Positions 1 to 64,000 of a DNA stretch of 64,000 nucleotides are shown here, piece after piece. The notes below the pieces were generated by a model that saw only the letters and a list, made by a program, of their open reading frames with translations, was not told the origin of the DNA and searched no databases. The DNA comes from Lachnospiraceae bacterium (GTDB lineage Bacteria > Bacillota > Clostridia > Lachnospirales > Lachnospiraceae), in assembly GCA_017938145.1 (NCBI GenBank), contig JAGBCB010000034.1:1-64000 (forward strand), written 5' to 3'. Position 1 is the stretch's first letter, and each line of letters starts with the position of its first letter. The position numbers and the translations under genes were made by a program.

Positions 1-6
1 CTTGTA

Positions 7-32
7 TGATGTATTTACACTGAAATACATCA
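7..32. repeat. Perfect 10-bp hairpin left of the IS110 element
   Basis: TGATGTATTT (7-16) and AAATACATCA (23-32) pair perfectly around the loop ACACTG. There is no T-tract on either side, so it is not a canonical terminator. It lies about 20 nt outside the proposed left IS boundary. IS110 elements often insert beside palindromes, so it may be part of the original target, or the 3' end of the neighbouring DUF1232 transcription unit before the insertion. Confidence 0.6.
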
Positions 33-69
33 ATACGCTCCTTTCTTCTCAACTCTGATATAATCAATA

Positions 70-249
70 GTAACACTGTGGACTTTTTATTTTTATCTTA
101 TAGCTTCGACTATTTAAAGGAGTGTATTGCCACAGTTTTATCTGAATCATTTATAGTTGGATAAGTCTTTGAACTTTCATGTCACGCAAGTTTATGATGA
201 TAAAACCAGGTGGACGAACACAGTGATTAACTGCAAAGGAGATATTTCT
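70..249 (+). ncRNA. Candidate bridge (guide) RNA of the IS110 element
   Basis: IS110 elements transcribe a structured bridge RNA from the non-coding end upstream of the transposase. The 180 nt here could fold: ACTGTGG (75-81) pairs with CCACAGT (130-136), and CAGT/ACTG arms occur near 220-232. ATAGTTGG (153-160) is identical to ATAGTTGG (1532-1539) at the right end next to the proposed core, which is what a left-donor guide should look like. AAGGAG (116-121) is complementary to CTCCTT (1541-1546) across the right target flank. No covariation was tested. Confidence 0.4.
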
Positions 250-1413
250 ATGATTTACGTTGGCATTGATGTGGCCAAGCTCAACCATTGTGCTTCCTTC
301 GTGGATTCTGATGGTGTAATCCTTGTGGAACCTTTTGAGTTCCAGAACGACCATTCCGGATTCCAAACACTTCTGAAGCACCTGACTTCCTTTTCTCAGG
401 ATGACCTGCTCATCGGCATGGAATCTACCGCACACTATGCAGAAAATCTGACCTGTTTTCTTTATACCAGAGGATTCCATATCTGCATCATTAATCCTAT
501 CCAAACCTCGGTTCTCAGAAAGGGTAAAATCAGAAAAACCAAAACCGATTCCGAAGACACCTACCTGATTTCCAAAGCGTTAAAGATGGAGGAATACCGG
601 CTTTTTACCGAGCAGGACTATAATTCTCTGCAATTAAAAAACCTCTGCCGCTTCCGCCAAAAACTTATGAAGGCAAGGACAAAGGTTAAAATTCAACTTG
701 TGACTTATGTGGATTTGTTATTCCCGGAACTCCAGTACTTTTTCAAGTCCGGCATTCACGGAAAGGCCTGCTATGAGCTGCTTAAAACTCAACCCAATCC
801 CGACAGAATAGCTAAAATGCATCTCACAAGGCTCACCAACCTTTTATCTAAGTCCTCTCACGGACACTTTAAACAGTCTCATGCTGTACAATTAAAAGAG
901 CTTGCATCGCATTCTGTCGGTATAAAGAATGATACACTATCTTTACAGATTTTTCAATCCATTCAGCAGATAGAAATGTATACCGAACAGCTTGCCGATG
1001 TAGAAAACTCCATTCGTGAGGTTATGAACCGCATGGATTCCGTTATCAAAACCATTCCGGGTATCGGTGCTTTAAACGGTGCCATGATTCTTGGTGAAAT
1101 CGGCGATATTTCCCGATTCGAAAAGCCTTGTCAGCTTCTTGCTTATGCCGGTCTTGACCCATCTGTATACCAGTCCGGCAACTTCAAAGCTGCCAGAACC
1201 AGAATGTCCAAACGTGGCTCCAAGCTACTCCGTTACGCCCTAATTAACGCTGCCTGGCAGATTACTCTGGTCAATCGAACCTTCAAGGATTATTATGACC
1301 TGAAAATTTCTCAGGGACGCCGCCATTACGGAGCGTTAGGACATGTAGCTCATAAGCTGGTACGTGTTATCCACAAGATGTTAACCAATAATGTTGCATT
1401 TCATTTAGCCTAA
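250..1413 (+). CDS. IS110 family transposase (DEDD + Tnp_20)
   Basis: This is the recombinase of an IS110-type element, which moves via a circular intermediate with an RNA guide. The start ATG at 250 is preceded by AAAGGAGA (236-243) and opens with MIYVGIDVAK, the usual N-terminus; an in-frame upstream extension to 157 has no ribosome site. The product is 387 aa. The RuvC-like acidic residues are visible as D7, E58, D100 and D103. The C-terminal Tnp_20 domain shows IPGIGALNGAMIL, YAGLDPSVYQSG (serine near 309) and SKRGSKLLRYAL. The frame is intact and all motifs are present, so the element may still be active. Confidence 0.95.
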   Translation: MIYVGIDVAKLNHCASFVDSDGVILVEPFEFQNDHSGFQTLLKHLTSFSQDDLLIGMESTAHYAENLTCFLYTRGFHICIINPIQTSVLRKGKIRKTKTDSEDTYLISKALKMEEYRLFTEQDYNSLQLKNLCRFRQKLMKARTKVKIQLVTYVDLLFPELQYFFKSGIHGKACYELLKTQPNPDRIAKMHLTRLTNLLSKSSHGHFKQSHAVQLKELASHSVGIKNDTLSLQIFQSIQQIEMYTEQLADVENSIREVMNRMDSVIKTIPGIGALNGAMILGEIGDISRFEKPCQLLAYAGLDPSVYQSGNFKAARTRMSKRGSKLLRYALINAAWQITLVNRTFKDYYDLKISQGRRHYGALGHVAHKLVRVIHKMLTNNVAFHLA

Positions 1414-1544
1414 GTCTTTACCTGTTCAACTATATTTAATTTTTATAAGCGCCCTTTGGGAGCTTTATTTCCTATACACTTTTTTAGTCATAAACTTTTT
1501 TGAAAACTATTTATTTTCCTATTGACTTTTCATAGTTGGTCTCC

Positions 1545-1910
1545 TTACCATACCATTTTTACGATTAAAACAATTATTATAGCCCAGATTAAAACCACAG
1601 GTATCGCATAATACCACTTCTTCGGCTTTCCGTCCTGCCACATTCCTTCTGCCTGCTTGCGGTGTCTTTCCAGCACATCTTCCGGAATAAATTTAAGTGT
1701 CAACGCCACTAACATCGACAACAAAATCACATCATCCAGATACCCCAATACAGGTATAAAATCCGGCACAAAATCAATAGGTGACAGCGCATAAACAACG
1801 GTAATTCCCGCAAAAATTTTTGCAATCCATGAGGTCTCTTTATCTTTCAATGCCAAAAAGATGGCGGGAATGTCTGTTTTTAATTTTTTTGCTCTTGCTT
1901 TTATGTCCAT
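1545..1910 (-). CDS. DUF1232 (YkvA-like) small membrane protein
   Basis: This 121-aa protein carries the DUF1232 signature YALSPIDFVPDFIPVLGYLDDVILL at about residues 40-65, which is partly membrane-embedded. A second hydrophobic helix lies at 101-119 after a basic linker, so two or more membrane passes are likely. The family's function is not settled. It follows the FakA-like gene by 6 nt and is probably co-transcribed with it; the SD is a weak CAGGGA. Its stop codon sits 2-3 nt from the proposed right end of the IS110 element, so the insertion removed any native terminator without touching the coding frame. Confidence 0.85.
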   Translation of the reverse strand: MDIKARAKKLKTDIPAIFLALKDKETSWIAKIFAGITVVYALSPIDFVPDFIPVLGYLDDVILLSMLVALTLKFIPEDVLERHRKQAEGMWQDGKPKKWYYAIPVVLIWAIIIVLIVKMVW

Positions 1911-1916
1911 TACTAT

Positions 1917-2207
1917 TTATCCCTGCATTCCGTTCGCCTGCCTTATCATATCTTCCACAACAATATCGTAAATTTCTCCAATAGAATTGCAGTATTCTAA
2001 AATTTTCCATGGTTCATTTGTATGAAAATGAATTTTTATTAAATCTTCATCACCTGCAGCAATCAAACTATTTCCCTCAAAATGTTCCAAAATATAGTCA
2101 GAAATTTCATCCTCATCTAAATCTTTGTCTCTTCTGTCAATTAACAGCTGTGTGTCATAACGATATGCAAACTGATCGTCCTCTGCATCAATTGAATTAA
2201 TTGCCAT
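1917..2207 (-). CDS. Small protein resembling one domain of FakA/YloV
   Basis: The 96-aa product has a good GGAGGTAT site 7 nt before the ATG. Residues about 13-90 (YRYDTQLLIDRR, GNSLIAAGDEDLIKIHFHTNEPWKILEYC, GEIYDIVVEDM) resemble the middle domain of fatty-acid kinase subunit FakA, where a GDSLVVVGDDDLIKVHVHTN-type stretch follows the DhaL kinase domain. The DhaL kinase and C-terminal parts are absent. It cannot be a kinase by itself and may be a regulatory or scaffold homologue. No sign of recent truncation is seen: it has its own promoter and ribosome site. Confidence 0.65.
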   Translation of the reverse strand: MAINSIDAEDDQFAYRYDTQLLIDRRDKDLDEDEISDYILEHFEGNSLIAAGDEDLIKIHFHTNEPWKILEYCNSIGEIYDIVVEDMIRQANGMQG

Positions 2208-2227
2208 GTTATATACCTCCTGAATCG

Positions 2228-2256
2228 ATTATATTTTGTTAGTCTGTTCCGATTAA
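2228..2256 (-). promoter_or_regulatory. Candidate promoter for the FakA-like/DUF1232 pair
   Basis: On the minus strand TTAATC (2251-2256) and TATAAT (2228-2233) are separated by 17 bp, just upstream of the ribosome site. The -10 is perfect and the -35 is weak. Confidence 0.4.
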
Positions 2257-2301
2257 CTACCGCTTTTTTCACTCCGCAAATTTCGCACATATATTCAAAA
2301 A

Positions 2302-2347
2302 AATAAAGGCTGTGAAAACACTTGTAAGCATTTTCACAGCCTTTATT
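2302..2347 (-). terminator. Strong hairpin terminator after the importer operon
   Basis: A perfect 17-bp stem (2302-2318 with 2331-2347; core AAAGGCTGTGAAAA) with a 12-nt loop lies 33 nt after the stop of the large permease. Reading the minus strand it is followed by a run of seven T, as in a Rho-independent terminator. Confidence 0.9.
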
Positions 2348-2379
2348 ATATCATATTGCTCCTTTATAAACAAGTAAAA

Positions 2380-4566
2380 CTACTCTTTTACCGCACCTAC
2401 GTTAACGCCCTTAACGAAGTACTTCTGCAGGAACGGATACGCAATCATGAATGGCAGGATTGCTACCATGATAGCCGCATTCTTTAAGGTTTCGGTGTTG
2501 GCACCTGCTACTGCGTCCGCACCGGAGCTGCCGTAGAACATGTCACGAAGCTTCATCTGGAAGTTGTGCAGCTCTGTGTTGGAAATGTACAGCTTGTAGT
2601 TGGTGTAATCGTTCCAGTATGCAACCGCAAACATCAAACCGATGGAAGCAAGTGCTGCCTTGGAAAGCGGAAGCACAATCTTAATGAAGGTTCCCATTGG
2701 CGTACATCCGTCGATGGAGGCAGACTCAAATAAGCTCTTTGGAATACCTTCGAAGAAGTTTCTCATGAGTACCAGGTTATATACGTTCATGGCAGGAAGT
2801 AAAATTACTACCCACAGGGAATTGTACAGACCAATCTTTGTCATTAACAGATAAGTAGGAATCATACCTGCCTGGAAAATCATGGTGAATAACAGCATGT
2901 TGGCAAGTAAGTTTCTGCCCGGCATTTCAAACTGGATCAGTACATAAGCACCCAGTGTAGAAAGGGTAAGTCCAAGGAAGGTTCCGCAAACGGTGGTTAA
3001 TACGGAAATCAGGAACGGACGGCGGATTGCCACGTTGGTTACGATGGTTGCATAACCTGTCACGGAAAATTCCTTCGGCCACATTCTGAGACCGTATCCT
3101 GCCTGGGCATCCAGGGAGTCTACCAGTACTTTCCAAAGCGGTACCAAAATAAAAGCACATACTACCAGGAAGATAATTACGTTTACGATGGAGAACACCT
3201 TAAAGCGTTCTTTATCGATATATACGGTAAACGGTACAATGGCAGATGCAATAGCCAGTGCCAGAATGAAGAAGAAAAATCCGTCAATCTGGAGATTGCC
3301 CACATACTCGCCAAGCTTTTCGTTAAACACACCGTTCTGGCCCAAACCGGAACCAAGTAACAAACTGCTTGCTGTTAAAAGTACAGCCGCTGCAATACTG
3401 AACACCTTACGAAGCTTCAGATGACTCTTTCTTGCTGCCATTACAATAAATACTACCATGCAAACCATGGAAACTACAAGGAGTACGGTTGCAATGGTAA
3501 TCCATGCCTGGTTCATTACATCCGGGTTTACGCCAAGAGTTACTGCTGTTGTTCTCATATCCAGTACCTTAGGCAGGGAGAATAAAGCAAACAGTACGGA
3601 AGTCTTGGTAAAGCCTGTTGTTAAACCGCTGGCATTAAAAATCGGATACAGAAGCAACAAGCCCAGAGTCAGACTCATTAAACCAACAAACATGCAATTT
3701 GCAGGAATACCGTTGTTCTTGTAGCCTTCCTTACTGCGCTCGGAATAACAGGTTCCTGCTAAGCATACCATCAGTACCACTGCAATAAAATAGCCGATAC
3801 CGTAGGTAGAGGTAACAGAAGAAACCTCTTTTGTTCTCTGTCCGAAGTAAGTTGCAAATACCTCCTGCTGCTGTTCCACCGGAATCATTTCCAGTAACTC
3901 TTCCAAAATATGAGTATTGGCTTTCTTTTTATCAGCAGTAGATGCTGTATAATCAAAGCCTTCGGAATAGGTAGCCAGTTCGGTAAGCTTTGCAGTCATT
4001 TCATCCAGGTTCCCGCTTTCCGGAAAAACTTCAGGAAGCGCCGTAATAAACTTTTCAATCGGTCTCTTCCAGCTGTTTGGGGAGCTGGTTCTGGACTTTA
4101 ACTGGATATCAAACAAAATCTCTTTTTCATAGAAATTGTTTGCTTCCTTTAATACCACGGAGCTGTCGTTTGCGTCATATACCGGCATGGCAATGCTTGT
4201 CATGTAGGAGTTATATAACAGGCCCATAAACAGGGTTACAAACAGGATGCAGACAGCCAGTACTCTCTTTACGCCGTTTGCTGCGCCGCGCAAAATCAGC
4301 ACAATCATAACAATCAGGGCGATAAACGCCAGTACCAGACCGATACAGGACATCAGGAAAGGAGCTGTAAATACAAAGGTAGCCTCTCCGGTAAAAGTAC
4401 CCGGATTAAAAATAATTTTTACAACATCAACAATGTTGAATGCATACTTTAAAGATAAATCCGTCATGGCACTGCCGGTACTCAGCGGAAGAAAAAATGC
4501 TGCTATCGCTAAAACACAAAGTACCAGGGAGGCAATGCTTACACGGGAAAGTTTATTCTTTTTCAT
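2380..4566 (-). CDS. YtcP-like ABC sugar permease with large N-terminal membrane extension
   Basis: This is an inner-membrane permease for uptake of oligosaccharides, probably pectin fragments given the neighbours. The start at 4566 (MKKNKLSRVS) is chosen because GGAGG (4576-4580) is properly spaced; an in-frame extension to 4629 runs into the upstream gene. The product is 728 aa, against about 290-300 aa for typical YtcP/AraQ-type permeases. Residues about 450-728 are the normal permease, with the EAA loop at 614-635 (FESASIDGCTPMGTFIKIVLPLSKA). Residues 1-450 are extra: roughly eight membrane segments and a charged external stretch at 125-255. The stop of the upstream permease overlaps this gene's SD. 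Confidence 0.9.
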   Translation of the reverse strand: MKKNKLSRVSIASLVLCVLAIAAFFLPLSTGSAMTDLSLKYAFNIVDVVKIIFNPGTFTGEATFVFTAPFLMSCIGLVLAFIALIVMIVLILRGAANGVKRVLAVCILFVTLFMGLLYNSYMTSIAMPVYDANDSSVVLKEANNFYEKEILFDIQLKSRTSSPNSWKRPIEKFITALPEVFPESGNLDEMTAKLTELATYSEGFDYTASTADKKKANTHILEELLEMIPVEQQQEVFATYFGQRTKEVSSVTSTYGIGYFIAVVLMVCLAGTCYSERSKEGYKNNGIPANCMFVGLMSLTLGLLLLYPIFNASGLTTGFTKTSVLFALFSLPKVLDMRTTAVTLGVNPDVMNQAWITIATVLLVVSMVCMVVFIVMAARKSHLKLRKVFSIAAAVLLTASSLLLGSGLGQNGVFNEKLGEYVGNLQIDGFFFFILALAIASAIVPFTVYIDKERFKVFSIVNVIIFLVVCAFILVPLWKVLVDSLDAQAGYGLRMWPKEFSVTGYATIVTNVAIRRPFLISVLTTVCGTFLGLTLSTLGAYVLIQFEMPGRNLLANMLLFTMIFQAGMIPTYLLMTKIGLYNSLWVVILLPAMNVYNLVLMRNFFEGIPKSLFESASIDGCTPMGTFIKIVLPLSKAALASIGLMFAVAYWNDYTNYKLYISNTELHNFQMKLRDMFYGSSGADAVAGANTETLKNAAIMVAILPFMIAYPFLQKYFVKGVNVGAVKE

Positions 4567-4579
4567 GACTGCATACCTC

Positions 4580-5527
4580 CTAGACAATGCCGCGTCCGCG
4601 GACTTTTTTACTTGCATAGTTACATACAATAACCAGCAGACATCCTACAACGGAACGGAAGAAACCAACCGCCGTGGAGAAACCGTAGTCTGCGCCGGAA
4701 CCGAAGGTCATATCGTATACATAGGTCTGTAATACCTGGGATACGTCGGTTACCTGGTTATTGGTTAATACGAATACGGATTCGAACAGATTCATAATCT
4801 TTGCCAGATTAAGAATTAATACTGTAATAATGGTATTCGCAAGGCTTGGGAAGGTAATCCATCTCATACGCTGCCAACGGTTGGCACCGTCAATCTGGGC
4901 TGCCTCATAAAGTTCAGGACTGATACCGGACAGTGTGGCCAGGAAAATGATGGTTCCCCAACCGGTATCCTTCCAGATGTTAATCAGATAGTAGGTAAAA
5001 CGCCACCACTCGGTGGATTCGAGGAACTTGATTTCCTCACCGTCAACAATAATACCGAGGTTTTCCAGCACAGAGTTAACTAAACCTGCATTGGAATAGG
5101 ACAGAATCAATGTAAACACGGATGCTGTTACTACCCAGGACATAAAGTGCGGTAAATAAATAATTGTCTGTGTGACCTTCTTGAAAATTACATTTACCAT
5201 TTCGTTTAATAACAGGGAAATGATAACAGCCATAAAGGTGTTGAGCAGTAACTTAACCAAGCTCAACTCCAATGTATTCACAAAAGAGGTCCAGAACATT
5301 TTCTCGCCAAAGAGACGCTTAAAGTTCTCCATGCCGACCCATACAATGTTGTCCGCATCCGGATAGCTGTAGAACATGTAGCGAAGTCCGGCTAACGGCC
5401 AAAAGTTAAATACAAACAAAAATACCAGTACAGGCACGAACATCAGATAGAACCAGCGGTAGGTATATAAACGGGCAGACAATGGCTTATTGCTGACCGC
5501 ATTTTTTTTCTTTTTCGCCTTTTCCAT
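4580..5527 (-). CDS. LplB-like ABC sugar permease
   Basis: This 315-aa integral membrane protein is one half of the translocation channel of a CUT1-type importer. A Lys-rich cytoplasmic N-terminus (KAKKKKN) is followed by about six membrane segments, the first near 25-45. The ATPase-contact EAA loop is visible at 207-230 (YEAAQIDGANRWQRMRWITFPSL) with the conserved Gly. It is the middle gene of the operon (binding lipoprotein at 5591-7180 upstream, large permease 13 nt downstream). No ATPase gene is nearby; LplB/YtcP systems commonly borrow a shared MsmX-type ATPase encoded elsewhere. Confidence 0.93.
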   Translation of the reverse strand: MEKAKKKKNAVSNKPLSARLYTYRWFYLMFVPVLVFLFVFNFWPLAGLRYMFYSYPDADNIVWVGMENFKRLFGEKMFWTSFVNTLELSLVKLLLNTFMAVIISLLLNEMVNVIFKKVTQTIIYLPHFMSWVVTASVFTLILSYSNAGLVNSVLENLGIIVDGEEIKFLESTEWWRFTYYLINIWKDTGWGTIIFLATLSGISPELYEAAQIDGANRWQRMRWITFPSLANTIITVLILNLAKIMNLFESVFVLTNNQVTDVSQVLQTYVYDMTFGSGADYGFSTAVGFFRSVVGCLLVIVCNYASKKVRGRGIV

Positions 5528-5590
5528 TTTACTACTCCCTCATACATGACAATCCGAAGCAGAAGCCTCAGATTGCCACGCGATTAGAAT

Positions 5591-7180
5591 TTATTTGTTT
5601 AAAGAATCAAGAATTGCCTTTACGTTGGCACCCTGTTCATTCTGGTATCTTGCCATTGCATCTTCGATGGAATATTCACCGGAAGCAACCAGTTCAACCA
5701 GCATAATTCTTGCCGCCATTACTGTGGAATAGTACTTATACATTGCGTCGTTGGAAACCATCTTAGGTGCGCTTACGCTGTTTGCGTAGAAAAGGTTTGC
5801 AGAATTCACTGCGGATTCTTCAATTGCATTTACACCAACGTCCTTGCCGTCTGCCATAGCTACTACTGCTAACATTGGGTCGATGTGGTTCTTGTTGTAT
5901 AAGGATACGCCGGTTTCAAGGTCTGCTCTGAAGTGGAACTCACCGTCAGCATAGGTAATGGACTTAGCCTTTCTACCTGTACCGGTAGTGATGGTTTCAC
6001 CCTTTGTGCTCCAGTGTAAATCTTCTACACCGTAGGTCCAGAGGCTCTGGCCTTCTGCACCGTCTAACATGGTACCGAAGAATAAATCAAATGCCTGCTC
6101 CGGATTTTCGCATGCGGAAGTAATAACCCACATCGGAGCGTAACGCTCGATATAGTTGCCAAGCTCTGCGATTGGCTCTAAAGCTACAAGTTCGGATGGG
6201 GAACCGATTAAAGCAAGGTTTTCTTCCAGATTGCTTGCCCAGGTACCTGCCCAGTATGTAAATACACCACACTTATCTGCGTAGAACTTATTACGGCAGT
6301 CGGAAGTCTGGTTGGTGGAGAATTCAGGGTCAATCCAGCCGTTGGCAACACCGTCAGCAAGACGCTCTAACGCATCGTACATTTCAGGCTGTGTGAAACC
6401 GTCTACCCATTCGCCGGATTCTGTCTGATAGAAGTCTGGATATGCGTTCCAGAAAAATTCCGGTAAGTAGTTGGTGTAAGGAGCTTCTAAATTAACAAGA
6501 CCGGAGGAAGTAAGTGCATAGCCTTCCGGACTAAGCTGAGCGAATGCATCTAACATTTCGGTATATTCCGCATAGGTCTTTGGGAGATCATTTAAGGAAT
6601 AACCTGCTCTTTCTAACCAAGTCTTCTTTACATAAGTAACACAACCGTTACCTCTTGCAGGAGCAATACCGTATAATCTTCCGTTAATCATGCTGTCTTC
6701 GAAAATCTGTGGGTTGGTTACACGGCCGGAAGCCTTGATTTCGGAGTTATTCCACATATCAGTTACGTCAACTAAGATGCCGTTCTGTGCGTACTGAACA
6801 TAGTAAGTGGAACCCATCAGTACGATATCCGGCCAGTAGGACTTATCCGGATTTGCAAAGGTCTGGGATACGGTGCTGTAGTAGCTGGAGTGGTCAGGCA
6901 TAATGATTTCCACATCAATACCCATTAACTTTTCCAGTTCAGCTTCAAACTGCTTGCCGCCGTGGGCAGGGTTTGCAAACTGTACGGTACCGTCTACCAT
7001 AATGGTTAACTTGTCTAAATCTTTCTTTTCTGTTGTGCCTGCATTCTCACTACCGCTTGTTGCAGGTGTGGTAGGAGTAGCATTTCCTGTTGTTCCTTCG
7101 TCGCCGCCGCATGCTGCCATACTTACAACCATAGTTGCAGCAAGCGCCATTGCAAGGAGCTTTTTGAATGTCTTTCTCAT
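5591..7180 (-). CDS. Extracellular solute-binding lipoprotein
   Basis: The 529-aa product has a lipoprotein signal (MRKTFKKLLAMALAATMVVSMAAC, Cys at 23) followed by a Gly/Thr/Ser-rich linker (to about residue 55) and a long type-1 periplasmic binding fold. Length and motifs (PHAGGKQFEAELEKLMGIDVEI, a repeated FFWNAYPDFY-type aromatic region) fit the LplA/YtcQ-like binding proteins that work with LplB/YtcP permeases. AGGAGGAA stands well placed before the ATG. It is the first gene of the importer operon and is transcribed divergently from the AraC-type sensor, the usual arrangement for substrate-induced control. The substrate is inferred to be a pectic oligosaccharide. Confidence 0.9.
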   Translation of the reverse strand: MRKTFKKLLAMALAATMVVSMAACGGDEGTTGNATPTTPATSGSENAGTTEKKDLDKLTIMVDGTVQFANPAHGGKQFEAELEKLMGIDVEIIMPDHSSYYSTVSQTFANPDKSYWPDIVLMGSTYYVQYAQNGILVDVTDMWNNSEIKASGRVTNPQIFEDSMINGRLYGIAPARGNGCVTYVKKTWLERAGYSLNDLPKTYAEYTEMLDAFAQLSPEGYALTSSGLVNLEAPYTNYLPEFFWNAYPDFYQTESGEWVDGFTQPEMYDALERLADGVANGWIDPEFSTNQTSDCRNKFYADKCGVFTYWAGTWASNLEENLALIGSPSELVALEPIAELGNYIERYAPMWVITSACENPEQAFDLFFGTMLDGAEGQSLWTYGVEDLHWSTKGETITTGTGRKAKSITYADGEFHFRADLETGVSLYNKNHIDPMLAVVAMADGKDVGVNAIEESAVNSANLFYANSVSAPKMVSNDAMYKYYSTVMAARIMLVELVASGEYSIEDAMARYQNEQGANVKAILDSLNK

Positions 7181-7312
7181 CTTTCATTCCTCCATCTGTT
7201 TTCGGGAATTCCGCTCCCGATTGATGCATTAATAATACCATATATATTATTATACAAACAAGCTACAATTCTTTGGATTGTAACCTCTTACATTTTTGTC
7301 CCAAATCATAAA

Positions 7313-7369
7313 AAATGCACTTTTCAAGTTGAAATACATGTCCCTTTTTGATATACTAAAGGTGCATTT
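7313..7369. repeat. Inverted repeat flanking the sensor-regulator promoter
   Basis: AAATGCACTTTT (7313-7324) and AAAGGTGCATTT (7358-7369) are inverted copies with one mismatch. They flank the -35 and -10 of the AraC-type gene. A shorter dyad, TACAAT...ATTGTA (7264-7282), lies on the importer side. These are candidate regulator sites in the 246-bp divergent region. Confidence 0.4.
7329..7357 (+). promoter_or_regulatory. Promoter of the AraC-type sensor gene
   Basis: TTGAAA (7329-7334) and TATACT (7352-7357) are separated by exactly 17 bp, about 70 nt before the ATG at 7427. Confidence 0.7.
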
Positions 7370-7426
7370 TTATCGAAAGAATGCCTTTTTTAATTCCAAC
7401 TGACAGTTACGGGAGATTTATTATAT

Positions 7427-9691
7427 ATGAAACAACCAACAAATGACAAAAACCGTTCTCTTTTATTCCGGCTTGTAACCTCTTACAGCAGTATTTTACT
7501 TTTCGTGCTGATACTTGGTTTATTTTTTATGCTTTCTCTCGGAAGCACCTACCGCAGCGGTTCTTACCGACAAAATACCACACTCTTTTTGAACAGCGTA
7601 AAAGAAACCGACACCTCTCTCCGGCTTTTCAGCACACTTGCCACACAAATCGGTTCTAACGAAACCATTAAAGCTCTGTCTTATTTGGAATCCGACGACA
7701 AAACATACAATTTTTATGCTCTTGGCAAAGAATCCATGGAATATCTGTCCAATCTGATGTCTATGCAGGGAATGCTACCGATTAACAGCTTTTATGTATA
7801 TCTTCCGGAAACGGAGTACTTTCTTTCCCCGTCGCAGTTTGCATCCAAAGAAATGTTTTACTTTCAACGGACAGCTCTTTCCGAAGAATTAACTGCTAAA
7901 CGTGACGCTTTAATATCCTCCTATGACAACGTAATGACCCTGCTTCCTTTTACGGAATATAACAGTACCAACGAACCTGTTTACTTATATAAAATTCCGT
8001 TGTCCGCTACCTTTTCCGAAAGCTTCCACCCGGGAATCGCATGCTTCGAGCTCAATGCAAACGCCCTTTTAGAAAACTTTGCAGAAGTTCTGACCGGCGA
8101 ATCGTCCTGCCTGTATATTACAGACAAAACCGGTGCTCCGCTTATTTCCTTCGGTAGCAGTAATGACTTTTCTACAAAGATAGAATCATTGATAAAGATT
8201 GCAGATAACAGTTCTTCCGAATATCATCATGAAGAATTTGACCATAACGGGAAACAGCACACTATCACCAAAACAACATCAGAATTCAACGGTTGGAATT
8301 ACTACTTAATTCAACCTACCGCATACTTGTTAAATGACCTTTCCGCATACCAGACCACCTATATTATTGCCATTTTGGCTGTGCTTCTTATCTCCTTTTT
8401 AATGATACTGTCCTTATCCAGGGTAAACATAAAACCATACGAACAGATGCACACAAAATTAGAATCTTCTCATCAGGAAAACATCATTCTACAAGAGAAG
8501 AATGAATCTCTGCAGGATACTTTGGCAAAACAGCATCCGTTGGTATACAGTGCATATGTCGCACGAATTATGAAAGGTGCCGTATCCTCCGAAGCAGATA
8601 TCCGTGAAATCTGTGACTTCTTAAAAATAAAAGGTCTTGGGGAACTTAGTTTTGAAGTTTTACTGGTTTCTCTCCGCTTTGATCCGTCCGAGGACTTGAA
8701 CCGTTACCAATTACAGGAATATGAGTCCTTACTTTACCGCAGTTTTTATCATTATTTTGGCAACGATATTTTAATTTATCATCCGGATGTAAACAGCTTT
8801 GCCCTGCTGTTATCTTCCGAAACAAAAACCGAAGACCCTGCCTGCATTGCAAAAATCCGGCAAACCTTTACAGAATTACATAATTATCTTTTGGATGAGC
8901 ACTCTCTTTGGACCTATGCAGGTCTTGGCGATTCCAATACCAAGCTTCCGTATTTCTGGAAATCCTACCAGCAGGCATCTGAAGCAGTTTCTGTCATTAA
9001 AGATGACTGCTTTTTCCAGAGCTTCCGTGAGCTAACAAGAAGCAGCGAATCCTACTACTATCCTTACGAAATGGCCGGACAGCTTACCGCATTTATTAAA
9101 GATGCCAACACACTGCAGATTACTGAAATCTTCAAACTGATTCGGCGTGAAAACATGTCCTACCGTTCCATATCCGCCACCAACCTGCAATGGTTGTTAA
9201 CGGATTTACGTACTACCTTGATTAAATTGCGGCAAACCATTACTAATGAAAATATTCTTCCGGAAGACTTTGATAAAAAACTTACCGAAGAAACCACATT
9301 GGAAGGCATGGAACAGTTAGCCCTTGCCCTCTCCTCCTGCTTTAAGCAGGAAAACACCGGAAACCAGCTGATTTCCACCATCCAAAATTATATCAGCAAA
9401 AATTATCATGACCCGGATTTAAGCCTGAAAAAGATATCCGATGTCTTTTCCATTTCCGAAAGCTATTTCTCCTATTTGTTCAAGGCAGAAACCGGCAGAA
9501 ATTTCTCGGAATATTTGGAGGAAATCCGCATGCAGCAGGCTATGCACCTGTTAAAGGAAACCGACACTCCGCTGTCCGAATTGTATAGCCATTTAGGTTA
9601 CAGTAATGCGAATTCCTTCCGACGTGCATTTAAAAAGGTTTATGGTTCATCACCAAAGGCGTTCCGCCGTACCGGTGACGATACAGAATAA
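7427..9691 (+). CDS. Membrane-anchored AraC-type sensor/regulator
   Basis: This 754-aa one-component regulator has a membrane segment at about 17-37, an extracellular sensing region to about 305 (Cache-like by size and layout), a second membrane segment at about 311-332, a cytoplasmic linker, and a C-terminal AraC double helix-turn-helix from about 645 to 750 (LSLKKISDVFSISESYFSYLFKAETGRNFSEYLEEIRM and LGYSNANSFRRAFKKVYGSSPKAFR). Regulators of this layout (YesN/YtdP-like) typically activate neighbouring LplB/YtcP importers. It is divergent from that importer and upstream of the acetylesterase and GH43 genes, so it probably senses pectic sugars outside the cell and controls both. Confidence 0.9.
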   Translation: MKQPTNDKNRSLLFRLVTSYSSILLFVLILGLFFMLSLGSTYRSGSYRQNTTLFLNSVKETDTSLRLFSTLATQIGSNETIKALSYLESDDKTYNFYALGKESMEYLSNLMSMQGMLPINSFYVYLPETEYFLSPSQFASKEMFYFQRTALSEELTAKRDALISSYDNVMTLLPFTEYNSTNEPVYLYKIPLSATFSESFHPGIACFELNANALLENFAEVLTGESSCLYITDKTGAPLISFGSSNDFSTKIESLIKIADNSSSEYHHEEFDHNGKQHTITKTTSEFNGWNYYLIQPTAYLLNDLSAYQTTYIIAILAVLLISFLMILSLSRVNIKPYEQMHTKLESSHQENIILQEKNESLQDTLAKQHPLVYSAYVARIMKGAVSSEADIREICDFLKIKGLGELSFEVLLVSLRFDPSEDLNRYQLQEYESLLYRSFYHYFGNDILIYHPDVNSFALLLSSETKTEDPACIAKIRQTFTELHNYLLDEHSLWTYAGLGDSNTKLPYFWKSYQQASEAVSVIKDDCFFQSFRELTRSSESYYYPYEMAGQLTAFIKDANTLQITEIFKLIRRENMSYRSISATNLQWLLTDLRTTLIKLRQTITNENILPEDFDKKLTEETTLEGMEQLALALSSCFKQENTGNQLISTIQNYISKNYHDPDLSLKKISDVFSISESYFSYLFKAETGRNFSEYLEEIRMQQAMHLLKETDTPLSELYSHLGYSNANSFRRAFKKVYGSSPKAFRRTGDDTE

Positions 9692-9714
9692 AATTAGTAA
9701 GGAGAATATTGCAA

Positions 9715-10428
9715 ATGTCAAGAATTTATTATGCTGCCGACTCCATTGTGGCGCAAAAAAACATTTTTACCTACCCTGAAACAGGCATCGGTCAGATGCT
9801 TCCCCTTTATTTAAAACGTACCGTACGCATTCAGAATCATGCAGAAAACGGTCGAAGCACCAAAAGCTTTATCGATGAATCCCGGCTGGCAGCCATTTAC
9901 AATGATATCCGCGAGGGAGATTTCCTCTTTATCCAGTTTGGTCACAACGACGAAAAACAAGCCGATCCAAACCGTTATACCGAAGCTTACGGAGATTACC
10001 AGATTAATCTTGAAAAATTCGTAAACGTTGCCAGAAACCGCAAGGCATTTCCTGTATTGATTACTCCGCTCTGCCGCCGTCAATTTGACGAAAACGGTAA
10101 GTTGCAGGATACCCACGGTGAGTATCCTGAGGCCATGCGCCAGGTTGCAAAACGCCTTGAGGTTCCATGTATTGATTTATGCACCTTAAGTTTTGAGGCT
10201 GTACAAAAAGCAGGTGACGAAGCAAGCAAACAATGGTTTATGAACTTTCCTGCAGGCCAATACCCTAATTTTCCTGACGGCAAGGAGGACAACTCCCACC
10301 TTCGTCCGGAAGGAGCTACATATTTTGCAGGAATCATCGCAGCAGAATTAAAAAAACTTGGCGGAATTTATGCGGATTTACTCCTTGAGGCTCCGGATAA
10401 GCCTTTATCTTCCGCTATTGAACCATAA
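9715..10428 (+). CDS. Rhamnogalacturonan acetylesterase-like SGNH hydrolase
   Basis: A cytoplasmic esterase of about 237 aa in the YesT/RhgT SGNH family, which removes acetyl groups from rhamnogalacturonan fragments. The block I nucleophile serine is in AADSIVAQ near the N-terminus (the usual Gly-Asp-Ser is Ala-Asp-Ser here), block III is GHND, and the Asp/His pair is in DNSHLRPEGA. The ATG at 9715 fits AAGGAGA (9699-9705) better than an upstream TTG at 9709. There is no signal peptide, so it acts on imported oligosaccharides. It follows the sensor gene by 23 nt and precedes the GH43 enzyme, suggesting one transcript. Confidence 0.85.
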   Translation: MSRIYYAADSIVAQKNIFTYPETGIGQMLPLYLKRTVRIQNHAENGRSTKSFIDESRLAAIYNDIREGDFLFIQFGHNDEKQADPNRYTEAYGDYQINLEKFVNVARNRKAFPVLITPLCRRQFDENGKLQDTHGEYPEAMRQVAKRLEVPCIDLCTLSFEAVQKAGDEASKQWFMNFPAGQYPNFPDGKEDNSHLRPEGATYFAGIIAAELKKLGGIYADLLLEAPDKPLSSAIEP

Positions 10429-10477
10429 AAAAATATTACTGATGTTTCAGAAAATAGTTTGAAATGAGGCTCATCTT

Positions 10478-12082
10478 ATGAACGAACCTAAACTTTGGTG
10501 CCCTGACCTTGGCAACGGCACCTTTCAAAATCCAATTTTATATGCCGATTATTCCGACCCGGATGTGTGCCGTGTCGGGGATACCTTTTACATGACTGCA
10601 TCCAGTTTTAACTATATTCCCGGTCTTCCGATTCTTGTTTCCAAAGATTTAGTCAACTGGGAGTTAAAAAACTATGCCATCAAAGAGCGTATTCCATATA
10701 CACAGTACGACTCTCCTGCCCACGCCAAAGGCATCTGGGCACCAAGCATCCGCTACCACAACGGAGAATTCTATATTTTTGTCGGTATGCCGGACGAAGG
10801 TATCTTTATGTTAAAAACCAAGGACCCTCTTGGCGAATGGTCAGAACCTTGCCTCGTTCTTCCCGGCAAAGGCTATATCGACCCGTGTCCGCTTTGGGAT
10901 GATGACGGTAATGCCTATGTTATCCACGGCTATGCCAAGAGCCGCATCGGCTTTAAAAGCATTTTGGGAATCTTTCAAATCACTCCTGACGACGAGCATG
11001 CCATCAGCGATGATGTTTTTTTATATGACGGCACTAAAACAAATCCGACAATCGAAGGTCCAAAGGTTTATAAACGTAACGGATACTATTACATTTTTGC
11101 CCCGGCCGGCGGCGTAAAAACCGGATGGCAAACCGTACTGCGTTCTAAAAATCTGTATGGACCGTATGAGGAAAAGGTTGTTATGCATCAGGGAAGCTCC
11201 GATATTAACGGACCTCATCAGGGCGGATTGGTAGATACTCCTTCCGGTGAAGAATGGTTTATTCATTTCCAGGATGCCGGTGTATACGGTCGTATCACCC
11301 ATATGCAGCCTGTCGTCTGGAAAAATGACTGGCCGGTTATCGGTCTTGATGTAGAAGGCATTGACTGCGGTGAACCACAGCATTCCTATCCGGTTCCTGA
11401 CTGCCACTCTGCACCGGTAGAGCCTCTCTATTTAAAAGCGTCCGATGATTTTTCCTCTCCGGAGCTTGGACTTCAGTGGCAGTGGCTTGCCAACAGTAAG
11501 CCGGAGTTTTACTCCCTCACCGAACGTCCGGGAGTATTGCGGCTATACAGCATCAACCCTACAGGAAAACCAAACCCGGTTTTATGGGATTGTGCCAATG
11601 TCCTCACTCAAAAACTGGTTTGTCCTGCTTTTACCGCAGATTTTGACCTGGACATTTCCGGATTACAAAAAAATTGCCGTGCCGGCATTGTAATGATTGG
11701 CGGAGAATATTCTGCTCTGGCCTTTCATAAATCAGCGGATGGATTAACTTTAGAATATTTTGAATCAGAAACCGTAAAAGAAACGGCTCAGGTAAAAGAT
11801 ACAAAGATTAAAGAGTCAAAGATTGAAAAGATAGCTTATTCTACAATTGTAGACGTGTCAATCTCTACTGCTACACTGCGTATTTCTTTTGATAAAAACA
11901 AACTCTGCCGAATGTCCTATCGTCTGGAAGGCGAAACAGAATTCAAAGACATACCATTTACCTCCACCCCGAAGGACCACACCTGGGTTGGAGCCAAAAC
12001 CGGCATCTTTTCTACAAACTTAGAATCATGTGGCAATCATGGTTTTACCGATTTTCTTCGTGTAACGGTTTCTATGAATTAA
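10478..12082 (+). CDS. GH43 family glycosidase (xylosidase/arabinofuranosidase type)
   Basis: The 534-aa enzyme has a five-bladed propeller catalytic domain at about 15-320 and a C-terminal beta-sandwich at about 330-534, the usual two-domain build of GH43 exo-enzymes. Candidate catalytic residues are the base Asp in YSDPDV (about D27), the modulating Asp in YIDPCPLWDDDGN, and the acid Glu in NPTIEGPKVYKRNGYYY. There is no signal peptide, so it acts in the cytoplasm, probably removing arabinose or xylose side chains from imported pectin oligosaccharides. The SD is weak (ATGAGG). It ends 34 nt before a bidirectional terminator. Confidence 0.9.
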   Translation: MNEPKLWCPDLGNGTFQNPILYADYSDPDVCRVGDTFYMTASSFNYIPGLPILVSKDLVNWELKNYAIKERIPYTQYDSPAHAKGIWAPSIRYHNGEFYIFVGMPDEGIFMLKTKDPLGEWSEPCLVLPGKGYIDPCPLWDDDGNAYVIHGYAKSRIGFKSILGIFQITPDDEHAISDDVFLYDGTKTNPTIEGPKVYKRNGYYYIFAPAGGVKTGWQTVLRSKNLYGPYEEKVVMHQGSSDINGPHQGGLVDTPSGEEWFIHFQDAGVYGRITHMQPVVWKNDWPVIGLDVEGIDCGEPQHSYPVPDCHSAPVEPLYLKASDDFSSPELGLQWQWLANSKPEFYSLTERPGVLRLYSINPTGKPNPVLWDCANVLTQKLVCPAFTADFDLDISGLQKNCRAGIVMIGGEYSALAFHKSADGLTLEYFESETVKETAQVKDTKIKESKIEKIAYSTIVDVSISTATLRISFDKNKLCRMSYRLEGETEFKDIPFTSTPKDHTWVGAKTGIFSTNLESCGNHGFTDFLRVTVSMN

Positions 12083-12115
12083 TGCATTCATTCTACCGTA
12101 TTAGAATCAATTACA

Positions 12116-12145
12116 AAAGGCTTCTGAACAAATTCAGAAGCCTTT
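12116..12145. terminator. Bidirectional terminator between GH43 and GH28 genes
   Basis: AAAGGCTTCTGAA (12116-12128) pairs perfectly with TTCAGAAGCCTTT (12133-12145) around CAAA. Both genes converge on it and T-rich DNA follows on the plus strand. Confidence 0.85.
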
Positions 12146-12167
12146 CTCTTTTACAATAATCTGCCAA

Positions 12168-13733
12168 TTATTCTCTTGTAAATTTGTCTACACCGTCCAG
12201 TGTAATTACTTCGCCGTCCTGACCGGTAATGGTAACATTTTTCAGTTCCAACACCTCCAGATTTTTTGCAAGCATGCCGGACTTAGTTGTCTTATCTGCG
12301 CCATCCATCATGGCAGGCACACCTGCTTTTGGATTCTCGGCATAGGTAAAGCTTACGTTTTCAAAGCCAACCTTTTTAATCTTCTGCTCAGGAAGACCAA
12401 ACATATAGGCCGCTGCCGCATGACAATTGGTTGCTTTTATATTACGGAAATTCAGTTCCCCAAGGAACGGTGTTCTGTCATCCACAGGGAAATATTCCTT
12501 GGACTGCACATACTGACTGTGTCCGTCCGGGTCGCAGAAATAGAACGCATTGATAACCACAGGAGTCATAACATGGTCCATTTCAATGTTTTCAAATAAA
12601 ACACCGTCGATAATGGCATCCTTACCACGGCCGCGTCTTGTTTTAATACGGAGTCCCCGGTCGGTATGCAGGAACTTACAATCCTTTACCACAAGATTCT
12701 TTACACCGCCGGCCATTTCACTGCCGATGGTAATGGAGCCGTGACCATCTCTCATACAGCACTGACGGATCATCAGGTTTTCCGATGGCTTTTTGTGCTT
12801 AGCACCCATGTAAATTTTTCCGGATTTAATGGCAATACAGTCATCTCCCAGAGAGAAATATACACCGATAATTTCTACATTTTTACAGGATTCCGGGTCT
12901 AAACCGTCGGTATTTGGTGAATCCTTCGGATTCAGTACCTTTAAATCGATAAACCTTAAATTATCGGAGAAATACGGATGCAGGTTCCAGGATGGACTGT
13001 TCTGGAACTGTACGCCATGTAAAATCACGTTATTACAGTGATTTAAGAACACAAGTCTTGGTCTCCAGGCAATTTTACGGGTCTTTGGATCTGCCCACCA
13101 GGTTTCGTAGGAAGAACATCCGTCAATCACGCCCTGACCGGTAATAATTACATTTTCTACATTAATACCGGTAATAATGCCGGCGAAACAGTCAATCGGG
13201 TTGCCTTCCCAGGTACCCAGGTTATATTCGTCCTGTTCGTCGTAGCTGGTAATAACACCCGGTAAAATAGGGAACTTGGAACGGTCTGTTGTAGCATACA
13301 AGGTTGCCCCCTTGGCAAGCTCCAACACCAGATTACTCTTTAAAAACAAAGTAGTAATACGGTAATTTCCGGCCGGAATATATACTCTTCCGCCCTTTGG
13401 ACATGCATTGATGGCACACTGGATAAATAAGGTGTCGTCTGTTTCGTTATCACCCTTTGCACCAAATTCCTTTACATCTAAAGTAACAAATTCGTTTTCT
13501 GTGCAAACAGTAACCACTTCAGATTCTTTGTCTGCGAATTTTACCTGAACCTTATATGCGGTAGCCGGCTTTAAATCAAATACTGAAACCACATTTTTAT
13601 TGCTGCGCTCTGCCTCTTTGCCGTTTACATATACCACATGCTCTTCCTCGGTACTATAACAGCCACAGTCTTTCAGTTCTAACACAAGGCTTCTGGCAGT
13701 TTTTAAGATGATATCAAATTCTAACTTTTTCAT
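12168..13733 (-). CDS. GH28 polygalacturonase, intracellular
   Basis: This 521-aa enzyme hydrolyses alpha-1,4-galacturonan. Residues about 1-80 look like a fibronectin-type/beta-sandwich module; the right-handed beta-helix starts at LDVKEFGAKGDNETDDT (about 85). All GH28 catalytic motifs are present: NTDG (274-277), GDD (296-298), GHGS (330-333) and RIK (362-364). There is no signal peptide, so it is cytoplasmic and most likely an exo-enzyme releasing galacturonate from imported oligogalacturonides. It is the last gene of the uxaB-uxaA-kdgK-kduI operon, directly feeding the isomerase and reductase steps. SD AGGGGG precedes the ATG. Confidence 0.93.
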   Translation of the reverse strand: MKKLEFDIILKTARSLVLELKDCGCYSTEEEHVVYVNGKEAERSNKNVVSVFDLKPATAYKVQVKFADKESEVVTVCTENEFVTLDVKEFGAKGDNETDDTLFIQCAINACPKGGRVYIPAGNYRITTLFLKSNLVLELAKGATLYATTDRSKFPILPGVITSYDEQDEYNLGTWEGNPIDCFAGIITGINVENVIITGQGVIDGCSSYETWWADPKTRKIAWRPRLVFLNHCNNVILHGVQFQNSPSWNLHPYFSDNLRFIDLKVLNPKDSPNTDGLDPESCKNVEIIGVYFSLGDDCIAIKSGKIYMGAKHKKPSENLMIRQCCMRDGHGSITIGSEMAGGVKNLVVKDCKFLHTDRGLRIKTRRGRGKDAIIDGVLFENIEMDHVMTPVVINAFYFCDPDGHSQYVQSKEYFPVDDRTPFLGELNFRNIKATNCHAAAAYMFGLPEQKIKKVGFENVSFTYAENPKAGVPAMMDGADKTTKSGMLAKNLEVLELKNVTITGQDGEVITLDGVDKFTRE

Positions 13734-13751
13734 TCTTTCGTGCCCCCTGTA

Positions 13752-14366
13752 TTAGTTTCTCTCAAAGCGTTTTTCCAAACGCTTGATGGCATAATATGCA
13801 GCCGGATATTTTTCATCTGCAAATACAGCTAAATCATCCTCATATTTTTCCAATAAGAAAGCCTTGTAAAAGCATGCCTTTGCCAGAGCATAAGCCACTG
13901 TTTCATCCGAATTTACGGAAGCTGCCACATACTGCTCCCAGAGAAGACGCTGTACGGTTCTGTATAACTCATAAATTTCTTCAGAAAAGTATTCCAAAAC
14001 TTCAGCCAGCATGGAAAAAATCACTTTACTGCCGGGATATTTCTTTACTGCCGCCTTACACTGCTCTGTCAAATCAATGTAATTTTCTTTTTTATTACAT
14101 TTGGTTTCATATAAAGTGTACAAAGGCATTACATCCAGAAGCAGTTCTTCCTGATTCACACCGTTTGCGACAAAAAGACCCTCAGCATCTCTTTCCAATG
14201 CTGCAATCCCTTTTGCAGCTTCTATCAAAGCTTCTTTATAAGTTTCCGGCTCAACTGTATATAAAAACGCAAGCGCCGCCTTGGAGGTTTTTGCAGCCTC
14301 TTTAAGCTTATCTAACACTTTATTATCTTTTGTAACTCTGTATTCTTCGATTTTTGCTCGAATCAT
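13752..14366 (-). CDS. Helical protein of unknown function, possible degenerate GH105-like
   Basis: This 204-aa product has no signal peptide and is almost entirely helical. It has a good AGGAGAAT site and lies 18 nt before the GH28 gene in the uronate operon, so it is expressed with it. Two stretches recall six-hairpin barrel unsaturated-uronyl hydrolases (GH105): LLLDVMPLYTLYETKCNKKENY near 75-96 and NSDETVAYALAKACFYKAFLLEKYEDD near 152-178. It is only about half the usual length (about 340-380 aa). It may be a shortened relative or an unrelated helical protein; the function is not known. Confidence 0.5.
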   Translation of the reverse strand: MIRAKIEEYRVTKDNKVLDKLKEAAKTSKAALAFLYTVEPETYKEALIEAAKGIAALERDAEGLFVANGVNQEELLLDVMPLYTLYETKCNKKENYIDLTEQCKAAVKKYPGSKVIFSMLAEVLEYFSEEIYELYRTVQRLLWEQYVAASVNSDETVAYALAKACFYKAFLLEKYEDDLAVFADEKYPAAYYAIKRLEKRFERN

Positions 14367-14402
14367 AACATTCTCCTTTTAATATAATATACGGGAGGAG
14401 CC

Positions 14403-15266
14403 TTAGCGGATGTCCTGCATTGCAACGCCGTCCATATCGTCGAATGCCTGGTTTTCACCAACCATACCCCAGATAAAGGTGTATGCTCTGGTACCGCATC
14501 CGGAGTGGATGGACCAGCTTGGAGAAATAACCGCCTGCTCGTTCTTCATAACAATATGACGTGTTTCGGTTGGCTCGCCCATATAGTGGAATACTAAAGC
14601 GTCATCCTTCATATCGAAGTATAAATAAACTTCCATTCTTCTGTCGTGGGTGTGGCAAGGCATAGTGTTCCAAACACTGCCTTCTTCCAGCTTTGTCATA
14701 CCCATAACCAGCTGGCAGCTTTCTACCTGACCAGGTAAAATGTACTTGCAGATAGTTCTGTGGTTTGCATCAGCCAGGCAACCAAGCTCTACTTTGTTTT
14801 CATCCTTAACAATAACCACGCCTTCTTCCGGTGTTCCTTCCGGCTTAATGAGCACGGTTGGGTAGGACTTGTGGGCAGGTGCGCTGTTCAAATAAAACTT
14901 TGCAGGATTTGCCGCATCAACGCTGGCAAAGGAAATATCCTTGGCACCCATACCGATGTACATGCCTTCCTTATATGCTACGTTGTATTCCTTACCGTCA
15001 ATAGTAATAACGCCGGCACCACCGATGTTAATAACGCCCATTTCTCTTCTTTCTAAGAAGTAATCCGCACGAAGCTCGTCGCCTGCGGTAAGTACTAAGG
15101 TTTCCTTTACAGGCACTGCAGAACCTGTGATGATTCTGTCGATGTGGCTGTAAACTAACTTAATAACGTCTTTCTGGAACAAATCGTCAATTAAAAACTC
15201 CTCACGGAGTCTGTCGGTGGTATAATGCTTTACGTCTCTTGGGGATGCTGCTGTTCTAAGTTCCAT
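14403..15266 (-). CDS. kduI: 5-keto-4-deoxyuronate isomerase
   Basis: KduI interconverts 5-keto-4-deoxyuronate (from unsaturated galacturonides) and 2,5-diketo-3-deoxygluconate in the cytoplasm. The 287-aa length is normal for the family. The N-terminus (MELRTAASPRDVKHYTTDRLREEFLIDDLF) and the cupin zinc site (MPCHTHDRRMEVYLYFD, with His, His and Glu ligands) are clear. The next pathway enzyme, KduD, is encoded at 56141-56941. Its presence shows that lyase-derived unsaturated products are handled as well as free galacturonate. An 81-nt gap with a strong hairpin separates it from the kinase gene upstream. Confidence 0.95.
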   Translation of the reverse strand: MELRTAASPRDVKHYTTDRLREEFLIDDLFQKDVIKLVYSHIDRIITGSAVPVKETLVLTAGDELRADYFLERREMGVINIGGAGVITIDGKEYNVAYKEGMYIGMGAKDISFASVDAANPAKFYLNSAPAHKSYPTVLIKPEGTPEEGVVIVKDENKVELGCLADANHRTICKYILPGQVESCQLVMGMTKLEEGSVWNTMPCHTHDRRMEVYLYFDMKDDALVFHYMGEPTETRHIVMKNEQAVISPSWSIHSGCGTRAYTFIWGMVGENQAFDDMDGVAMQDIR

Positions 15267-15297
15267 AACTATGTACCTCTCTTCTCTTTATTTAACA

Positions 15298-15323
15298 TGA
15301 GCCGTGGGATAAGCCACGGCTCA
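15298..15323 (-). other. 10-bp GC-rich hairpin between kinase gene and kduI
   Basis: TGAGCCGTGG (15298-15307) pairs perfectly with CCACGGCTCA (15314-15323). On the operon strand it is followed by ATGTTAAATA, without a T-tract, so it is more likely an mRNA processing or stabilising element or an attenuating stem than a full terminator. Confidence 0.6.
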
Positions 15324-15347
15324 GGATTTGTTTTATTTAATTACGGG

Positions 15348-16379
15348 CTAGCGCTGTACTCTACCGGAACCGTCGCCGCCAACAAGGCCGTCAACGTCGC
15401 TTCTGGAAACAAGGTTGAAGTCGCCAGGGATGGTGTGCTTTAATGCGGAAGCAGCTACACCAAATTCAAGAGCATCCTTGAAGTTCTTTCCATCAAGGAA
15501 ACCACAGATTGTACCGCCTGCGAAGGAGTCACCGCCACCTACACGGTCAACGATTGGAGAAATTCTGTACTCTCTGGAGTGATAGAATTCCTTAGTATCT
15601 CTGGAGTAGATGCAAGCGGACCAGCCGTTGTCGGAAGCACTGTGGCTTACACGTAAGGAGCTGATAACGTACTCGAAGTTGAACTTTTCAACCATCTGCT
15701 CGAAGATATCCTTGTAGCCTGCAAGCTCTAAGTCACCGCTGGTTACGTCTGTGTTACCAGGCTTGAAGCCAAGAACCTTTTCTGCGTCTTCTTCGTTACC
15801 GATACAAACGTCAACATACTGCATTAAGTTGGTCATAACCTTCTGAGCCTTTTCGGAGGACCATAACTTCTTACGGAAGTTTAAGTCTACGGAAACCTTA
15901 ACACCAGCCTTCTTAGCTGCCTTTAAAGCAACTTCGGTAAGCTCTGCTGCTGCGTCGGAAACTGCAGGAGTGATACCTGTGAAGTGGAACCAGTCAGCAC
16001 CTTCAAAAATCTTATCAAAATCAAAATCTTCTGCTGTAGCAGTAGAAATGGAAGAATGAGCTCTGTCGTAAACTACGTTGGATGCTCTCATAGCTGCACC
16101 TGTCTCTAAGAAGTAGATACCGAGTCTTTCACCGCCGTATGCGATGTTGTCTGTAGCTACGTTCATCTTTCTTAATGCTGCAACTGCACATTCACCGATT
16201 GGGTTCTTTGGAACCTTAGTTACGAATTCTGCATCATGACCATAGTTTGCAAGAGAAACTGCAACGTTAGCTTCGCCACCGCCGTAACATACGTCAAACT
16301 CGTCTGCCTGGATGAACTTTTCGTTGCCAGGTGTGGATAATCTTAACATAATTTCGCCCATTGTTACTACTTTTGCCAT
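15348..16379 (-). CDS. kdgK: 2-keto-3-deoxygluconate kinase (PfkB family)
   Basis: This 343-aa sugar kinase phosphorylates KDG to KDPG, the convergence point of the galacturonate and unsaturated-uronate branches. The N-terminal signature is VVTMGEIMLRLS, the PfkB signature 1 region is CYGGGEANVAVSLANYG, and the catalytic Asp and anion hole are in DRVGGGDSFAGG near residue 290. Genome context (uxaA upstream, kduI downstream) supports KDG as substrate; sequence alone would allow other ketose substrates. Strong SD AAGGAGAT. The C-terminus is Gly/Asp-rich (GLVGGDGSGRVQR), which is unusual and probably flexible. Confidence 0.88.
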   Translation of the reverse strand: MAKVVTMGEIMLRLSTPGNEKFIQADEFDVCYGGGEANVAVSLANYGHDAEFVTKVPKNPIGECAVAALRKMNVATDNIAYGGERLGIYFLETGAAMRASNVVYDRAHSSISTATAEDFDFDKIFEGADWFHFTGITPAVSDAAAELTEVALKAAKKAGVKVSVDLNFRKKLWSSEKAQKVMTNLMQYVDVCIGNEEDAEKVLGFKPGNTDVTSGDLELAGYKDIFEQMVEKFNFEYVISSLRVSHSASDNGWSACIYSRDTKEFYHSREYRISPIVDRVGGGDSFAGGTICGFLDGKNFKDALEFGVAASALKHTIPGDFNLVSRSDVDGLVGGDGSGRVQR

Positions 16380-16407
16380 TGTTTTAATCTCCTTTTTAGT
16401 AAAAAAT

Positions 16408-16419
16408 TTGTTTAAACAA
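16408..16419. promoter_or_regulatory. Palindrome upstream of the KDG kinase gene
   Basis: TTGTTTAAACAA is a perfect 12-bp palindrome 28 nt before the kinase ATG. TGTAAAAT/ATTTTACA arms (16445-16452, 16463-16470) overlap the uxaA stop. Either could be an internal regulatory site of the operon. Confidence 0.35.
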
Positions 16420-16465
16420 GCTATCTCTATTTTACTATAGCTCGTGTAAAATTTCCAGTGTTATT

Positions 16466-17950
16466 TTACAGAGTTACCCCCTGCTTAAAGATTGCCATAT
16501 CGTGGAATCCTGCCTCTTCTGCCTTTACCTTTTTGCCGGAAGCAACTGCCAGAACATAGTCAAACAGTTCTGCAGAAAGTACATCCATGGTTGCATCTTC
16601 TACAAGTACGCCGCAGTTAAAGTCAATCCAGTTATTCTTCTTGTTTGCAAGAGGAGAATTGGTGGAAATCTTTACGGTTGGTACAGGGGAAGCAAACGGT
16701 GTACCGCGTCCTGTGGTAAACAGTACAATCTGCGCACCGGAAGCCGCCAAAGCGGTAGCCGCAACCAAGTCGTTGCCCGGAGCACTAAGCAGATTTAAGC
16801 CCTTTGTGGTTACCGGCTTACCGTATGGAAGTACGTCACTTACATTTGCGGTACCGGACTTCTGGGTACATCCCAGGGACTTATCTTCCAAAGTGGAAAT
16901 ACCGCCCTTTTTGTTACCAGGGGATGGATTCTCATAAATGGTCTGGTTATGACGCTTAAAGTATTCTTTAAAGTCGTTAATTAACGCTACGGTTTTATCG
17001 AATAATTCCGGTGTAGCACAACGGTCCATCAAAAGTGTTTCTGCGCCGAACATTTCAGGAACTTCGGTTAAAATGGTGGTACCGCCCTGAGCAATAAGCA
17101 AGTCGGAAAATGCACCAACGGTCGGATTAGCGGTAATACCGGATAAACCGTCGGAACCGCCGCACTTCATACCGATAACAAGCTCGGAAGCCGGTGTCTT
17201 TTCTCTCTTAAACTGAGAAGCATAAGCAATCAGCTCGTCCATTAACTTGTCTGCTGCTTCCATCTCGTCTTCCACTTCCTGACAAACCAGGAATTTTACG
17301 CGGTTTTCGTCGTATTCACCGATATAATCCATTAAAACAGGGATATTACTGTTTTCACAGCCAAGACCAAGCACTAAAACACCACCGGCATTTGGATGGT
17401 TAATCAGGTCTGCAAGAATAGTTCTTGTATTTTCCTGGTCGTCGCCCATCTGGGAGCAGCCGTACGGATGAGGAAATGCAATAACATCTTCTACAGAGCC
17501 GGTAAGCTTCTTCTTTGCGGCCTCTGCCATAGCAGTTGCAATGTTATTTACACAGCCAACAGTAGGGATAATCCAGATTTCGTTACGGACACCCACTTTA
17601 CCGTTAGTTCTTCTGAAACCTTCAAAATACTTGGTTTCTGCCTGAGGAAGTGTAACCGTTCCTACCGGATGGTATTCATACTCTAATAATTCCCCAAGAT
17701 TTGTTTTAATATTCTGGGTATGTACGTGACAGCCCGCAGCCACATCCTCCGTAGTATGACCGATTGGGTCACCGTACTTGATAACGTTTGCACCAGCCGG
17801 AATGTCGCAGAGGGTAACCTTATGACCGCGCATAATGTCTTCCTTAACAATAACTTCTTTGTCTTTTGCCTTGATTACCGTGCCCGCCTTAAGGTCAGCC
17901 AAAGCTACGGCAACGTTATCTTTTTCATTGATAATAATATATTCCTGCAT
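16466..17950 (-). CDS. uxaA: Altronate dehydratase
   Basis: UxaA converts D-altronate to 2-keto-3-deoxygluconate. The 494-aa product is full length: a small N-terminal SAF-type domain (about 1-95, ending near the histidines in GCHVHTQN) followed by the large dehydratase domain. Conserved stretches are GFRRTNGKVGVRNEIWIIPTVGCVNN, FPHPYGCSQMGDDQENT, GLGCENSN and GMKCGGSDGLSGITANP, with several cysteines suited to metal binding. It lies 11 nt after uxaB, and the uxaB stop overlaps its SD (TAGGAGAA), indicating translational coupling. Confidence 0.95.
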   Translation of the reverse strand: MQEYIIINEKDNVAVALADLKAGTVIKAKDKEVIVKEDIMRGHKVTLCDIPAGANVIKYGDPIGHTTEDVAAGCHVHTQNIKTNLGELLEYEYHPVGTVTLPQAETKYFEGFRRTNGKVGVRNEIWIIPTVGCVNNIATAMAEAAKKKLTGSVEDVIAFPHPYGCSQMGDDQENTRTILADLINHPNAGGVLVLGLGCENSNIPVLMDYIGEYDENRVKFLVCQEVEDEMEAADKLMDELIAYASQFKREKTPASELVIGMKCGGSDGLSGITANPTVGAFSDLLIAQGGTTILTEVPEMFGAETLLMDRCATPELFDKTVALINDFKEYFKRHNQTIYENPSPGNKKGGISTLEDKSLGCTQKSGTANVSDVLPYGKPVTTKGLNLLSAPGNDLVAATALAASGAQIVLFTTGRGTPFASPVPTVKISTNSPLANKKNNWIDFNCGVLVEDATMDVLSAELFDYVLAVASGKKVKAEEAGFHDMAIFKQGVTL

Positions 17951-17961
17951 ATAATTTTCTC

Positions 17962-19425
17962 CTATGCATTAACCTTCTTGATTGCTTCTCTCATACCTAA
18001 GGTACGGATATCATCCAAGTAACCTGCTACCTTTTCGGTAAGACCTGCATAAGCAGTTAAATCCTTGCCGAAGAATGCGGTGTTGCTAAGATAAGCCTTT
18101 GTAAACTCTAAGCTGTCCTTACCGGAATTTGCAGCAAAGAACTCTAATGCAGAAGCATCGTCTAAAATCTTGTATTCTTCACCGTTTCTGTTACCGATAA
18201 GTGCGCTGTCCTTAATTTCTGTACCTGTGTAGAAGTTCATCAGTGCTGCCAGGGAGAATGCCAGGTGAGAAGGAATCTCGCCGGTCTTCTCGATGTAGCC
18301 GGTTAAGGATGGCATACAACGGGACTTCCACTTGGAGGTGGAGTTTAAGGAAATGGATAATAACGCATGCTTGATGAATGGGTTTTCGAAACGTTCGATT
18401 ACTGCGTTAGCGAAAGCAACCAGTTCTTCCTTTGGAAGGGTTAAGGTTGGGATGATTTCATCAAATACGGTTGTCATCATGAACTTGCGTACATCTTCGT
18501 CTTCCATGGATTCCTTAACGAAATCGTTACCTGCCATATAAGAAGCAAGTACGAAGGAAGTATGTGCACCGTTTAAGATACGAACCTTTCTTTCTCTGTA
18601 AGGCTTCTGGTTGTCGGTAAAGATAACCGGAAGGCCTGCCTTATCAAGAGGAAGCTCTGCGGAAATATCCTTGTCGCTTTCGATTACCCAAAGGGCAAAT
18701 AATTCTGCGGTATCTACTAAATTATCCTTGTAGCCGAGCTTTTCCCAAATGGACTCTGCTTCTTCTCTTGGATAGCCGGTTACGATACGGTCAACTAAGG
18801 TGCTGCAGAAAATGCAGTCATTTTCTACCCAGTTAATAAAGTCTGCACCTAAGTTCCAAAGGTCAGCAAACTTCAAAACACAGTTCTTTAAGTTGCCGCC
18901 GTTATTTTCAATCAGCTCACATGGAATTAAAACAAGTCCCTTATCGGAAGCACCGTTAAAATGCTTAAATCTTTCGTACATTAACTTGGTTAACTTGCCA
19001 GGGAATGTCTTTGGAGGCAGTGCATTAAAATCATCTGTCTCATCATAAACAATACCTGCTTCTGTTGTATTGGAAACAACAAAGCGAAGTGTTTCACACT
19101 TTGCGTATGCCGCATACTTTTCATATTCTTCAATGCAGTCTACTGCATCTGCGATGCTTGTGATAACACGGGTTTCTACCTTTTCTGCACCGTCTTCTTT
19201 ACCGCGAAGAACAACGGTGTACTGGTTTTCCTGCTCATGAAACATGTTTAAATTACCGTAAGCGATAGGCTTAACAATTGCTACGCTGCCGTCAAAAACG
19301 CCCTTTTCATTAGCCACGTCAATCATGTAGTCAACAAAACCTCTGAGGAAGTTTCCTTCACCAAACTGAAGAACCTTTACCGGACGCTCCACTGCTTTAG
19401 AAATAGATTTGTTTAATAATTCCAT
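17962..19425 (-). CDS. uxaB: Tagaturonate reductase (altronate oxidoreductase)
   Basis: UxaB reduces D-tagaturonate to D-altronate with NADH. The 487-aa product belongs to the mannitol dehydrogenase family: N-terminal Rossmann domain (VKVLQFGEGNFLRGFVDYMID) and a C-terminal helical domain beginning near VRILNGAHTSFVLASYMAG, which contains the catalytic Asn/His region of this family. It is the first gene of the minus-strand uronate operon, has an AAGGAGTA site, and is controlled from the promoter/operator just upstream. It is divergent from the LacI regulator gene. Confidence 0.95.
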   Translation of the reverse strand: MELLNKSISKAVERPVKVLQFGEGNFLRGFVDYMIDVANEKGVFDGSVAIVKPIAYGNLNMFHEQENQYTVVLRGKEDGAEKVETRVITSIADAVDCIEEYEKYAAYAKCETLRFVVSNTTEAGIVYDETDDFNALPPKTFPGKLTKLMYERFKHFNGASDKGLVLIPCELIENNGGNLKNCVLKFADLWNLGADFINWVENDCIFCSTLVDRIVTGYPREEAESIWEKLGYKDNLVDTAELFALWVIESDKDISAELPLDKAGLPVIFTDNQKPYRERKVRILNGAHTSFVLASYMAGNDFVKESMEDEDVRKFMMTTVFDEIIPTLTLPKEELVAFANAVIERFENPFIKHALLSISLNSTSKWKSRCMPSLTGYIEKTGEIPSHLAFSLAALMNFYTGTEIKDSALIGNRNGEEYKILDDASALEFFAANSGKDSLEFTKAYLSNTAFFGKDLTAYAGLTEKVAGYLDDIRTLGMREAIKKVNA

Positions 19426-19455
19426 CTTTTGCTACTCCTTTATACCATAAAAATA

Positions 19456-19504
19456 TGTAAGCATTTACAACTTCTATTTTACAATTCATTTTCATTATTG
19501 TCAA
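19456..19504 (-). promoter_or_regulatory. uxaB promoter with TGTAA-N4-TTACA operator
   Basis: On the minus strand TTGACA (19499-19504) and TAAAAT (19476-19481) have 17 bp spacing. The dyad TGTAAGCATTTACA (19456-19469) covers the expected transcription start, an ideal repressor position. The same dyad form recurs at kduD (56105-56118). Confidence 0.75.
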
Positions 19505-19527
19505 TGTATTTTTATTACGAAAAGTTC

Positions 19528-19603
19528 TTGTAAATCAAAGATTTTCATAGTATAATGTCAAATAGGAACTTTTTTTATCGTTTTTGACTGGAAGCGCTTT
19601 CAG
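19528..19603 (+). promoter_or_regulatory. lacI-family gene promoter and cre/LacI-type operator
   Basis: TTGTAA (19528-19533) and TATAAT (19551-19556) have 17 bp spacing. CTGGAAGCGCTTTCAG (19588-19603) is a perfect 16-bp palindrome that fits both the cre consensus for CcpA and LacI-family operators. Located after the -10, it would repress the regulator gene, either by carbon catabolite control or by autoregulation. Confidence 0.75.
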
Positions 19604-19660
19604 CTGTAAATGCTGAAAACCCTTTCAGCCCTACATAAACCAAAGAACGGAGAACGCATT

Positions 19661-20662
19661 ATGAACATTTATGATGTATCAGAAAAAGCCGGCGTTTCCA
19701 TTGCCACTGTTTCCCGCGTATTAAACGGCAATCCAAATGTCAGTGAACCTACCAGACAAAAAGTACTGAATGTAATGAAAGAAATCGGATATACTCCGAA
19801 TGTCTTTGCAAGAGGTCTCGGTCTCAACACCATGCATACCATCGGTATCATGTGTGCCGACTCTTCCGACCCGTTCCTTGCAAATGCAGTTTACTATTTA
19901 GAGCAAAACCTTCGTAAGTGCGGCTATGACTCTTTCTTGTGCTGCACCGGTTACGATTTAATTAACAAACAAAAATATCTGCAGTTGTTACTCAGCAAAC
20001 GTGTAGACGCCATCATTTTAGTCGGCTCCAGTTTTTTGGAAGCAACAAAAAAAGACAACGCCTACATAACCGCCGCTGCCGATTCCATCCCAATTATGGT
20101 CATCAACGGTTATCTCAATCACCAGAATGTATTCTGTACCCTTTGTGATGACTACCAGGCAGTTTACGATGTTACCAACCGCCTTATCGAGCAGGAACGC
20201 AAAAACATTCTTTATTTATATACTTCCCGTTCTTACAGCGGTCTTCAAAAGCTTTCCGGCTACAAGAGCAGTATTGCGGCAAACGATTTAACCATCCGTG
20301 ACGAGCTGATGCTTACCTGCCCTAACGACATTGGCCAGACCAAAGAACTGTTAATCGAACAATGGAACAACGGTCTGCGCTTTGATGCGGTAGTCGCTTC
20401 CGAAGACCAACTGGCAGTTGCCGCTATGAAGTTTGCAAAACATGCCGGACTTTCCGTTCCTGAAGACTTAGCCATTGTCGGCTACAACAATTCCATTCTT
20501 TCCAGTTGTACCGACCCTGAAATCACTACCATCGATAACCATGTAGAAACCCTCTGCATGACTACCATCAACACCTTAATGCGGGTTCTCGATGGAAATG
20601 ACGTTCCAAACAAAACCACCATTTCCAACGACCTGGTGGTACGCGAAACAACCAACTTTTAG
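19661..20662 (+). CDS. LacI family regulator of uronate genes
   Basis: This 333-aa repressor has an N-terminal LacI HTH with hinge (MNIYDVSEKAGVSIATVSRVLNGNPNVSEPTRQKVLNVMKEIGYTPN) and a periplasmic-binding-like effector domain (about 60-333). The start at 19661 follows GGAG with 8 nt spacing; an in-frame ATG at 19610 has no SD and would add 17 residues before the HTH. Lying between uxaB (divergent) and uxaC (53 nt downstream), it is the obvious local regulator of galacturonate catabolism. The TGTAA-N4-TTACA dyads at uxaB and kduD are its best candidate operators, and the inducer is probably a pathway intermediate. Confidence 0.88.
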   Translation: MNIYDVSEKAGVSIATVSRVLNGNPNVSEPTRQKVLNVMKEIGYTPNVFARGLGLNTMHTIGIMCADSSDPFLANAVYYLEQNLRKCGYDSFLCCTGYDLINKQKYLQLLLSKRVDAIILVGSSFLEATKKDNAYITAAADSIPIMVINGYLNHQNVFCTLCDDYQAVYDVTNRLIEQERKNILYLYTSRSYSGLQKLSGYKSSIAANDLTIRDELMLTCPNDIGQTKELLIEQWNNGLRFDAVVASEDQLAVAAMKFAKHAGLSVPEDLAIVGYNNSILSSCTDPEITTIDNHVETLCMTTINTLMRVLDGNDVPNKTTISNDLVVRETTNF

Positions 20663-20715
20663 AATGTGCGGGCCAAGCCCTTATATTAAATGACTTTATT
20701 GAGGAGGAATATCTT

Positions 20716-22116
20716 ATGAAACCTTTTATGGATGAAGACTTTTTATTATCCAACGAAACAGCAAAAACTTTATATCACAACTACGCAAAGCAGGTACCGA
20801 TTATCGACTACCACTGTCACATTAACCCACAGGAAATCGCTGAGGACCGTCAGTTTGACACCATCACTCAGGTTTGGCTGGGCGGCGACCACTACAAGTG
20901 GCGTCAGATGAGAACCAACGGTATCGATGAAAAGTTCATCACCGGCGATGCTTCCGATTACGAAAAATTCGAAAAGTGGGCTGCTACCCTTCAGAAGGCA
21001 ATCGGCAACCCTCTCTATCACTGGAGCCACTTAGAATTACAGCGTTACTTCGATTACAAGAAACCTCTCTCCCCTGCTACTGCAGAAGAAGTTTGGGAAG
21101 TATGTAACAAGAAGTTAGCTCAAGCCTCCATGTCTGTTCGTAACATTATCCGTCAGTCCAACGTAGAAACTATCTGCACCACTGACGACCCCGTAGATTC
21201 CTTAGAATGGCACAAGAAAATTGCTGAAGATGAAACCTTTGACGTAAAGGTTCTTCCTGCTTGGCGTCCGGACAAGGCTATGAACTTGGAAAAACCGGAA
21301 TATCTTGATTACCTTGCTAAGCTTTCCGCTGTCAGCGGCGTTAAAATCGATTCCTTCGCTGCTTTGTGTGAAGCATTAAAGGTTCGTATGGCATTCTTCG
21401 CTTCCATGGGTTGCTGCGTTTCCGACCACGCATTAGAGTACGTTATGTACAAGCCTGCTACTGCAGAAGAAATCGAAGCAATCTTTGCTAAGCGTTTAGC
21501 CGGCACTGCTCCTACCGCTTTAGAAGAATTACAGTTCAAGACCGCATTCATGAACTTTGTTGGTAAAGAATATCATCGTCTTGGCTGGGTAATGCAGCTT
21601 CATTACGGCACAAAGCGTGACAACAACGTATTCCGTTACAACCAGCTTGGTCCTGACACCGGTTACGACTGTATCAACTCCTACAGCTCTTCCGCTGAAC
21701 TGGCTGCATTCTTAAATTCCTTAAATGCAACCGACCAGCTGCCAAAAACTATCATCTACTCTTTAAATCCGGTAGACAACGCTGCCATCGGCACCGTACT
21801 TGGTTGCTTCCAGGATGCTTCCTGCGTAGGCAAAATTCAGCAGGGTTCCGCTTGGTGGTTCAACGACCACAAGACCGGCATGACCGAGCAGATGACCTCT
21901 TTAGCAAACTTAAGCTTACTGGCTAACTTCGTTGGTATGCTTACCGACTCCAGAAGCTTCTTATCTTACACAAGACACGAGTACTTCCGTCGTATCCTTT
22001 GTAACCTCATCGGTACCTGGGTAGAAAACGGCGAATATCCAAACGATATCGAATTCCTTGGTAAGATGGTACAGGATATTTCTTATTATAACACCAAGAA
22101 TTACTTTGGATTCTAA
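20716..22116 (+). CDS. uxaC: Uronate isomerase
   Basis: UxaC isomerises D-galacturonate to tagaturonate and D-glucuronate to fructuronate, the entry step of the pathway. The 466-aa length is typical. The family N-terminus is clear: LLSNETAKTLYHNYAKQVPIIDYHCHINPQEIAEDRQFDTITQVWLGGDHYKWRQMR, with the metal-binding His-x-His. ETICTTDDPVDSLEWHKKI and VLPAWRPDKAM follow as expected. GAGGAGGA precedes the ATG. It follows the LacI gene and may be co-transcribed with it. The codon set (many C-ending codons) suggests high expression. Confidence 0.96.
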   Translation: MKPFMDEDFLLSNETAKTLYHNYAKQVPIIDYHCHINPQEIAEDRQFDTITQVWLGGDHYKWRQMRTNGIDEKFITGDASDYEKFEKWAATLQKAIGNPLYHWSHLELQRYFDYKKPLSPATAEEVWEVCNKKLAQASMSVRNIIRQSNVETICTTDDPVDSLEWHKKIAEDETFDVKVLPAWRPDKAMNLEKPEYLDYLAKLSAVSGVKIDSFAALCEALKVRMAFFASMGCCVSDHALEYVMYKPATAEEIEAIFAKRLAGTAPTALEELQFKTAFMNFVGKEYHRLGWVMQLHYGTKRDNNVFRYNQLGPDTGYDCINSYSSSAELAAFLNSLNATDQLPKTIIYSLNPVDNAAIGTVLGCFQDASCVGKIQQGSAWWFNDHKTGMTEQMTSLANLSLLANFVGMLTDSRSFLSYTRHEYFRRILCNLIGTWVENGEYPNDIEFLGKMVQDISYYNTKNYFGF

Positions 22117-22128
22117 GAGTTACTGCGC

Positions 22129-22272
22129 AAGAAAAAATTAGGTTTAGAAAAGGTGTGTCAGCACTAAAAAAAGGGTGACGAGCGCTCTCGGAAAACACAG
22201 TTTTCCGTAAGACGCTTATCACCTTTTTTTTAATCGCGTCCTATGGACGCTTTCTAAACCTAATTTTTTCTT
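22129..22272. repeat. Cruciform-like element with 22-bp perfect terminal inverted repeats
   Basis: The first and last 22 nt of this 144-bp stretch (22129-22150 and 22251-22272, core TTAGGTTTAGAAA) are perfect inverted copies. Nested inside are an A-tract/T-tract stem (AAAAGGGTGA with TCACCTTTTT), CGGAAAAC/GTTTTCCG (22189-22196, 22200-22207) and GCGTCC/GGACGC (22236-22241, 22245-22250). It could terminate uxaC and the convergent XRE gene, but is far more elaborate than a terminator. A miniature mobile element or structured RNA is possible. Confidence 0.6.
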
Positions 22273-22289
22273 ATGTAGTCATCAACCTC

Positions 22290-22401
22290 CATGAGGAAAA
22301 CACAAGCTGCGTAGCAGCGACTGACGGCGCAGCCGGCAGGTTTTGCGAATGGAGTTCGCGGGGACGAACAGTAACTCGCTGAATCGGCAACCCTGTTTTT
22401 A
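22290..22401. other. GC-rich multi-hairpin intergenic sequence, unknown
   Basis: This stretch is clearly more GC-rich than its surroundings and contains short perfect hairpins: GCTGC-GTA-GCAGC (22306-22318) and GCGAA-TGGAG-TTCGC (22345-22359), with GGCGCAGCCGGC between. No credible ORF or ribosome site is present. It has the look of a repetitive extragenic palindromic element or small structured RNA. It abuts the XRE gene's stop codon. Confidence 0.4.
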
Positions 22402-23514
22402 TTATTGCATGTTATTTAATCTAACTACCAGTTGTTTGAAATCATCGGTTTCCCTAAGACAATCAAACACTTTTCCTTGCAAGAAGTTTAAGAGCATACC
22501 TGTTTGCGTGCCTTCCCAATTCCGCCCAACTGTTTTAGGATTGAATGTACATCTGTTTGCTAATAATGAGTTGTATTTTTGTTCCGTTAAACTGTTGCAA
22601 GCATCATAATTGGTTGCGGTTTTTTCTGCTAATAGTAAGTTTTCCATTGCCTTTTCTGTGTCACCGTTCTTACACCACAGTCTTGCCAGCAAGCAGTAAT
22701 TTCTGTGTAATCTACAGTTGTAGAATAAAATATTCTCATCTTTATTTAAAACTAACTTGTATAAACTATTTGCAATTTCAATGAGTTCTATTTTTTGAAA
22801 ACCGGTTAAGTCCTTGCCCATTAGTTCGTTTGATACAAGCATACCGATGATTCCTGCAGAACTATCTATCATTGAGAGCAATAAATTTTGACATTGTTTA
22901 ATTTGTTCTTCGCCTATATAGATATGAGAAAGTAAATGCTCCTTACTTAAACACATACCTGGCATTTCGTTTGCGAGTTTCAATGCTAAATCTTGTTTGC
23001 CAACATCTTTATAACTATAACATAAAATTTGTATAGCACTATGTCTTATTGAATCAGTGGTGCAATCTTCCAAAATCCGTTCGCATATACTGATTGCTTC
23101 TTCAACAAAACCATGCTCCAAGCTGTACTTAATATGTTCTTCCGTATCGTTGTATTGAATTAAAGGATAGGACAGATTCAACATCCATTGATAATTTCGT
23201 GGGTATTTCGCCAGCACCTCACGACTTAAAACAATGTTATCAAGCATTTTTCCAAGCCGGTTGTTTTCGCGGTAAATCTTCTCATATTCTTTTAAATCTT
23301 CTGTCTCTTTTACTTCTTTCATACAGAGTAATTCATCTGCAGATACACCAAAGAAATTTGCGATTTGCGGAACAAGTGTTATATCCGGTAGTGCGGTACC
23401 CTTTTCCCATTTGCTTACTGCCTGATATGATATGTTTAGATATGCCGCTAATTTTTCTTGTGTGATATCTTGTGCTTTTCTTAAAGATTTAATCTTATCT
23501 CCTATTTTCAACAT
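22402..23514 (-). CDS. XRE-type HTH regulator with helical-repeat C-terminus
   Basis: The 370-aa protein starts with a textbook XRE helix-turn-helix (IGDKIKSLRKAQDITQEKLAAYLNISYQAVSKWEKGTALPDITLVPQIANFFGVSADELL, about 3-62). The rest (about 85-370) is helical with repeated Ala/Leu/Tyr patterns and Cys residues, consistent with TPR-like repeats, as in many Firmicute regulators whose C-terminus binds a peptide or protein partner. The SD is weak (AAGGTGG). It is monocistronic and flanked by the structured elements downstream. Its target genes cannot be told from the sequence. Confidence 0.85.
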   Translation of the reverse strand: MLKIGDKIKSLRKAQDITQEKLAAYLNISYQAVSKWEKGTALPDITLVPQIANFFGVSADELLCMKEVKETEDLKEYEKIYRENNRLGKMLDNIVLSREVLAKYPRNYQWMLNLSYPLIQYNDTEEHIKYSLEHGFVEEAISICERILEDCTTDSIRHSAIQILCYSYKDVGKQDLALKLANEMPGMCLSKEHLLSHIYIGEEQIKQCQNLLLSMIDSSAGIIGMLVSNELMGKDLTGFQKIELIEIANSLYKLVLNKDENILFYNCRLHRNYCLLARLWCKNGDTEKAMENLLLAEKTATNYDACNSLTEQKYNSLLANRCTFNPKTVGRNWEGTQTGMLLNFLQGKVFDCLRETDDFKQLVVRLNNMQ

Positions 23515-23647
23515 AGAAAAACCACCTTGTAATATTATTTCAAAGAACTTAGTAAGTGTATTATAGCATAGTTTTCTTGTAATTCGTATAACATATCAGT
23601 TATATATAATGCAACTGTGGGTTGAGTAAAAAATGCAGAAAACAGAT

Positions 23648-25420
23648 CTACTCCCCTATCACCGCTTTAATTCTTCTAACCCCTGCCGATGAAGCCTCTT
23701 CCTTCTTAATCTTAAAGGATACCAATTCTCCGGTATTCTTCGCATGAGGTCCGCCGCAAATTTCCTTAGAATAACCCGGAATCGTGTACACCTTTACAAT
23801 TTCCCCGTACTTTCCGGAAAATACTCCGATTGCTCCTTCTGCATAAGCCTGCTCCGGAGACATTTCTTCCAAGATAACATCAATACTATTCTGAATTGCT
23901 TCATTTACAATTGCTTCTACCTGTTCCAGTTCTTCCTTGGTTACTTTCCGTCCAAAGGAGAAGTCAAAGCGCAAACGTTCGGAGGTAATGTTGCTGCCTC
24001 TTTGAGACACTTCATCACCAAGAACTTTGCGAAGTGCTCCGTTTAACAAATGGGTTGCGGTATGAAGTCTTGCGGTCTGTTCGTTATTGTCTGCCAAACC
24101 CCCGGCAAACTTTCCTGCAGCGCCCTGTCTGGATTTTTCCTGGTGTTCTTCAAATTTCTTTTTAAAGCCATTCATATCTACCTGCACACCCCGTTCCAAT
24201 GCCAGTTCTGCGGTAAACTCAATCGGAAAACCATAGGTATCGTACAACTTAAATGCCAGATCTCCGCTTAAAGTTTCTCCCTGTTTCACATTAGCTAAAT
24301 AACGATTCGCCTTTTTCAAACCATCATCCAAGGTCTTAGAAAACAGGTTATATTCCTTTTCAAGCTGCTCCAAGATAAATTCCCGGTTTTCACTCAATTC
24401 CGGATACACCGGGCTGTACTGGTCAATCAGAATTTCTACAAGCTCACACAAATAATTGGAATTGATGTCCGCTTTCTTGAATAACCGTATAATTCTGCGA
24501 ATCAGTCTTCTTAAGATATATCCCTGCTCCGTATTGGATGGACTGATTTTCATCGGGTCACCAAGAATAAAGGTGGTAGTTCTCATATGCTCGCAGATAA
24601 TCCGCTTTTCCCGTGTTGAAAGACTCTTTCCTTCCCTTTCGAGAATCTCTTCCAGCTTTGTCATCACCGGAATAAACAGCTCCGTATCGTACACATTGGT
24701 TTTTCCGTTAAAAATGGTAAGTACGCGCTCCAGACCCATGCCCGTATCCACGTTTTTCTGTGCCAGCTCCGTAAAACTTCCGTCCGCCTGCTTATTAAAC
24801 TGCATGAACACGTTGTTCCATATCTCCACATATTTTCCGCAATGGCAGGACGGTCCGCAATTTGGTCCGCACTTCGGCTTTCCCATGTCATAAAAGATTT
24901 CCGTATCCGGTCCGCAAGGTCCGATCTGTCCTGCCGGTCCCCACCAGTTGTCTTCTCTTCCGTAGCGGTAAATCTGTTCCTCCGAAAGGCCGAAACTCTT
25001 CCAAATTTCAATTGCCTCCTCATCAGCCGGAACCAGTTCATCGCCTTCGAATACAGTAACTGCCAGCCGCTCCACCGGAATATTTAAGTACTTTGTCAGG
25101 AATTCAAAGCTCATAGAGATAGACTCCTTCTTAAAGTAATCTCCCAGTGACCAGTTGCCCAGCATTTCAAAAAAGGTACAATGAGTGTCATCTCCAACTT
25201 CATCAATATCCTCGGTTCTTACACACTTCTGTACATCAGTCAGACGTTTTCCTGCCGGATGCTTTTCGCCAAGTAAATACGGCACCAGCGGATGCATACC
25301 TGCGGTGGTAAACAAAACGGTTGGATCGTTTTCCGGAAGAAGTGATGCAGACGCGATTTCCTGATGCCCCCTTTCTTTAAAAAAGTTCACATACATGGTT
25401 CGCAGTTCTTGTGCTGTCAT
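23648..25420 (-). CDS. alaS: Alanyl-tRNA synthetase, short form
   Basis: The 590-aa enzyme charges tRNA-Ala. The class II catalytic core is at about 1-250 ([60 protein letters not shown]), followed by the tRNA-recognition helices. The editing domain is at about 450-590 with zinc ligands HTATH and ICGGPH. The C-terminal DHHA1/C-Ala domain of ordinary bacterial AlaRS (about 870-880 aa) is missing, and a Cys-rich insert ([13 protein letters not shown]) lies in the catalytic domain. The end is clean with no homologous remnant downstream, so this is a natural short type. A T-box leader precedes it. AGGAGGAA lies before the ATG. Confidence 0.9.
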
Positions 25421-25460
25421 AATAATTTTTCCTCCTTTTCTTTTTTCTCCAAAACAAAAA

Positions 25461-25738
25461 GCCCCAGGTTGATACTATATCAACCTAGGGCGAACTTACT
25501 TGTCCGTGTTACCACCTAATTTCAGATTTCTCTGCACTCTGCCAATACGGGATTTCTCCGATATTGCTTCCTACGTTAACGGGGGAACTCCGTTGAAGCC
25601 TACTAAGTCATCTGTTCGGTTCACAGCTCAGAGGCTGCTTCAGCATCAGTTCAATGAAGATTCGCACCAACCATCTTCTCTCTGGGAAATTCCTAATACT
25701 TACTATTCCTCGTCAAAGCCTTTTTGTTTTGAATTGTT
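25461..25738 (-). promoter_or_regulatory. T-box riboswitch (alanine) upstream of alaS
   Basis: On the minus strand the T-box core AGGTGGTAACACGG lies at about 25502-25520. It is followed by the terminator AGGTTGATATAGTATCAACCT with flanking CCC/GGGG (25461-25490) and TTTTTG. Stem I landmarks are GAGGAATAGTAA near 25713, AGAGAGAAGATGG, and GGTGCGAATC. The CCTC strand closing stem I is preceded by GCA (25638-25636), an Ala codon in specifier position; GCU (25644-25642) nearby also encodes Ala. Uncharged tRNA-Ala would stabilise the antiterminator and raise alaS transcription. Confidence 0.92.
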
Positions 25739-25742
25739 TGTG

Positions 25743-25771
25743 AGTATAGCACTGTGGATTTGATTTGTCAA
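25743..25771 (-). promoter_or_regulatory. Promoter of the T-box-alaS transcript
   Basis: TTGACA (25766-25771) and TATACT (25743-25748) on the minus strand with exactly 17 bp between them, ending just before the T-box stem I. Confidence 0.85.
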
Positions 25772-25781
25772 GTAATTCTTT

Positions 25782-27863
25782 CTATTCTTCCAAATTCAAT
25801 TTCCTGCGCCGCTCCATTTCCGCAATAGCAGCTTCCAAATCTATCTCATCCTCCAAATAGTCGTTAAAGACACCGGTAAACACCTCGCTATCCACACCGA
25901 AATACACGCTGCCACCAGCATATAAATCATACCACTCCTTTGTGAAAGGCGTATCTGTGTAGGAAGCTTTGTCTGCCAATATGAAGGAATCCTGCTTACC
26001 AAGCATATACTTGGAAAATGCCGAAATGTAATCTAGCACTGCCGAAAGATTTTGGGACTCCGGATTTACCGCCATAAAGGTTAAGGTTCCGAAATTTTTC
26101 ATGCCATCTTCCAGCTTTGGCATGCCAAGCATTCCAAGCTCATCTCTCTCGCCTGCATTTTTCTGCAAAGCATCAAGCGTATCGGAATACACATTGTAAA
26201 AATAATAAAACTCCGGTAACTCTCCTCCGGTCAGCCATGGAGTCCGCGCCTCAATTTCAGGAGAAATATCACCACCATAGGAGAGTTCTTCCACCACTTT
26301 GCTTTCCATGAGCCATGTAGTATCCCCAATGCTTTTTAGCGTTTTAGCATAGTTCCGGAACAATTCCGTATCAAAGGTATCATACCTGCTTAGATACTGC
26401 CCAAATAATTCTTCTTTCAGCACATAGAAAGAAATATCTGCAAAGCTTTGGTTGGTTTCCCGTGTCTTGCGGGTAAACATAAGCATTTCTTCGAAATCCA
26501 TGGAAGAAAAATCCACGTCCTGACCGGCGCAATACTCCTTATGATATACAATTCCCGGAACAGCCAGCATTACCGGAACCATCCAGATGTCGCCCTCCTC
26601 ATTCCGGGCCAGCTCGCTTAAATATGGAAAACAGGCATCTATATATTCTTCCACGCCCTCCACCTCATTCAATGGATAAAACACACCATTTTTACGAACG
26701 CTGTCGGAGCTTGGGGAACGGGAGCTCATCAGAAACATATCAAAATCCTTATCCTGGGCAAGCACTTTCAGTGCCAGCTCCTGGTCAGTTACTATTCTCT
26801 TTTCCATCTGGAAGCCGCATCCATAAGGGAAATCCTGGGTAAGCTCCATCTGCAAAAACTGAATCGGCGGGTTGTCCTGTCTTGTTTCTTCAATACAGAT
26901 GCGGTACACCTTTCCGTCTCTACGGTTCGCAAAAAAGACAAACCCCTTCTGATATTCTACCGGACGGTTCAAGCGTACCTCCTCCGGGTAAACTTGAGCT
27001 TCCGTGCCATCCGGTGTGCCATAATACAAGAATTCTCCATCTATCTGGAACTTGGAGTACACAAAGCCGGTGTCACAGCCTCCGAGCTCGTTAATGTTAC
27101 CGTCTATGTTTTTCCACCCGGCCTCAGCAAGAGTCACCTCCTGCGGATCAAATTCCAGAAAACCAAAATTCACACCGTCCACATAGCGGTAAATCATCAG
27201 ATTATCCCGGTCTGTCTCATATATAGCCACCGGAAGTTCCACATTCATCAGCTCAAGCTCCGGCTGGCTGTCCGCAAGCGAAACTCTTGCAATGCGATTA
27301 TATGAATATTCCAGTGATGTATCATCCTCATAATCCATGCGAAGTGGTTTCTTGTAGCGGCCAAGTACATAGATATGCTCTCCCACCACCTCAAGGTACG
27401 CAATATCCGAATACCCCTCCAGCTTTACCTTTTCTGTTACGGTCCACTGCATTGTATCAATTTCATACAGTACATAACAACCATAGTTGGAATGGTATAC
27501 CGCACAATATAGCTTATCCTCTCCTGCCAGCATACACCAACAGTCTCCGTTGCCAAATTCAAGCTTACGGCTTTCCATACAATTTCCTTCCAGATCATAT
27601 ACGGAAATCATCTGCTTTATCGGCTTATATACATACTCAGAGGCCGGCACCGGACCGGTATCTTCCTCCTCTTCCCATACCGCCTTACACACATACAGCA
27701 GGCCATTCGCGTCCACTGCCAAAGCGTCCGCCTCTCCGGCATTCTCATATGTAAACGGTGCAGTGTCCGCCTGGAGCAAGTCTTTATCCTGCTTGTTTTC
27801 CCGATTGCAGCCACAAAGCAACAAAATAACTATCAAAAATAACCAACTATAGCTTTTCTTCAT
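25782..27863 (-). CDS. Propeller-plus-SBP lipoprotein (cassette A)
   Basis: The 693-aa protein has a lipobox (LLLCGC, Cys 19). Residues about 35-330 show repeating aromatic/Gly blades (GLLYVCK, DKLYCAVYH, EHIYVLGRY, EFLYYGTPD, GKVYRICIE), suggesting a beta-propeller. Residues about 340-690 resemble an extracellular solute-binding fold (QELALKVLAQDKDFDMFLMS, EGDIWMVPVMLAVPGIVYHKEY). It is a paralogue of 45036-47072. The fusion of a propeller to an SBP in one lipoprotein is unusual. It follows the propeller lipoprotein by 12 nt. The cognate permeases are probably those at 32080-33647 on the other strand. The substrate is unknown. Confidence 0.75.
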   Translation of the reverse strand: MKKSYSWLFLIVILLLCGCNRENKQDKDLLQADTAPFTYENAGEADALAVDANGLLYVCKAVWEEEEDTGPVPASEYVYKPIKQMISVYDLEGNCMESRKLEFGNGDCWCMLAGEDKLYCAVYHSNYGCYVLYEIDTMQWTVTEKVKLEGYSDIAYLEVVGEHIYVLGRYKKPLRMDYEDDTSLEYSYNRIARVSLADSQPELELMNVELPVAIYETDRDNLMIYRYVDGVNFGFLEFDPQEVTLAEAGWKNIDGNINELGGCDTGFVYSKFQIDGEFLYYGTPDGTEAQVYPEEVRLNRPVEYQKGFVFFANRRDGKVYRICIEETRQDNPPIQFLQMELTQDFPYGCGFQMEKRIVTDQELALKVLAQDKDFDMFLMSSRSPSSDSVRKNGVFYPLNEVEGVEEYIDACFPYLSELARNEEGDIWMVPVMLAVPGIVYHKEYCAGQDVDFSSMDFEEMLMFTRKTRETNQSFADISFYVLKEELFGQYLSRYDTFDTELFRNYAKTLKSIGDTTWLMESKVVEELSYGGDISPEIEARTPWLTGGELPEFYYFYNVYSDTLDALQKNAGERDELGMLGMPKLEDGMKNFGTLTFMAVNPESQNLSAVLDYISAFSKYMLGKQDSFILADKASYTDTPFTKEWYDLYAGGSVYFGVDSEVFTGVFNDYLEDEIDLEAAIAEMERRRKLNLEE

Positions 27864-27875
27864 TTTCGTCTCCTT

Positions 27876-29132
27876 TTACGGTATCAGCTTCTTTACCTTC
27901 ACAATAGGTATCCGGGTAGTTCCCAACTCATACCATCCGTCTGGTTCCTCCACTAAAAGCTGCACCATCTCCTCTCCTCCGCCGAGACCGGCATTTAGAG
28001 TATACAGGGCGTACACATTTTTTCCATCCGTATACAACCGCTCTACCCGTAAGGTAGTATCTTCATCCATGAGCTGGTAGCTTTCGATTTCTTTGCTTTC
28101 CCTATGGATTCGGAATAAGTCAGACCCTATTGTACACCAAAAATACTTCTCTGTTACGGTAAAACACTCAAAAGAATAATATCCTTTTTTTAAAATCTCC
28201 TCTGTCACAAAATATGTTTCCATATAATAACCGCTACAGTCATAGACCTCCTTCTCTAAGGTGTCCAGGTCCACAACTATCATCCGTAAACCATTTACAT
28301 AATACACCTTATTTTCCGTGAGACAACAACTGATGATTCTGCCATCTCCAATCTTTTTCACATCTTTTTTGCCATCGGCGTTACTAGCGTTACTAATAAG
28401 CACCTGTGTTGTTATACCTTCATGCTCTTGATAACCGAAATGATACTCCCCATAGAAGCTTAATGCCCTCTTCCCCTCATCCTTAACAGGCTCCGGATTT
28501 TTAAAATCCAGCATATAGTACTCACTTTCATAGTACGTCAACATCTCGCCGTCTATTTCAATTTCCCCGCCATCTACAATACATTCTACATAAATTCCAT
28601 TCTCATCTACAAACAGTTGCGACACACTTTCACAATGCTTGCCCATGCTGTATACCAGCTCTACGGTTCCTTCTGCCGGATTATACGCATAGATATCTCC
28701 GTTTTGAACGCCTTCCAACGTATATATTTCATAATCGTCAACAACAAAATATAATATACCCTGCAGATAATACAGCTCTCTGGCCGGCAACGCCACTGCC
28801 AGCTCTGCCACCCCGTCCTGCAAGCAGTAAATAAAACCGTCCTGACCCTGGTTGACGAAATACACCATTCCGGTATCGGAAGCTATACAGAAAAAGGATT
28901 CTCTTTCGTCTCCATAATGCAAACGATTAAAATCATTGTATTCCGGCAGTATCACAGCCGCCTTTGTTTCTTTCCCTACTTTTTTTCCAACAACATTTTC
29001 TTCTGTAATGACCTTTGATTCTTCCTTAGCAGATGAAAACAGGTCATTTTCCTTGGTGGAATTATTTTCCTTGTTACAACCTGCCATACAGAATACAAAA
29101 AGAAGCAGAATACAAAGTGTAGTTTTCTTCAT
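27876..29132 (-). CDS. Propeller-type lipoprotein (cassette A)
   Basis: This 418-aa lipoprotein (FCMAGC, Cys 19) has a short charged linker and then repeated blades such as GMVYFVNQGQDGFIYCLQDG, LYYLQGILYFVVDDYEIYTLEG, GIYVECIVDGG and KVYYVNGLRMIVVDLD, resembling the DUF5050-type surface propellers. It is related in layout to the three tandem lipoproteins at 47135-50732. SD GAGGAGAC. It is followed immediately by the propeller-SBP gene and preceded by a 20-bp hairpin that separates it from the small secreted-protein gene. It probably sits on the outer face of the membrane and may sense a ligand or dock the SBP. Confidence 0.7.
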   Translation of the reverse strand: MKKTTLCILLLFVFCMAGCNKENNSTKENDLFSSAKEESKVITEENVVGKKVGKETKAAVILPEYNDFNRLHYGDERESFFCIASDTGMVYFVNQGQDGFIYCLQDGVAELAVALPARELYYLQGILYFVVDDYEIYTLEGVQNGDIYAYNPAEGTVELVYSMGKHCESVSQLFVDENGIYVECIVDGGEIEIDGEMLTYYESEYYMLDFKNPEPVKDEGKRALSFYGEYHFGYQEHEGITTQVLISNASNADGKKDVKKIGDGRIISCCLTENKVYYVNGLRMIVVDLDTLEKEVYDCSGYYMETYFVTEEILKKGYYSFECFTVTEKYFWCTIGSDLFRIHRESKEIESYQLMDEDTTLRVERLYTDGKNVYALYTLNAGLGGGEEMVQLLVEEPDGWYELGTTRIPIVKVKKLIP

Positions 29133-29165
29133 GATGTTAGTCTCCTCGAAATTGTGTGATTATTG

Positions 29166-29210
29166 AATATAAGCATCAGGCATAGTGTATCTATGCCTGA
29201 TGCTTATATT
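29166..29210 (-). terminator. Perfect 20-bp hairpin between secreted protein and lipoprotein genes
   Basis: Arms 29166-29185 and 29191-29210 (core AAGCATCAGGCATAG) pair perfectly around a 5-nt loop. The tail is only moderately T-rich, so it may terminate partially and set the ratio between the small secreted protein and the downstream lipoproteins. Confidence 0.65.
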
Positions 29211-29220
29211 ATTTGAACTT

Positions 29221-29568
29221 TTATCTTTTTGGACAAGTTTTCTCCTCATGAGATGTATAATATGTATAACTGTATTTCCAATCCGACATGGCTTTATTAC
29301 ATGTATCACAGCGATATTTTACGTATACGTCAAATACTGCATGTCTGCAGTCATCTGTTATTGAATATTCTCCTTCATAATCACCGTCAATATCTACCCA
29401 ATATGTATAGGTTATTGTTTCTGTGCCTTGAAATCTATGTTCCTCTCTTAATGACAGATGTTCATGCCGGCAAGTATCAGCGGCTGCCGCATGGGTAAAT
29501 ACCGGTGTACTTAAGAACAGACTAACTGCTACAGTAAGTGCAATTGTTGCTTTTTTTAATATGCTCAT
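29221..29568 (-). CDS. Small Cys-rich secreted protein
   Basis: The 115-aa precursor has a Sec signal peptide (KKATIALTVAVSLFLSTPVFTHAAA, cut near 28-30), giving a mature chain of about 86 aa rich in Tyr and charged residues. There are five cysteines: CRHEH, DDCRH, RCDTCNK (a CxxC pair) and TCPKR. Paired Cys/His motifs allow either a zinc knuckle or disulfides. It is not a recognised family. Its promoter (29636-29664) carries the same operator as the peptide and permease genes. Possible roles are an antimicrobial or signalling protein, or an extracytoplasmic partner of the importer-like lipoproteins downstream. The SD is weak. Confidence 0.7.
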   Translation of the reverse strand: MSILKKATIALTVAVSLFLSTPVFTHAAAADTCRHEHLSLREEHRFQGTETITYTYWVDIDGDYEGEYSITDDCRHAVFDVYVKYRCDTCNKAMSDWKYSYTYYTSHEEKTCPKR

Positions 29569-29635
29569 AAAAATGAACTTCTTTCGTTTTAATATTTGTC
29601 ATTTGTACCATGCGCATCTACCTTTTGACAAGCTT

Positions 29636-29743
29636 ATTTTACCATGCAATATTTTCTCCGTAAAGTGACATTTCTGTCCCGAAAAATAGTGAAATATCAG
29701 GACAAAAATGTCACTTTACGGAATAGTTTCCTTTTGTTATGTT
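29636..29743. promoter_or_regulatory. Divergent promoter pair with two facing copies of a shared operator
   Basis: Two 23-nt inverted copies (29657-29679, 29700-29722, one mismatch) each contain the dyad GACA-N4-TGTC followed by AC and a -35 box. Leftward: dyad 29667-29678, TTTACG (29659-29664), TAAAAT (29636-29641), 17 bp apart. Rightward: dyad 29701-29712, TTTACG (29715-29720), TATGTT (29738-29743), 17 bp apart. The same arrangement is repeated at 31999-32041. The geometry suggests an activator bound directly upstream of the -35. Confidence 0.8.
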
Positions 29744-29783
29744 TATAGTGTAACAAAGTTCACAAAAGAAAGGAAGACCAGTT

Positions 29784-29984
29784 ATGACAAAGCTTTTCAA
29801 AAAAATATCCATTATCACAACCGCAGTATTTTTATTTTTGCTTACCACAACACCCAATGTAACACCACTGCCTCCATTACCGGGCATTCCTGTAGAAAAT
29901 CCTACGGATGAAGAGCCGGAAACAAAACCTATGGCAGATGATGATGATAATACCGAAAATGATGTTAATATCTATACTTATTAA
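29784..29984 (+). CDS. Small secreted pro-peptide, possible signalling peptide
   Basis: The 66-aa product has a positively charged start (MTKLFKK), a hydrophobic segment (about 8-24), a Pro-rich stretch (PLPPLPGIP), an acidic region (DEEPETKPMADDDD) and the C-terminus NDVNIYTY. This is the layout of exported pro-peptides whose C-terminal end is released as a signal (Phr/PapR-like). AAAGGAAG precedes the ATG and a shared-operator promoter drives it. Its stop is 6 nt from the stop of the convergent dual-HTH regulator, as in peptide/receptor pairs. No homology is claimed; the role is inferred from layout and context. Confidence 0.65.
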   Translation: MTKLFKKISIITTAVFLFLLTTTPNVTPLPPLPGIPVENPTDEEPETKPMADDDDNTENDVNIYTY

Positions 29985-29989
29985 CCCCT

Positions 29990-31903
29990 TTACATTTCCC
30001 CCATCCTTTTCCTCATAATAGAGCCATGTTGCTTATTTTTACAATATATATCTATTGTCAGGCACTTTTTCACATTCTGGCACCATTCCGGGTCTTCCGA
30101 CACCATCGGAAGACCCTTTTGTTTTCTTTCGTTCCAAACTAGTCCATACATATTTCGGCTTAAATAGCTTGCACTTCCGGCACGCAAAGAGTCCCTCATG
30201 ATTTTTTGATTCAATGCGCTGGATTCTTCATAGCGCCCCTCATTACCAATACAGCTTGCATAGGAAGTCATTACAAACCCATACATGCTTAATATAGGAG
30301 CAACGGTACATTGCTTATCCAAAAAGTTAAAATAGTCTTTCAATATGCTCCAATATGTATTTTCTTTACTCATCCCTGTAAAAGTAGCAATATTTTTAAG
30401 AATCGTAACCTCCATATTTGTCAAATATTTTTCTGCCTGCCGCTTTTTTCCGTTTTTAGAAGTATGGGGGGGCATTTCTGCCATTGCAACCTCCATGGAA
30501 ATCGTCAGTTCCAAAGCATTTTTTGCATGTTCAATAAATTCTTCTTTACTCAATTTTTCCTGCTTATACATTAGACATGCTTCTTCAATACAAACATACT
30601 GTTGATTTATTACAATATCCATTGGAATACTTTGCTTTATGTTCTTCAATAAAGCTTCTGCATCATTAAATCTCCTTTGGTTTAATGCCTCTCTATACTC
30701 CTCTTCCCAGCGTAAAACCTCCTGTTTTTCTGTAGCAATCCTACCCCGGTGCAAGGCGGAAGATAAGTTCAAGCGTTCAAACAAACGTCTTGCATTTGAT
30801 GTATGAATATTATTCTTTTTGTTTTCCAACCGCACCAGATTCCTTTTGGAACAATAACCTTCTTCCTCCAGCTCCGTTGCGGATATACCAAGCATTTTTC
30901 TCCTTGTCCTTATAACATCATTAATACAGTATATTTCCCACTCCCTGTAAAAGCAGGTATAGCCATTGGTGCATTTTGAAATACCATAACTATCGTACTG
31001 CTCACCAATTACCGCATAGAACTCCCCGGTCTGCTTCATCTCCTTTTCGTATTCTTCTGCCTGCTTTGCCGAAAGCAGCATCCGGTTTTCTAACAGCCAG
31101 CACAAATAGTTCTCCTTTTTTTCCAGCAGTTCCATGACAAAAAACAATTTATTGGCATCACGCAGCCAATCCAGAACAAGGTTAATGATTTTTAAGTTGC
31201 TCTCCGTTTTATTTTTAATATCCGCCAGTCCATATTCTGCCGGATTGTACTTATCTGTCTGCCTGCAATAATATAGTACAATTTTAGCCCCGAGCATAGC
31301 CCTGCTCAACAGGTCAAACCGGTTTAACTGCACATAATCCAACAACTGCAAATAGCGGTCTTCTGCATCTACAGGAGTACTGTAGTTCCAGTACTCCAAC
31401 ACCAGATTTAGTTCCTGCACTGAGAGTGCTCTATCACAAAGCGGTCTCTCTTCCACCTTGGGAATTGTCAGCGAAACTGCCTCTTCCAGCACTTCAAACC
31501 GTTTCTGCTCCGGCGCCTTAAGTATTTCCATCCACTGAAGACGCATCACCAGAACAAACTGCCCGGAAACCACATCCCTTTTACCATATTTCTTTTCATA
31601 TTGCTCCAGCAGTGCCGCCGCATAGTCTGGCTGCATATCATCCAGACTGTCTAAAATGCGCTGCCGTTCCAACCAGTCCTCATATTCCTCCGGTTGTAAA
31701 AAGCATTCATAGCTATATCCGGACTCTCCCAGCCTCGCTAACAACCTGCTTCTTACCATATAATCCGGATATCGTTCTCCGCGCACCACTTTCCCCATAA
31801 AGCTTTCATCATAAATGCCATCTCCCAGTGCATCTCTGTCAATGCTTCTTTTTTCTCTTTGCAGTTCTAAAAACTTGCCAAACTGTTCTGCTTCCAATAA
31901 CAT
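29990..31903 (-). CDS. Large dual-HTH, helical-repeat regulator
   Basis: The ATG at 31903 follows AGGAGA at 8 nt spacing; a TTG at 31930 has no room for an SD. The product is about 637 aa, wholly cytoplasmic and helical. An XRE-like domain is at about 5-60 (FGKFLELQREKRSIDRDALGDGIYDESFMGKVVRGERYPD) and a second at about 325-380 (INDVIRTRRKMLGISATELEEEGYCSKRNLVRLENKKNNIHTSNARRLFERLN). The rest is rich in TPR-like helix pairs (e.g. YREALNQRRFNDAEALLKNIKQSI). A promoter TTTACA-16-TATAAT lies upstream. It resembles peptide-responsive (RRNPP-type) regulators, apart from the internal second HTH. It is the best candidate for the GACA-N4-TGTC binding protein. Confidence 0.75.
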   Translation of the reverse strand: MLLEAEQFGKFLELQREKRSIDRDALGDGIYDESFMGKVVRGERYPDYMVRSRLLARLGESGYSYECFLQPEEYEDWLERQRILDSLDDMQPDYAAALLEQYEKKYGKRDVVSGQFVLVMRLQWMEILKAPEQKRFEVLEEAVSLTIPKVEERPLCDRALSVQELNLVLEYWNYSTPVDAEDRYLQLLDYVQLNRFDLLSRAMLGAKIVLYYCRQTDKYNPAEYGLADIKNKTESNLKIINLVLDWLRDANKLFFVMELLEKKENYLCWLLENRMLLSAKQAEEYEKEMKQTGEFYAVIGEQYDSYGISKCTNGYTCFYREWEIYCINDVIRTRRKMLGISATELEEEGYCSKRNLVRLENKKNNIHTSNARRLFERLNLSSALHRGRIATEKQEVLRWEEEYREALNQRRFNDAEALLKNIKQSIPMDIVINQQYVCIEEACLMYKQEKLSKEEFIEHAKNALELTISMEVAMAEMPPHTSKNGKKRQAEKYLTNMEVTILKNIATFTGMSKENTYWSILKDYFNFLDKQCTVAPILSMYGFVMTSYASCIGNEGRYEESSALNQKIMRDSLRAGSASYLSRNMYGLVWNERKQKGLPMVSEDPEWCQNVKKCLTIDIYCKNKQHGSIMRKRMGEM

Positions 31904-31998
31904 TTCATTCTTCTCCTGTACATTCTCCAAATCAAGAAAATTTTATATTAATTATACCAATTTTGGAAATGTTGTAAACAGTAACCATATAAAAATAA

Positions 31999-32041
31999 GA
32001 CAGAAATGTCACTTTACACCATATTGTTTTCTTGGTAAAAT
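31999..32041 (+). promoter_or_regulatory. Third copy of the shared operator and promoter (permease operon)
   Basis: GACAGAAATGTC (31999-32010), then AC, then TTTACA (32013-32018) and TAAAAT (32036-32041) with 17 bp spacing. It matches the pair at 29636-29743 in 18 of 19 positions from GACA through TTTAC, and in spacing. GAGGAGG and the permease ATG follow about 38 nt later. Confidence 0.8.
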
Positions 32042-32079
32042 TTTATTGAATATCAGCAATCCAGAGGAGGTTTTATTCC

Positions 32080-32892
32080 ATGAAACAAAACGTATCAAAA
32101 AAAGAACGGCTTTCCTGGAACCAAAAGTGCATCCTCTGCCTGGTGCCAAGTCTCCTGGGCTTATTGTTATTCTATATTTTCCCGTATCTGCGGGTACTAT
32201 ATTATTCCCTGATTAACAATCAGTTTGATAAGGATTTTGCAGGCTTAAAAAACTACATAGACGCCATTCAGAATGAGTATTTCCGGCTGGCCTTTAAAAA
32301 TAGCATCCAGCTCATTATCACCTGCATACCGGTACTCATTGTACTGGCCATTCTGGTGTCTCTTGGCCTTACCTTTTTATTAAAACGCTTTAAAATGGTG
32401 CGGGTAGCCTTTATTCTGCCTATGCTTATTCCAACCGCCAGCGTGGTACTATTTTTCCAGAAGGTATTTAGCGGCATAGAAAACGAACTGCCTCTGTATC
32501 TTATGTTTCTCTGGAAGAACATCGGCATCTGCATTATTCTGCTGACGGCAGCCCTTACCACCATTGAAGAGGACATTTACGAGGCTGCCCGGTTAGACGG
32601 TGCCGGAGGTATGATGCTGCATTTCCAGATTACGCTGCCCCTCATTTTGCCAACCATCTCCTTCTCCACCCTAATGGCCATTGTTAACTCCTTTCGGATT
32701 TTCCGGGAAAGTTACCTGTATTACGGCGGCAACTATCCGCCAAACTACGGGTACACCCTGCAATATTACATGAACAACAACTTTTTAAAATTTGACTATC
32801 AGGCCCTGGCCTCCTCCTCTGTGCTGACCTCTTTTCTGGTGGCAGCCATTGTTGCGGTCTTTTTTCTGATAGAACGGAGGTACCAGCGATGA
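32080..32892 (+). CDS. CUT1-type ABC permease 1 (cassette A)
   Basis: This 270-aa membrane protein has about six helices, the first at 18-38, and a full EAA loop (YEAARLDGAGGMMLHFQITLPLILP, about 168-192). The segment FRESYLYYGGNYPPNYGYTLQYYMNNNFLKFDYQALASSSV is almost identical to the paralogue at 44239-45024, which defines the subfamily. It is the first gene of a three-gene operon under the shared operator, with GAGGAGG before the ATG. It overlaps the next permease by 4 nt (ATGA). No ATPase is encoded nearby. The binding protein is probably the propeller-SBP at 25782-27863. Confidence 0.88.
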   Translation: MKQNVSKKERLSWNQKCILCLVPSLLGLLLFYIFPYLRVLYYSLINNQFDKDFAGLKNYIDAIQNEYFRLAFKNSIQLIITCIPVLIVLAILVSLGLTFLLKRFKMVRVAFILPMLIPTASVVLFFQKVFSGIENELPLYLMFLWKNIGICIILLTAALTTIEEDIYEAARLDGAGGMMLHFQITLPLILPTISFSTLMAIVNSFRIFRESYLYYGGNYPPNYGYTLQYYMNNNFLKFDYQALASSSVLTSFLVAAIVAVFFLIERRYQR

Positions 32893-33647
32893 AGCATCTA
32901 TTGCGTTTTCTCTTATATTTGCTGGCGGCGGTATTTTTTCTTCCAACCCTTGCCACCCTTCTGCTGTCCTTTTTCCCGGAGGGTGAACTGTCACTGTCCG
33001 GCTATGACGACCTGTTCTTTGACTGCTTCAGTTTTTATACCATGTTCTGGAACTCCGTCATTTATGCATACGCTATTACTGCTCTGCAACTGGTAGTCAT
33101 TCTTCCTGCCGCCTTTGCCTTTTCCTTTGCCCGCTTTAAGCACAAAGAGACTCTGTTTTTCTTCTATATCATCCTAATGATGATGCCGCTGCAGGTTATG
33201 ATTCTGCCAAATTACATTGGTCTCAGGGATATGGGTATATTAAATACCAGAGCCGGAATTATCCTGCCTATGATTTTCTCTCCCTTCGGCGTGGTAGTAC
33301 TGCGCCAGTATATGAAAAACATCGATGCCTCCGTTATTGAGGCTACCCGTTTGGAAACCAACTCCATGGTGCGCCTTTTGCTTCATGCCGTGGCACCTCA
33401 AGTACAAGTATGTCTGTATGCCGTGGGGATTTTTGTTTTTGCAGAAAGCTGGAACATGCTGGAACAGCCAATGCTCCTTTTACAGGACAAAAACCTTAAA
33501 ACCTTAACCATATTTTTCAACAATAGCACTTCCTACGGCGACCAAATTCTTTATCCGGCCTCCGTGGTGTTTATGATACCTATTTTACTGCTATACCTGT
33601 TCTTCCACCGTGAACTGGAAAGGGGGCTTACCTTACATGACTCATAA
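32889..33647 (+). CDS. CUT1-type ABC permease 2 (cassette A), degenerate EAA loop
   Basis: This 252-aa membrane protein resembles AraQ/MalG-type permeases (LMMMPLQVMILPNYIGLRDMGILN; ESWNMLEQPM). The EAA loop is altered: IEATRLETNSMVRLLLHAVAPQVQ lacks the conserved Gly and ends AP rather than LP. The paralogue at 43459-44211 keeps EAARLETGS and ILP. The change may weaken or alter coupling to an ATPase. Translation is coupled to permease 1 by the ATGA overlap, and the next small gene overlaps its 3' end by 11 nt. Confidence 0.85.
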   Translation: MKHLLRFLLYLLAAVFFLPTLATLLLSFFPEGELSLSGYDDLFFDCFSFYTMFWNSVIYAYAITALQLVVILPAAFAFSFARFKHKETLFFFYIILMMMPLQVMILPNYIGLRDMGILNTRAGIILPMIFSPFGVVVLRQYMKNIDASVIEATRLETNSMVRLLLHAVAPQVQVCLYAVGIFVFAESWNMLEQPMLLLQDKNLKTLTIFFNNSTSYGDQILYPASVVFMIPILLLYLFFHRELERGLTLHDS

Positions 33648-34131
33648 AAAGGATACTACCAATAAGCCGTTATTCTTCTTGCTGCTTCTCTCCCTGTTGT
33701 TTTACGGAGGTATGCTGTTTTTGTCTGCTTTTGCAGATGACATTCATTATGCAAGGTTGCCTCGGGTTACGGCCGAAACGCCAAAGAAGCAATCCTTTTC
33801 TTACACGATAACCCTTAATAACGGTGCTTCTTCCTCTCAGACCAACCTTTTTCCTGCCCTTCCAAAGGATATGGTAGACTCCGGTCAGGTCTTTATTGTC
33901 AGAACCTCCGTGCAAGACGATTTCACCTCCTATTACGCACAAAAGGTCTCCATTGTCATTGACACAGAAAAGAAAAACGACGATTACTATGCCATTACCG
34001 ACGGCATTTCCAGCCGGGATTTGGTCATTCTCACCGGCTATGAAGCCCTTTCTGATGGCGATGAAGTAGCTCTGCTAAAAGAAAAAAAGGAAGCATCCAA
34101 GGTACAGACAGACACTCTGTTTCAGAAATAA
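33637..34131 (+). CDS. Membrane-anchored protein with fusion-protein-like tail (cassette A)
   Basis: The 164-aa product (start at 33637 behind AGGGGG, overlapping permease 2) has one N-terminal membrane helix (about 11-31) and an exposed domain. FPALPKDMVDSGQVFIVRTS...AQKVSIVIDTEKKNDDYYAITDGISSRDLVILTGYEALSDGDEVAL looks like the C-terminal membrane-proximal domain of HlyD/AcrA-type adaptors (VPxxAL...V.V...GL..GD.VV), without the coiled coil or lipoyl parts. The gene at 43013-43435 has the same build and position in cassette B. An adaptor-like domain beside import-type permeases is unexpected. Confidence 0.6.
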   Translation: MTHKKDTTNKPLFFLLLLSLLFYGGMLFLSAFADDIHYARLPRVTAETPKKQSFSYTITLNNGASSSQTNLFPALPKDMVDSGQVFIVRTSVQDDFTSYYAQKVSIVIDTEKKNDDYYAITDGISSRDLVILTGYEALSDGDEVALLKEKKEASKVQTDTLFQK

Positions 34132-34150
34132 AAAAAATTAAAATTTCCTC

Positions 34151-34179
34151 TTGCAATCTTGACAATCCTGTTATACAAT
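34151..34179 (+). promoter_or_regulatory. pyrBI promoter
   Basis: TTGCAA (34151-34156) and TACAAT (34174-34179) with 17 bp spacing. The 57-nt leader contains a small GCGG/CCGC stem but no obvious PyrR-type antiterminator. Confidence 0.6.
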
Positions 34180-34236
34180 AGAAAAAATGCCTGAATGCGG
34201 ACTTTAACCGCCAGGGTAAAATGAAGGAGGCAAATT

Positions 34237-35160
34237 ATGAGACACTTAATTAGTCCTGAGGACTTATCTTTCGAAGAGTTAAATACCCTTCTCGATCTGG
34301 CAAATGATATTGCCCACGACCCTAAAAAATATTCCAATTGCTGCCATGGCAAAAAAATAGCCACTTTATTTTATGAACCAAGTACTCGTACCCGACTCAG
34401 TTTTGAAGCTGCAATGCTCAATATGGGAGGTAGTGTCCTTGGTTTTTCTTCTGCCGATTCCTCCTCTGCATCTAAGGGAGAAAGCGTTGCAGACACCATC
34501 CGCGTAGTATCCTGCTATGCAGACATCTGCGCAATGCGCCATCCTAAGGAAGGTGCTCCTTACGTAGCTTCCATCAACTCTCGTATTCCTGTAATTAACG
34601 CAGGTGACGGCGGTCATAACCATCCAACACAGACACTCACCGACTTACTTACCATCAAGTCCTTGCATGGCTCCTTAGAAAACATCACCATCGGCTGCTG
34701 CGGCGACTTAAAGTTCGGTCGTACCGTGCACTCTCTCATTCATGCCATGGTACAGTTCCCTAACGTAAAGTTTGTGTTCATCGCTCCGGACGAGCTAAAG
34801 ATTCCTACCTACCTGAAGGAAGAGGTTCTTGACCCTCACGGCATCGAATACAAAGAAGTAAAATCCTTAGAAGACGTTATGCCGGAACTTGATGTGCTCT
34901 ACATGACCCGCGTTCAGAAGGAACGTTTCTTCAACGAAGAAGATTACATCCGTTTAAAGGATTCTTATATCTTAGACACCGAAAAAATGAAGCTTGCCAA
35001 GGAGGACATGCTTGTTCTCCATCCACTGCCACGTGTAAACGAAATTTCCGTAGAAGTAGATAACGACCCTCGTGCCGCATACTTCAAACAGGTACAATTT
35101 GGTGTATACGCAAGAATGGCACTCATTATGACACTGCTTGGCGTAGAAAAGCCGGAATAA
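34237..35160 (+). CDS. pyrB: Aspartate carbamoyltransferase catalytic subunit
   Basis: PyrB condenses carbamoyl phosphate and aspartate to carbamoyl-aspartate, the committed step of pyrimidine synthesis. The 307-aa length is normal. The carbamoyl-phosphate site [18 protein letters not shown], the mobile loop [28 protein letters not shown] and [10 protein letters not shown] are all present. GAAGGAGG lies before the ATG. It is followed 13 nt later by pyrI, so the enzyme is the allosteric two-subunit form. Confidence 0.97.
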
Positions 35161-35173
35161 GGAGGAAAAACTT

Positions 35174-35602
35174 ATGTTAAACATTGGTGGATTAAATGAA
35201 GGTATCGTTCTGGACCACATTCATGCCGGCGGTGCCATGGAAATTTACAACTACTTAAACTTAGAAAAGCTGGACTGCAGCGTTGCCATCATCAAGAATG
35301 CAAAGAGTAATAAGATGGGCCGCAAGGATATCATCAAAATCGACCAGCTCATCGATATCGATTTCAACATGCTTGCCGTATTAGAGCCAAACATGACCAT
35401 TAACTACATCAAAAACGGTGAACGCGTTGAAAAGAAGCAGTTAGCTCTTCCGGAAAAGATTTACGGCATCATCAAGTGTAAGAATCCTCGCTGCATCACT
35501 TCCATCGAGCAGGAGCTTCCGCACAGATTCAAATTAACCAACCGCGAGAAAGCAATTTACAGATGCGAGTACTGCGAACAGTCCTTTAAGAATAAAAAGT
35601 AA
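35174..35602 (+). CDS. pyrI: Aspartate carbamoyltransferase regulatory subunit
   Basis: PyrI binds nucleotides and controls PyrB. The 142-aa protein has the allosteric domain at about 1-95 (GIVLDHIHAGGAMEIYNYLNL; NKMGRKDIIKID) and a zinc domain with four cysteines (CKNPRCI and CEYCEQ, about 105-137). GGAGGA lies before the ATG. A strong terminator follows. Confidence 0.96.
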   Translation: MLNIGGLNEGIVLDHIHAGGAMEIYNYLNLEKLDCSVAIIKNAKSNKMGRKDIIKIDQLIDIDFNMLAVLEPNMTINYIKNGERVEKKQLALPEKIYGIIKCKNPRCITSIEQELPHRFKLTNREKAIYRCEYCEQSFKNKK

Positions 35603-35604
35603 TA

Positions 35605-35649
35605 AAACGGCTGACATTCTCCTATTATGGTAAGGAATGTCAGCCGTTT
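35605..35649. terminator. pyrI terminator, convergent with DUF3737 gene
   Basis: AAACGGCTGACATTC (35605-35619) pairs with GAATGTCAGCCGTTT (35635-35649), followed by ATTTCTTTTT. The 15-nt loop ends in TATGGTAAG, a sequence shared with the kduD terminator. Confidence 0.9.
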
Positions 35650-35691
35650 ATTTCTTTTTAGTACGATAACGGTAGGAACCCGGCGCATTTA

Positions 35692-36537
35692 TTATTTTCT
35701 TACTACTACGTTTCCGTTCACTTCCATCACCGGATCATCCCAGATAACTTCCCCAATAGTATCTGCGGTAATGGTACCGGACTTTGGATTTTTAACGGAA
35801 ATGATGTGACCCTTTACGTCTGCTTCCACGTCGGAATATTCAAAGGAAAGGTCAGTGTCTTCCATGGTACAATTAATAAGCTTTAAGTCCTTACAATAGC
35901 AAAGCGGCTGAGTGCCGATAATTTTGCAGTTGATGAGTGTAAGACCCTCTGCAAACCAGGCAAGATATTCGCCCTTTAACACAGAATCTTTTACAGTGAT
36001 GTTTTTACCGTGCCAAAACGCATCCTTGGTATCCAAATAAGAGTTTGTGATGGTCATGTTCTCCACATACTGGAAAGAATATTTGCCCTTCATTTTCAGT
36101 TCATCGATGGTAACGTCCTTACATTCGAACAAGAAGTACTCGGACTCCATTTCGGAGCGTTTGATTGTTAATCCGTTGGTACGCCAGCCAAATTCCGGAG
36201 ACTTGGCAGTACTGTTTTCAATACGGATGTTTGCGCATTCACGCAGGGCCTTAATGCCACCCATGTTAGTATTTTTAATAACGCCATCATAGGAATACCA
36301 GATAGCTGCTCTGGTAAGCTCATCCATGGTTACATTATCAAGTTCGAAGCCTCTGGCATGCCACAGCGGATACCTGAGGGAAAAGTCACAATTCTTTACT
36401 AAAACGTTTCTGGTTTCCTTTAAAACGGACTCTCCGTCTGCCGGACCGGCAAAGGTACAATCCCTAACTTCTGTGTTTTTTATGTTGTATAAGGCGCGTT
36501 CTTCATCAAAAGTAAACCCCTGAATTAAATGTTCCAT
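35692..36537 (-). CDS. DUF3737 beta-helix protein
   Basis: This 281-aa cytoplasmic protein consists of regular beta-helix rungs (NTEVRDCTFAGPADGESVL, NVLVKNCDFSLRYPLWH, DGVIKNTNMGGIKALREC, NITVKDSVLKGEYLAWF). It matches the DUF3737 family, whose biochemical role is unknown; the pectate-lyase-like fold suggests carbohydrate binding. GGAGAG precedes the ATG. It is monocistronic, with a short AT-rich upstream gap toward the rpsO terminator. Confidence 0.85.
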   Translation of the reverse strand: MEHLIQGFTFDEERALYNIKNTEVRDCTFAGPADGESVLKETRNVLVKNCDFSLRYPLWHARGFELDNVTMDELTRAAIWYSYDGVIKNTNMGGIKALRECANIRIENSTAKSPEFGWRTNGLTIKRSEMESEYFLFECKDVTIDELKMKGKYSFQYVENMTITNSYLDTKDAFWHGKNITVKDSVLKGEYLAWFAEGLTLINCKIIGTQPLCYCKDLKLINCTMEDTDLSFEYSDVEADVKGHIISVKNPKSGTITADTIGEVIWDDPVMEVNGNVVVRK

Positions 36538-36620
36538 TAGACTCTCCTATTCTTTCTCTTCATGTATACTTATATGATTCTACCATATTATTCTGTTCAT
36601 AACAAGCACTAAATACAGAA

Positions 36621-36644
36621 AGAGCAGGTTTCTCAACCTGCTCT
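36621..36644 (-). terminator. rpsO terminator
   Basis: AGAGCAGGTT (36621-36630) and AACCTGCTCT (36635-36644) form a perfect 10-bp stem with a TCTC loop, followed by TTTCTGTATTT on the minus strand, 49 nt after the rpsO stop. Confidence 0.85.
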
Positions 36645-36692
36645 AAATGTGTTTGTGTTTGTGGGTTTTTCTTAAATTATTTGTACTGCTAA

Positions 36693-36959
36693 CTACTTTC
36701 TTAAGCCTAATCTAGCGATTAAGTTACGGTATCCTTCAAGATCTGTCTTCTTAAGGTACTCAAGTAAGCCACGTCTCTGACCTACCATCTTAAGGAGACC
36801 ACGTCTGGAATGATGATCCTTCTGGTTGTTCTTAAGGTGCTCTGTTAACTCGTTGATTCTTTCTGTTAAGAGAGCGATCTGAACCTCTGGAGAACCAGTG
36901 TCGTTAGCTGTTCTGCCGTAAGCTGCAATGATTTCCTGCTTCTTTTCCTTGCTAATCAT
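36693..36959 (-). CDS. rpsO: Ribosomal protein S15
   Basis: S15 binds the central domain of 16S rRNA and nucleates the 30S platform. The 88-aa product is full length: [47 protein letters not shown], and the basic C-terminus [18 protein letters not shown] precedes the ATG. It is a single-gene transcript with its own promoter, leader and terminator. Confidence 0.98.
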
Positions 36960-36974
36960 GATAATTACCTCCTG

Positions 36975-37105
36975 TTTTTAATAATATCGCCTGAAACTAA
37001 GAACCGGTTTGTTTTCCAGGAGTAACCCCGTGCTCTGAGTAACGGCTGCATGGTGTATATGCACACCAACCACTACACTATATCATAAAAGAATTCATTT
37101 GTAAA
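36975..37105 (-). promoter_or_regulatory. rpsO promoter and structured leader
   Basis: On the minus strand TTTACA (37100-37105) and TATAGT (37077-37082) have 17 bp spacing. The leader of about 110 nt contains a GGTGTGCATATACACC hairpin near 37050-37067. S15 commonly represses its own mRNA through such leaders, so this is a candidate S15 autoregulatory leader, not confirmed by structure. Confidence 0.5.
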
Positions 37106-37118
37106 GTGTTTTTCGAAA

Positions 37119-38354
37119 TTAAAATTCATGTAAGAAAATTCCGCTACGGAGCTTTGGCTCAAACCAGGTGGACTTTGGCGGCATTAAAAGTCCTGCATCG
37201 GACACTGCAAACAACTCTAAAATAGAGGTTGGACAGGTGGAAAATGCTACTGTCATGTCGGTATGCACTCTTCTTTCCAGTTCTCCGAGACCACGGATTC
37301 CACCAACGAAATCAATGCGCTTATCAACTCTTGGATCTGCGATACCAAGTACCGGCTCCAATAAATTGTCCTGTAAAATGGATACATCCAGTGCCTTTAC
37401 CGGATCCGGATTTCCCATAAGTTCAGGCTTAGCAGTCAGGCGGTACCATTTTTCTTCAAGGAACATACCGAACTCACCCTTGTTTTCAGGGCCTACCGGT
37501 GCCTTTGCTTCTTCCACCGTAAACTTTTCGGAAATCTTTGCAAGAAATTCTTCTGCAGTATTACCGTTTAAGTCTTTCACCACTCTGTAGTATGGAAGAA
37601 TCTTTAATTCATTTTCAGGGAACAGCACGGACAAGAAGAAGTTAAATTCTTCCTCACCTGTATAAGAGCCAGCCTCGGCCCTGCGTTTTAAGCCAACCTT
37701 AACCGCAGACGCTGCACGGTGATGACCGTCTGCAATATAAATCTGCTGAATACCGTCAAAGGCGGCTGCAATGCCCTTTACTGCGGCACTGTCGGAAACA
37801 ATCCACACTCTGTGACCGATACCGTCTTCGGAAATAAAATCGTATACGGGAGCCTTTGCCTTTTCGGAAGCCACAATATTCTCCACTGCTTCATCCCTTC
37901 TGTAAGCAAGGAAAATCGGACCGGTCTGTGTGCTGCAGGTATCTACGTGGCGGATACGGTCCTGCTCCTTTTCTTCTCTTGTGTTTTCATGCTTTTTAAT
38001 TACCTGGTTCTGATAATCATCAATGGATGCGCAGGCAACCAAACCGGTTTGGGAACGTCCGTCCATGGTAAGCTCGTAAAGATAAAAGCATGGTGCATTT
38101 TCCTGTACATAAATACCTTTTTCTCTCTGTTCTTTTAACATAGATGCCGCTTTTTCATACACCTCTGTGGCATACATATCGTAATCCTCCGGGAACTGGG
38201 TTTCCGGACGGTCAATATTCAAGAATGACACCGGCTCTTTCAGGGCCGCTTCTCTTGCTTCTGCACGGTTGTAAACGTCGTAGGGAAGTGCTGCCACCTT
38301 ATGTACCAGCTCTGTGTTTGGGCGGATTGCCCGGAATGGTTTGATTGTTGCCAT
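37119..38354 (-). CDS. DUF1015 family protein
   Basis: This 411-aa cytoplasmic protein has the DUF1015 hallmarks: IKPFRAIRP at the N-terminus, ALPYDVYNRAEAR, SFLNIDRPE, KKHENTREEKEQDRIRHVDTCSTQTGPIFLAY, and IYIADGHHRAASAV. The function is unknown; the family is scattered in Clostridia, sometimes near phosphoglycerate dehydrogenase and serine metabolism, but no such genes are next to it here. AAGGAGGAT lies before the ATG. Confidence 0.92.
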   Translation of the reverse strand: MATIKPFRAIRPNTELVHKVAALPYDVYNRAEAREAALKEPVSFLNIDRPETQFPEDYDMYATEVYEKAASMLKEQREKGIYVQENAPCFYLYELTMDGRSQTGLVACASIDDYQNQVIKKHENTREEKEQDRIRHVDTCSTQTGPIFLAYRRDEAVENIVASEKAKAPVYDFISEDGIGHRVWIVSDSAAVKGIAAAFDGIQQIYIADGHHRAASAVKVGLKRRAEAGSYTGEEEFNFFLSVLFPENELKILPYYRVVKDLNGNTAEEFLAKISEKFTVEEAKAPVGPENKGEFGMFLEEKWYRLTAKPELMGNPDPVKALDVSILQDNLLEPVLGIADPRVDKRIDFVGGIRGLGELERRVHTDMTVAFSTCPTSILELFAVSDAGLLMPPKSTWFEPKLRSGIFLHEF

Positions 38355-38461
38355 TGATATCCTCCTTTAATAAAATAAAATCTTAGTTTCCATTTAATGT
38401 ATAGTTAATGAATTTTATAAAATCTTCATTTTTCCGTCACAAAGTAAACACAAATAGAAGG

Positions 38462-38580
38462 TATGATAGAGACATCAGATGAAGCAATTCATTTGATACT
38501 CTCTCCCCTACTTATTTACTTTTAGATTTTTCATAACTCCCCCTCGAAGGCCTGCCACTCCCTATGGCGGGCCTTCTCCC
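38462..38580 (+). ncRNA. Candidate trans-acting small RNA with C-rich single strands
   Basis: Within a 308-bp gene-free gap, a -10-like TATGAT (38462-38467) is followed by a 10-bp stem (38474-38483 with 38488-38497, one G-U) closed by a GCAA tetraloop. Next come unpaired CTCCCC (38503-38508) and CTCCCCCTC (38537-38545), then a hairpin (38546-38557 with 38565-38576, core GAAGGCC). The C-rich tracts are complementary to ribosome binding sites, as in many Firmicute sRNAs. The -35 is weak and the U-tail poor. The rest of the gap is AT-rich leader of the DUF1015 gene. Confidence 0.45.
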
Positions 38581-38612
38581 TTTATGAGAAGAGTTTGTCT
38601 TTGTAACGTAAT

Positions 38613-38653
38613 AAAGCCAACCGTATTCAGTTTAACACAATAAGGTTGGCTTT
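38613..38653 (-). terminator. Terminator of the ArsC-like/AlkD-like pair
   Basis: AAAGCCAACC (38613-38622) pairs with GGTTGGCTTT (38644-38653), 9 nt past the AlkD-like stop, with GGCTTTATT trailing on the minus strand. Confidence 0.75.
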
Positions 38654-38662
38654 TACAAGTAT

Positions 38663-39346
38663 TTATTCTTTAATTTTCAGGGATTTTAAAAATACTTTCT
38701 GCTCCGGCAATATCCGATAGCTTTCCACTGCTTTCTGGATGGTTTTATTGTGTGTCCATGCATCCAGCCGATGCTCCTCAATGTACGGTAAAACCGCATC
38801 ATACTGCTTGGCCAGCGCCGTGGCAAAATACCAGGCCACCACCATTTTTACATAGTATTCTTCGGACTGAATCGAAGCCACCAACGCCGGATATTCCGGC
38901 AAAAATGTCTCATCCAGATAATATTTCATCAGCATATTTACCCCAAACCGGACGGTATAGGTTTCTCCGCTTGCAATCCAGACTTTTACCCACTCATAAA
39001 GCTCTGGCAAATCCGTTTTCATCACCTTTGGTGACATCATATCACAGGTTGCCCAGTTATCTACATAGGGTAAAAACTGATTTAACGCTGCAATGCAGGC
39101 ATCAAACTCCTTGATAGATTCAATGAGAAAGCCATGAAGATTATTTTCCTCATAATACCGGTGCGGAAGCTCCTGCAAAAAGAGTTCTACATCTGTAGAC
39201 TTCGCTAATTGCTTTGCAAATTTTCTAAGCTCCGGTGTACGGACACCGATAATCACATCCGGGTTAATGGTTGGCATCAGCTTACTGTGAAATTGTTTAT
39301 AATCTATGTCCTGTAGGGCAAATAACTGCTCGGTTATACTCTGCAT
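38663..39346 (-). CDS. AlkD-like DNA alkylation repair protein
   Basis: The 227-aa protein is made of HEAT-like helix pairs and matches the DNA alkylation repair (AlkD) family: VRTPELRKFAKQLAK, RYYEENNLHGFLIES, LPYVDNWATCDMMSPKVMK, VNMLMKYYLDETF, VKMVVAWYFATALAKQYDAVLPYIEEHRLDAWTHNKTIQKAVESYRI. Family members excise N-alkylated bases; the conserved NWATCD and MVAWYFA stretches line the DNA groove. It lies 15 nt after the ArsC-like gene, so the two are probably co-transcribed. Confidence 0.9.
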   Translation of the reverse strand: MQSITEQLFALQDIDYKQFHSKLMPTINPDVIIGVRTPELRKFAKQLAKSTDVELFLQELPHRYYEENNLHGFLIESIKEFDACIAALNQFLPYVDNWATCDMMSPKVMKTDLPELYEWVKVWIASGETYTVRFGVNMLMKYYLDETFLPEYPALVASIQSEEYYVKMVVAWYFATALAKQYDAVLPYIEEHRLDAWTHNKTIQKAVESYRILPEQKVFLKSLKIKE

Positions 39347-39361
39347 GATAACGCCTTTCCA

Positions 39362-39703
39362 CTAATCCCATGTCTTCCAAACTTCCGGCTGATAGCCCAC
39401 GGTGGCCTGCTTGCCGTTTCTTACAATCGGTGTTTTTAACAACTGCTGGTTTTCCAGAAGCTTTTCTTCCTTGTCTGCATCAGACAGGTACTTTAGCAGT
39501 ACCAGAGTGTTCTTGTCTTTATTGTTTTCATCCAGCAGTTTGTCCAAACCTCCCACCGCCTGCTTCACGCTGGTAAACTCGCCCTTGCTCATACCTTTTT
39601 CCTTCAGGTCAATGAACTGGAACTTTATGCCCCGCTCCTTAAAATAGCGGTCAGCTTTCTTTGTGTCAAAGCACTTTTTTGTGCCGAAAATTTGAATATT
39701 CAT
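39362..39703 (-). CDS. ArsC/Spx-like thioredoxin-fold protein
   Basis: The 113-aa protein has the ArsC-family fold (IQIFGTKKCFDTKKADRYFKERGIKFQFIDLKEKGMSKGE, and TPIVRNGKQATVGYQPEVW at the end with the cis-Pro region). Only one active-site-type cysteine is seen (Cys 11, GTKKCFDTKKA), so it is not a CxxC Spx regulator and arsenate reduction is doubtful. It is more like YffB-type glutathione- or thiol-linked proteins. SD AAGGATG. Confidence 0.85.
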   Translation of the reverse strand: MNIQIFGTKKCFDTKKADRYFKERGIKFQFIDLKEKGMSKGEFTSVKQAVGGLDKLLDENNKDKNTLVLLKYLSDADKEEKLLENQQLLKTPIVRNGKQATVGYQPEVWKTWD

Positions 39704-39727
39704 ATAAATTCAATTCATCCTTTTTTC

Positions 39728-41872
39728 TTATTCTACCTTGAAATACCAGGTTTTTGATGTGGAACGTTGCTCTGTGGTCGGGTTACCGGTTAAAATATCC
39801 GCTGCTTTCACAGTATAGATACAGGTAGCCGTTACTTTGCCCGTTCCTTTCTTCATGGCTGTTACTTTACAGGACCTGCCGGTACCATCCGCATAAATTC
39901 CGTCTCCGCCGGAGATACTCCAGCTGTAAACCTCGGACAATGCACCAAATGTACTTGGATTATAAGTAATGGTATAAGTTTCTCCTACGGATAAAACAAT
40001 CGCGTTTTCAGCATCATTCTCTGCTTCTTCCACATTTAAGCCAACCGCACACAGCACCTCAATTTCAGACGGTGTGCCCTTGGTTTTTGCATAAATGTAA
40101 TAAACCGCTTCCACGCCTTCTTCGTAATGCATTACCCGGACGGTTACTTCCTCAAATTCATTCTTTGAAGTTACCAACGGACCGGTAAACTTATTATCTA
40201 CCGTCATTTCAAAGATTGGCTGGTCGCCCCATTTATAGTAATAAACATCCTTATCATCATTATAATACTTTTCGCGTTTTAAATCCTGGTACTGATACAA
40301 ATCACCGGCCATGGTATAATCCTGGAGAACTCCGAAACAAATGGCTTCGTTGCGGTAATAATCTTCTACCCATATCCATTCCCGGCCATTTTTTATTTCA
40401 CTTTTGGCCGTACAAACATCTTTCTTTCCGTCCCGTATGATAGTGGCCTTATTCATGGAGGCAGAAAGTCTTCCGTCTGTTGTAGTGTATACGCCGTCTG
40501 CCGAACGGTACAAGCCTGCTCCTGCAGACGGTCCATTGACAATCACTTTTTCTACCGAACCGTCTTTACGAAGGCCTAAATCATATTGGGTCAGGTCGGA
40601 GGAATAGTTAAAGGTATAATCTCCCTTATAAGTAGAAATACACAAATGACAGATGGTAGAACTTTCATACTGCATTTCTACTTTTCCTGCATCCGGTACA
40701 TAATCACAATTTAATGCCCAGGAAGCAAACGGGTCGCTTTGATACTGGAAAAAATATTCATCCACTAAAGTAAATCCGTTCTGCAACAGCATTTCTATGT
40801 AAGCATCCACGGTTGCCTGACTTGCCTGATAATCCAGATACTGCACACTGCTGTCAGACTGCTCCGCGTCCGCTGATACAACCGCACCCATTCCCCAGGA
40901 AGCAAAATCCTGGAACGCATTCTTTGGTGGCTGTACTGCTGTTGCTACATCTATTTCCGGTGCCACCAAATCTTTCGCTGCAGCCTTGGTCGGAACCGGC
41001 GTTGGTGTCTTGGTTGGCTTCGGCGTTGATGTCGCCTTTGGTTTTGCCGTAGGCATTGGTGTAGCAGTAGCCTTCGGTTTTGAAGTAGGTTTTGGTGTTG
41101 TCGTTGACTTTGGCTTAATAATGGACGCCGGAGGTGTTGTTGGTTCAACTATCGGTGCGTTCGAAGCTTTCTGTGTTGGTGCAGGGGTTGATGTTGGCTT
41201 AGCTTGCGGCTTTAGGTTATCGGGTACCTCCGAAGTCGCGGTTGGTGTAGGAGTATTCTCCCCTGCCGCTTCACTTACATAAGGAGGTGCATCAATAAAT
41301 TCACAGTTTTGGTAGCCATGAATATCGATTGATACTTCGTATTTTTCATAATACATATCATACTGATATGAAATACCTACATCGAACAATCCTGTATTGC
41401 TTAGAGAATACTCATGCCAAAAAAACTTATCCTCATCAACACGCCACTCTACAGAGCGCCATCCTTCCGTATTATCTAACGTGTTATCATATACCTCTAA
41501 GTCCGGATTCAATATTTCCACACAGTCTACATATTTCAGTACATTCTCAAAGAAATCCGTTTCTGCTTCAAACTCCAGCTCTACCCAGCTTCTTCCCGGT
41601 GCTGATCTAAATATAACATAGTCGGTACACTCTCCGAAAAACATCTCAGGATTAATAAGGTAAAATAACGTTCTATTCTCCAAATACACAAAAAAACCGC
41701 CTACTACTACCGCAAGCATAACAAATACACCTGCAATAATACCCAGCAGTTTTTTCTTAGACTTTTTATTTTCCTTTTTCAGTTTTTTTACCGGTAAGTT
41801 AACCTCTGTTCCGCAATTACTGCAGAACTTGGCATTATCCGGTAATTTCATTCCACATTCCTGACAATACAT
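39728..41872 (-). CDS. Zinc-ribbon, single-pass surface protein with Thr/Pro repeat linker
   Basis: The start at 41872 (MYCQECGMKLPDNAKFCSNCGTEV) follows AGGAG; an in-frame extension upstream lacks an SD. The product is about 714 aa. A cytoplasmic zinc ribbon (CxxC at 3-6 and 17-20) is followed by a Lys-rich stretch, a membrane helix (about 41-63) and a large outer part. At about 220-310 there is a low-complexity linker of TPKPTSKPKATATPMPT-type repeats. C-terminal beta-sandwich regions follow, the last being Ig-like (GETYTITYNPSTFG...GTGKVTATCIYTVKA). It probably senses or binds something at the surface; the function is unknown. Confidence 0.7.
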   Translation of the reverse strand: MYCQECGMKLPDNAKFCSNCGTEVNLPVKKLKKENKKSKKKLLGIIAGVFVMLAVVVGGFFVYLENRTLFYLINPEMFFGECTDYVIFRSAPGRSWVELEFEAETDFFENVLKYVDCVEILNPDLEVYDNTLDNTEGWRSVEWRVDEDKFFWHEYSLSNTGLFDVGISYQYDMYYEKYEVSIDIHGYQNCEFIDAPPYVSEAAGENTPTPTATSEVPDNLKPQAKPTSTPAPTQKASNAPIVEPTTPPASIIKPKSTTTPKPTSKPKATATPMPTAKPKATSTPKPTKTPTPVPTKAAAKDLVAPEIDVATAVQPPKNAFQDFASWGMGAVVSADAEQSDSSVQYLDYQASQATVDAYIEMLLQNGFTLVDEYFFQYQSDPFASWALNCDYVPDAGKVEMQYESSTICHLCISTYKGDYTFNYSSDLTQYDLGLRKDGSVEKVIVNGPSAGAGLYRSADGVYTTTDGRLSASMNKATIIRDGKKDVCTAKSEIKNGREWIWVEDYYRNEAICFGVLQDYTMAGDLYQYQDLKREKYYNDDKDVYYYKWGDQPIFEMTVDNKFTGPLVTSKNEFEEVTVRVMHYEEGVEAVYYIYAKTKGTPSEIEVLCAVGLNVEEAENDAENAIVLSVGETYTITYNPSTFGALSEVYSWSISGGDGIYADGTGRSCKVTAMKKGTGKVTATCIYTVKAADILTGNPTTEQRSTSKTWYFKVE

Positions 41873-41954
41873 CAAAAAAAACTCCTCTTTGGTTCTTTTG
41901 ATACTATTATAAAGCACACAAAAAATGTTTGTCAATAAATAGGGAATTATCTGT

Positions 41955-42497
41955 TTACTGGAAATCATACCTTGTAATACTACAGTTTTCCACACCAAAC
42001 TCCGCATATTCCGCATTGGTCATTTCGTAAAAGTAGGATTGGATGACTCTGGCGATACCGTTATGCGCCACCAGAATATAGGTCTTTTCTTCCGACTCTG
42101 CCTTGACATCATCCAAAAGATTGTAAATGCGCTGCGCTAAATGCAGCATGCTTTCACCGCCCTCGTAACGGCACACAAACTGCTTCTTTGCTTCCTTAAA
42201 TTCTACCCCGTCTCTGGCAGTACCTTCATACTTACCAAAGTTCTGCTCCCTGAGACGTTCCTCCACCTGCATTGGAATGCCTGTCATTTCCGAAATATGA
42301 CGGGCAGTTTCCGCCGCCCGCACCAGCGGAGAATACAAAATCATATCCGCAGAAAGTCCCTGCTCAATAAACTTTTTTCCTGTTTCGATGGCCTGCTCAT
42401 GACCTTTTTCCGTAAGGGCTATGTCTGTTGCACCACAAATTTTATTTTCTACATTCCAGGCGCTTTGGCCGTGACGGATGAAGTAAAAGTGTCCCAT
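41955..42497 (-). CDS. Histidine phosphatase (phosphoglycerate mutase-like)
   Basis: This 180-aa cytoplasmic enzyme has the catalytic RHGQSAWN (about 8-15), ALTEKGHEQA, ILYSPLVRAAETA, the acid residue region RLREQNFGKYEG and VAHNGIAR with the second His. The family acts on phosphate esters; the substrate is unclear and it is too short for a glycolytic PGM. GAGGAGAA precedes the ATG. It stands between the cassette B operon and the zinc-ribbon gene on the same strand. Confidence 0.92.
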   Translation of the reverse strand: MGHFYFIRHGQSAWNVENKICGATDIALTEKGHEQAIETGKKFIEQGLSADMILYSPLVRAAETARHISEMTGIPMQVEERLREQNFGKYEGTARDGVEFKEAKKQFVCRYEGGESMLHLAQRIYNLLDDVKAESEEKTYILVAHNGIARVIQSYFYEMTNAEYAEFGVENCSITRYDFQ

Positions 42498-42574
42498 GAT
42501 GTTCTCCTCTCCTTGTTTTTCCTTTTACCGATTAGACGCAAAAAAATGATAGAAAAGGTTTCATTTTGCTGTAA

Positions 42575-43006
42575 TTATTCTTCTGTAATCAGCGATGTCA
42601 AATAATCTTGTAAGTTAATATCATTTACAATGGTATATTGATTATCAGCACAATCTATACGATCTCCACCAAGAACAACTGAAATGATTTCAATTTTACC
42701 TCCATCCTCATTTATAAAGTGCAACTCATAGCTTACATCATATGGTTTACAATAACTCTTATATTTTTTTAATTTCAGTTCAGAGAATACATCACAAATT
42801 TCCTCTACAGTTCCTGCATCTGAAATCATATAATCTTTATAAGTGTCACCTGTTATGCTTGAAAACACTCTGATTTTTATTTCTTTCGTTTGCGACAAAT
42901 CGCCGATAATACTGCGCTTATATATTAAAAACAGAATTACTCCCACAAAAACAACCAATAAAAATACAATTATCCATTTTTTTGCAGTAATCCTCTTCTT
43001 TTCCAT
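42575..43006 (-). CDS. Small membrane-anchored protein, last gene of the cassette B operon
   Basis: The 143-aa product has one membrane helix (about 11-30, flanked by Lys/Arg) and an exposed alpha/beta domain (KEIKIRVFSSITGDTYKDYMISDAGTVEEICDVFSELKLKKYKSYCKPYDVSYELHFINEDGGKIEIISVVLGGDRI...), a layout similar to small DUF5301-like surface proteins. That similarity is only by eye. GAGGAGTA precedes the ATG and its SD overlaps the end of the preceding gene (6-nt gap). The function is unknown; cassette A has no equivalent. Confidence 0.6.
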   Translation of the reverse strand: MEKKRITAKKWIIVFLLVVFVGVILFLIYKRSIIGDLSQTKEIKIRVFSSITGDTYKDYMISDAGTVEEICDVFSELKLKKYKSYCKPYDVSYELHFINEDGGKIEIISVVLGGDRIDCADNQYTIVNDINLQDYLTSLITEE

Positions 43007-43012
43007 ATGTTT

Positions 43013-43435
43013 TTACTCCTCTGCTACAACCCGTTCTTCATTCTCCAGACTTTCACTAAACACATCCACAACCCGGTCCTTTTCCTTAAGCCCCCTTGTG
43101 ACCTTCACATAGTCCCCGGTTTCTCCGGCCGTTTCCACGCCTTTTAAACGCACCACCTCATAACTTCCATAAGGCACTTCCACGGTTTCCAGTACATATA
43201 TCATATTATACTGCACCGCTTCTTTGGGAATCAAGAGAAAAGTTTCTTCCGTGATTATCCGATGCTCTTCTCCGTTCTTTTCCCAGGTTTTTGTGACCTT
43301 TTCCTGATGAGGTTTCGGATTTACCACCGTCACATGCTCACGGAACATGCAATCTATTTTTTGATGAAACAACGTGCCCAACAACAGCAGTCCAAAGAAC
43401 AATGCTGTCAGCAGGCATAAAACTTTTTTCCTCAT
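43013..43435 (-). CDS. Membrane-anchored protein with fusion-protein-like tail (cassette B)
   Basis: The 140-aa product has a membrane helix at about 5-24 and an exposed domain ending in LIPKEAVQYNMIYVLETVEVPYGSYEVVRLKGVETAGETGDYVKVTRGLKEKDRVVDVFSESLENEERVV. This reads like the C-terminal domain of HlyD/MacA-type adaptors (IPKxAV...YVL...GDYVxVxxGLKxxDxVV). The coiled coil and lipoyl domain are missing. It occupies the same place after permease 2 as 33637-34131 in cassette A. SD TGGAGAT. It may cap or brace the permease-lipoprotein complex. Confidence 0.6.
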   Translation of the reverse strand: MRKKVLCLLTALFFGLLLLGTLFHQKIDCMFREHVTVVNPKPHQEKVTKTWEKNGEEHRIITEETFLLIPKEAVQYNMIYVLETVEVPYGSYEVVRLKGVETAGETGDYVKVTRGLKEKDRVVDVFSESLENEERVVAEE

Positions 43436-43458
43436 TACACATCTCCATTCAGCCTTTT

Positions 43459-44211
43459 CTACGCCTTTAAATGTCCCAGTCCCTCCGTCAGCTCTTCCTC
43501 ATAGAAACCGTACAAAAGAAGCATTGGTATCATACAGAGAATGCCCACAGCAAAAATCAGGTGACTGTTGGCGGATGTCAGGCTTTCTGCCAGCACAGAC
43601 AGCGGCTTTAAGGTTTCCTTTTTTACAAAGTACAGCGGCTGCTCCACCATGTTGAAGCCTTCCGCAAACATAAACACAAACACTGCCGCAATGCAGGCCC
43701 GCATCTGGGGAAGTATTACCGAGCACAATATCCGGAATACCGAACCGGTTTCCAGTCTTGCCGCCTCAAAACCCTCGTATGGCACGGAATCCATGTACTG
43801 ATACATGAGATAAATGGCGAAGGGCGAAGCCAGCATCGGAAGTATCAGTGCTTCCGTTTTGTCAAGCAGGGACAAATCCCGAAGGCCGATATAATTTGGC
43901 AGCAGTGTGGTCTGTAATGGCATCATCATCAGAAGCAACAGCACAAAAAGGATGCCCTTCACATGTTTTATCCGCCCAAATTTTAAGCCCACTGCCGCAA
44001 GCACCGCTACAACAACGGAACCGATGCCAATGGCTGCTGCGATTCCTAAAGAGAACCAGAACTTCGGATAAAACCAGAACTCCTCCACCAAAACCGAGAA
44101 AAAATCCGCCAAAGTCGCTTTGGTAACGGTAAGCACCACCGGCAGCAGCAGACAGACGGCGATAACAAGCTGAAATATATGTATTAAAATTTTTCCAAAG
44201 AATTTCGCCAT
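43459..44211 (-). CDS. CUT1-type ABC permease 2 (cassette B)
   Basis: This 250-aa membrane protein is a paralogue of 32889-33647, sharing LLMMMPLQTTLLPNYIGLRDLSLL and EGFNMVEQPLYF. Its EAA loop is normal: FEAARLETGSVFRILCSVILPQMRA. The first helix is at about 7-28. GGAAGGAGAG precedes the ATG. It is the partner of permease 1, which ends 27 nt upstream. Confidence 0.88.
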   Translation of the reverse strand: MAKFFGKILIHIFQLVIAVCLLLPVVLTVTKATLADFFSVLVEEFWFYPKFWFSLGIAAAIGIGSVVVAVLAAVGLKFGRIKHVKGILFVLLLLMMMPLQTTLLPNYIGLRDLSLLDKTEALILPMLASPFAIYLMYQYMDSVPYEGFEAARLETGSVFRILCSVILPQMRACIAAVFVFMFAEGFNMVEQPLYFVKKETLKPLSVLAESLTSANSHLIFAVGILCMIPMLLLYGFYEEELTEGLGHLKA

Positions 44212-44238
44212 TTGGATGCTCTCCTTCCTGCCGTATCG

Positions 44239-45024
44239 TTACTCTGCGCCGTTCTTCCTTCCACTGCACAACGCCACAAAGCCCGCCAGCAGCAGCGTAA
44301 TCATCACGGATGACGCCGCCATGGACTGGTAATTCAGTTTCAAAAACTGGTTGTTCATGTAATATTGCAACGTATAACTGTAATCCGGCGGATAGTTTGC
44401 ACCGTAGTACAGGTAGCTTTCCCTGAAGGTACGGAAGCAGTACACCACACCCAAAATCATCGTAAACTGAATCGGTTTTGCACAAACCGGCAGCGTGATA
44501 TACGCATGCATGGTCAGCGGTCCTGCCCCGTCCATGCGGGCTGCCTCGTAAATTTCCGGTTCCACCGAAGAAAAGGCCGCCACAAGAATTACCACGCCCA
44601 TGCCGATGTATTTCCATAGGAAAATGCTGTAAATAGGAAGCTCCGATTCCACCTTCTCAAACACCAGAAGAAAGGCCGCCACTACGCTGACCGAAGGCAG
44701 AAACAGCGGTAAAATCGACAATTTCCGCACAAAACGCCCCATCCGTCCCGCATATAAACTGAGCAGGGAAATTAAGATTGCCAACAACAGAAACAGCGGT
44801 ACGCAGATTGCAATCAGCTTTAATGTATTAAAACATGCCAGCTGGAAATATTGATTTGTCAGCACGTTTTTGTAATTCCGAAGCCAGACAAATTCCTTCT
44901 GGTACTGCCCCTTCAAAACGGAATAATAAAGCACCTTTAGAAAGGGCAGAAAGTAAAACAGAAGAAGTCCTGCCGCTGCCGGTAAAATACATAATTTTAA
45001 CTTGGTAAAGAATTTTAGTTTCAT
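44239..45024 (-). CDS. CUT1-type ABC permease 1 (cassette B)
   Basis: The start at 45024 (MKLKFFTKLKLCILPAAAG) follows AAGGTG and lies 11 nt after the propeller-SBP stop; an in-frame extension to 45150 would overlap that gene deeply. The 261-aa product has about six helices and the EAA loop YEAARMDGAGPLTMHAYITLPVCAKP. FRESYLYYGANYPPDYSYTLQYYMNNQFLKLNYQSMAASSV is nearly the same as in the cassette A permease. No ATPase is nearby. Confidence 0.88.
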   Translation of the reverse strand: MKLKFFTKLKLCILPAAAGLLLFYFLPFLKVLYYSVLKGQYQKEFVWLRNYKNVLTNQYFQLACFNTLKLIAICVPLFLLLAILISLLSLYAGRMGRFVRKLSILPLFLPSVSVVAAFLLVFEKVESELPIYSIFLWKYIGMGVVILVAAFSSVEPEIYEAARMDGAGPLTMHAYITLPVCAKPIQFTMILGVVYCFRTFRESYLYYGANYPPDYSYTLQYYMNNQFLKLNYQSMAASSVMITLLLAGFVALCSGRKNGAE

Positions 45025-45035
45025 GTAATTGCACC

Positions 45036-47072
45036 TTATTCCCCGTAATACATATTCACCACACGGTTCAGTTCCTTTATCACTTCTTCTGCATCTGTCA
45101 CCTGACCTGCCGCATACAAATAATAGCTGGTAAACAGCCCATCCGGCCATCCAAACACCATCTCACCCTTACGGAACAGTTCACAGACATCCCGCATCAC
45201 AACATCCTGTGCATAACGCTCTGTGTTGGAAGACAAGAACGTGGCAGGATTGGCAATATAAAGCTCGGACATTACTTTCACAAAGTTAAGCAGTTCTTCC
45301 TTGTTCTCTGAATTTGGATTCAACACCAGAAACTGACTGCTTACCTGCACAGTTTCCTCCTCGCCAAACATACCGGGCACGATACACACACGAATTCCTT
45401 CCGCCCCTAAATATTTCTCAAAGCTCCAGGTATCACGTGCACCGGTTTCATCCAGAAACACCCTTGCTGCACCGCGCCTTTTTCGGGATGCCTCCCGTTC
45501 CGCACCGGAAAGTGATTCCTCTTCTTCCAGACGTTCTACTCTTCCAAAATTTATATAAGAATTCCGGTAAAAGGCATCGCTATAATCCTCATTTACATTT
45601 CGTTCACTATATAGGAAATTAAGAATTTCCCGAAATTCCTTCGTATCAAAATTGATGGTATCCTCATTGCGGTACTTCCATAAATAATTCTGCAACAAGG
45701 TTCCCTGCATCGGCTGCAAGTTATACCAGCCGAATTCGCCGTTTGCATGAAGCACCTTAGCCGCCTCGCATAAGTCCGGCATGGTTTTGATATTTTCTAT
45801 GGACAGCCCATACTTATTCAGATTCTGTTCATTGTAAACTAAACCGCCGGCATATGCCTCCAATGGCAGCATCCAGATATCCCCGTTATAGGTGGCCCCC
45901 TGCTTTACACATGGCCAGCACTCCGCCCAGTAGGTTTCAATAACCTCCGCCGGAATCGGCAAATAAGCCATGGCATCCCGAAGCGCCGTCGCCTCCGCCA
46001 TGTCGGTATTCATAATCACAAAGTCATAATCCTTGTCCTCTGCCAACACCTTTAACGCCAGCTCCTCCCAGTCGATGACCTCTAAATCAATGTTATAGCC
46101 TGCCCACTCTGTAGTAGAAAGTTCACTGGTAACATAGCCCTTTAACGGTTCGTTCCAGGTTACGTAGGCTTCCGTGTCAAAATGATAAACCTTATCCGTA
46201 TCGCCCTCCGGAACATACAGCCTTCCCCCGGCTATCTGCGGATTTGCCGGGGTGACATATACCGGCTGTGCCGTAAACCGGGACACCTTCTTTGGTTCCC
46301 TCGGATGAAAACAAACATACTGTGCACTGTACAGCATGCCATACATCAGGTCCGTTTTATCATCATACACCAAATCCGACAGCTCGTAGGTGAAATTGCT
46401 GGCATATTCTTCGGACAATTTTCCCGTATCCGCATGATACTCCTGAAAATAATAGGAACCGTCCTCATCCTGCACATTCAGCCAATACAAATCTCCCGAA
46501 CCATGAGTCATATTTTTCATTCGTTCTACCGGAACCGTCTCCAGCACAGCGGTATCAAGATGATATACAAAAAACTGCTTTCCGGCTTCCGTAAAACAAG
46601 GCATCATCAGGGTATGTTCCCCCGCCGCCATCTGAAGCACCGTATGAAAACCATCCAGCGTAGCCACCAGACGGCTCTCTCCCGTGGTAACATTAAGTTC
46701 CAGCAAAGAACTTTTCAAACCACGAAAGAAATATAACGTATCTCCATACATACATAGAGCAGAGAAATTTAACGCACTAAGCGGCGGTTCTTCTCCATAA
46801 TACCCATAGGTTTCCGGTGCTTCCACATCTGCCGTTATCAAAAACTGCGCCACAGGCGTCCCATCCATAGCACACTTATAAATGGTGGAATCACCGTTGG
46901 CTGCATAGTAGTAAAACTCTCCTGCTTCATCCACACAAAAGGAGGACAACCCGGGAATGGAAAGTTCTGTGATTGTTTTGTCTTTTTGTTCTATCACTTC
47001 CTCCTGTGGCTTGTTACAGCCGACAAACAGCAGGAAAAACACCAAAAATACTACCAGTCTTTTATAGTTCAT
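45036..47072 (-). CDS. Propeller-plus-SBP lipoprotein (cassette B)
   Basis: The 678-aa lipoprotein (lipobox LFVGC, Cys 19) has blade-like repeats over about 40-330 (GEFYYYAANGDSTIYKC, DTLYFFRGLKSSLLEL, GDLYWLNVQDEDGSYYFQEY, GRLYVPEGDTDKVYHF). A solute-binding-like half follows (WEELALKVLAEDKDYDFVIMNTDM, NGDIWMLPLEAYAGGLVYNEQNLNKYGLS). It is the paralogue of 25782-27863; the matching segments align in the same order. CGGAGGTGG lies before the ATG. It is followed directly by its permeases, which supports an uptake role. Confidence 0.78.
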   Translation of the reverse strand: MNYKRLVVFLVFFLLFVGCNKPQEEVIEQKDKTITELSIPGLSSFCVDEAGEFYYYAANGDSTIYKCAMDGTPVAQFLITADVEAPETYGYYGEEPPLSALNFSALCMYGDTLYFFRGLKSSLLELNVTTGESRLVATLDGFHTVLQMAAGEHTLMMPCFTEAGKQFFVYHLDTAVLETVPVERMKNMTHGSGDLYWLNVQDEDGSYYFQEYHADTGKLSEEYASNFTYELSDLVYDDKTDLMYGMLYSAQYVCFHPREPKKVSRFTAQPVYVTPANPQIAGGRLYVPEGDTDKVYHFDTEAYVTWNEPLKGYVTSELSTTEWAGYNIDLEVIDWEELALKVLAEDKDYDFVIMNTDMAEATALRDAMAYLPIPAEVIETYWAECWPCVKQGATYNGDIWMLPLEAYAGGLVYNEQNLNKYGLSIENIKTMPDLCEAAKVLHANGEFGWYNLQPMQGTLLQNYLWKYRNEDTINFDTKEFREILNFLYSERNVNEDYSDAFYRNSYINFGRVERLEEEESLSGAEREASRKRRGAARVFLDETGARDTWSFEKYLGAEGIRVCIVPGMFGEEETVQVSSQFLVLNPNSENKEELLNFVKVMSELYIANPATFLSSNTERYAQDVVMRDVCELFRKGEMVFGWPDGLFTSYYLYAAGQVTDAEEVIKELNRVVNMYYGE

Positions 47073-47134
47073 TCGTTGCCACCTCCGTAAGTTCTTTATT
47101 GTTCATGCAGAATATTTAAGTTTTATTACAAGGA

Positions 47135-48331
47135 TTAGTAAATTTGTCCGGTTTCGCCGATTTCTAAGTCATAATAAAACAAAGTATATTTAGATTTTCC
47201 GTCTATATATATTTTATCCTCCGCATAAATTGCCTTTGGTGTCAGGAAGATATTATAAATTCCATTGCTTGCTTCCGTTGGAATCCAAAAAAGTTCCGGT
47301 TCTTTCATGGTCTCATTCCACCGATAAAAGAAAGTATACATTTTATCTGACTTAAGTTCTTCTCCGTTCCACATACGACCACTCTGATTGTTATATCCAT
47401 CTCTGGAAAAATAAATGGTTTCTCCATCACTTACCACTGTCTGGTCCGCATAAAGTCCTAATTCATACTCCCGATTAGTCTTCAAATTCCAGACACGGAA
47501 TTTTGTTGATAAATCCCGTGCATTGCCTGCATCTGACATGCATAAATAATTTCCTGCCAGAAGAGGAAATATTCCACGTTGTTTTAATACTTTCGTGCTT
47601 TCTCCATCGAACACTAAAAGATATCCCTTCCACCGTAGTTTAAAATTCGCAATATGACTAATTCCATACTCTGTGCTATATGAAGGAAAATCACTATATA
47701 AAAAAGTATCATCAATTATCACTTCATTCTTTCCGTCTAAATCCATAACAGAAAGTCCATTCCAACTCAAATGTATTTTTTCATCTTTAATCACAAATGG
47801 ACCGGAATGTTCCTCTGCTACCTGCTCTATTTCTCCGGTTTCCACATGCACCCTCATAATGGCAGTATGTTCTGTATTATAATATAACCATTCTCCACTT
47901 AACTGTAACATGCTGGGAAACTTATCATTTGTCTGACAAATCAGTCGTTTATTTTCTCCATTATAATCACTCACATAGATGGCATTTTCATTTTGGTCAA
48001 CATAATACAAATTTCCTTCCTCATCATAGGTCACATACCCATAATTCATCAAATTGGAATTACGGATGGAATCCTCTTTGTCTACAAAACCGTTAAGCTC
48101 TGAAATATCCATCCGTTCCAAACCGTTTATGTACCTCTGCGCAAGCACATCTGCCGTTGGCGTTGGTGTTGCCGCCGGTGTGTTCGTCGGCGTAGGAAGC
48201 GGCGTTTCTGTTGGAGCAACTGTCTCGGTTGGTGTTGGTGTCATATTTGACGTTTCGCTATTATCCTTTGTAGTACAGGCACATAACAGCGCAAGTGTCA
48301 AAGCACTAATATACAATAATTTCTTTTTCAT
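47135..48331 (-). CDS. Propeller-type lipoprotein, tandem copy 3
   Basis: This 398-aa lipoprotein (LLCAC, Cys 19) has a Thr/Pro-rich linker (TPTPTETVAPTETPLPTPTN, about 30-62) and a propeller-like domain (NYGYVTYDEEGNLYYVDQNENAIYVSDYNGENKRLIC, GEWLYYNTEHTAIMRVHVETGEIEQV) ending in YDLEIGETGQIY. It is clearly homologous to the next two genes. CGGAGGAGG precedes the ATG. The gap to the SBP gene is 62 nt, the largest in the operon, so there could be extra regulation there; no clear promoter was found. Confidence 0.8.
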   Translation of the reverse strand: MKKKLLYISALTLALLCACTTKDNSETSNMTPTPTETVAPTETPLPTPTNTPAATPTPTADVLAQRYINGLERMDISELNGFVDKEDSIRNSNLMNYGYVTYDEEGNLYYVDQNENAIYVSDYNGENKRLICQTNDKFPSMLQLSGEWLYYNTEHTAIMRVHVETGEIEQVAEEHSGPFVIKDEKIHLSWNGLSVMDLDGKNEVIIDDTFLYSDFPSYSTEYGISHIANFKLRWKGYLLVFDGESTKVLKQRGIFPLLAGNYLCMSDAGNARDLSTKFRVWNLKTNREYELGLYADQTVVSDGETIYFSRDGYNNQSGRMWNGEELKSDKMYTFFYRWNETMKEPELFWIPTEASNGIYNIFLTPKAIYAEDKIYIDGKSKYTLFYYDLEIGETGQIY

Positions 48332-48366
48332 AGACTTCCTCCTCCGTCTACAGGCATGGTTTATTC

Positions 48367-49554
48367 CTAGTAAATCACCCCGGTTTCGCCGGTTTCTAAA
48401 TCATAGTACAAACAGTGATACACCCACTTGCCCTCCTCTTTCATCTGAGGCATAGCATACAAAGCCTTTGGCGTAATGTACATCTCATAAAAATTGTCCG
48501 AATCGATACACCAGATTTCTTCCGTGGTTTCACCATTCCACTTAAAAATAACAGCGTCCCGCTCAGGCGCAGCTTCACCTTCTTTTATTGTTGTGTCTTT
48601 ATACATCATTTTTTTATAATAAAAATTCTTTCCGTCACTCACTATCGTCTGATCCGTCCGTGAATTTATCACGAAGCGTTCCTTTGTTTCCAGGTTCCAA
48701 ACATAGCGCACCTCTGCATTTTCTGCGTCCACTATACTGAAATAGTTTCCGGCCAACAACGGAAGATATCCTTTTTGCTTTAGAAGCATCAGTTTTTCTC
48801 CATCCACTTTTACGATATAGTCCTTATGTTTTTTGGTCGTCTGGTTTTCCCTGCTTACTGCTTCCATCATCCAATAGCCATCACCCTTTGTAAAAAAACC
48901 GGTGTAAAACCCTGAAGTATCCTGTACCAGCTTACAATCCTTTCCGTCCAAATCCGAGGAAGAAAAGCCTCCATTTTCCCTATCCTCCCAGTACAATTTG
49001 CCATCCTCCAGCCGGAAATGTCCGGAATATTCCTCACAAATTTGTTCTACTTCTCCTGTTTCTATATGTACTCTCATAATAGCGGTGTACTGGGTACCAT
49101 AATAAAGCCAGTCCCCTTCCAACCGCATCCAGCCCCAGGCATCACTGCCTTCGAAAATCAGCCGTTTATTTTCCCCCTTATAATCACTGGCATAAATAGA
49201 ATTGGTATTCCGGTCTACATAGTAAATGTTTTTCTCCGCATCATAGGTCAGATATCCATAATTTAGAAAGTTGGAATTCCGCCGGGAGGTTTCCGCATCC
49301 ACAGAACCACGAAGTTCTGTCCAGTCCACGGTTTCCAGGGAATTTATGTAGTTCTCCGCTCTTTGGTATGCCTGTTGATACTCTAACTGCTTCATCTCCA
49401 ACGGCGACGGCGTACCGGTTGGCGCCGGGGTGTTTGTGACTTCCCTCCACTCCAGCGGAGTTGGGGATAATGTATCATTCCCAGTATCTGTTGTATTACA
49501 TGCACATACCATTGCTAATGACAGCATACCTATGCATAATATTTTCTTCTTCAT
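48367..49554 (-). CDS. Propeller-type lipoprotein, tandem copy 2
   Basis: This 395-aa lipoprotein (MVCAC, Cys 19) has the same plan as its neighbours: a short Thr/Pro linker, RNSNFLNYGYLTYDAEKNIYYVDRNTNSIYASDYKGENKRLIF, GDWLYYGTQYTAIMRVHIETGEVEQICEEYSGHFRLEDGKLYW, and the C-terminal YDLETGETGVIY. The shared motifs place it closest to copy 3, suggesting the more recent duplication. CGGAGGAC precedes the ATG. The gap to the next copy is 35 nt. Confidence 0.8.
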   Translation of the reverse strand: MKKKILCIGMLSLAMVCACNTTDTGNDTLSPTPLEWREVTNTPAPTGTPSPLEMKQLEYQQAYQRAENYINSLETVDWTELRGSVDAETSRRNSNFLNYGYLTYDAEKNIYYVDRNTNSIYASDYKGENKRLIFEGSDAWGWMRLEGDWLYYGTQYTAIMRVHIETGEVEQICEEYSGHFRLEDGKLYWEDRENGGFSSSDLDGKDCKLVQDTSGFYTGFFTKGDGYWMMEAVSRENQTTKKHKDYIVKVDGEKLMLLKQKGYLPLLAGNYFSIVDAENAEVRYVWNLETKERFVINSRTDQTIVSDGKNFYYKKMMYKDTTIKEGEAAPERDAVIFKWNGETTEEIWCIDSDNFYEMYITPKALYAMPQMKEEGKWVYHCLYYDLETGETGVIY

Positions 49555-49604
49555 AAATGTCCTCCGTTTTCTTATGTGTTTTCCCTGGCACCGCTTCCCA
49601 CAAA

Positions 49605-50732
49605 CTAGTATATCTTCCCGGTTTCGCCGGTTTCCAAATCATAATACCAAAGCTCATACAGCCAGTCTCCGCCGGCACTGTCCAATATCCAATACAGCAT
49701 ATTTGGTGTCAGAAATTTATTTCGTGCATACAATTTTGATTCCATACAAAACAATTCTGTTTTTTCAGCACCGTCAAATCGATACATTATTTTTTTCTCA
49801 TCCATTCCGGCACAGGCATATAAATAAATTCCGTCACTGACACAATTATCATCATGAAAATTTAGTTCGGTTTCTGTGTCTCTTTCCAAATCCCAAATCT
49901 TTTGTCTGCCGGAGCCAAAACAAATCCACTTTCCGGCAAGTAACGGTTCTCTGATTCCTTTTTCGATATAACACGGTATGTTTTTTGTTTCCTCAAAGGT
50001 GAGCAGATGTCCCTCCATCATAAATGCATAGTCATCCTTGTTGTAAGCATTTCCCAGCCAAAGTCCGTTTTCTGCCACCTGCAGACAATGCAGCATCAGC
50101 TCCTGTTTATGTAACAATGTTGGATTACCTCCATCCGGTTCTGCTACATAAAATCCGTCAAACCCGTTAATATAAAGCTTTTCCTGCCAGATAAGAAATG
50201 CTTCGCAGGACTGCCCCCACACTATTTCTGCCTCATGAGTTTCCAAGTGGATACGTTTTATGTAGTTATCCCCGGTGCTTAAGTAATATAGCCACTCACC
50301 TGCAATTTGCAGGTTTTTTCCACTGTCTGAGGTTAGCTGCCACCGGTTTTTTCCGTATCGGTCAGCAACAAAAATTCCACCGATATTTCTGTCTGCAAAA
50401 TAAATGGTACCAGCCCCATCATAGGTCAGATAACCGAAATTATGGAGCACATTGGAATTCAGCAAAGAAGCTTCTTTTCCCGCATACAGCGAAAGCTCTG
50501 CCAGTTCCATCTGTTCACCTGATTCCATTGCTTCTATAATCTGCGCCCGCTTAGTTAAAATCCTGTCTTCCTTTTCAGGGTCTCCCTGCCCTGTAGCAGA
50601 TGTCCATTGCTCCGGTATCGGAGTTGCCGTAACACACTCTTTGGGACTGTTTTCCTGCTCCTTTCCTTCCCCGCAGCCACCGAGTAAGCCTAAGAAAGCG
50701 AACAGTATAATTACAGTTGTAATTCTTTTCAT
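49605..50732 (-). CDS. Propeller-type lipoprotein, tandem copy 1
   Basis: This 375-aa lipoprotein (GLLGGC, Cys 20) is the most divergent of the three copies but keeps LLNSNVLHNFGYLTYDGAGTIYFADRNIGGIFVADRYGKNRWQL, GEWLYYLSTGDNYIKRIHLETHEAEIV and the C-terminal YDLETGETGKIY. The linker is Glu/Lys-rich rather than Thr/Pro-rich. It directly follows the anti-sigma factor gene (19-nt gap). GGAGGAAA precedes the ATG. Confidence 0.8.
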   Translation of the reverse strand: MKRITTVIILFAFLGLLGGCGEGKEQENSPKECVTATPIPEQWTSATGQGDPEKEDRILTKRAQIIEAMESGEQMELAELSLYAGKEASLLNSNVLHNFGYLTYDGAGTIYFADRNIGGIFVADRYGKNRWQLTSDSGKNLQIAGEWLYYLSTGDNYIKRIHLETHEAEIVWGQSCEAFLIWQEKLYINGFDGFYVAEPDGGNPTLLHKQELMLHCLQVAENGLWLGNAYNKDDYAFMMEGHLLTFEETKNIPCYIEKGIREPLLAGKWICFGSGRQKIWDLERDTETELNFHDDNCVSDGIYLYACAGMDEKKIMYRFDGAEKTELFCMESKLYARNKFLTPNMLYWILDSAGGDWLYELWYYDLETGETGKIY

Positions 50733-50751
50733 TTGTTTCCTCCAAACTCTT

Positions 50752-52116
50752 CTACTGACTGATATGGTAACCTTCTTCCATGGTTCCTGTCAGGGTATAG
50801 CGGTATGTGTATCCAAACTGCGCCGGAAGATTTACATGCTCTACGCATTCTCTGTAGCGTCCATCCTTATCCCGGATGCCAATACGGAACATCAAATCTT
50901 TCGATTCGGACCAGTTGCCGTCAAAATCCTCCGGTAAAAATTCAAACCCGAAAACCTCTCCCTTGTCCAGTTTGCTTCCATTGGCATTGGATACCACCTG
51001 ATTGCTGTACAATTCACCATTCATGTAGCAATACAGCGATATCATAGAAAGCTCATCCTCCGTCAGGTTCGCCAGCTCAATACCTATTTTCTTTGTTGGA
51101 ATCCACTGGCTGTAGTCCATGACATAAGCAGTATCAATTAACTCCGCCTTTTCCATAAGCAGCTGAAGCTTTCTTACATTCTTTCCTACCGCCTTAATGT
51201 CTTCTCCGGCAAACGAACTTGCCATATCCGTTGTGATGGTCCGATATGCCGGATATCCTCCCCAGCTGTATTCGTAGGTTACTTCTCCAAGATTGTCGAT
51301 GACTGCCATCAATACATAGGCATAGCCATCCATCGCATCTATTTTTTCAATAACACCATCATAAGAATCCCCACTGACCTTCCAATCCAGTAAAAACTTC
51401 CAGCCGTAAGGCTCTGCTGTGGTTTGAAGTTCATTGGTAAAGCTTCCAAGGGTTGTACTCATATTTAAAGCATTTGCGGTTTTATTATTTGCCGGCATAT
51501 CACCCACATACAAATGGGCTGTCTGATAAACCGCAGAAGTAATGGCAGAAATATTTTTTCCGTCTGCCCAGAGAATCCGGTCTCCCAAGCGAACCTCCAT
51601 AATAGGCGCATCCGCAATATAGGTTTGTTCCATACTGTTTTCATAAAAAGGGTTTGCTCTCACGCTTTTAAAGGAAATGGTGACAATGCCGCCCTCTTCT
51701 TCTTTAAATTCCACATCGGAAATGCGGTAGCGGCTGTCCATCAGGGCACCGTTGACCATAAGCACATTGCCCTTGACATCCAACTGACAGGCCACATATT
51801 CACCGGAAATGGCGGTTCCCAAAAAGGAGCTGCTGATTATTACTACCAGTAACAGCATAGCCAAGGCTGCCACAACAGCCACGATTATCTTTTTCCGGTT
51901 GCTTTTTCTTGCTTTCTTTAAAAAATCGATTTCTTCTTTTTCTTTTGCATCTTCCACAGGCTCCGCCTCCGGGTCTTTCATGAAAGAAAGTACCTTACGG
52001 CAGTTTTCGCATTCTTTTAGATGTTCTTCTATCATATGATTGGTGACTTCATTTGTCAGTTCATCAATGTAAGACGGGAACAAATCCCGTACCACTTCAC
52101 AAGGCAATTTAATCAT
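50752..52116 (-). CDS. Zinc-type transmembrane anti-sigma factor
   Basis: The 454-aa protein has an N-terminal ZAS/zf-HC2 domain (MIKLPCEVVRDLFPSYIDELTNEVTNHMIEEHLKECENCRKVL, with the His-x3-Cys-x2-Cys motif), a basic stretch, one membrane helix (about 77-98: IIVAVVAALAMLLLVVIIS) and a large extracellular domain (about 350 aa) of beta-rich character. It should hold the ECF sigma factor inactive until an outside signal is sensed. Its ATG overlaps the sigma gene's end by 8 nt, the usual coupling for such pairs. Confidence 0.9.
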   Translation of the reverse strand: MIKLPCEVVRDLFPSYIDELTNEVTNHMIEEHLKECENCRKVLSFMKDPEAEPVEDAKEKEEIDFLKKARKSNRKKIIVAVVAALAMLLLVVIISSSFLGTAISGEYVACQLDVKGNVLMVNGALMDSRYRISDVEFKEEEGGIVTISFKSVRANPFYENSMEQTYIADAPIMEVRLGDRILWADGKNISAITSAVYQTAHLYVGDMPANNKTANALNMSTTLGSFTNELQTTAEPYGWKFLLDWKVSGDSYDGVIEKIDAMDGYAYVLMAVIDNLGEVTYEYSWGGYPAYRTITTDMASSFAGEDIKAVGKNVRKLQLLMEKAELIDTAYVMDYSQWIPTKKIGIELANLTEDELSMISLYCYMNGELYSNQVVSNANGSKLDKGEVFGFEFLPEDFDGNWSESKDLMFRIGIRDKDGRYRECVEHVNLPAQFGYTYRYTLTGTMEEGYHISQ

Positions 52117-52600
52117 CTTGCTCCACCATTCCTTTCTTCAGCTTCTCTTTTCCTCGATAAAAGGTAACCCGGGCCCAGTTTTCCGACTTTCCCATAATTT
52201 CACCGATTTCCTTAAAGGAAAGATTGCCGAATATTCGTTGATACATAACCTCTCTGTACGGCTCCGGACAGGAGTGTAACTGTTTCATTAAATCCACCCT
52301 GGCAAGGGTATCCATTGCATTCTGTTCTGCCGATTCCACCGAAAATTCGGCCTGCTCCAGTTCTTCCAACGTCTTCATTTCCGGATGCTTCCGCCGATAA
52401 CTTAGAAGCTGGTTCTTTGCAATGGCACACAGCCAGGTTGAAATTTTACAGCTTTCATCAAAGCGGTCAATGCTCTTTAACGCCTGATAAAAGGTTTCCT
52501 GGGTGAGTTCTTCCGCCAGGTCTTCGTCATGGGTTTTACTTAGCAGATATTTAAATACCGTCCGGGCATATTCCTGATAGATTTCCTCCATGGGCTGCAT
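52109..52600 (-). CDS. ECF-type RNA polymerase sigma factor
   Basis: This 163-aa group IV sigma factor has region 2 at about 5-70 (EYARTVFKYLLSKTHDEDLAEELTQETFYQALKSIDRFDESCKISTWLCAIAKNQLLSYRRK) and region 4 at about 105-158 (LHSCPEPYREVMYQRIFGNLSFKEIGEIMGKSENWARVTFYRGKEKLKKG). AGGAGGCGG precedes the ATG. It heads the 10-kb operon running to 42575, so it probably drives its own transcription together with anti-sigma, lipoproteins and permeases. Confidence 0.95.
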   Translation of the reverse strand: MQPMEEIYQEYARTVFKYLLSKTHDEDLAEELTQETFYQALKSIDRFDESCKISTWLCAIAKNQLLSYRRKHPEMKTLEELEQAEFSVESAEQNAMDTLARVDLMKQLHSCPEPYREVMYQRIFGNLSFKEIGEIMGKSENWARVTFYRGKEKLKKGMVEQDD

Positions 52601-52630
52601 CAGACCGCCTCCTTTCTTGCTGTTCTAATT

Positions 52631-52661
52631 CGTTAATGCTAAATTTTCAGGATTCGTTACA
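52631..52661 (-). promoter_or_regulatory. Candidate ECF autoregulated promoter
   Basis: On the minus strand TGTAAC (52656-52661) resembles an ECF -35 (AAC core), with TTAACG (52631-52636) about 19 bp downstream, ahead of the sigma factor SD. There is no good housekeeping promoter in this gap. The call is weak without other members of the regulon. Confidence 0.35.
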
Positions 52662-52673
52662 AAAAATTCAAAA

Positions 52674-52705
52674 AAAATTGCCGCACAACTTTGTACGGCA
52701 ATTTT
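52674..52705 (-). terminator. efp terminator
   Basis: AAAATTGCCG (52674-52683) and CGGCAATTTT (52696-52705) pair with an inner ACAA/TTGT extension, 28 nt after the EF-P stop. A long T run follows on the minus strand. Confidence 0.85.
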
Positions 52706-52733
52706 ATATTTACTGTAATTCAGTTTTTGAGCA

Positions 52734-53291
52734 TTATACTCTCTTCATGTATTCACCAGTTCTGGTGTCAATCTGAATTCTGTCGCCCTGCTCTACGAAT
52801 AATGGAACGTATACAGTTGCGCCTGTTTCAACTACAGCCGGTTTGGAAGCACCTGTTGCTGTGTCGCCCTTGAAACCTGGTTCTGTGTCTGTGATTTCAA
52901 GTTCTACAAAGAGAGGTGGTTCAATAGCGAATACCTGACCTGCGTGGGAAAGCATCTTAACCATTTCGTTTTCCTTAACGAACTTTAAGGAATCACCAAT
53001 CTGGTCTTCGGTCATAGCAATCTGGTCATATGTTTCAACGTTCATGAAGTGGAACATTTCGCCATCGCTGTATAAGTACTGCATGTCAGATCTTTCGATG
53101 TGAGCAGCCGGGAATTTTTCGGTTGGACGGAAAGTCTTTTCAATAATACCGCCGTTCTTGATGTTCTTTAATCTGGTTCTTACGAAAGCAGCGCCCTTAC
53201 CTGGCTTAACGTGCTGGAATTCGATAACCTGTACTACGTTACCTTCAATTTCAAGTGTGAGACCATTTCTAAAATCGCCTGCAGAAATCAT
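52734..53291 (-). CDS. efp: Elongation factor P
   Basis: EF-P relieves ribosome stalling at polyproline, which is pertinent here given the Pro-rich surface proteins in the window. The start at 53291 ([43 protein letters not shown]) follows AAGGAGGA; an in-frame upstream ATG has no SD. The 185-aa product contains the KOW-like N-domain with the tip lysine in PGKGAAF and two OB-fold domains ending in [13 protein letters not shown]. Confidence 0.97.
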
Positions 53292-53346
53292 GTATAAATC
53301 CTCCTTAAAATGCATATAAATGCTGTGTGCATAATAAACTTATCAT

Positions 53347-53375
53347 AGTATAACCTAAAACAGGAAATTTTTCAA
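53347..53375 (-). promoter_or_regulatory. efp promoter
   Basis: On the minus strand TTGAAA (53370-53375) and TATACT (53347-53352) with 17 bp between, just after the pepP-type gene's stop. Confidence 0.75.
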
Positions 53376-53383
53376 CATATTTT

Positions 53384-54457
53384 TTATAATTCTATCAATT
53401 CTTTCTTAGAATATGTCAAATTCTCGTATCCGTTCTCAGTCATAACCACCATATCTTCGATTCTGACGCCGCCAAAGTCCGGAATATAAATGCCCGGCTC
53501 CACGGTCATAATCATGCCTGCTTCAACAATATCCTCTTCTATCATGGAGAACCTTGGATTTTCGTGAATTTCCAAACCAACGCTGTGACCGAGGCCGTGG
53601 CCGAAGTAACCTTCATAGCCTGCGCCGTAAATGACATCTCTGGCAACCTTATCATATGCCTTGCCAGGCATTCCCGGCTTTAACATATCAAGCACCGCCA
53701 GCTGTGCCTTCAACACGGTATTATAAATTTCCTTCTGCTTCTCATTTGCCTTGCCAACCACAACGGTTCTGGTCATATCGGAGCAATAACCGTTATACAT
53801 GCAGCCAAAGTCCATGGTGACAAAATCACCGGATTCAATCTTTTTGTGACCCGGCTCCGCATGAGGCTTGGACGAATTAACCCCGGACGCCACAATAGAC
53901 TCAAAGCTTAACTTGTCCGCACCGTTCATCTTCATGATGTACTCTAACTTTGCAGCGACTTCCAGCTCTGTTACACCCGGCTTTAACTCCTTTAAAATTT
54001 CCTCAAAGGCAATGTCACCGATGTGCTCTGCCTGACGGTGAAGCGCAATTTCTTCAGCAGTCTTAATTCGACGGAGGTCTGCCAGCTCTCCGCCCAGAGG
54101 AACCAGCTCTTTTACCGCAAGACGCGCCTTTAATCCTTCATATGTGCTGTAACGCACCTGATTTGCTTCAAAACCTAAGGTTTCAATGTTTTCTGCGGTA
54201 AGCACATGATTCAGCACCTTGCAGTAATCTCTTGCCGCATCCACTTCCACCACGGCATAATCCGGTGCCTGGGCAGTTGCCGCAATGGTGTAGCGGGAAT
54301 CGGTAAACAACGTTTTTGAGTTCTTTGTAATTAAAAGATAACCGGTAGCTCCGGTAAATCCGGAAAGATAGCGCATGTTATAACCGTCGGAAACCAGTAC
54401 CGCGTCCAACTTTTTTTCTGTTAATAGCTTTTGCAGCTTTTCATATCTGATTTGCAT
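53384..54457 (-). CDS. M24 family Xaa-Pro aminopeptidase
   Basis: The 357-aa peptidase removes N-terminal residues before proline. It has a creatinase-like N-domain (about 1-125) and a pita-bread catalytic domain with the five metal ligands: MDFGCMYNGYCSDMTR (two Asp), GHGLGHSVGLEIHENPRF (His), TVEPGIYIPDFGGVRIEDM (two Glu). The SD is weak (AGGAT). It is the last gene of the yqeG-like/aroK/aroQ run and lies directly before the efp promoter, the common pepP-efp order in Firmicutes. Confidence 0.94.
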   Translation of the reverse strand: MQIRYEKLQKLLTEKKLDAVLVSDGYNMRYLSGFTGATGYLLITKNSKTLFTDSRYTIAATAQAPDYAVVEVDAARDYCKVLNHVLTAENIETLGFEANQVRYSTYEGLKARLAVKELVPLGGELADLRRIKTAEEIALHRQAEHIGDIAFEEILKELKPGVTELEVAAKLEYIMKMNGADKLSFESIVASGVNSSKPHAEPGHKKIESGDFVTMDFGCMYNGYCSDMTRTVVVGKANEKQKEIYNTVLKAQLAVLDMLKPGMPGKAYDKVARDVIYGAGYEGYFGHGLGHSVGLEIHENPRFSMIEEDIVEAGMIMTVEPGIYIPDFGGVRIEDMVVMTENGYENLTYSKKELIEL

Positions 54458-54476
54458 GAAAATAATCCTGCCTTTC

Positions 54477-54911
54477 TTACTTACATAATTCCTTCATGGC
54501 GTCCATGGCAAGGAAGTATCCGTTTAAACCAAGACCCAGGATTTCACCGGTACACACCGGAGTAATCACGGACTTGTGACGGAATTCTTCTCTCTTATAC
54601 ACGTTGGAAATATGCACTTCAATCTTTGGCACCTCGATGGAAGCCAGCGCATCCCGGATGGCAATACTGTAATGGGCATAAGCACCCGGATTGATGATAA
54701 TGCCGTCGGTTTTATCAAAATATGCCTTCTGGATGCGGTCGATGATAGCGCCTTCGCCGTTATTCTGGAAACACTCTAACTCAATACCGTCCTGCTTTGC
54801 CTTTTCCTGAAGGCGTTCTACTAACCCTTCATAAGACTCGCTGCCGTAAATTCCTTTTTCCCTGATTCCAAGGAAATTTAAATTTGGTCCGTTAATTACT
54901 AATAATTTCAT
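54477..54911 (-). CDS. aroQ: Type II 3-dehydroquinate dehydratase
   Basis: AroQ dehydrates 3-dehydroquinate to 3-dehydroshikimate in aromatic amino acid synthesis. The 144-aa length is typical. Visible motifs are NGPNLNFLGIREKGIYG (catalytic Tyr and Arg region), NPGAYAHYSIAIRDAL (active-site His) and EVHISNVYKREEFRHKSV. AGGAGGAT precedes the ATG. It is co-oriented with aroK, 30 nt away, which catalyses a later step of the same pathway. Confidence 0.97.
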   Translation of the reverse strand: MKLLVINGPNLNFLGIREKGIYGSESYEGLVERLQEKAKQDGIELECFQNNGEGAIIDRIQKAYFDKTDGIIINPGAYAHYSIAIRDALASIEVPKIEVHISNVYKREEFRHKSVITPVCTGEILGLGLNGYFLAMDAMKELCK

Positions 54912-54941
54912 GGCAATCCTCCTGTTTATATTTTCAAAAAC

Positions 54942-55463
54942 TTATTTCAGTAATTTTTCAATCTGACAAATGATTTCATAAAAGGACATGTTGTCAGTCT
55001 GCAGTACTAAATCTGCGGTAGCCTCATATACCGGACCGCGGATGGCCAGCATAGTTTCAATTTTTTCCCGCAGGTCACCGTTTTTTAATAATGGTCTGGC
55101 AGTATCTCCGGATAAACGCTTCATCAAGGTGTCGGTCTCGGCTTTTAAATAAATAACTGTTCCCAGTTCCTTTAAAAGCTCTGCATTGCCTTCCTTCATG
55201 GGAAGTCCGCCGCCGGTGGCAATAATATTGCCCTTTGGTTCCGCAATCAATTTACGGATGGTCTCGGTTTCTTTTTCCCTGAAATACTGCTCTCCCTTTT
55301 CTTCAAAGAGCTTGGAAATGGTCACGCCCTCTTCTTTTTCTATTAAGGCATCCGTATCCAGAAAGTTGTATTCCACCGCTTTTGCAGCCTTACGGCCAAC
55401 CGTACTTTTTCCGCTGCCCATATATCCGATTAGTATAATATTTCTGTTTTTATCTGGTTTCAT
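54942..55463 (-). CDS. aroK: Shikimate kinase
   Basis: The 173-aa kinase phosphorylates shikimate. It has the P-loop GYMGSGKSTVGRKAA (about 14-28), the shikimate-binding LDTDALIEKEEG and GGGLPMKEGNAELL, and the lid SGDTARPLLKN. Its start overlaps the upstream phosphatase gene by 14 nt and the SD is GAAAGAGA. Confidence 0.95.
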   Translation of the reverse strand: MKPDKNRNIILIGYMGSGKSTVGRKAAKAVEYNFLDTDALIEKEEGVTISKLFEEKGEQYFREKETETIRKLIAEPKGNIIATGGGLPMKEGNAELLKELGTVIYLKAETDTLMKRLSGDTARPLLKNGDLREKIETMLAIRGPVYEATADLVLQTDNMSFYEIICQIEKLLK

Positions 55464-55962
55464 TCTTTTGTTTCTCTTTCCGGTAAAAATAAAGGATTGG
55501 CTTTTCCAAATAGCGTTTTAACACAATCTGGATTTCTTCGTGAAGGTCGATTGGCTCCACCAGCCAGGACTCAATGCCGGTGCGCTTGGCACCCCATACA
55601 TCCGTAAAGAGCTGGTCGCCCACAAATACGGTAGTTTCCTTTGTGGAACCCATTTTTTCCATGGCCCGCTCGTAGCCTCCCCGGCCCGGTTTCCCAGCCT
55701 TATAAATATAATCCACTCGGATTTTTTCGTTAAACATTTTCACCCGTTCTTCTTTATTGTTGGAAAGAAGACACACACGGAATCCGATGTTTTTTAAACG
55801 TTCCATCAAAGCGATGGCCCGTTCTGTTGCCGGCTTTCCATGCTCCGTTAAAGTGTTATCGATATCAAAAATCAAAGCCCGGATGCCACGCTCATACAGC
55901 TCCTCGTAGGGAATATCATAAGCAGAAACACTGGTTTGGTCCGGATAAAAGGTCTTTAACAT
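55450..55962 (-). CDS. YqeG-like HAD phosphatase
   Basis: The 170-aa protein belongs to the YqeG HAD-IIIA family: FDIDNTLTEHGKPAT (catalytic Asp-x-Asp), LLSNNKEERVKMF and VFVGDQLFTDVWGAKRTG. The family acts on phosphorylated small molecules, possibly phosphatidylglycerophosphate in some members; the substrate here is not shown. It heads the aroK/aroQ/peptidase run. AGGAGAC precedes the ATG. Confidence 0.9.
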   Translation of the reverse strand: MLKTFYPDQTSVSAYDIPYEELYERGIRALIFDIDNTLTEHGKPATERAIALMERLKNIGFRVCLLSNNKEERVKMFNEKIRVDYIYKAGKPGRGGYERAMEKMGSTKETTVFVGDQLFTDVWGAKRTGIESWLVEPIDLHEEIQIVLKRYLEKPILYFYRKEKQKNETR

Positions 55963-56070
55963 AGTAGTCTCCTGTTGAATTTATTCTTACAACACAGTAA
56001 TTCTAACACAATCTTTTTCCTCATTCAACCTCTGGTTTTTCATTTGTTAAAACATAAACAATTTTTCCTC

Positions 56071-56120
56071 TTGTCTAAATTGAAAAATACTGTTATAATG
56101 CCTATGTAAACACTTACATA
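56071..56120 (+). promoter_or_regulatory. kduD promoter with TGTAA-N4-TTACA operator
   Basis: TTGTCT (56071-56076) and TATAAT (56094-56099) have 17 bp spacing. TATGTAAACACTTACATA (56103-56120) has 7-bp arms (TATGTAA/TTACATA) over the start site. Its core TGTAA-N4-TTACA is the same as in front of uxaB. Confidence 0.75.
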
Positions 56121-56140
56121 AGGAAACAAGGAGGATTACC

Positions 56141-56941
56141 ATGGATTACTTAAAACAGTTTTCCCTCGAAGGAAAAATCGCTTTAGTTACCGGTGCTTCT
56201 TACGGTATCGGTTTTGCAATCGCCAGTGCTTATGCTAAGGCCGGCGCTACCATTGTATTCAACGACATCAAGCAGGAGCTGGTTGACAAGGGCTTAGCAG
56301 CTTATGAAGAGCTTGGCATCAAGGCTCACGGTTACGTTTGTGACGTTACCAACGAAGAACAGGTTGCTGCATTAATTGCTCAGATTGAAAAAGAAGTTGG
56401 CGTTATCGACATCCTCGTTAACAATGCCGGCATCATCAAGAGAATTCCAATGTGCGAAATGACCGCTGCTGAATTCAGACAGGTTATCGACGTTGACTTA
56501 AATGCTCCTTTCATCATGGCAAAGGCAGTTCTTCCTAGCATGATTAAGAAGGGCCACGGTAAGATTATTAACATCTGTTCCATGATGAGTGAACTTGGCC
56601 GCGAAACCGTTTCCGCATACGCTGCGGCTAAGGGTGGCTTAAAGATGCTCACCAAGAATATCTGCTCCGAGTACGGTAAGTACAACATCCAGTGTAACGG
56701 TATCGGACCTGGTTACATTGCAACTCCTCAGACTGCTCCTCTCCGTGAGATTCAGCCTGACGGTTCCAGACATCCGTTTGACCAGTTCATTATCGCTAAG
56801 ACTCCTCAGGAACGTTGGGGCGAAGCTGATGACCTTGCAGGTCCTGCAGTATTCCTTGCTTCCGATGCTTCCAACTTCGTAAACGGCCATATCCTTTACG
56901 TAGACGGCGGTATTTTGGCTTATATCGGTAAGCAGCCGTAA
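56141..56941 (+). CDS. kduD: 2-deoxy-D-gluconate 3-dehydrogenase / DKII reductase
   Basis: KduD reduces 2,5-diketo-3-deoxygluconate to KDG, the step after KduI. The 266-aa short-chain dehydrogenase has the cofactor motif VTGASYGIGFAIASAYAKAG, NNAGIIKR, the catalytic Ser in INICSMMSELG and YAAAK. Gluconate 5-dehydrogenases are close relatives, but the shared operator with uxaB and the presence of kduI favour KduD. CAAGGAGGA lies before the ATG. It is a single-gene unit with its own terminator, apart from the main uronate island. Confidence 0.9.
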   Translation: MDYLKQFSLEGKIALVTGASYGIGFAIASAYAKAGATIVFNDIKQELVDKGLAAYEELGIKAHGYVCDVTNEEQVAALIAQIEKEVGVIDILVNNAGIIKRIPMCEMTAAEFRQVIDVDLNAPFIMAKAVLPSMIKKGHGKIINICSMMSELGRETVSAYAAAKGGLKMLTKNICSEYGKYNIQCNGIGPGYIATPQTAPLREIQPDGSRHPFDQFIIAKTPQERWGEADDLAGPAVFLASDASNFVNGHILYVDGGILAYIGKQP

Positions 56942-56953
56942 GTAAAAAATAAT

Positions 56954-56999
56954 AATCCGGCGCTTGTTCCCTTTTAATGGTAAGGAACAGCGCCGGATT
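56954..56999 (+). terminator. kduD terminator
   Basis: AATCCGGCGC (56954-56963) pairs with GCGCCGGATT (56990-56999), with an inner GTTCC/GGAAC extension and TTATTTTTT after it. The loop contains ATGGTAAG as in the pyrI terminator. Confidence 0.9.
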
Positions 57000-57065
57000 T
57001 TATTTTTTATGTACGAAAAGGCTTCTTGATTAATTCTTCATATGCAATAGGTTTTCGGATAAAGA

Positions 57066-58340
57066 TTAGAACACCTTCATACCGCTAAGGATTGCCTTCT
57101 TAGGACCAATGTATCGGTCATGGACTGCTGTTTCTTTTGCCAGGCGGATACTACTTAACACCTCGCTAAGCTTACCGGTAATGGAAATTCCGGTTACCGG
57201 GGTAATTGTCTGACCGTCGTTATAGTATGCGAGACGAACCTCGCCGCCGATGTAGTCATTATAAGCATCTACCTGCAGGCCGGACATGGATACTACTTCA
57301 AGATAAGGTGCCTTTGTTAAGCACTTTGGGCAAGCGGTTCCCGGTTCTACGGTAAGACATCCGAGGCTGCCGGTTGGCTTTTCTCCGAGGTACTGGCCAA
57401 AGCGGTTGGAACCGAAGTAATTGATTGCCTTTCCTTCTTCGATAATCTTAATGTCTGTCAGATTCATACCGTCGGCATCAAACTTTGCACTGGCAATGTT
57501 ACCTTCTGCCTCGCCTTTCATGGTAATGGTGATGGCATCGCCGGATAAATCCTTCTGAATCATGTCTCCCTTGCTATGTACGTTGGACTTTGCATACACT
57601 CCGTAGTAGCTCAAATCGTAGGCTAATGTGGAAAACAGCTCTGATAACTCCAGTTTATTTAAAATGACACTGCCTGCAATTTCTGTTTCCGGTTTCTTTG
57701 CTTCGTATCTTGCCTTTACTTCCCGGAGTTTTTCTTCGATTTCCGCAGTAATTACCGCTTCATCCAGAGTACTGAAATTATACTGCTGATACAGTTCCAC
57801 GCTTTCTTCCTTGCCGTTGTAGGTTGGAATTGCTTCTACCATGGCACTGTACTTTACCTGGATCTTATTTACGCCGTTACTGTTTGCCACAGTAATGGTG
57901 TTGCGGTTTACAAACACTTCCACGGAATTTAACGCTGTGCCCTCTTCTGCTTCTGCCTTAAATACGGCATTTGCAACAGTTCCCGCAATTTCATTTAAAG
58001 AATAGTTTGAAAAATTACTCTCTACCTGATACTTGCCCTCTCCCGCTTCCGGAAGCTCGTAGCTTTGATTTTCAATAAGCAAGGCCTTTTCCACTGCGGT
58101 TTCAATCAAGGTATCCAATTCCTCTTCGGTAGTGGACGGATATACGATAAAGGAGGAATCTCCCTTAAACTCTCCATGCTTTACATACACGGTAACTTCT
58201 TTATCGCAGGTATTGGTTCTTCTGGTGGTTTCCAGCTTGCCCTTTACAAAGAAAAGCTGGTAGCTTTCTTTCTGAGTCAAATTGATTTTGTACTCATCCA
58301 CCCGCTGATTCTTTTTTAAACACTCAATAATTTTAATCAT
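57066..58340 (-). CDS. pmbA: PmbA/TldE-type metalloprotease subunit
   Basis: This 424-aa protein is the non-catalytic partner that forms the TldD/TldE heterodimer, which trims unfolded or modified peptides. N-terminal alpha/beta region (about 1-190) and C-terminal barrel (PTGSLGCLTVEPGTACPKCLTKAPYLEVVSMSGLQVDAYNDYIGGEVRLAYYNDG). It has no HExxxH motif, as expected for TldE. Its ATG overlaps the tldD stop by 4 nt (ATGA), indicating coupled translation. It converges with kduD across the kduD terminator. Confidence 0.88.
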   Translation of the reverse strand: MIKIIECLKKNQRVDEYKINLTQKESYQLFFVKGKLETTRRTNTCDKEVTVYVKHGEFKGDSSFIVYPSTTEEELDTLIETAVEKALLIENQSYELPEAGEGKYQVESNFSNYSLNEIAGTVANAVFKAEAEEGTALNSVEVFVNRNTITVANSNGVNKIQVKYSAMVEAIPTYNGKEESVELYQQYNFSTLDEAVITAEIEEKLREVKARYEAKKPETEIAGSVILNKLELSELFSTLAYDLSYYGVYAKSNVHSKGDMIQKDLSGDAITITMKGEAEGNIASAKFDADGMNLTDIKIIEEGKAINYFGSNRFGQYLGEKPTGSLGCLTVEPGTACPKCLTKAPYLEVVSMSGLQVDAYNDYIGGEVRLAYYNDGQTITPVTGISITGKLSEVLSSIRLAKETAVHDRYIGPKKAILSGMKVF

Positions 58341-59740
58341 CCTAACTTCACCCTAACCTTTAAAGCAGGACCGCCGTCGCTGACGCGAACCCACTCCTTA
58401 TAGCCCTTTCCGCAATGTCCTAAACCACTGATTTCAAAATCATCGGAAACCATGGAGATTGACTTTAATAAATCCGGCACATAACCGCTCATAACCACCG
58501 GAGACACCCAATTGTCGGTAAGCTTGCCATCCACGATTTCGATGCCGTATTCCGCCACGCACTGGATTGCCCAGTTCTTTGGGTCCTCCATGCCGTTGTT
58601 GGTTTCAAACAGCATATAACCGTGGTCGATGCTCTTAATCATATCTTCCAGCTTATCGGTACCCTTTTCAAAGAAGGTGTTGGTCATTCTTGCGTATGCT
58701 TTTTTGCGGGTGGATTCTCTTCGGCCGTTACCGGTTGGTGCTGTGCCAAGCTGGGTTGCAGATGCCAAATCAGAAAGTCCGGTAACTAAAATACCGTCCT
58801 TAATAATCTGGGTATCGCCCGCCAGTACGCCGTCATCATCAAAGAAGTAAGAAGCCACGCTTAAGGTGGAGGCAGCTCCGTCTCTCATGTTGCAGATTGG
58901 GGATGCCACATAATCGCCCACATACTTCTTTGCCAGTGCTCTGTCCTTTACAAACTGGTCCATTTCCACACCATGGCCAAAGGCCTCATGGGCAATTAAT
59001 CCGGTGATGGACGGAGCTGTAATTACATCATAAATGCCCGGTTCAATTGGCTTTGCCAGAGTCAGCATATGTGCCTTTTTCACCAGCTTATCCATCTTGC
59101 TCGGAAGCTTCTCAAGCACCGCCGCAAGTGTAGGGTCGCCTTCGCTTTCAAAGGACTGGATAGTCTTTTCGTTCTCGTTATAAATGGCTACGATAATTCC
59201 GCTTGCCCAGGTATAGTTCTGGTCCAGTTCACGGTTCTCAGAGATGAACAGCTTGGACACTTCCATTTTGCCAAGGCGCACCATAGCATTTAAAATATGC
59301 TCCGATTTACCCGCCAATGTCTTACAGGTTTCCTTACAAAAATCAAGAAGCTCCTTGTCAGTATAGTTCTCGAAATCGCCCTCTCTTACAAAGGATTTTA
59401 CCAAAGGCTCATCCGTAAGAATCACCTCATCAATGGTATTTGCCTTTAAGGAATCTTCCAGTTCCAGGGAACTTACAATTTCCTTTGCAAGCGCCGGAAT
59501 ATCTCCGGAAATATCATCCAGGGAATACTCGTAAAACTCCCGTCCGTTGCTCATTTTGATAACAAATCCGCATTCCATATCGGAACCCGGGTCAATGTTG
59601 GAGGTATTACTGTCTACGCTGATATCCGTAGCTTTAATATCCACACCAAGCACACTGACATACTGATAATTTTTCTTTAATTCCGCCACAAGTTGCTTAA
59701 TTTCACCGCGTTTGGAATCAAGATACTTTGAAAAACCCAT
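58337..59740 (-). CDS. tldD: TldD metalloprotease
   Basis: The start at 59740 (MGFSKYLDSKRGEIKQLV) follows AAGGAAAC; an in-frame extension to 59803 would run through the promoter. The 467-aa product is the catalytic TldD subunit with the zinc site HEAFGH (within GLIAHEAFGHGVEMDQ) and the later conserved GRRESTRKKAYARMTNTFFE. TldD/TldE pairs process peptide antibiotics and antitoxins in several bacteria, which is relevant because the window encodes a small pro-peptide. Confidence 0.93.
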   Translation of the reverse strand: MGFSKYLDSKRGEIKQLVAELKKNYQYVSVLGVDIKATDISVDSNTSNIDPGSDMECGFVIKMSNGREFYEYSLDDISGDIPALAKEIVSSLELEDSLKANTIDEVILTDEPLVKSFVREGDFENYTDKELLDFCKETCKTLAGKSEHILNAMVRLGKMEVSKLFISENRELDQNYTWASGIIVAIYNENEKTIQSFESEGDPTLAAVLEKLPSKMDKLVKKAHMLTLAKPIEPGIYDVITAPSITGLIAHEAFGHGVEMDQFVKDRALAKKYVGDYVASPICNMRDGAASTLSVASYFFDDDGVLAGDTQIIKDGILVTGLSDLASATQLGTAPTGNGRRESTRKKAYARMTNTFFEKGTDKLEDMIKSIDHGYMLFETNNGMEDPKNWAIQCVAEYGIEIVDGKLTDNWVSPVVMSGYVPDLLKSISMVSDDFEISGLGHCGKGYKEWVRVSDGGPALKVRVKLG

Positions 59741-59774
59741 GTCTTTAGTTTCCTTTCTGCTTTTAGATACATAT

Positions 59775-59803
59775 AGAATACTGTTATTGCCGAATCCTGT
59801 CAA
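59775..59803 (-). promoter_or_regulatory. tldD promoter
   Basis: On the minus strand TTGACA (59798-59803) and TATTCT (59775-59780) with 17 bp spacing, 35 nt before the chosen ATG. Confidence 0.75.
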
Positions 59804-59835
59804 TCATACAAACCTACCATGGCGTCATTTTAACT

Positions 59836-60387
59836 TTACTGTTTCCTGGTATATTTCGTCCCTTCCCTCTTCATAATCCCTTCAGAAATCATATCACGTC
59901 GGATGGTGCAATAATCCTCAAAAAATGCTTCAATCTTCTCGTTTACCTCAGTTTCGTCGTAAGTCTTCCCTACTTCAAACACCTTGGCAATCTCTTCTAA
60001 ACAAATACGCTCCTTCTTCCGCTGTGCCGGAATCGATTTTAACTTACCATATTCAAAGAACGCGGAAATCACCTTTTTGCGGTAGGCTTCTTCTCTCTGC
60101 TTCTGCTCATCCGCTTCATCGGATTCCTCTTTAATGATATCCAAAATGTTGGTCATGAAGACCTCTTTGCGAATGGAGTACATGGTATAGTACTGCTCTT
60201 TTCTGGAAGTAACCGCCCCTGCATCCTCCAGTTTCTTTAAATGAAAGGAAATGGTTGCCGGAGTGAGGTCAAGCCGCTCTGCCAGCCGCTCCACATACAT
60301 TTCCTCTTTCACCAGGGATTTTAAAATCTGCAGTCTGGACTTATCTGCCAGACATTTAAACAATTTAATTGCATCTGCTTCTAACAT
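59836..60387 (-). CDS. ArsR-type HTH regulator with DUF2087
   Basis: The 183-aa protein has an ArsR winged helix at about 5-75 (IKLFKCLADKSRLQILKSLVKEEMYVERLAERLDLTPATISFHLKKLEDAGAVTSRKEQYYTMY) and a C-terminal DUF2087 domain (about 105-180: VISAFFEYGKLKSIPAQRKKERICLEEIAKVFEVGKTYDETEVNEKI...). No metal-binding ELCVCDL-type motif is present, so the inducer is not a typical metal. It is downstream of a 111-aa gene in a two-gene unit whose promoter is flanked by two matching operator-like repeats, implying autoregulation. SD AGGTGAGA. Confidence 0.9.
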   Translation of the reverse strand: MLEADAIKLFKCLADKSRLQILKSLVKEEMYVERLAERLDLTPATISFHLKKLEDAGAVTSRKEQYYTMYSIRKEVFMTNILDIIKEESDEADEQKQREEAYRKKVISAFFEYGKLKSIPAQRKKERICLEEIAKVFEVGKTYDETEVNEKIEAFFEDYCTIRRDMISEGIMKREGTKYTRKQ

Positions 60388-60403
60388 ATTCTCACCTACC
60401 CTC

Positions 60404-60739
60404 TCACAAATTCTGTATCTTTTCTTTTACTTCGTTTAATACCTGAAATTTGGTTTCTTCAATCAAAATCTTTTCCACATCGTTATGCAGCTTTGCTTTC
60501 TCATAAGATTTTACCCAGTTCTTTGCAATGTTGTCAAGACGTCCTACGTACTCTTCCCAAAGCTCCTTACCGCATTTTTCTTTTGCCACCACTTGAACCA
60601 CGGTCAGGCAGATACCATAGATATTTGCCCGGATTTTTTGTAAGTTGGCCTCATCCTTACACTCCGTGGCAATCAGCTCCTGCTCCTTTTTGTTGGCAGC
60701 TTCTATGGATTTGTTTAAATACAAAATAAAATCATTCAT
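60404..60739 (-). CDS. Helical hypothetical protein, operon partner of the ArsR regulator
   Basis: The ATG at 60739 gives 9 nt spacing to GGAGAG; the ATG at 60745 would leave only 3 nt. The 111-aa protein is all-helical and charged (FILYLNKSIEAANKKEQELIATECKDEANLQKIRANIYGICLTVVQVVAKEKCGKELWEEYVGRLDNIAKNWVKSYEKAK). It has no signal or membrane helix. It is not recognised. It is 16 nt before the ArsR-type gene and under the same operators, so it is probably part of the response that regulator controls. Confidence 0.7.
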   Translation of the reverse strand: MNDFILYLNKSIEAANKKEQELIATECKDEANLQKIRANIYGICLTVVQVVAKEKCGKELWEEYVGRLDNIAKNWVKSYEKAKLHNDVEKILIEETKFQVLNEVKEKIQNL

Positions 60740-60760
60740 TTTCATTCTCTCCTTTGTTTT

Positions 60761-60850
60761 TTAATTTGATATTCTTCTAATTAGATTAATTTTACTATAC
60801 CATCGTGTTGCTCCTTTGTCAACATTTATTTAGATGTCTATCAAATTAAT
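60761..60850 (-). promoter_or_regulatory. ArsR-operon promoter flanked by paired operators
   Basis: On the minus strand TTGACA (60818-60823) and TATAGT (60795-60800) have 17 bp spacing. Inverted 20-bp repeats (60761-60780 and 60831-60850, 17 of 20 matching; TTAATTTGATA...TCTAA) flank the promoter on both sides. TCTAATTAGA (60777-60786) is an additional palindrome. This is a plausible repression loop for the ArsR-type protein. Confidence 0.7.
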
Positions 60851-60928
60851 TTTCAACGTTCCTATTTTTAATAAGCCATAATAATTACATAATAAATCAC
60901 ACACACTATCCATTATGGAGGTGATTCT

Positions 60929-62227
60929 ATGTATTCGCTTTGGTCGGAAACTGTTACGTTTCCTTCTTTTGAAGCATTAAATAAAAATATGAAAACCGAT
61001 GTACTCATCATCGGCGGCGGCATTACCGGTATCCTTACCGCCCACTATTTGCAGCAGGCAGGTGTAAACTATATTCTGGTGGAGGCAGATACTATCTGTA
61101 GCGGCATTACCAAAAATACTACCGCCAAAATCACGTCCCAGCACGGACTGATTTATCATAAAATCGCTAAAAAATACGGGATAGACGCTGCCGGATTGTA
61201 TCTGGAAGCTAACGAAGCAGCTCTTTGGGAATACCGGAAGCTTACAAAAGAATTTTTATGTGACTTCGTAAATGAAACTAATTATGTTTATACGCTGACA
61301 CGGCCGGATAAACTGGAACAGGAACTGGATACGTTGAAAAAGCTCCGTTTCCCGGCAGAATTTGCCCAGAACCTTCCCCTGCCTTTTCCTACCGCAGGGG
61401 CTGTTGCTTTTCCGAATCAGGCGAAATTCCATCCGCTAAAGTTTTTGGCAGAGCTTGCAAAACCTCTGCATATCTATGAGCACACCAAGGTTCAGGAGCT
61501 TGTTGAAACTCTTGCCGTCACAAATCATGGAAAAATTCAGGCAGACAAAATCATTGTCACCACTCATTTCCCGTTCCTTAATAAACACGGCAGCTATTTT
61601 CTGAAACTGTATCAGCACCGCTCCTATGTGTTGGCCCTTAAGGACGCCCCAAAGCCAAAGGGAATGTATGTGGACGAAGCTGATAAAGGGCTATCCTTCC
61701 GCACTCACCAGAATCTTCTTATACTCGGCGGTGGCGGACACCGTACCGGTAAACAGGGCGGAAACTATAATGAATTGCGATGTTTTGCCGACAAACACTT
61801 TCCGGATGCCAAAGAGGTATACCATTGGGCCACCCAGGACTGCGTGACGTTAGATGGCATTCCTTACATTGGTCAATATTCCAAACACACGCCAAATCTG
61901 TATGTTGCCACCGGATTTAATAAATGGGGAATGACCTCTGCCATGGTGGCGGCCCTTTTGCTTCGAGACCTGATTACAGGCAAAAAAACGCCATATGCCG
62001 ACGTTTTTTCTCCGTCCAGAAGCATATGGCATCCTAAATTATTTTTAAATGGCTTTGAATCCTCCGTTAATTTGCTGACTCCTACCCGCAAGCGCTGTCC
62101 ACACTTAGGCTGTGCCCTAAAATGGAACAAGGCAGAACACACCTGGGATTGTCCGTGCCATGGGTCCCGGTTTACAAGAAAAGGCGAGTTAATTGACAAT
62201 CCGGCAACGGATGATTTAAAAGAATAA
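60929..62227 (+). CDS. FAD-dependent oxidoreductase with Rieske domain
   Basis: The 432-aa protein has an FAD-binding DAO fold (TDVLIIGGGITGILTAHYLQQAG, about 21-44; ATGFNKWGMTSAMVAA near 325) and a C-terminal Rieske [2Fe-2S] site (CPHLGCALKWNKAEHTWDCPCHGSRF, with Cys-x-His and Cys-x2-His ligands). Family members of this fusion are often about 500 aa; here the Rieske domain is short. The substrate is unknown. ATGGAGGTG lies before the ATG. Its 3' end overlaps the convergent PfkB gene by 12 nt, so no terminator separates them. Confidence 0.9.
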   Translation: MYSLWSETVTFPSFEALNKNMKTDVLIIGGGITGILTAHYLQQAGVNYILVEADTICSGITKNTTAKITSQHGLIYHKIAKKYGIDAAGLYLEANEAALWEYRKLTKEFLCDFVNETNYVYTLTRPDKLEQELDTLKKLRFPAEFAQNLPLPFPTAGAVAFPNQAKFHPLKFLAELAKPLHIYEHTKVQELVETLAVTNHGKIQADKIIVTTHFPFLNKHGSYFLKLYQHRSYVLALKDAPKPKGMYVDEADKGLSFRTHQNLLILGGGGHRTGKQGGNYNELRCFADKHFPDAKEVYHWATQDCVTLDGIPYIGQYSKHTPNLYVATGFNKWGMTSAMVAALLLRDLITGKKTPYADVFSPSRSIWHPKLFLNGFESSVNLLTPTRKRCPHLGCALKWNKAEHTWDCPCHGSRFTRKGELIDNPATDDLKE

Positions 62228-63145
62228 AATATCCAGTCCCAGCTCCTGTGGCTGGAATCTCGGACAAACATTATCAGAAGAAACAATTACGGATGCCGCC
62301 AGCGTTGTTCCTATTTCTACAGCTTCCGCTAAAGTTTTTCCGTAAGTTAAACCTGCAGACACCCCGGCGCAAAATGCATCTCCGGCGCCGGTGGTATCCT
62401 TAACCTGAACCTTCTTTGCCGGGCAAATGCCCTTATTTCCGTTTAAATCAGCATACACCGCTCCTCTGCTTCCCATGGTAACTACCATAGCCGGAATTTT
62501 AGCACGTACTACTTTTTCTGCCAGGATATCCCGCAATTCCTCCGGCGTCTTATCGCTATAATCGTCTAAAAACAGCATCCCCGCCTCCTGCTCATTACAA
62601 ATGAAGCAGTCAAACTTTTGGAAGAAATCCCTTCGTTCAATGGCGATACTCATGTTGGAAACCACAGCATAAGTCTTTACATCGTGCTTTTCTGCCAGTT
62701 CAAATACTTTTTTTACTGTAGCCTTGTCAATATCTACTTCTAAAACAACAGAATCCGCCTGAGAAAAGATTTCATCTCCCTTTTCTTCCAGCATGTCTAA
62801 AATAGGCAGCAGGTTCGGGCGCTTGGAAATGGAACCTGCCACATTTCCGTCGCTGTCAAATACTGCAAGCCAGGTTCCCATGCCATCCGGGCATACCTGA
62901 ACATAATCCGTATTTACTTTATGATTTTGCAGCTTATGCACCACATCCGCACCCATTGGAGTATCATCCACAATGCCAAGATAAGTAGGTCGTAACTCCA
63001 TGTTGGCAATATCTTCCACCACATTTCTTGCCACGCCGCCGTGAATATATTCAATTCTTCCGGCATTTCTGCCGTCCGGTATATATGTGTCATTCGGAAA
63101 ACCTTTGATGTCCACAAAAGTGGCACCGATTACTACAATTCCCAT
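62216..63145 (-). CDS. PfkB family carbohydrate/nucleoside kinase
   Basis: The 309-aa kinase shows VVIGATFVDIKGFPNDTYIPDGRNAGRIEYIHGGVARNVVEDIANM at the N-terminus and the catalytic DTTGAGDAFCAGVSAGL near 250. The GGVARNV and TGAGDAF motifs are shared by ribokinase- and pseudouridine kinase-like members; the lack of a pseudouridine glycosidase neighbour leaves the substrate open. GGAGGAAA precedes the ATG. Confidence 0.88.
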   Translation of the reverse strand: MGIVVIGATFVDIKGFPNDTYIPDGRNAGRIEYIHGGVARNVVEDIANMELRPTYLGIVDDTPMGADVVHKLQNHKVNTDYVQVCPDGMGTWLAVFDSDGNVAGSISKRPNLLPILDMLEEKGDEIFSQADSVVLEVDIDKATVKKVFELAEKHDVKTYAVVSNMSIAIERRDFFQKFDCFICNEQEAGMLFLDDYSDKTPEELRDILAEKVVRAKIPAMVVTMGSRGAVYADLNGNKGICPAKKVQVKDTTGAGDAFCAGVSAGLTYGKTLAEAVEIGTTLAASVIVSSDNVCPRFQPQELGLDILFF

Positions 63146-63177
63146 ACAATTTCCTCCAATATCTATTTATATGTAGT

Positions 63178-63243
63178 TTGATTCGTGCTATAATACTTTA
63201 AACCAGTATACTACATTTTTGTTGATTCGTATATAAATACTTT
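63178..63243. repeat. Direct repeat in the PfkB/RNA methyltransferase divergent promoter
   Basis: TTGATTCGT-N5-AATACTTT occurs twice (63178-63199, 63222-63243; 17 of 22 positions identical), and ATGTAGT/ACTACAT (63171-63177, 63210-63216) form a wider dyad. These could be regulatory sites for one of the two divergent genes. Confidence 0.35.
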
Positions 63244-63268
63244 GATTTACATAAGGAGAACAAAACTC

Positions 63269-64000
63269 ATGCCTGTTATAGAACTCACCGATTTTAACGC
63301 CCCGGAGCTTGATATTTACGCAAGACTGAAAGAAAACCAATTGCAGCACTATTTTGAGCCTGCGCCGGGATTGTTTATTGCCGAAAGCCCAAATGTGATA
63401 GAACGGGCCTTAAATTCCGGTTGCAAACCCTATTCTATTCTTGTAGAATCCTCGCGGATTGAAAAAGAAGCTAAAGAAATTATTGCCCGCTGTGGTGATG
63501 TTCCGATATACTCCGCTTCCTTTGATGTTTTAACCAAGCTGACCGGTTTTCAGTTAACCCGAGGTCTTCTCTGCGCCATGTACCGCCCCGTATTACCATC
63601 CGTAGAAGAAATCTGCAAAAATGTCCGCCGCATTGCAGTACTGGAAAACGTGATGAACCCTACCAATGTGGGTGCCATTTTCCGCTCTGCCGCTGCCCTT
63701 GGCATGGATGCTGTACTTCTCACCTCCGGCTGCAGTGACCCATTATACCGCCGTGCCAGCCGTGTCAGTATGGGTACGGTATTTCAGATTCCATGGACGT
63801 ATTTCGACAAAACAGAGCTTTCTACAGGTGCAGAAAGCTCTTCAAATAACTATGTTATGAAATTAAAACAACTTGGCTTCACAACAGCCGCCATGGCTTT
63901 AAAAGAGGATTCTACTTCTGTAGATAACCCTATTTTCAAAACCTGTGATAAGCTTGCGGTTATCCTTGGTACCGAAGGTGAAGGTCTTTGTGAAGAAACC
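63269..64000 (+). CDS. SpoU/TrmH family RNA methyltransferase (partial)
   Basis: The frame is open from ATG 63269 (behind AAGGAGAA) through the window edge, 244 codons so far. The N-terminal part (about 1-115) is a substrate-binding-like domain. The SPOUT core then begins at NVRRIAVLENVMNPTNVGAIFRSAAALGMDAVLLTSGCSDPLYRRASRVSMG and reaches ILGTEGEGL, two of the three knot motifs. It methylates rRNA or tRNA ribose, the target being unclear. The C-terminal motif lies beyond 64000. Confidence 0.92.
   Translation, partial: MPVIELTDFNAPELDIYARLKENQLQHYFEPAPGLFIAESPNVIERALNSGCKPYSILVESSRIEKEAKEIIARCGDVPIYSASFDVLTKLTGFQLTRGLLCAMYRPVLPSVEEICKNVRRIAVLENVMNPTNVGAIFRSAAALGMDAVLLTSGCSDPLYRRASRVSMGTVFQIPWTYFDKTELSTGAESSSNNYVMKLKQLGFTTAAMALKEDSTSVDNPIFKTCDKLAVILGTEGEGLCEET

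Follow-up and report, generated by a model that had tools for sequence, protein, structure and literature searches.

Two surface transporter cassettes in a Lachnospiraceae genome combine sugar-importer-like permeases with a cut-down export-pump protein

Gene content of the cassettes

The window analysed here, a 64,000-nt stretch of Lachnospiraceae bacterium GCA_017938145.1 (contig JAGBCB010000034.1, positions 1-64,000, forward strand), holds two surface transporter cassettes, and the genome three, in which sugar-importer-like permeases are accompanied by a cut-down export-pump protein. The initial annotation credited cassettes A and B with common components: propeller lipoprotein(s), a propeller-SBP lipoprotein, a pair of CUT1-type permeases and a small, adaptor-like membrane protein. 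Open reading frames and alignments bear this out: every gene claimed for the two cassettes is an open frame at its assigned position, and both reported permease motifs (FRESYLYYG-NYPP-Y-YTLQYYMNN and MMMPLQ--LPNYIGLRD) are present. A third cassette of the same genome, C, with the same core gene set, lies on contig G000:C53 (locus L013; G000 denotes the genome of the window, other G-numbers further genomes and L-numbers fetched loci). This third cassette, the origin of the small membrane protein (hereafter the adaptor) in a membrane-fusion protein (MFP), and an MFP/MacB-like sister family had not been part of that annotation.

On the minus strand, cassette A encodes a propeller-SBP lipoprotein of 693 aa (25782..27863), an open frame with no Pfam or NCBIfam match of its own, yet one that aligns with the C copy and with the B copy, which matches SBP_bac_1. 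Next to it are a propeller-like lipoprotein of 418 aa (27876..29132), a secreted Cys/His mini-protein of 115 aa with a CxH, C, CxxC, H..C pattern (29221..29568) and a large HTH regulator of 646 aa (29990..31930). The second lipoprotein is an open frame with a lipobox by eye and no Pfam match, so that its label 'propeller' comes from kinship and inspection only. The regulator appears TPR-type by eye, with no TPR family among its Pfam matches; HTH_3 is matched in mid-protein slightly below the cut-off (E 1.6e-4 at 340-390) and HTH_31 at E 0.086 (16-68). The plus strand carries permease 1 (32080..32892; BPD_transp_1, 3.9e-14), CUT1-like and placed by trees in an MFP-associated branch, permease 2 (32889..33647; BPD_transp_1 1.2e-5, at 25.6 bits against a cut-off of 26.4, and a UgpE-like match at 8e-23), and the adaptor (33637..34131), assigned by profile searches and hhalign as a membrane anchor plus an MFP membrane-proximal domain. 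Its start is most likely at about 33637, since the longer frame overlaps the neighbouring gene.

Cassette B lies on the minus strand. The ECF sigma/anti-sigma pair ascribed to it is confirmed by domain matches: the sigma factor (52109..52600) contains Sigma70_r2 (1.6e-15) and Sigma70_r4_2 (3.9e-7), and the anti-sigma protein (50752..52116) zf-HC2 (1.8e-8), one transmembrane segment by eye and DUF4825 (1.2e-17). Three propeller-like lipoproteins, pooled as one family for the locus searches, match DUF5050 (49605..50732, 3.7e-8; 48367..49554, 3.2e-11) or, weakly, SGL (47135..48331, 0.012). The propeller-SBP lipoprotein of 678 aa (45036..47072; SBP_bac_1 5.4e-10 at 325-599) is followed by permease 1 (44239..45027; BPD_transp_1 1.9e-8), most likely starting at about 45027 because the longer frame overlaps its neighbour, and by permease 2 (43459..44211; BPD_transp_1 3.4e-6). 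The adaptor (43013..43435) was assigned, as a membrane anchor plus an MFP membrane-proximal domain, from a structural model, PDB matches and hhalign. The last gene, a small membrane protein of 143 aa (42575..43006), has a relative in only one of the 45 loci described below, L076, whose permease 1 is identical to that of B.

The adaptor as a trimmed membrane-fusion protein

The A and B adaptors are 26% identical by MAFFT (22% in a larger alignment), and both weakly match the C-terminal part of NCBIfam RND_mfp (E 0.0054 and 0.001). When aligned with full MFPs by hhalign, the adaptor gave an E-value of 8.5e-12 over the membrane-proximal domain. The anchor was assigned from a search with the adaptor profile A5 and from the consensus lines, not from hhalign; in several genomes (e.g. 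G198, G207, G206, G190 and G188) this profile matches both ends of a single frame of 450-600 aa. An AlphaFold model of the B adaptor (pLDDT 92.6) was compared with the PDB by Foldseek, and the first 27 matches were all MFP or MFP-pump entries, at modest E-values (best 0.0064, none below 0.001). Taken together, the profile searches, hhalign, the model and the PDB matches identify the adaptor as the membrane anchor and membrane-proximal domain of an MFP with the middle missing. It has these two parts in common, by profile, fold and hhalign, with MFPs of the HlyD/MacA/AcrA type (RND_mfp, TIGR01730), but the lipoyl or barrel-sandwich and hairpin portion is not found in the window adaptors (140-164 aa, no Pfam match), and their partner is an import-type permease pair. 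No MFP or MacB periplasmic core domain (PCD) gene other than the A and B adaptors was found in the 28 stretches of the same genome that were searched.

Recurrence in Clostridia and a sister group with full MFPs

The gene set recurs in 45 other loci of Clostridia; its families do co-occur in other genomes, and the refuting outcome named in the initial annotation, a lack of co-occurrence, did not arise. These loci were collected by permease 1, and their genes were called with a greedy longest-ORF script, which gives approximate starts and may miss small genes. Permease 2 is present in 42 of the 45 and the adaptor in 40, all misses (three and five) being at contig ends; the propeller-SBP is present in 38 and was not seen in seven, one of which (L067) begins at a contig end. 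Relatives of the A-type propeller-like lipoprotein were found in 11 of the 45 loci, and several receptor genes accompany one permease pair in L046, L062, L064, L074 and L192. No sugar enzymes are regularly linked to the cassettes in the fetched loci; by eye, a glycosidase-looking gene directly follows the adaptor in L067 and L068 only.

The nearest relatives of the permeases were sampled in Clostridia as 49 matches in 48 loci. An MFP gene is present in 45 of these 48 loci, with misses at contig ends, a gene for a stand-alone MacB periplasmic core domain in 37, and an adjoining MsmX-type ATPase in four; the 28 sister loci outside profile building gave 26, 22 (MacB_PCD-type) and two, respectively. 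Two sister MFPs that were scanned contain HlyD_D23 or HlyD_3, plus Biotin_lipoyl_2. The window cassettes are a reduced branch of a Clostridia family of MFP-associated permeases. With MacAB-type (type VII) ABC systems the sister group has two components in common, the MFP and the MacB periplasmic core domain, but its core domain is a separate protein and its permeases belong to a kind other than MacB; the window cassettes are without the core domain, for which the profile A9 found no match in G000 at E 1e-8.

By-eye inspection also revealed RiPP- or bacteriocin-type genes. Those next to cassette C lie across a flotillin-like gene on the reverse strand, those near L144 are separated from it by other genes, and those of L156 share the strand of the SBP gene and immediately precede it. 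These neighbours are a lead toward a possible peptide role.

Permeases, receptors and energy supply

Each cassette has two BPD_transp_1 permeases. Permease 1, with 48% identity between A and B (MAFFT), carries a canonical EAA motif; in permease 2 (39%) the corresponding stretch is altered, with ETN/ETG instead of DGA. Identity to A permease 1 is 21-36% for those permeases that the genome encodes away from A, B and C, with the 36% extending over 59 residues only. In the tree, the permeases stand apart from all 12 ordinary rows tested (support 99/97), so that grouping with ordinary importers, the other refuting outcome named in the initial annotation, was not seen for these rows. A further permease 1 profile, x_perm1, included one ordinary permease of the window (4580-5527), whose score against it is inflated; the alignment A7 is free of this permease. 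The branch of cassette permeases itself has moderate support, 92/75 in a first tree without the B permease and 95/79 in a rebuilt tree that includes it and omits the permease-2-type row OWNL008; both permease 1 trees carried long-branch warnings. Kinship between the A and C permeases is unsure, since the first tree places them within a set of 11 (96/86), whereas the sole well-supported set listed for A in the rebuilt tree is A with L038. A loop of permease 1, Y-x-(L/I)-Q-x-x-x-N-N-x-F, was found in 46/46 cassette rows, 21/21 MFP-group rows and 0/12 ordinary rows, with a pattern composed after inspection of the rows.

The propeller-SBP lipoproteins of A and B are 23% identical (MAFFT). In the model of the B protein (pLDDT 85), residues 35-300 are nearly all beta and are followed by an SBP fold, predicted to resemble SmoF/MalE, i.e. 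CUT1 sugar-binding proteins; the CUT1 assignment comes from this model for B and from alignment only for A.

Neither A nor B has a linked ATPase, as noted previously, and none of MsmX type is linked to the cassette in the 45 loci at E 1e-5. The sole MsmX-level match came from L084, a remote Alphaproteobacterial locus kept out of the 45, and the strongest ABC match within them (L056, E 2e-46) is a 540 aa protein directly upstream of the mini-protein with the look of an oligopeptide ATPase by eye. An unlinked ATPase is usual in this genome, as among contigs with SBP_bac_1 matches only C14 also carries an OB_MalK ATPase. Elsewhere the genome encodes an orphan MsmX-type ATPase with D77, R104, E110 and K154, the four multitask residues known from the literature. 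All 27 cassette genomes tested have an OB_MalK-type ATPase; this is weak evidence, because 10 of 14 control genomes have one too. The four ATPases linked in the sister group keep most of the multitask residues.

Among described systems, CUT1 (type I) sugar ABC importers that share an MsmX-type ATPase (PMC7658222) are among the closest. The cassettes resemble such importers in having two BPD_transp_1 permeases, a CUT1-fold SBP, no linked ATPase and an orphan multitask-type ATPase in the genome. They differ in that their permeases form a separate branch and have the outer loop remodelled, in the propeller fused to the SBP, in the MFP-derived adaptor and in having no regularly linked sugar enzymes.

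Regulatory settings

A constant gene set under differing regulation had been proposed, and both settings recur. An HTH regulator together with the secreted Cys/His protein accompanies A, C, L038, L079 and L083; an ECF sigma factor accompanies B and L076, and also lies upstream of the propeller-SBP in L041-L044 (in L044 at E 4e-4 only), L047, L049, L053 and L065. In all, sigma or HTH profiles match 13 of the 45 loci (10 and 3), some of which are short, and the sigma match in L056 is far off. With the same profiles, no ECF sigma or HTH regulator adjoins the cassette in the other fetched loci; two further ECF-like genes were seen by eye in L040 and L054. In the RRNPP type of peptide sensor the HTH is N-terminal, TPR repeats are present and a short peptide is the partner; in A, the HTH_3 match is mid-protein and below threshold, and the neighbour of the regulator is the Cys/His protein and not a short pheromone. 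This CxH/CxxC/HxxC mini-protein, part of A and C but not of B, belongs to a family (profile A10) counting 21 ORFs from 18 loci, with ordinary signal peptides by eye, and occurs in two of 299 family genomes, the same two that have the adaptor.

Proposed function and alternatives

With a probability of roughly 0.55, the cassettes encode type I (CUT1-like) ABC importers that are energised in trans and carry an MFP-derived docking piece. The ligand, most likely bulky and glycan-like, would be caught at the cell surface by the propeller-like lipoproteins and the propeller-SBP fusion and would move inward through the two permeases, powered in trans by the orphan MsmX-type ATPase of the genome. The adaptor may dock to the permeases on their extracellular side, probably at the permease 1 loop, and hold or gate the receptor lipoproteins. 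The relatives pair the same kind of permease with a full MFP and the stand-alone MacB core domain. Against the importer reading weigh the unlinked ATPase of the window cassettes and of the 45 loci, the altered EAA stretch of permease 2, the want of regularly linked sugar enzymes, the seven loci in which no propeller-SBP was seen, the modest Foldseek E-values of the adaptor and the moderate support of the cassette branch.

MFPs and MacB core domains are familiar from export and mechanotransmission (for MacB-type systems see PMC11466899), and as parts of such machines they argue for a direction other than import. The permeases and ATPase might thus drive the MFP/MacB-type extracellular parts, with the SBP-like part as a sensor or load holder, and move or remodel an extracellular target, for example by releasing the Cys/His protein or surface lipoproteins. 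Besides the make-up of the sister group, the co-occurrence of mini-protein and adaptor, confined to two of the 299 family genomes, and a C39-peptidase-type exporter pair in L156, which by eye leads straight into the SBP gene, favour such a device. However, the folds of the permeases and the SBP are import-type, the mini-proteins have by eye ordinary signal peptides, the MFP middle is lost in the window cassettes and G000 gave no PCD match at E 1e-8, so that we regard this alternative as unlikely.

The initial annotation raised the possibility of a machine that is sensory rather than nutritional. Ligand binding at the propeller-SBP/permease/adaptor complex would then signal to the anti-sigma factor or the HTH regulator, and little if anything would be transported. 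The recurrence of ECF sigma or HTH genes beside cassettes, the unlinked ATPase and the multiple receptor genes per permease pair are in keeping with this idea. It is not supported, however, by the canonical EAA motif of permease 1, the CUT1 fold of the SBP half, the orphan MsmX-type ATPase or the linked ATPases of four relatives with most multitask residues retained, and regulator profiles match 13/45 loci only. With an ATPase next door in those relatives, an unlinked one is no sign of a sensor, and a purely sensory complex appears improbable. Least probable are plain CUT1 importers with adaptor and propellers as incidental neighbours: the permeases are sugar-type by Pfam and NCBIfam and the SBP fold agrees, but the adaptor (40/45) and MFP (45/48) are missed only at contig ends, no adaptor or MFP was found in the other own-genome stretches searched, and the permeases form a separate branch (99/97).

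Beyond the importer reading, a wider proposal can be put forward tentatively. Import-type permeases, propeller-SBP, MFP and stand-alone MacB core domain could constitute a hybrid ABC class of Clostridia that serves as a conduit through the thick wall; the window branch would have been stripped to the anchor and membrane-proximal domain, and in A- and C-like lineages the Cys/His mini-proteins might carry ligand to the receptors. Titles and abstract openings in the open PMC literature yielded no description of the propeller-SBP/permease/MFP-adaptor combination, which is not to claim its absence from print.

If the family does join such parts, import-type and export-type ABC parts would be combinable and the membrane-proximal domain would serve ABC permeases generally as a docking piece. 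The minimal adaptor of 140 residues would then amount to a natural deletion experiment that identifies the permease-contacting part of an MFP. For gut and other Clostridia, the family would represent an undescribed route for the uptake of large extracellular molecules, or for acting on them.

Cassette architecture and distribution

The positions that the initial annotation gave for cassettes A (25782-34131) and B (42575-52600) agree with the ORFs found in the sequence. In cassette B, 10 genes follow one another in a single orientation; the first codes for an ECF sigma factor (52600) and the last for a membrane protein of 143 aa (42575). The genes of cassette A diverge, with permease 1, permease 2 and a small membrane protein, the adaptor, on the + strand, and a regulator, a secreted Cys/His mini-protein, a propeller-like lipoprotein and the propeller-SBP (solute-binding protein) lipoprotein on the - strand. 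Contig C53 of this genome (G000; 78% complete, 3.24 Mb in 72 contigs) bears a third cassette, C, which opens with the regulator and the mini-protein, continues with two propeller-like lipoproteins and the propeller-SBP, and closes with the adaptor followed by permeases 1 and 2. Other permeases of this genome share 21-36% identity with permease 1 of A, mainly over short pieces. On C53 (locus L013, 179-4552), consecutive HPr-kinase-like, signal-peptidase-like, ABC exporter and nucleotidyltransferase-like genes look by eye like a RiPP cluster, and a reverse-strand flotillin-like gene separates them from cassette C. An alanyl-tRNA-synthetase-like ORF at 23648-25420 of the window encodes just 590 aa; the usual enzyme is longer.

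The cassette families co-occur elsewhere. A permease 1 query against genome contigs gave 49 loci, 45 of which (L038-L081 and L083) form the cassette clade, L082 and L084-L086 being excluded as distant. By accession prefix the 45 represent about 40 genomes, because one MAG supplied L038, L076 and L083 and three others supplied two each. Profiles built from the three own copies found permease 2 in 42, the adaptor in 40 and the propeller-SBP in 38 of these loci. All loci lacking permease 2 (L073, L075, L083) or the adaptor (L042, L066, L073, L075, L079) are at contig ends; the propeller-SBP was not found in the searched stretch of L039, L052, L057, L067, L068, L070 and L080, that of L067 opening just 5' of the permease at a contig start. 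The three-locus MAG, from deer gut (JAGAQI01), carries an A-like cassette, a C-like one and one with permease 1 and adaptor identical to those of B, so that the set of three is common to it and the window's genome.

Within the family the cassette is rare (2/299 sampled genomes, G000 and G173), and genus-mate G288, among those 299, has none. On a 9 kb contig of G173 (C95, locus L193), a propeller lipoprotein, propeller-SBP and mini-protein stand together and no permease is present. The receptor set here has no transporter beside it on the contig; receptor and permease sets can thus be separate. Multiple mini-protein or receptor copies per cassette occur in L074, L081, L038 and L192, interleaved with propeller genes in the first two. 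Large glycosidase-looking genes immediately downstream of the adaptor in L067 and L068 (ORFs of 695 and 834 aa) are the sole sugar-enzyme-like neighbours spotted by eye.

Receptor and mini-protein

In the model of the B propeller-SBP (pLDDT 85), residues 35-300 are nearly all beta and an SBP fold follows, with the SBPs SmoF and MalE among the top PDB matches. The first half is a putative propeller, named from its strand pattern and from its neighbours' matches to DUF5050, which we take to be propeller-like, and, weakly, to SGL.

The mini-protein family comprises 21 ORFs from 18 loci, among them own A and C; it is absent from cassette B and L076. Its members share a central C, a C-x-x-C pair (C-x-C in L038) and an H and a C near the end, and most also have C-x-H ahead of these. 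Four Cys columns and one His column are invariant in the alignment, and the mini-protein could bind metal. Among the 299 family genomes, matches at E <= 1e-4 occur solely in G000 and G173 (two copies each), the same pair that holds the adaptor; as G000 sequences fed both profiles, the independent point is G173.

The adaptor is a membrane-fusion protein lacking its middle

Several lines of evidence identify the adaptor as a membrane-fusion protein (MFP) without its middle. First, a 41-row adaptor profile exceeded 110 bits, among the 299 family genomes, solely at three places of G000 and at a single one, a full cassette, of G173, and at E <= 0.001 it matched 111 genomes in all, the weaker matches being mainly longer frames. 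In several of these (469-587 aa; e.g. G198:C26, G207:C16, G206:C6, G190:C1, G188:C15), its N-terminal ~50 and C-terminal ~70 positions match opposite ends. Second, the top 27 PDB matches of the AlphaFold model (pLDDT 92.6) are, judged from entry titles, MFPs or chains of MFP-containing pumps, including 5a4g (a metal-site/membrane-proximal construct), MexAB, AcrAB, CusBA, BesA, ZneB, TriABC and MacAB; E-values are modest (best 0.0064, none <0.001), and non-MFP beta proteins such as reovirus sigma1 enter at rank 28. Third, hhalign aligned the membrane-proximal domain with that of 16 full-length MFPs (E 8.5e-12). Finally, the N-terminal anchor consensus lines of the two are similar by eye. NCBIfam RND_mfp also matches the C-terminal part of the adaptor weakly.

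A sister family with full MFPs

When the permease 1 profile was run on 391 class genomes (E <= 1e-45), 47 genomes matched. The own cassettes scored 402-429 bits, and 49 further matches, at 167-253 bits, lay in 46 other genomes. These represent 48 loci, all examined (20, then 28). An MFP-type gene is present in 45, the three misses (L154, L171, L185) being contig-end loci, a gene of MacB periplasmic core domain (PCD) type in 37, and an MsmX-type ATPase in four (L147, L156, L160, L161). Since the cassettes and some of the first 20 loci had supplied the sequences for these profiles, it should be noted that the 28 later loci alone gave 26, 22 and 2, respectively. Pfam MacB_PCD scored above cut-off in 14 of 17 fourth proteins tested and below it for L152 and L155; that of L146 had no Pfam match. 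Across 28 own-genome control stretches (the window and the surroundings of other permeases, SBPs and ATPases, most 3-4 kb, some overlapping), there was no MFP or PCD match except the adaptors of A and B.

Short MFPs occur in the sister group too (L146, 177 aa; L156, 122 aa), so MFPs may have been trimmed on several occasions. Further, the stand-alone MacB_PCD profile has a strong match (E 7e-47 or better) in the cassette genomes of L061, L071, L072, L077, L078 and L081, and both system types may therefore coexist in one genome. In L156 (G393:C29, 633-4088), a C39-peptidase-type exporter gene pair, recognised by eye, leads straight into the SBP gene on the same strand. The MFP and PCD genes of L160 (G653:C29) each look split into two ORFs, through either sequencing error or decay.

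In a 79-row permease 1 tree (46 cassette, 21 MFP-group and 12 ordinary rows), the cassette rows are split from all others by a branch (95/79), the smallest set enclosing them has 47 rows (100/99; the 47th is L146 according to a first tree), and the ordinary rows split off at 99/97. Permease 1 of B groups with the identical L076 in a nine-row set (100/100) that takes in L071-L074, L076-L078 and L081; that of A groups with L038. A and C shared an 11-row set (96/86) in the first tree, which is not among the well-supported sets listed for the 79-row tree. An outer loop following the EAA motif, Y-x-(L/I)-Q-x-x-x-N-N-x-F, is found in 46/46 cassette and 21/21 MFP-group rows and in 0/12 ordinary rows, and may be a docking site.

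ATPase supply

As the initial annotation had stated, no ATPase is linked to the cassettes in the window. The genome holds four OB_MalK-type ATPases. The one on C23 exceeds the UgpC/MsmX cut-off (502 vs 432 bits), and its 6 kb stretch has just one further ORF of 250 aa or more, by eye a YitT-like membrane protein. It has K43, D77, R104, E110 and K154, with position numbers transferred directly from PMC7658222, where the last four are the Bacillus subtilis MsmX residues probed by mutation. The C14 ATPase, which adjoins permeases, has G, L, E and R at positions 77, 104, 110 and 154. All four sister-locus ATPases retain D77 and R104, with V for E110 in L160 and R for K154 in L147. Genomes with cassettes (those of 26 loci and G173) had an OB_MalK ATPase in 27/27 cases, compared with 10/14 control genomes.

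Functional interpretation

No paper on import-type permeases combined with an MFP-derived adaptor was found in the open PMC literature. The best single account, which we hold slightly better than even (about 0.55), is that the cassettes encode a type I importer whose permeases would be powered in trans and whose MFP-derived adaptor would serve as the docking piece. A sensory role is possible, most readily as a function added to such an importer.
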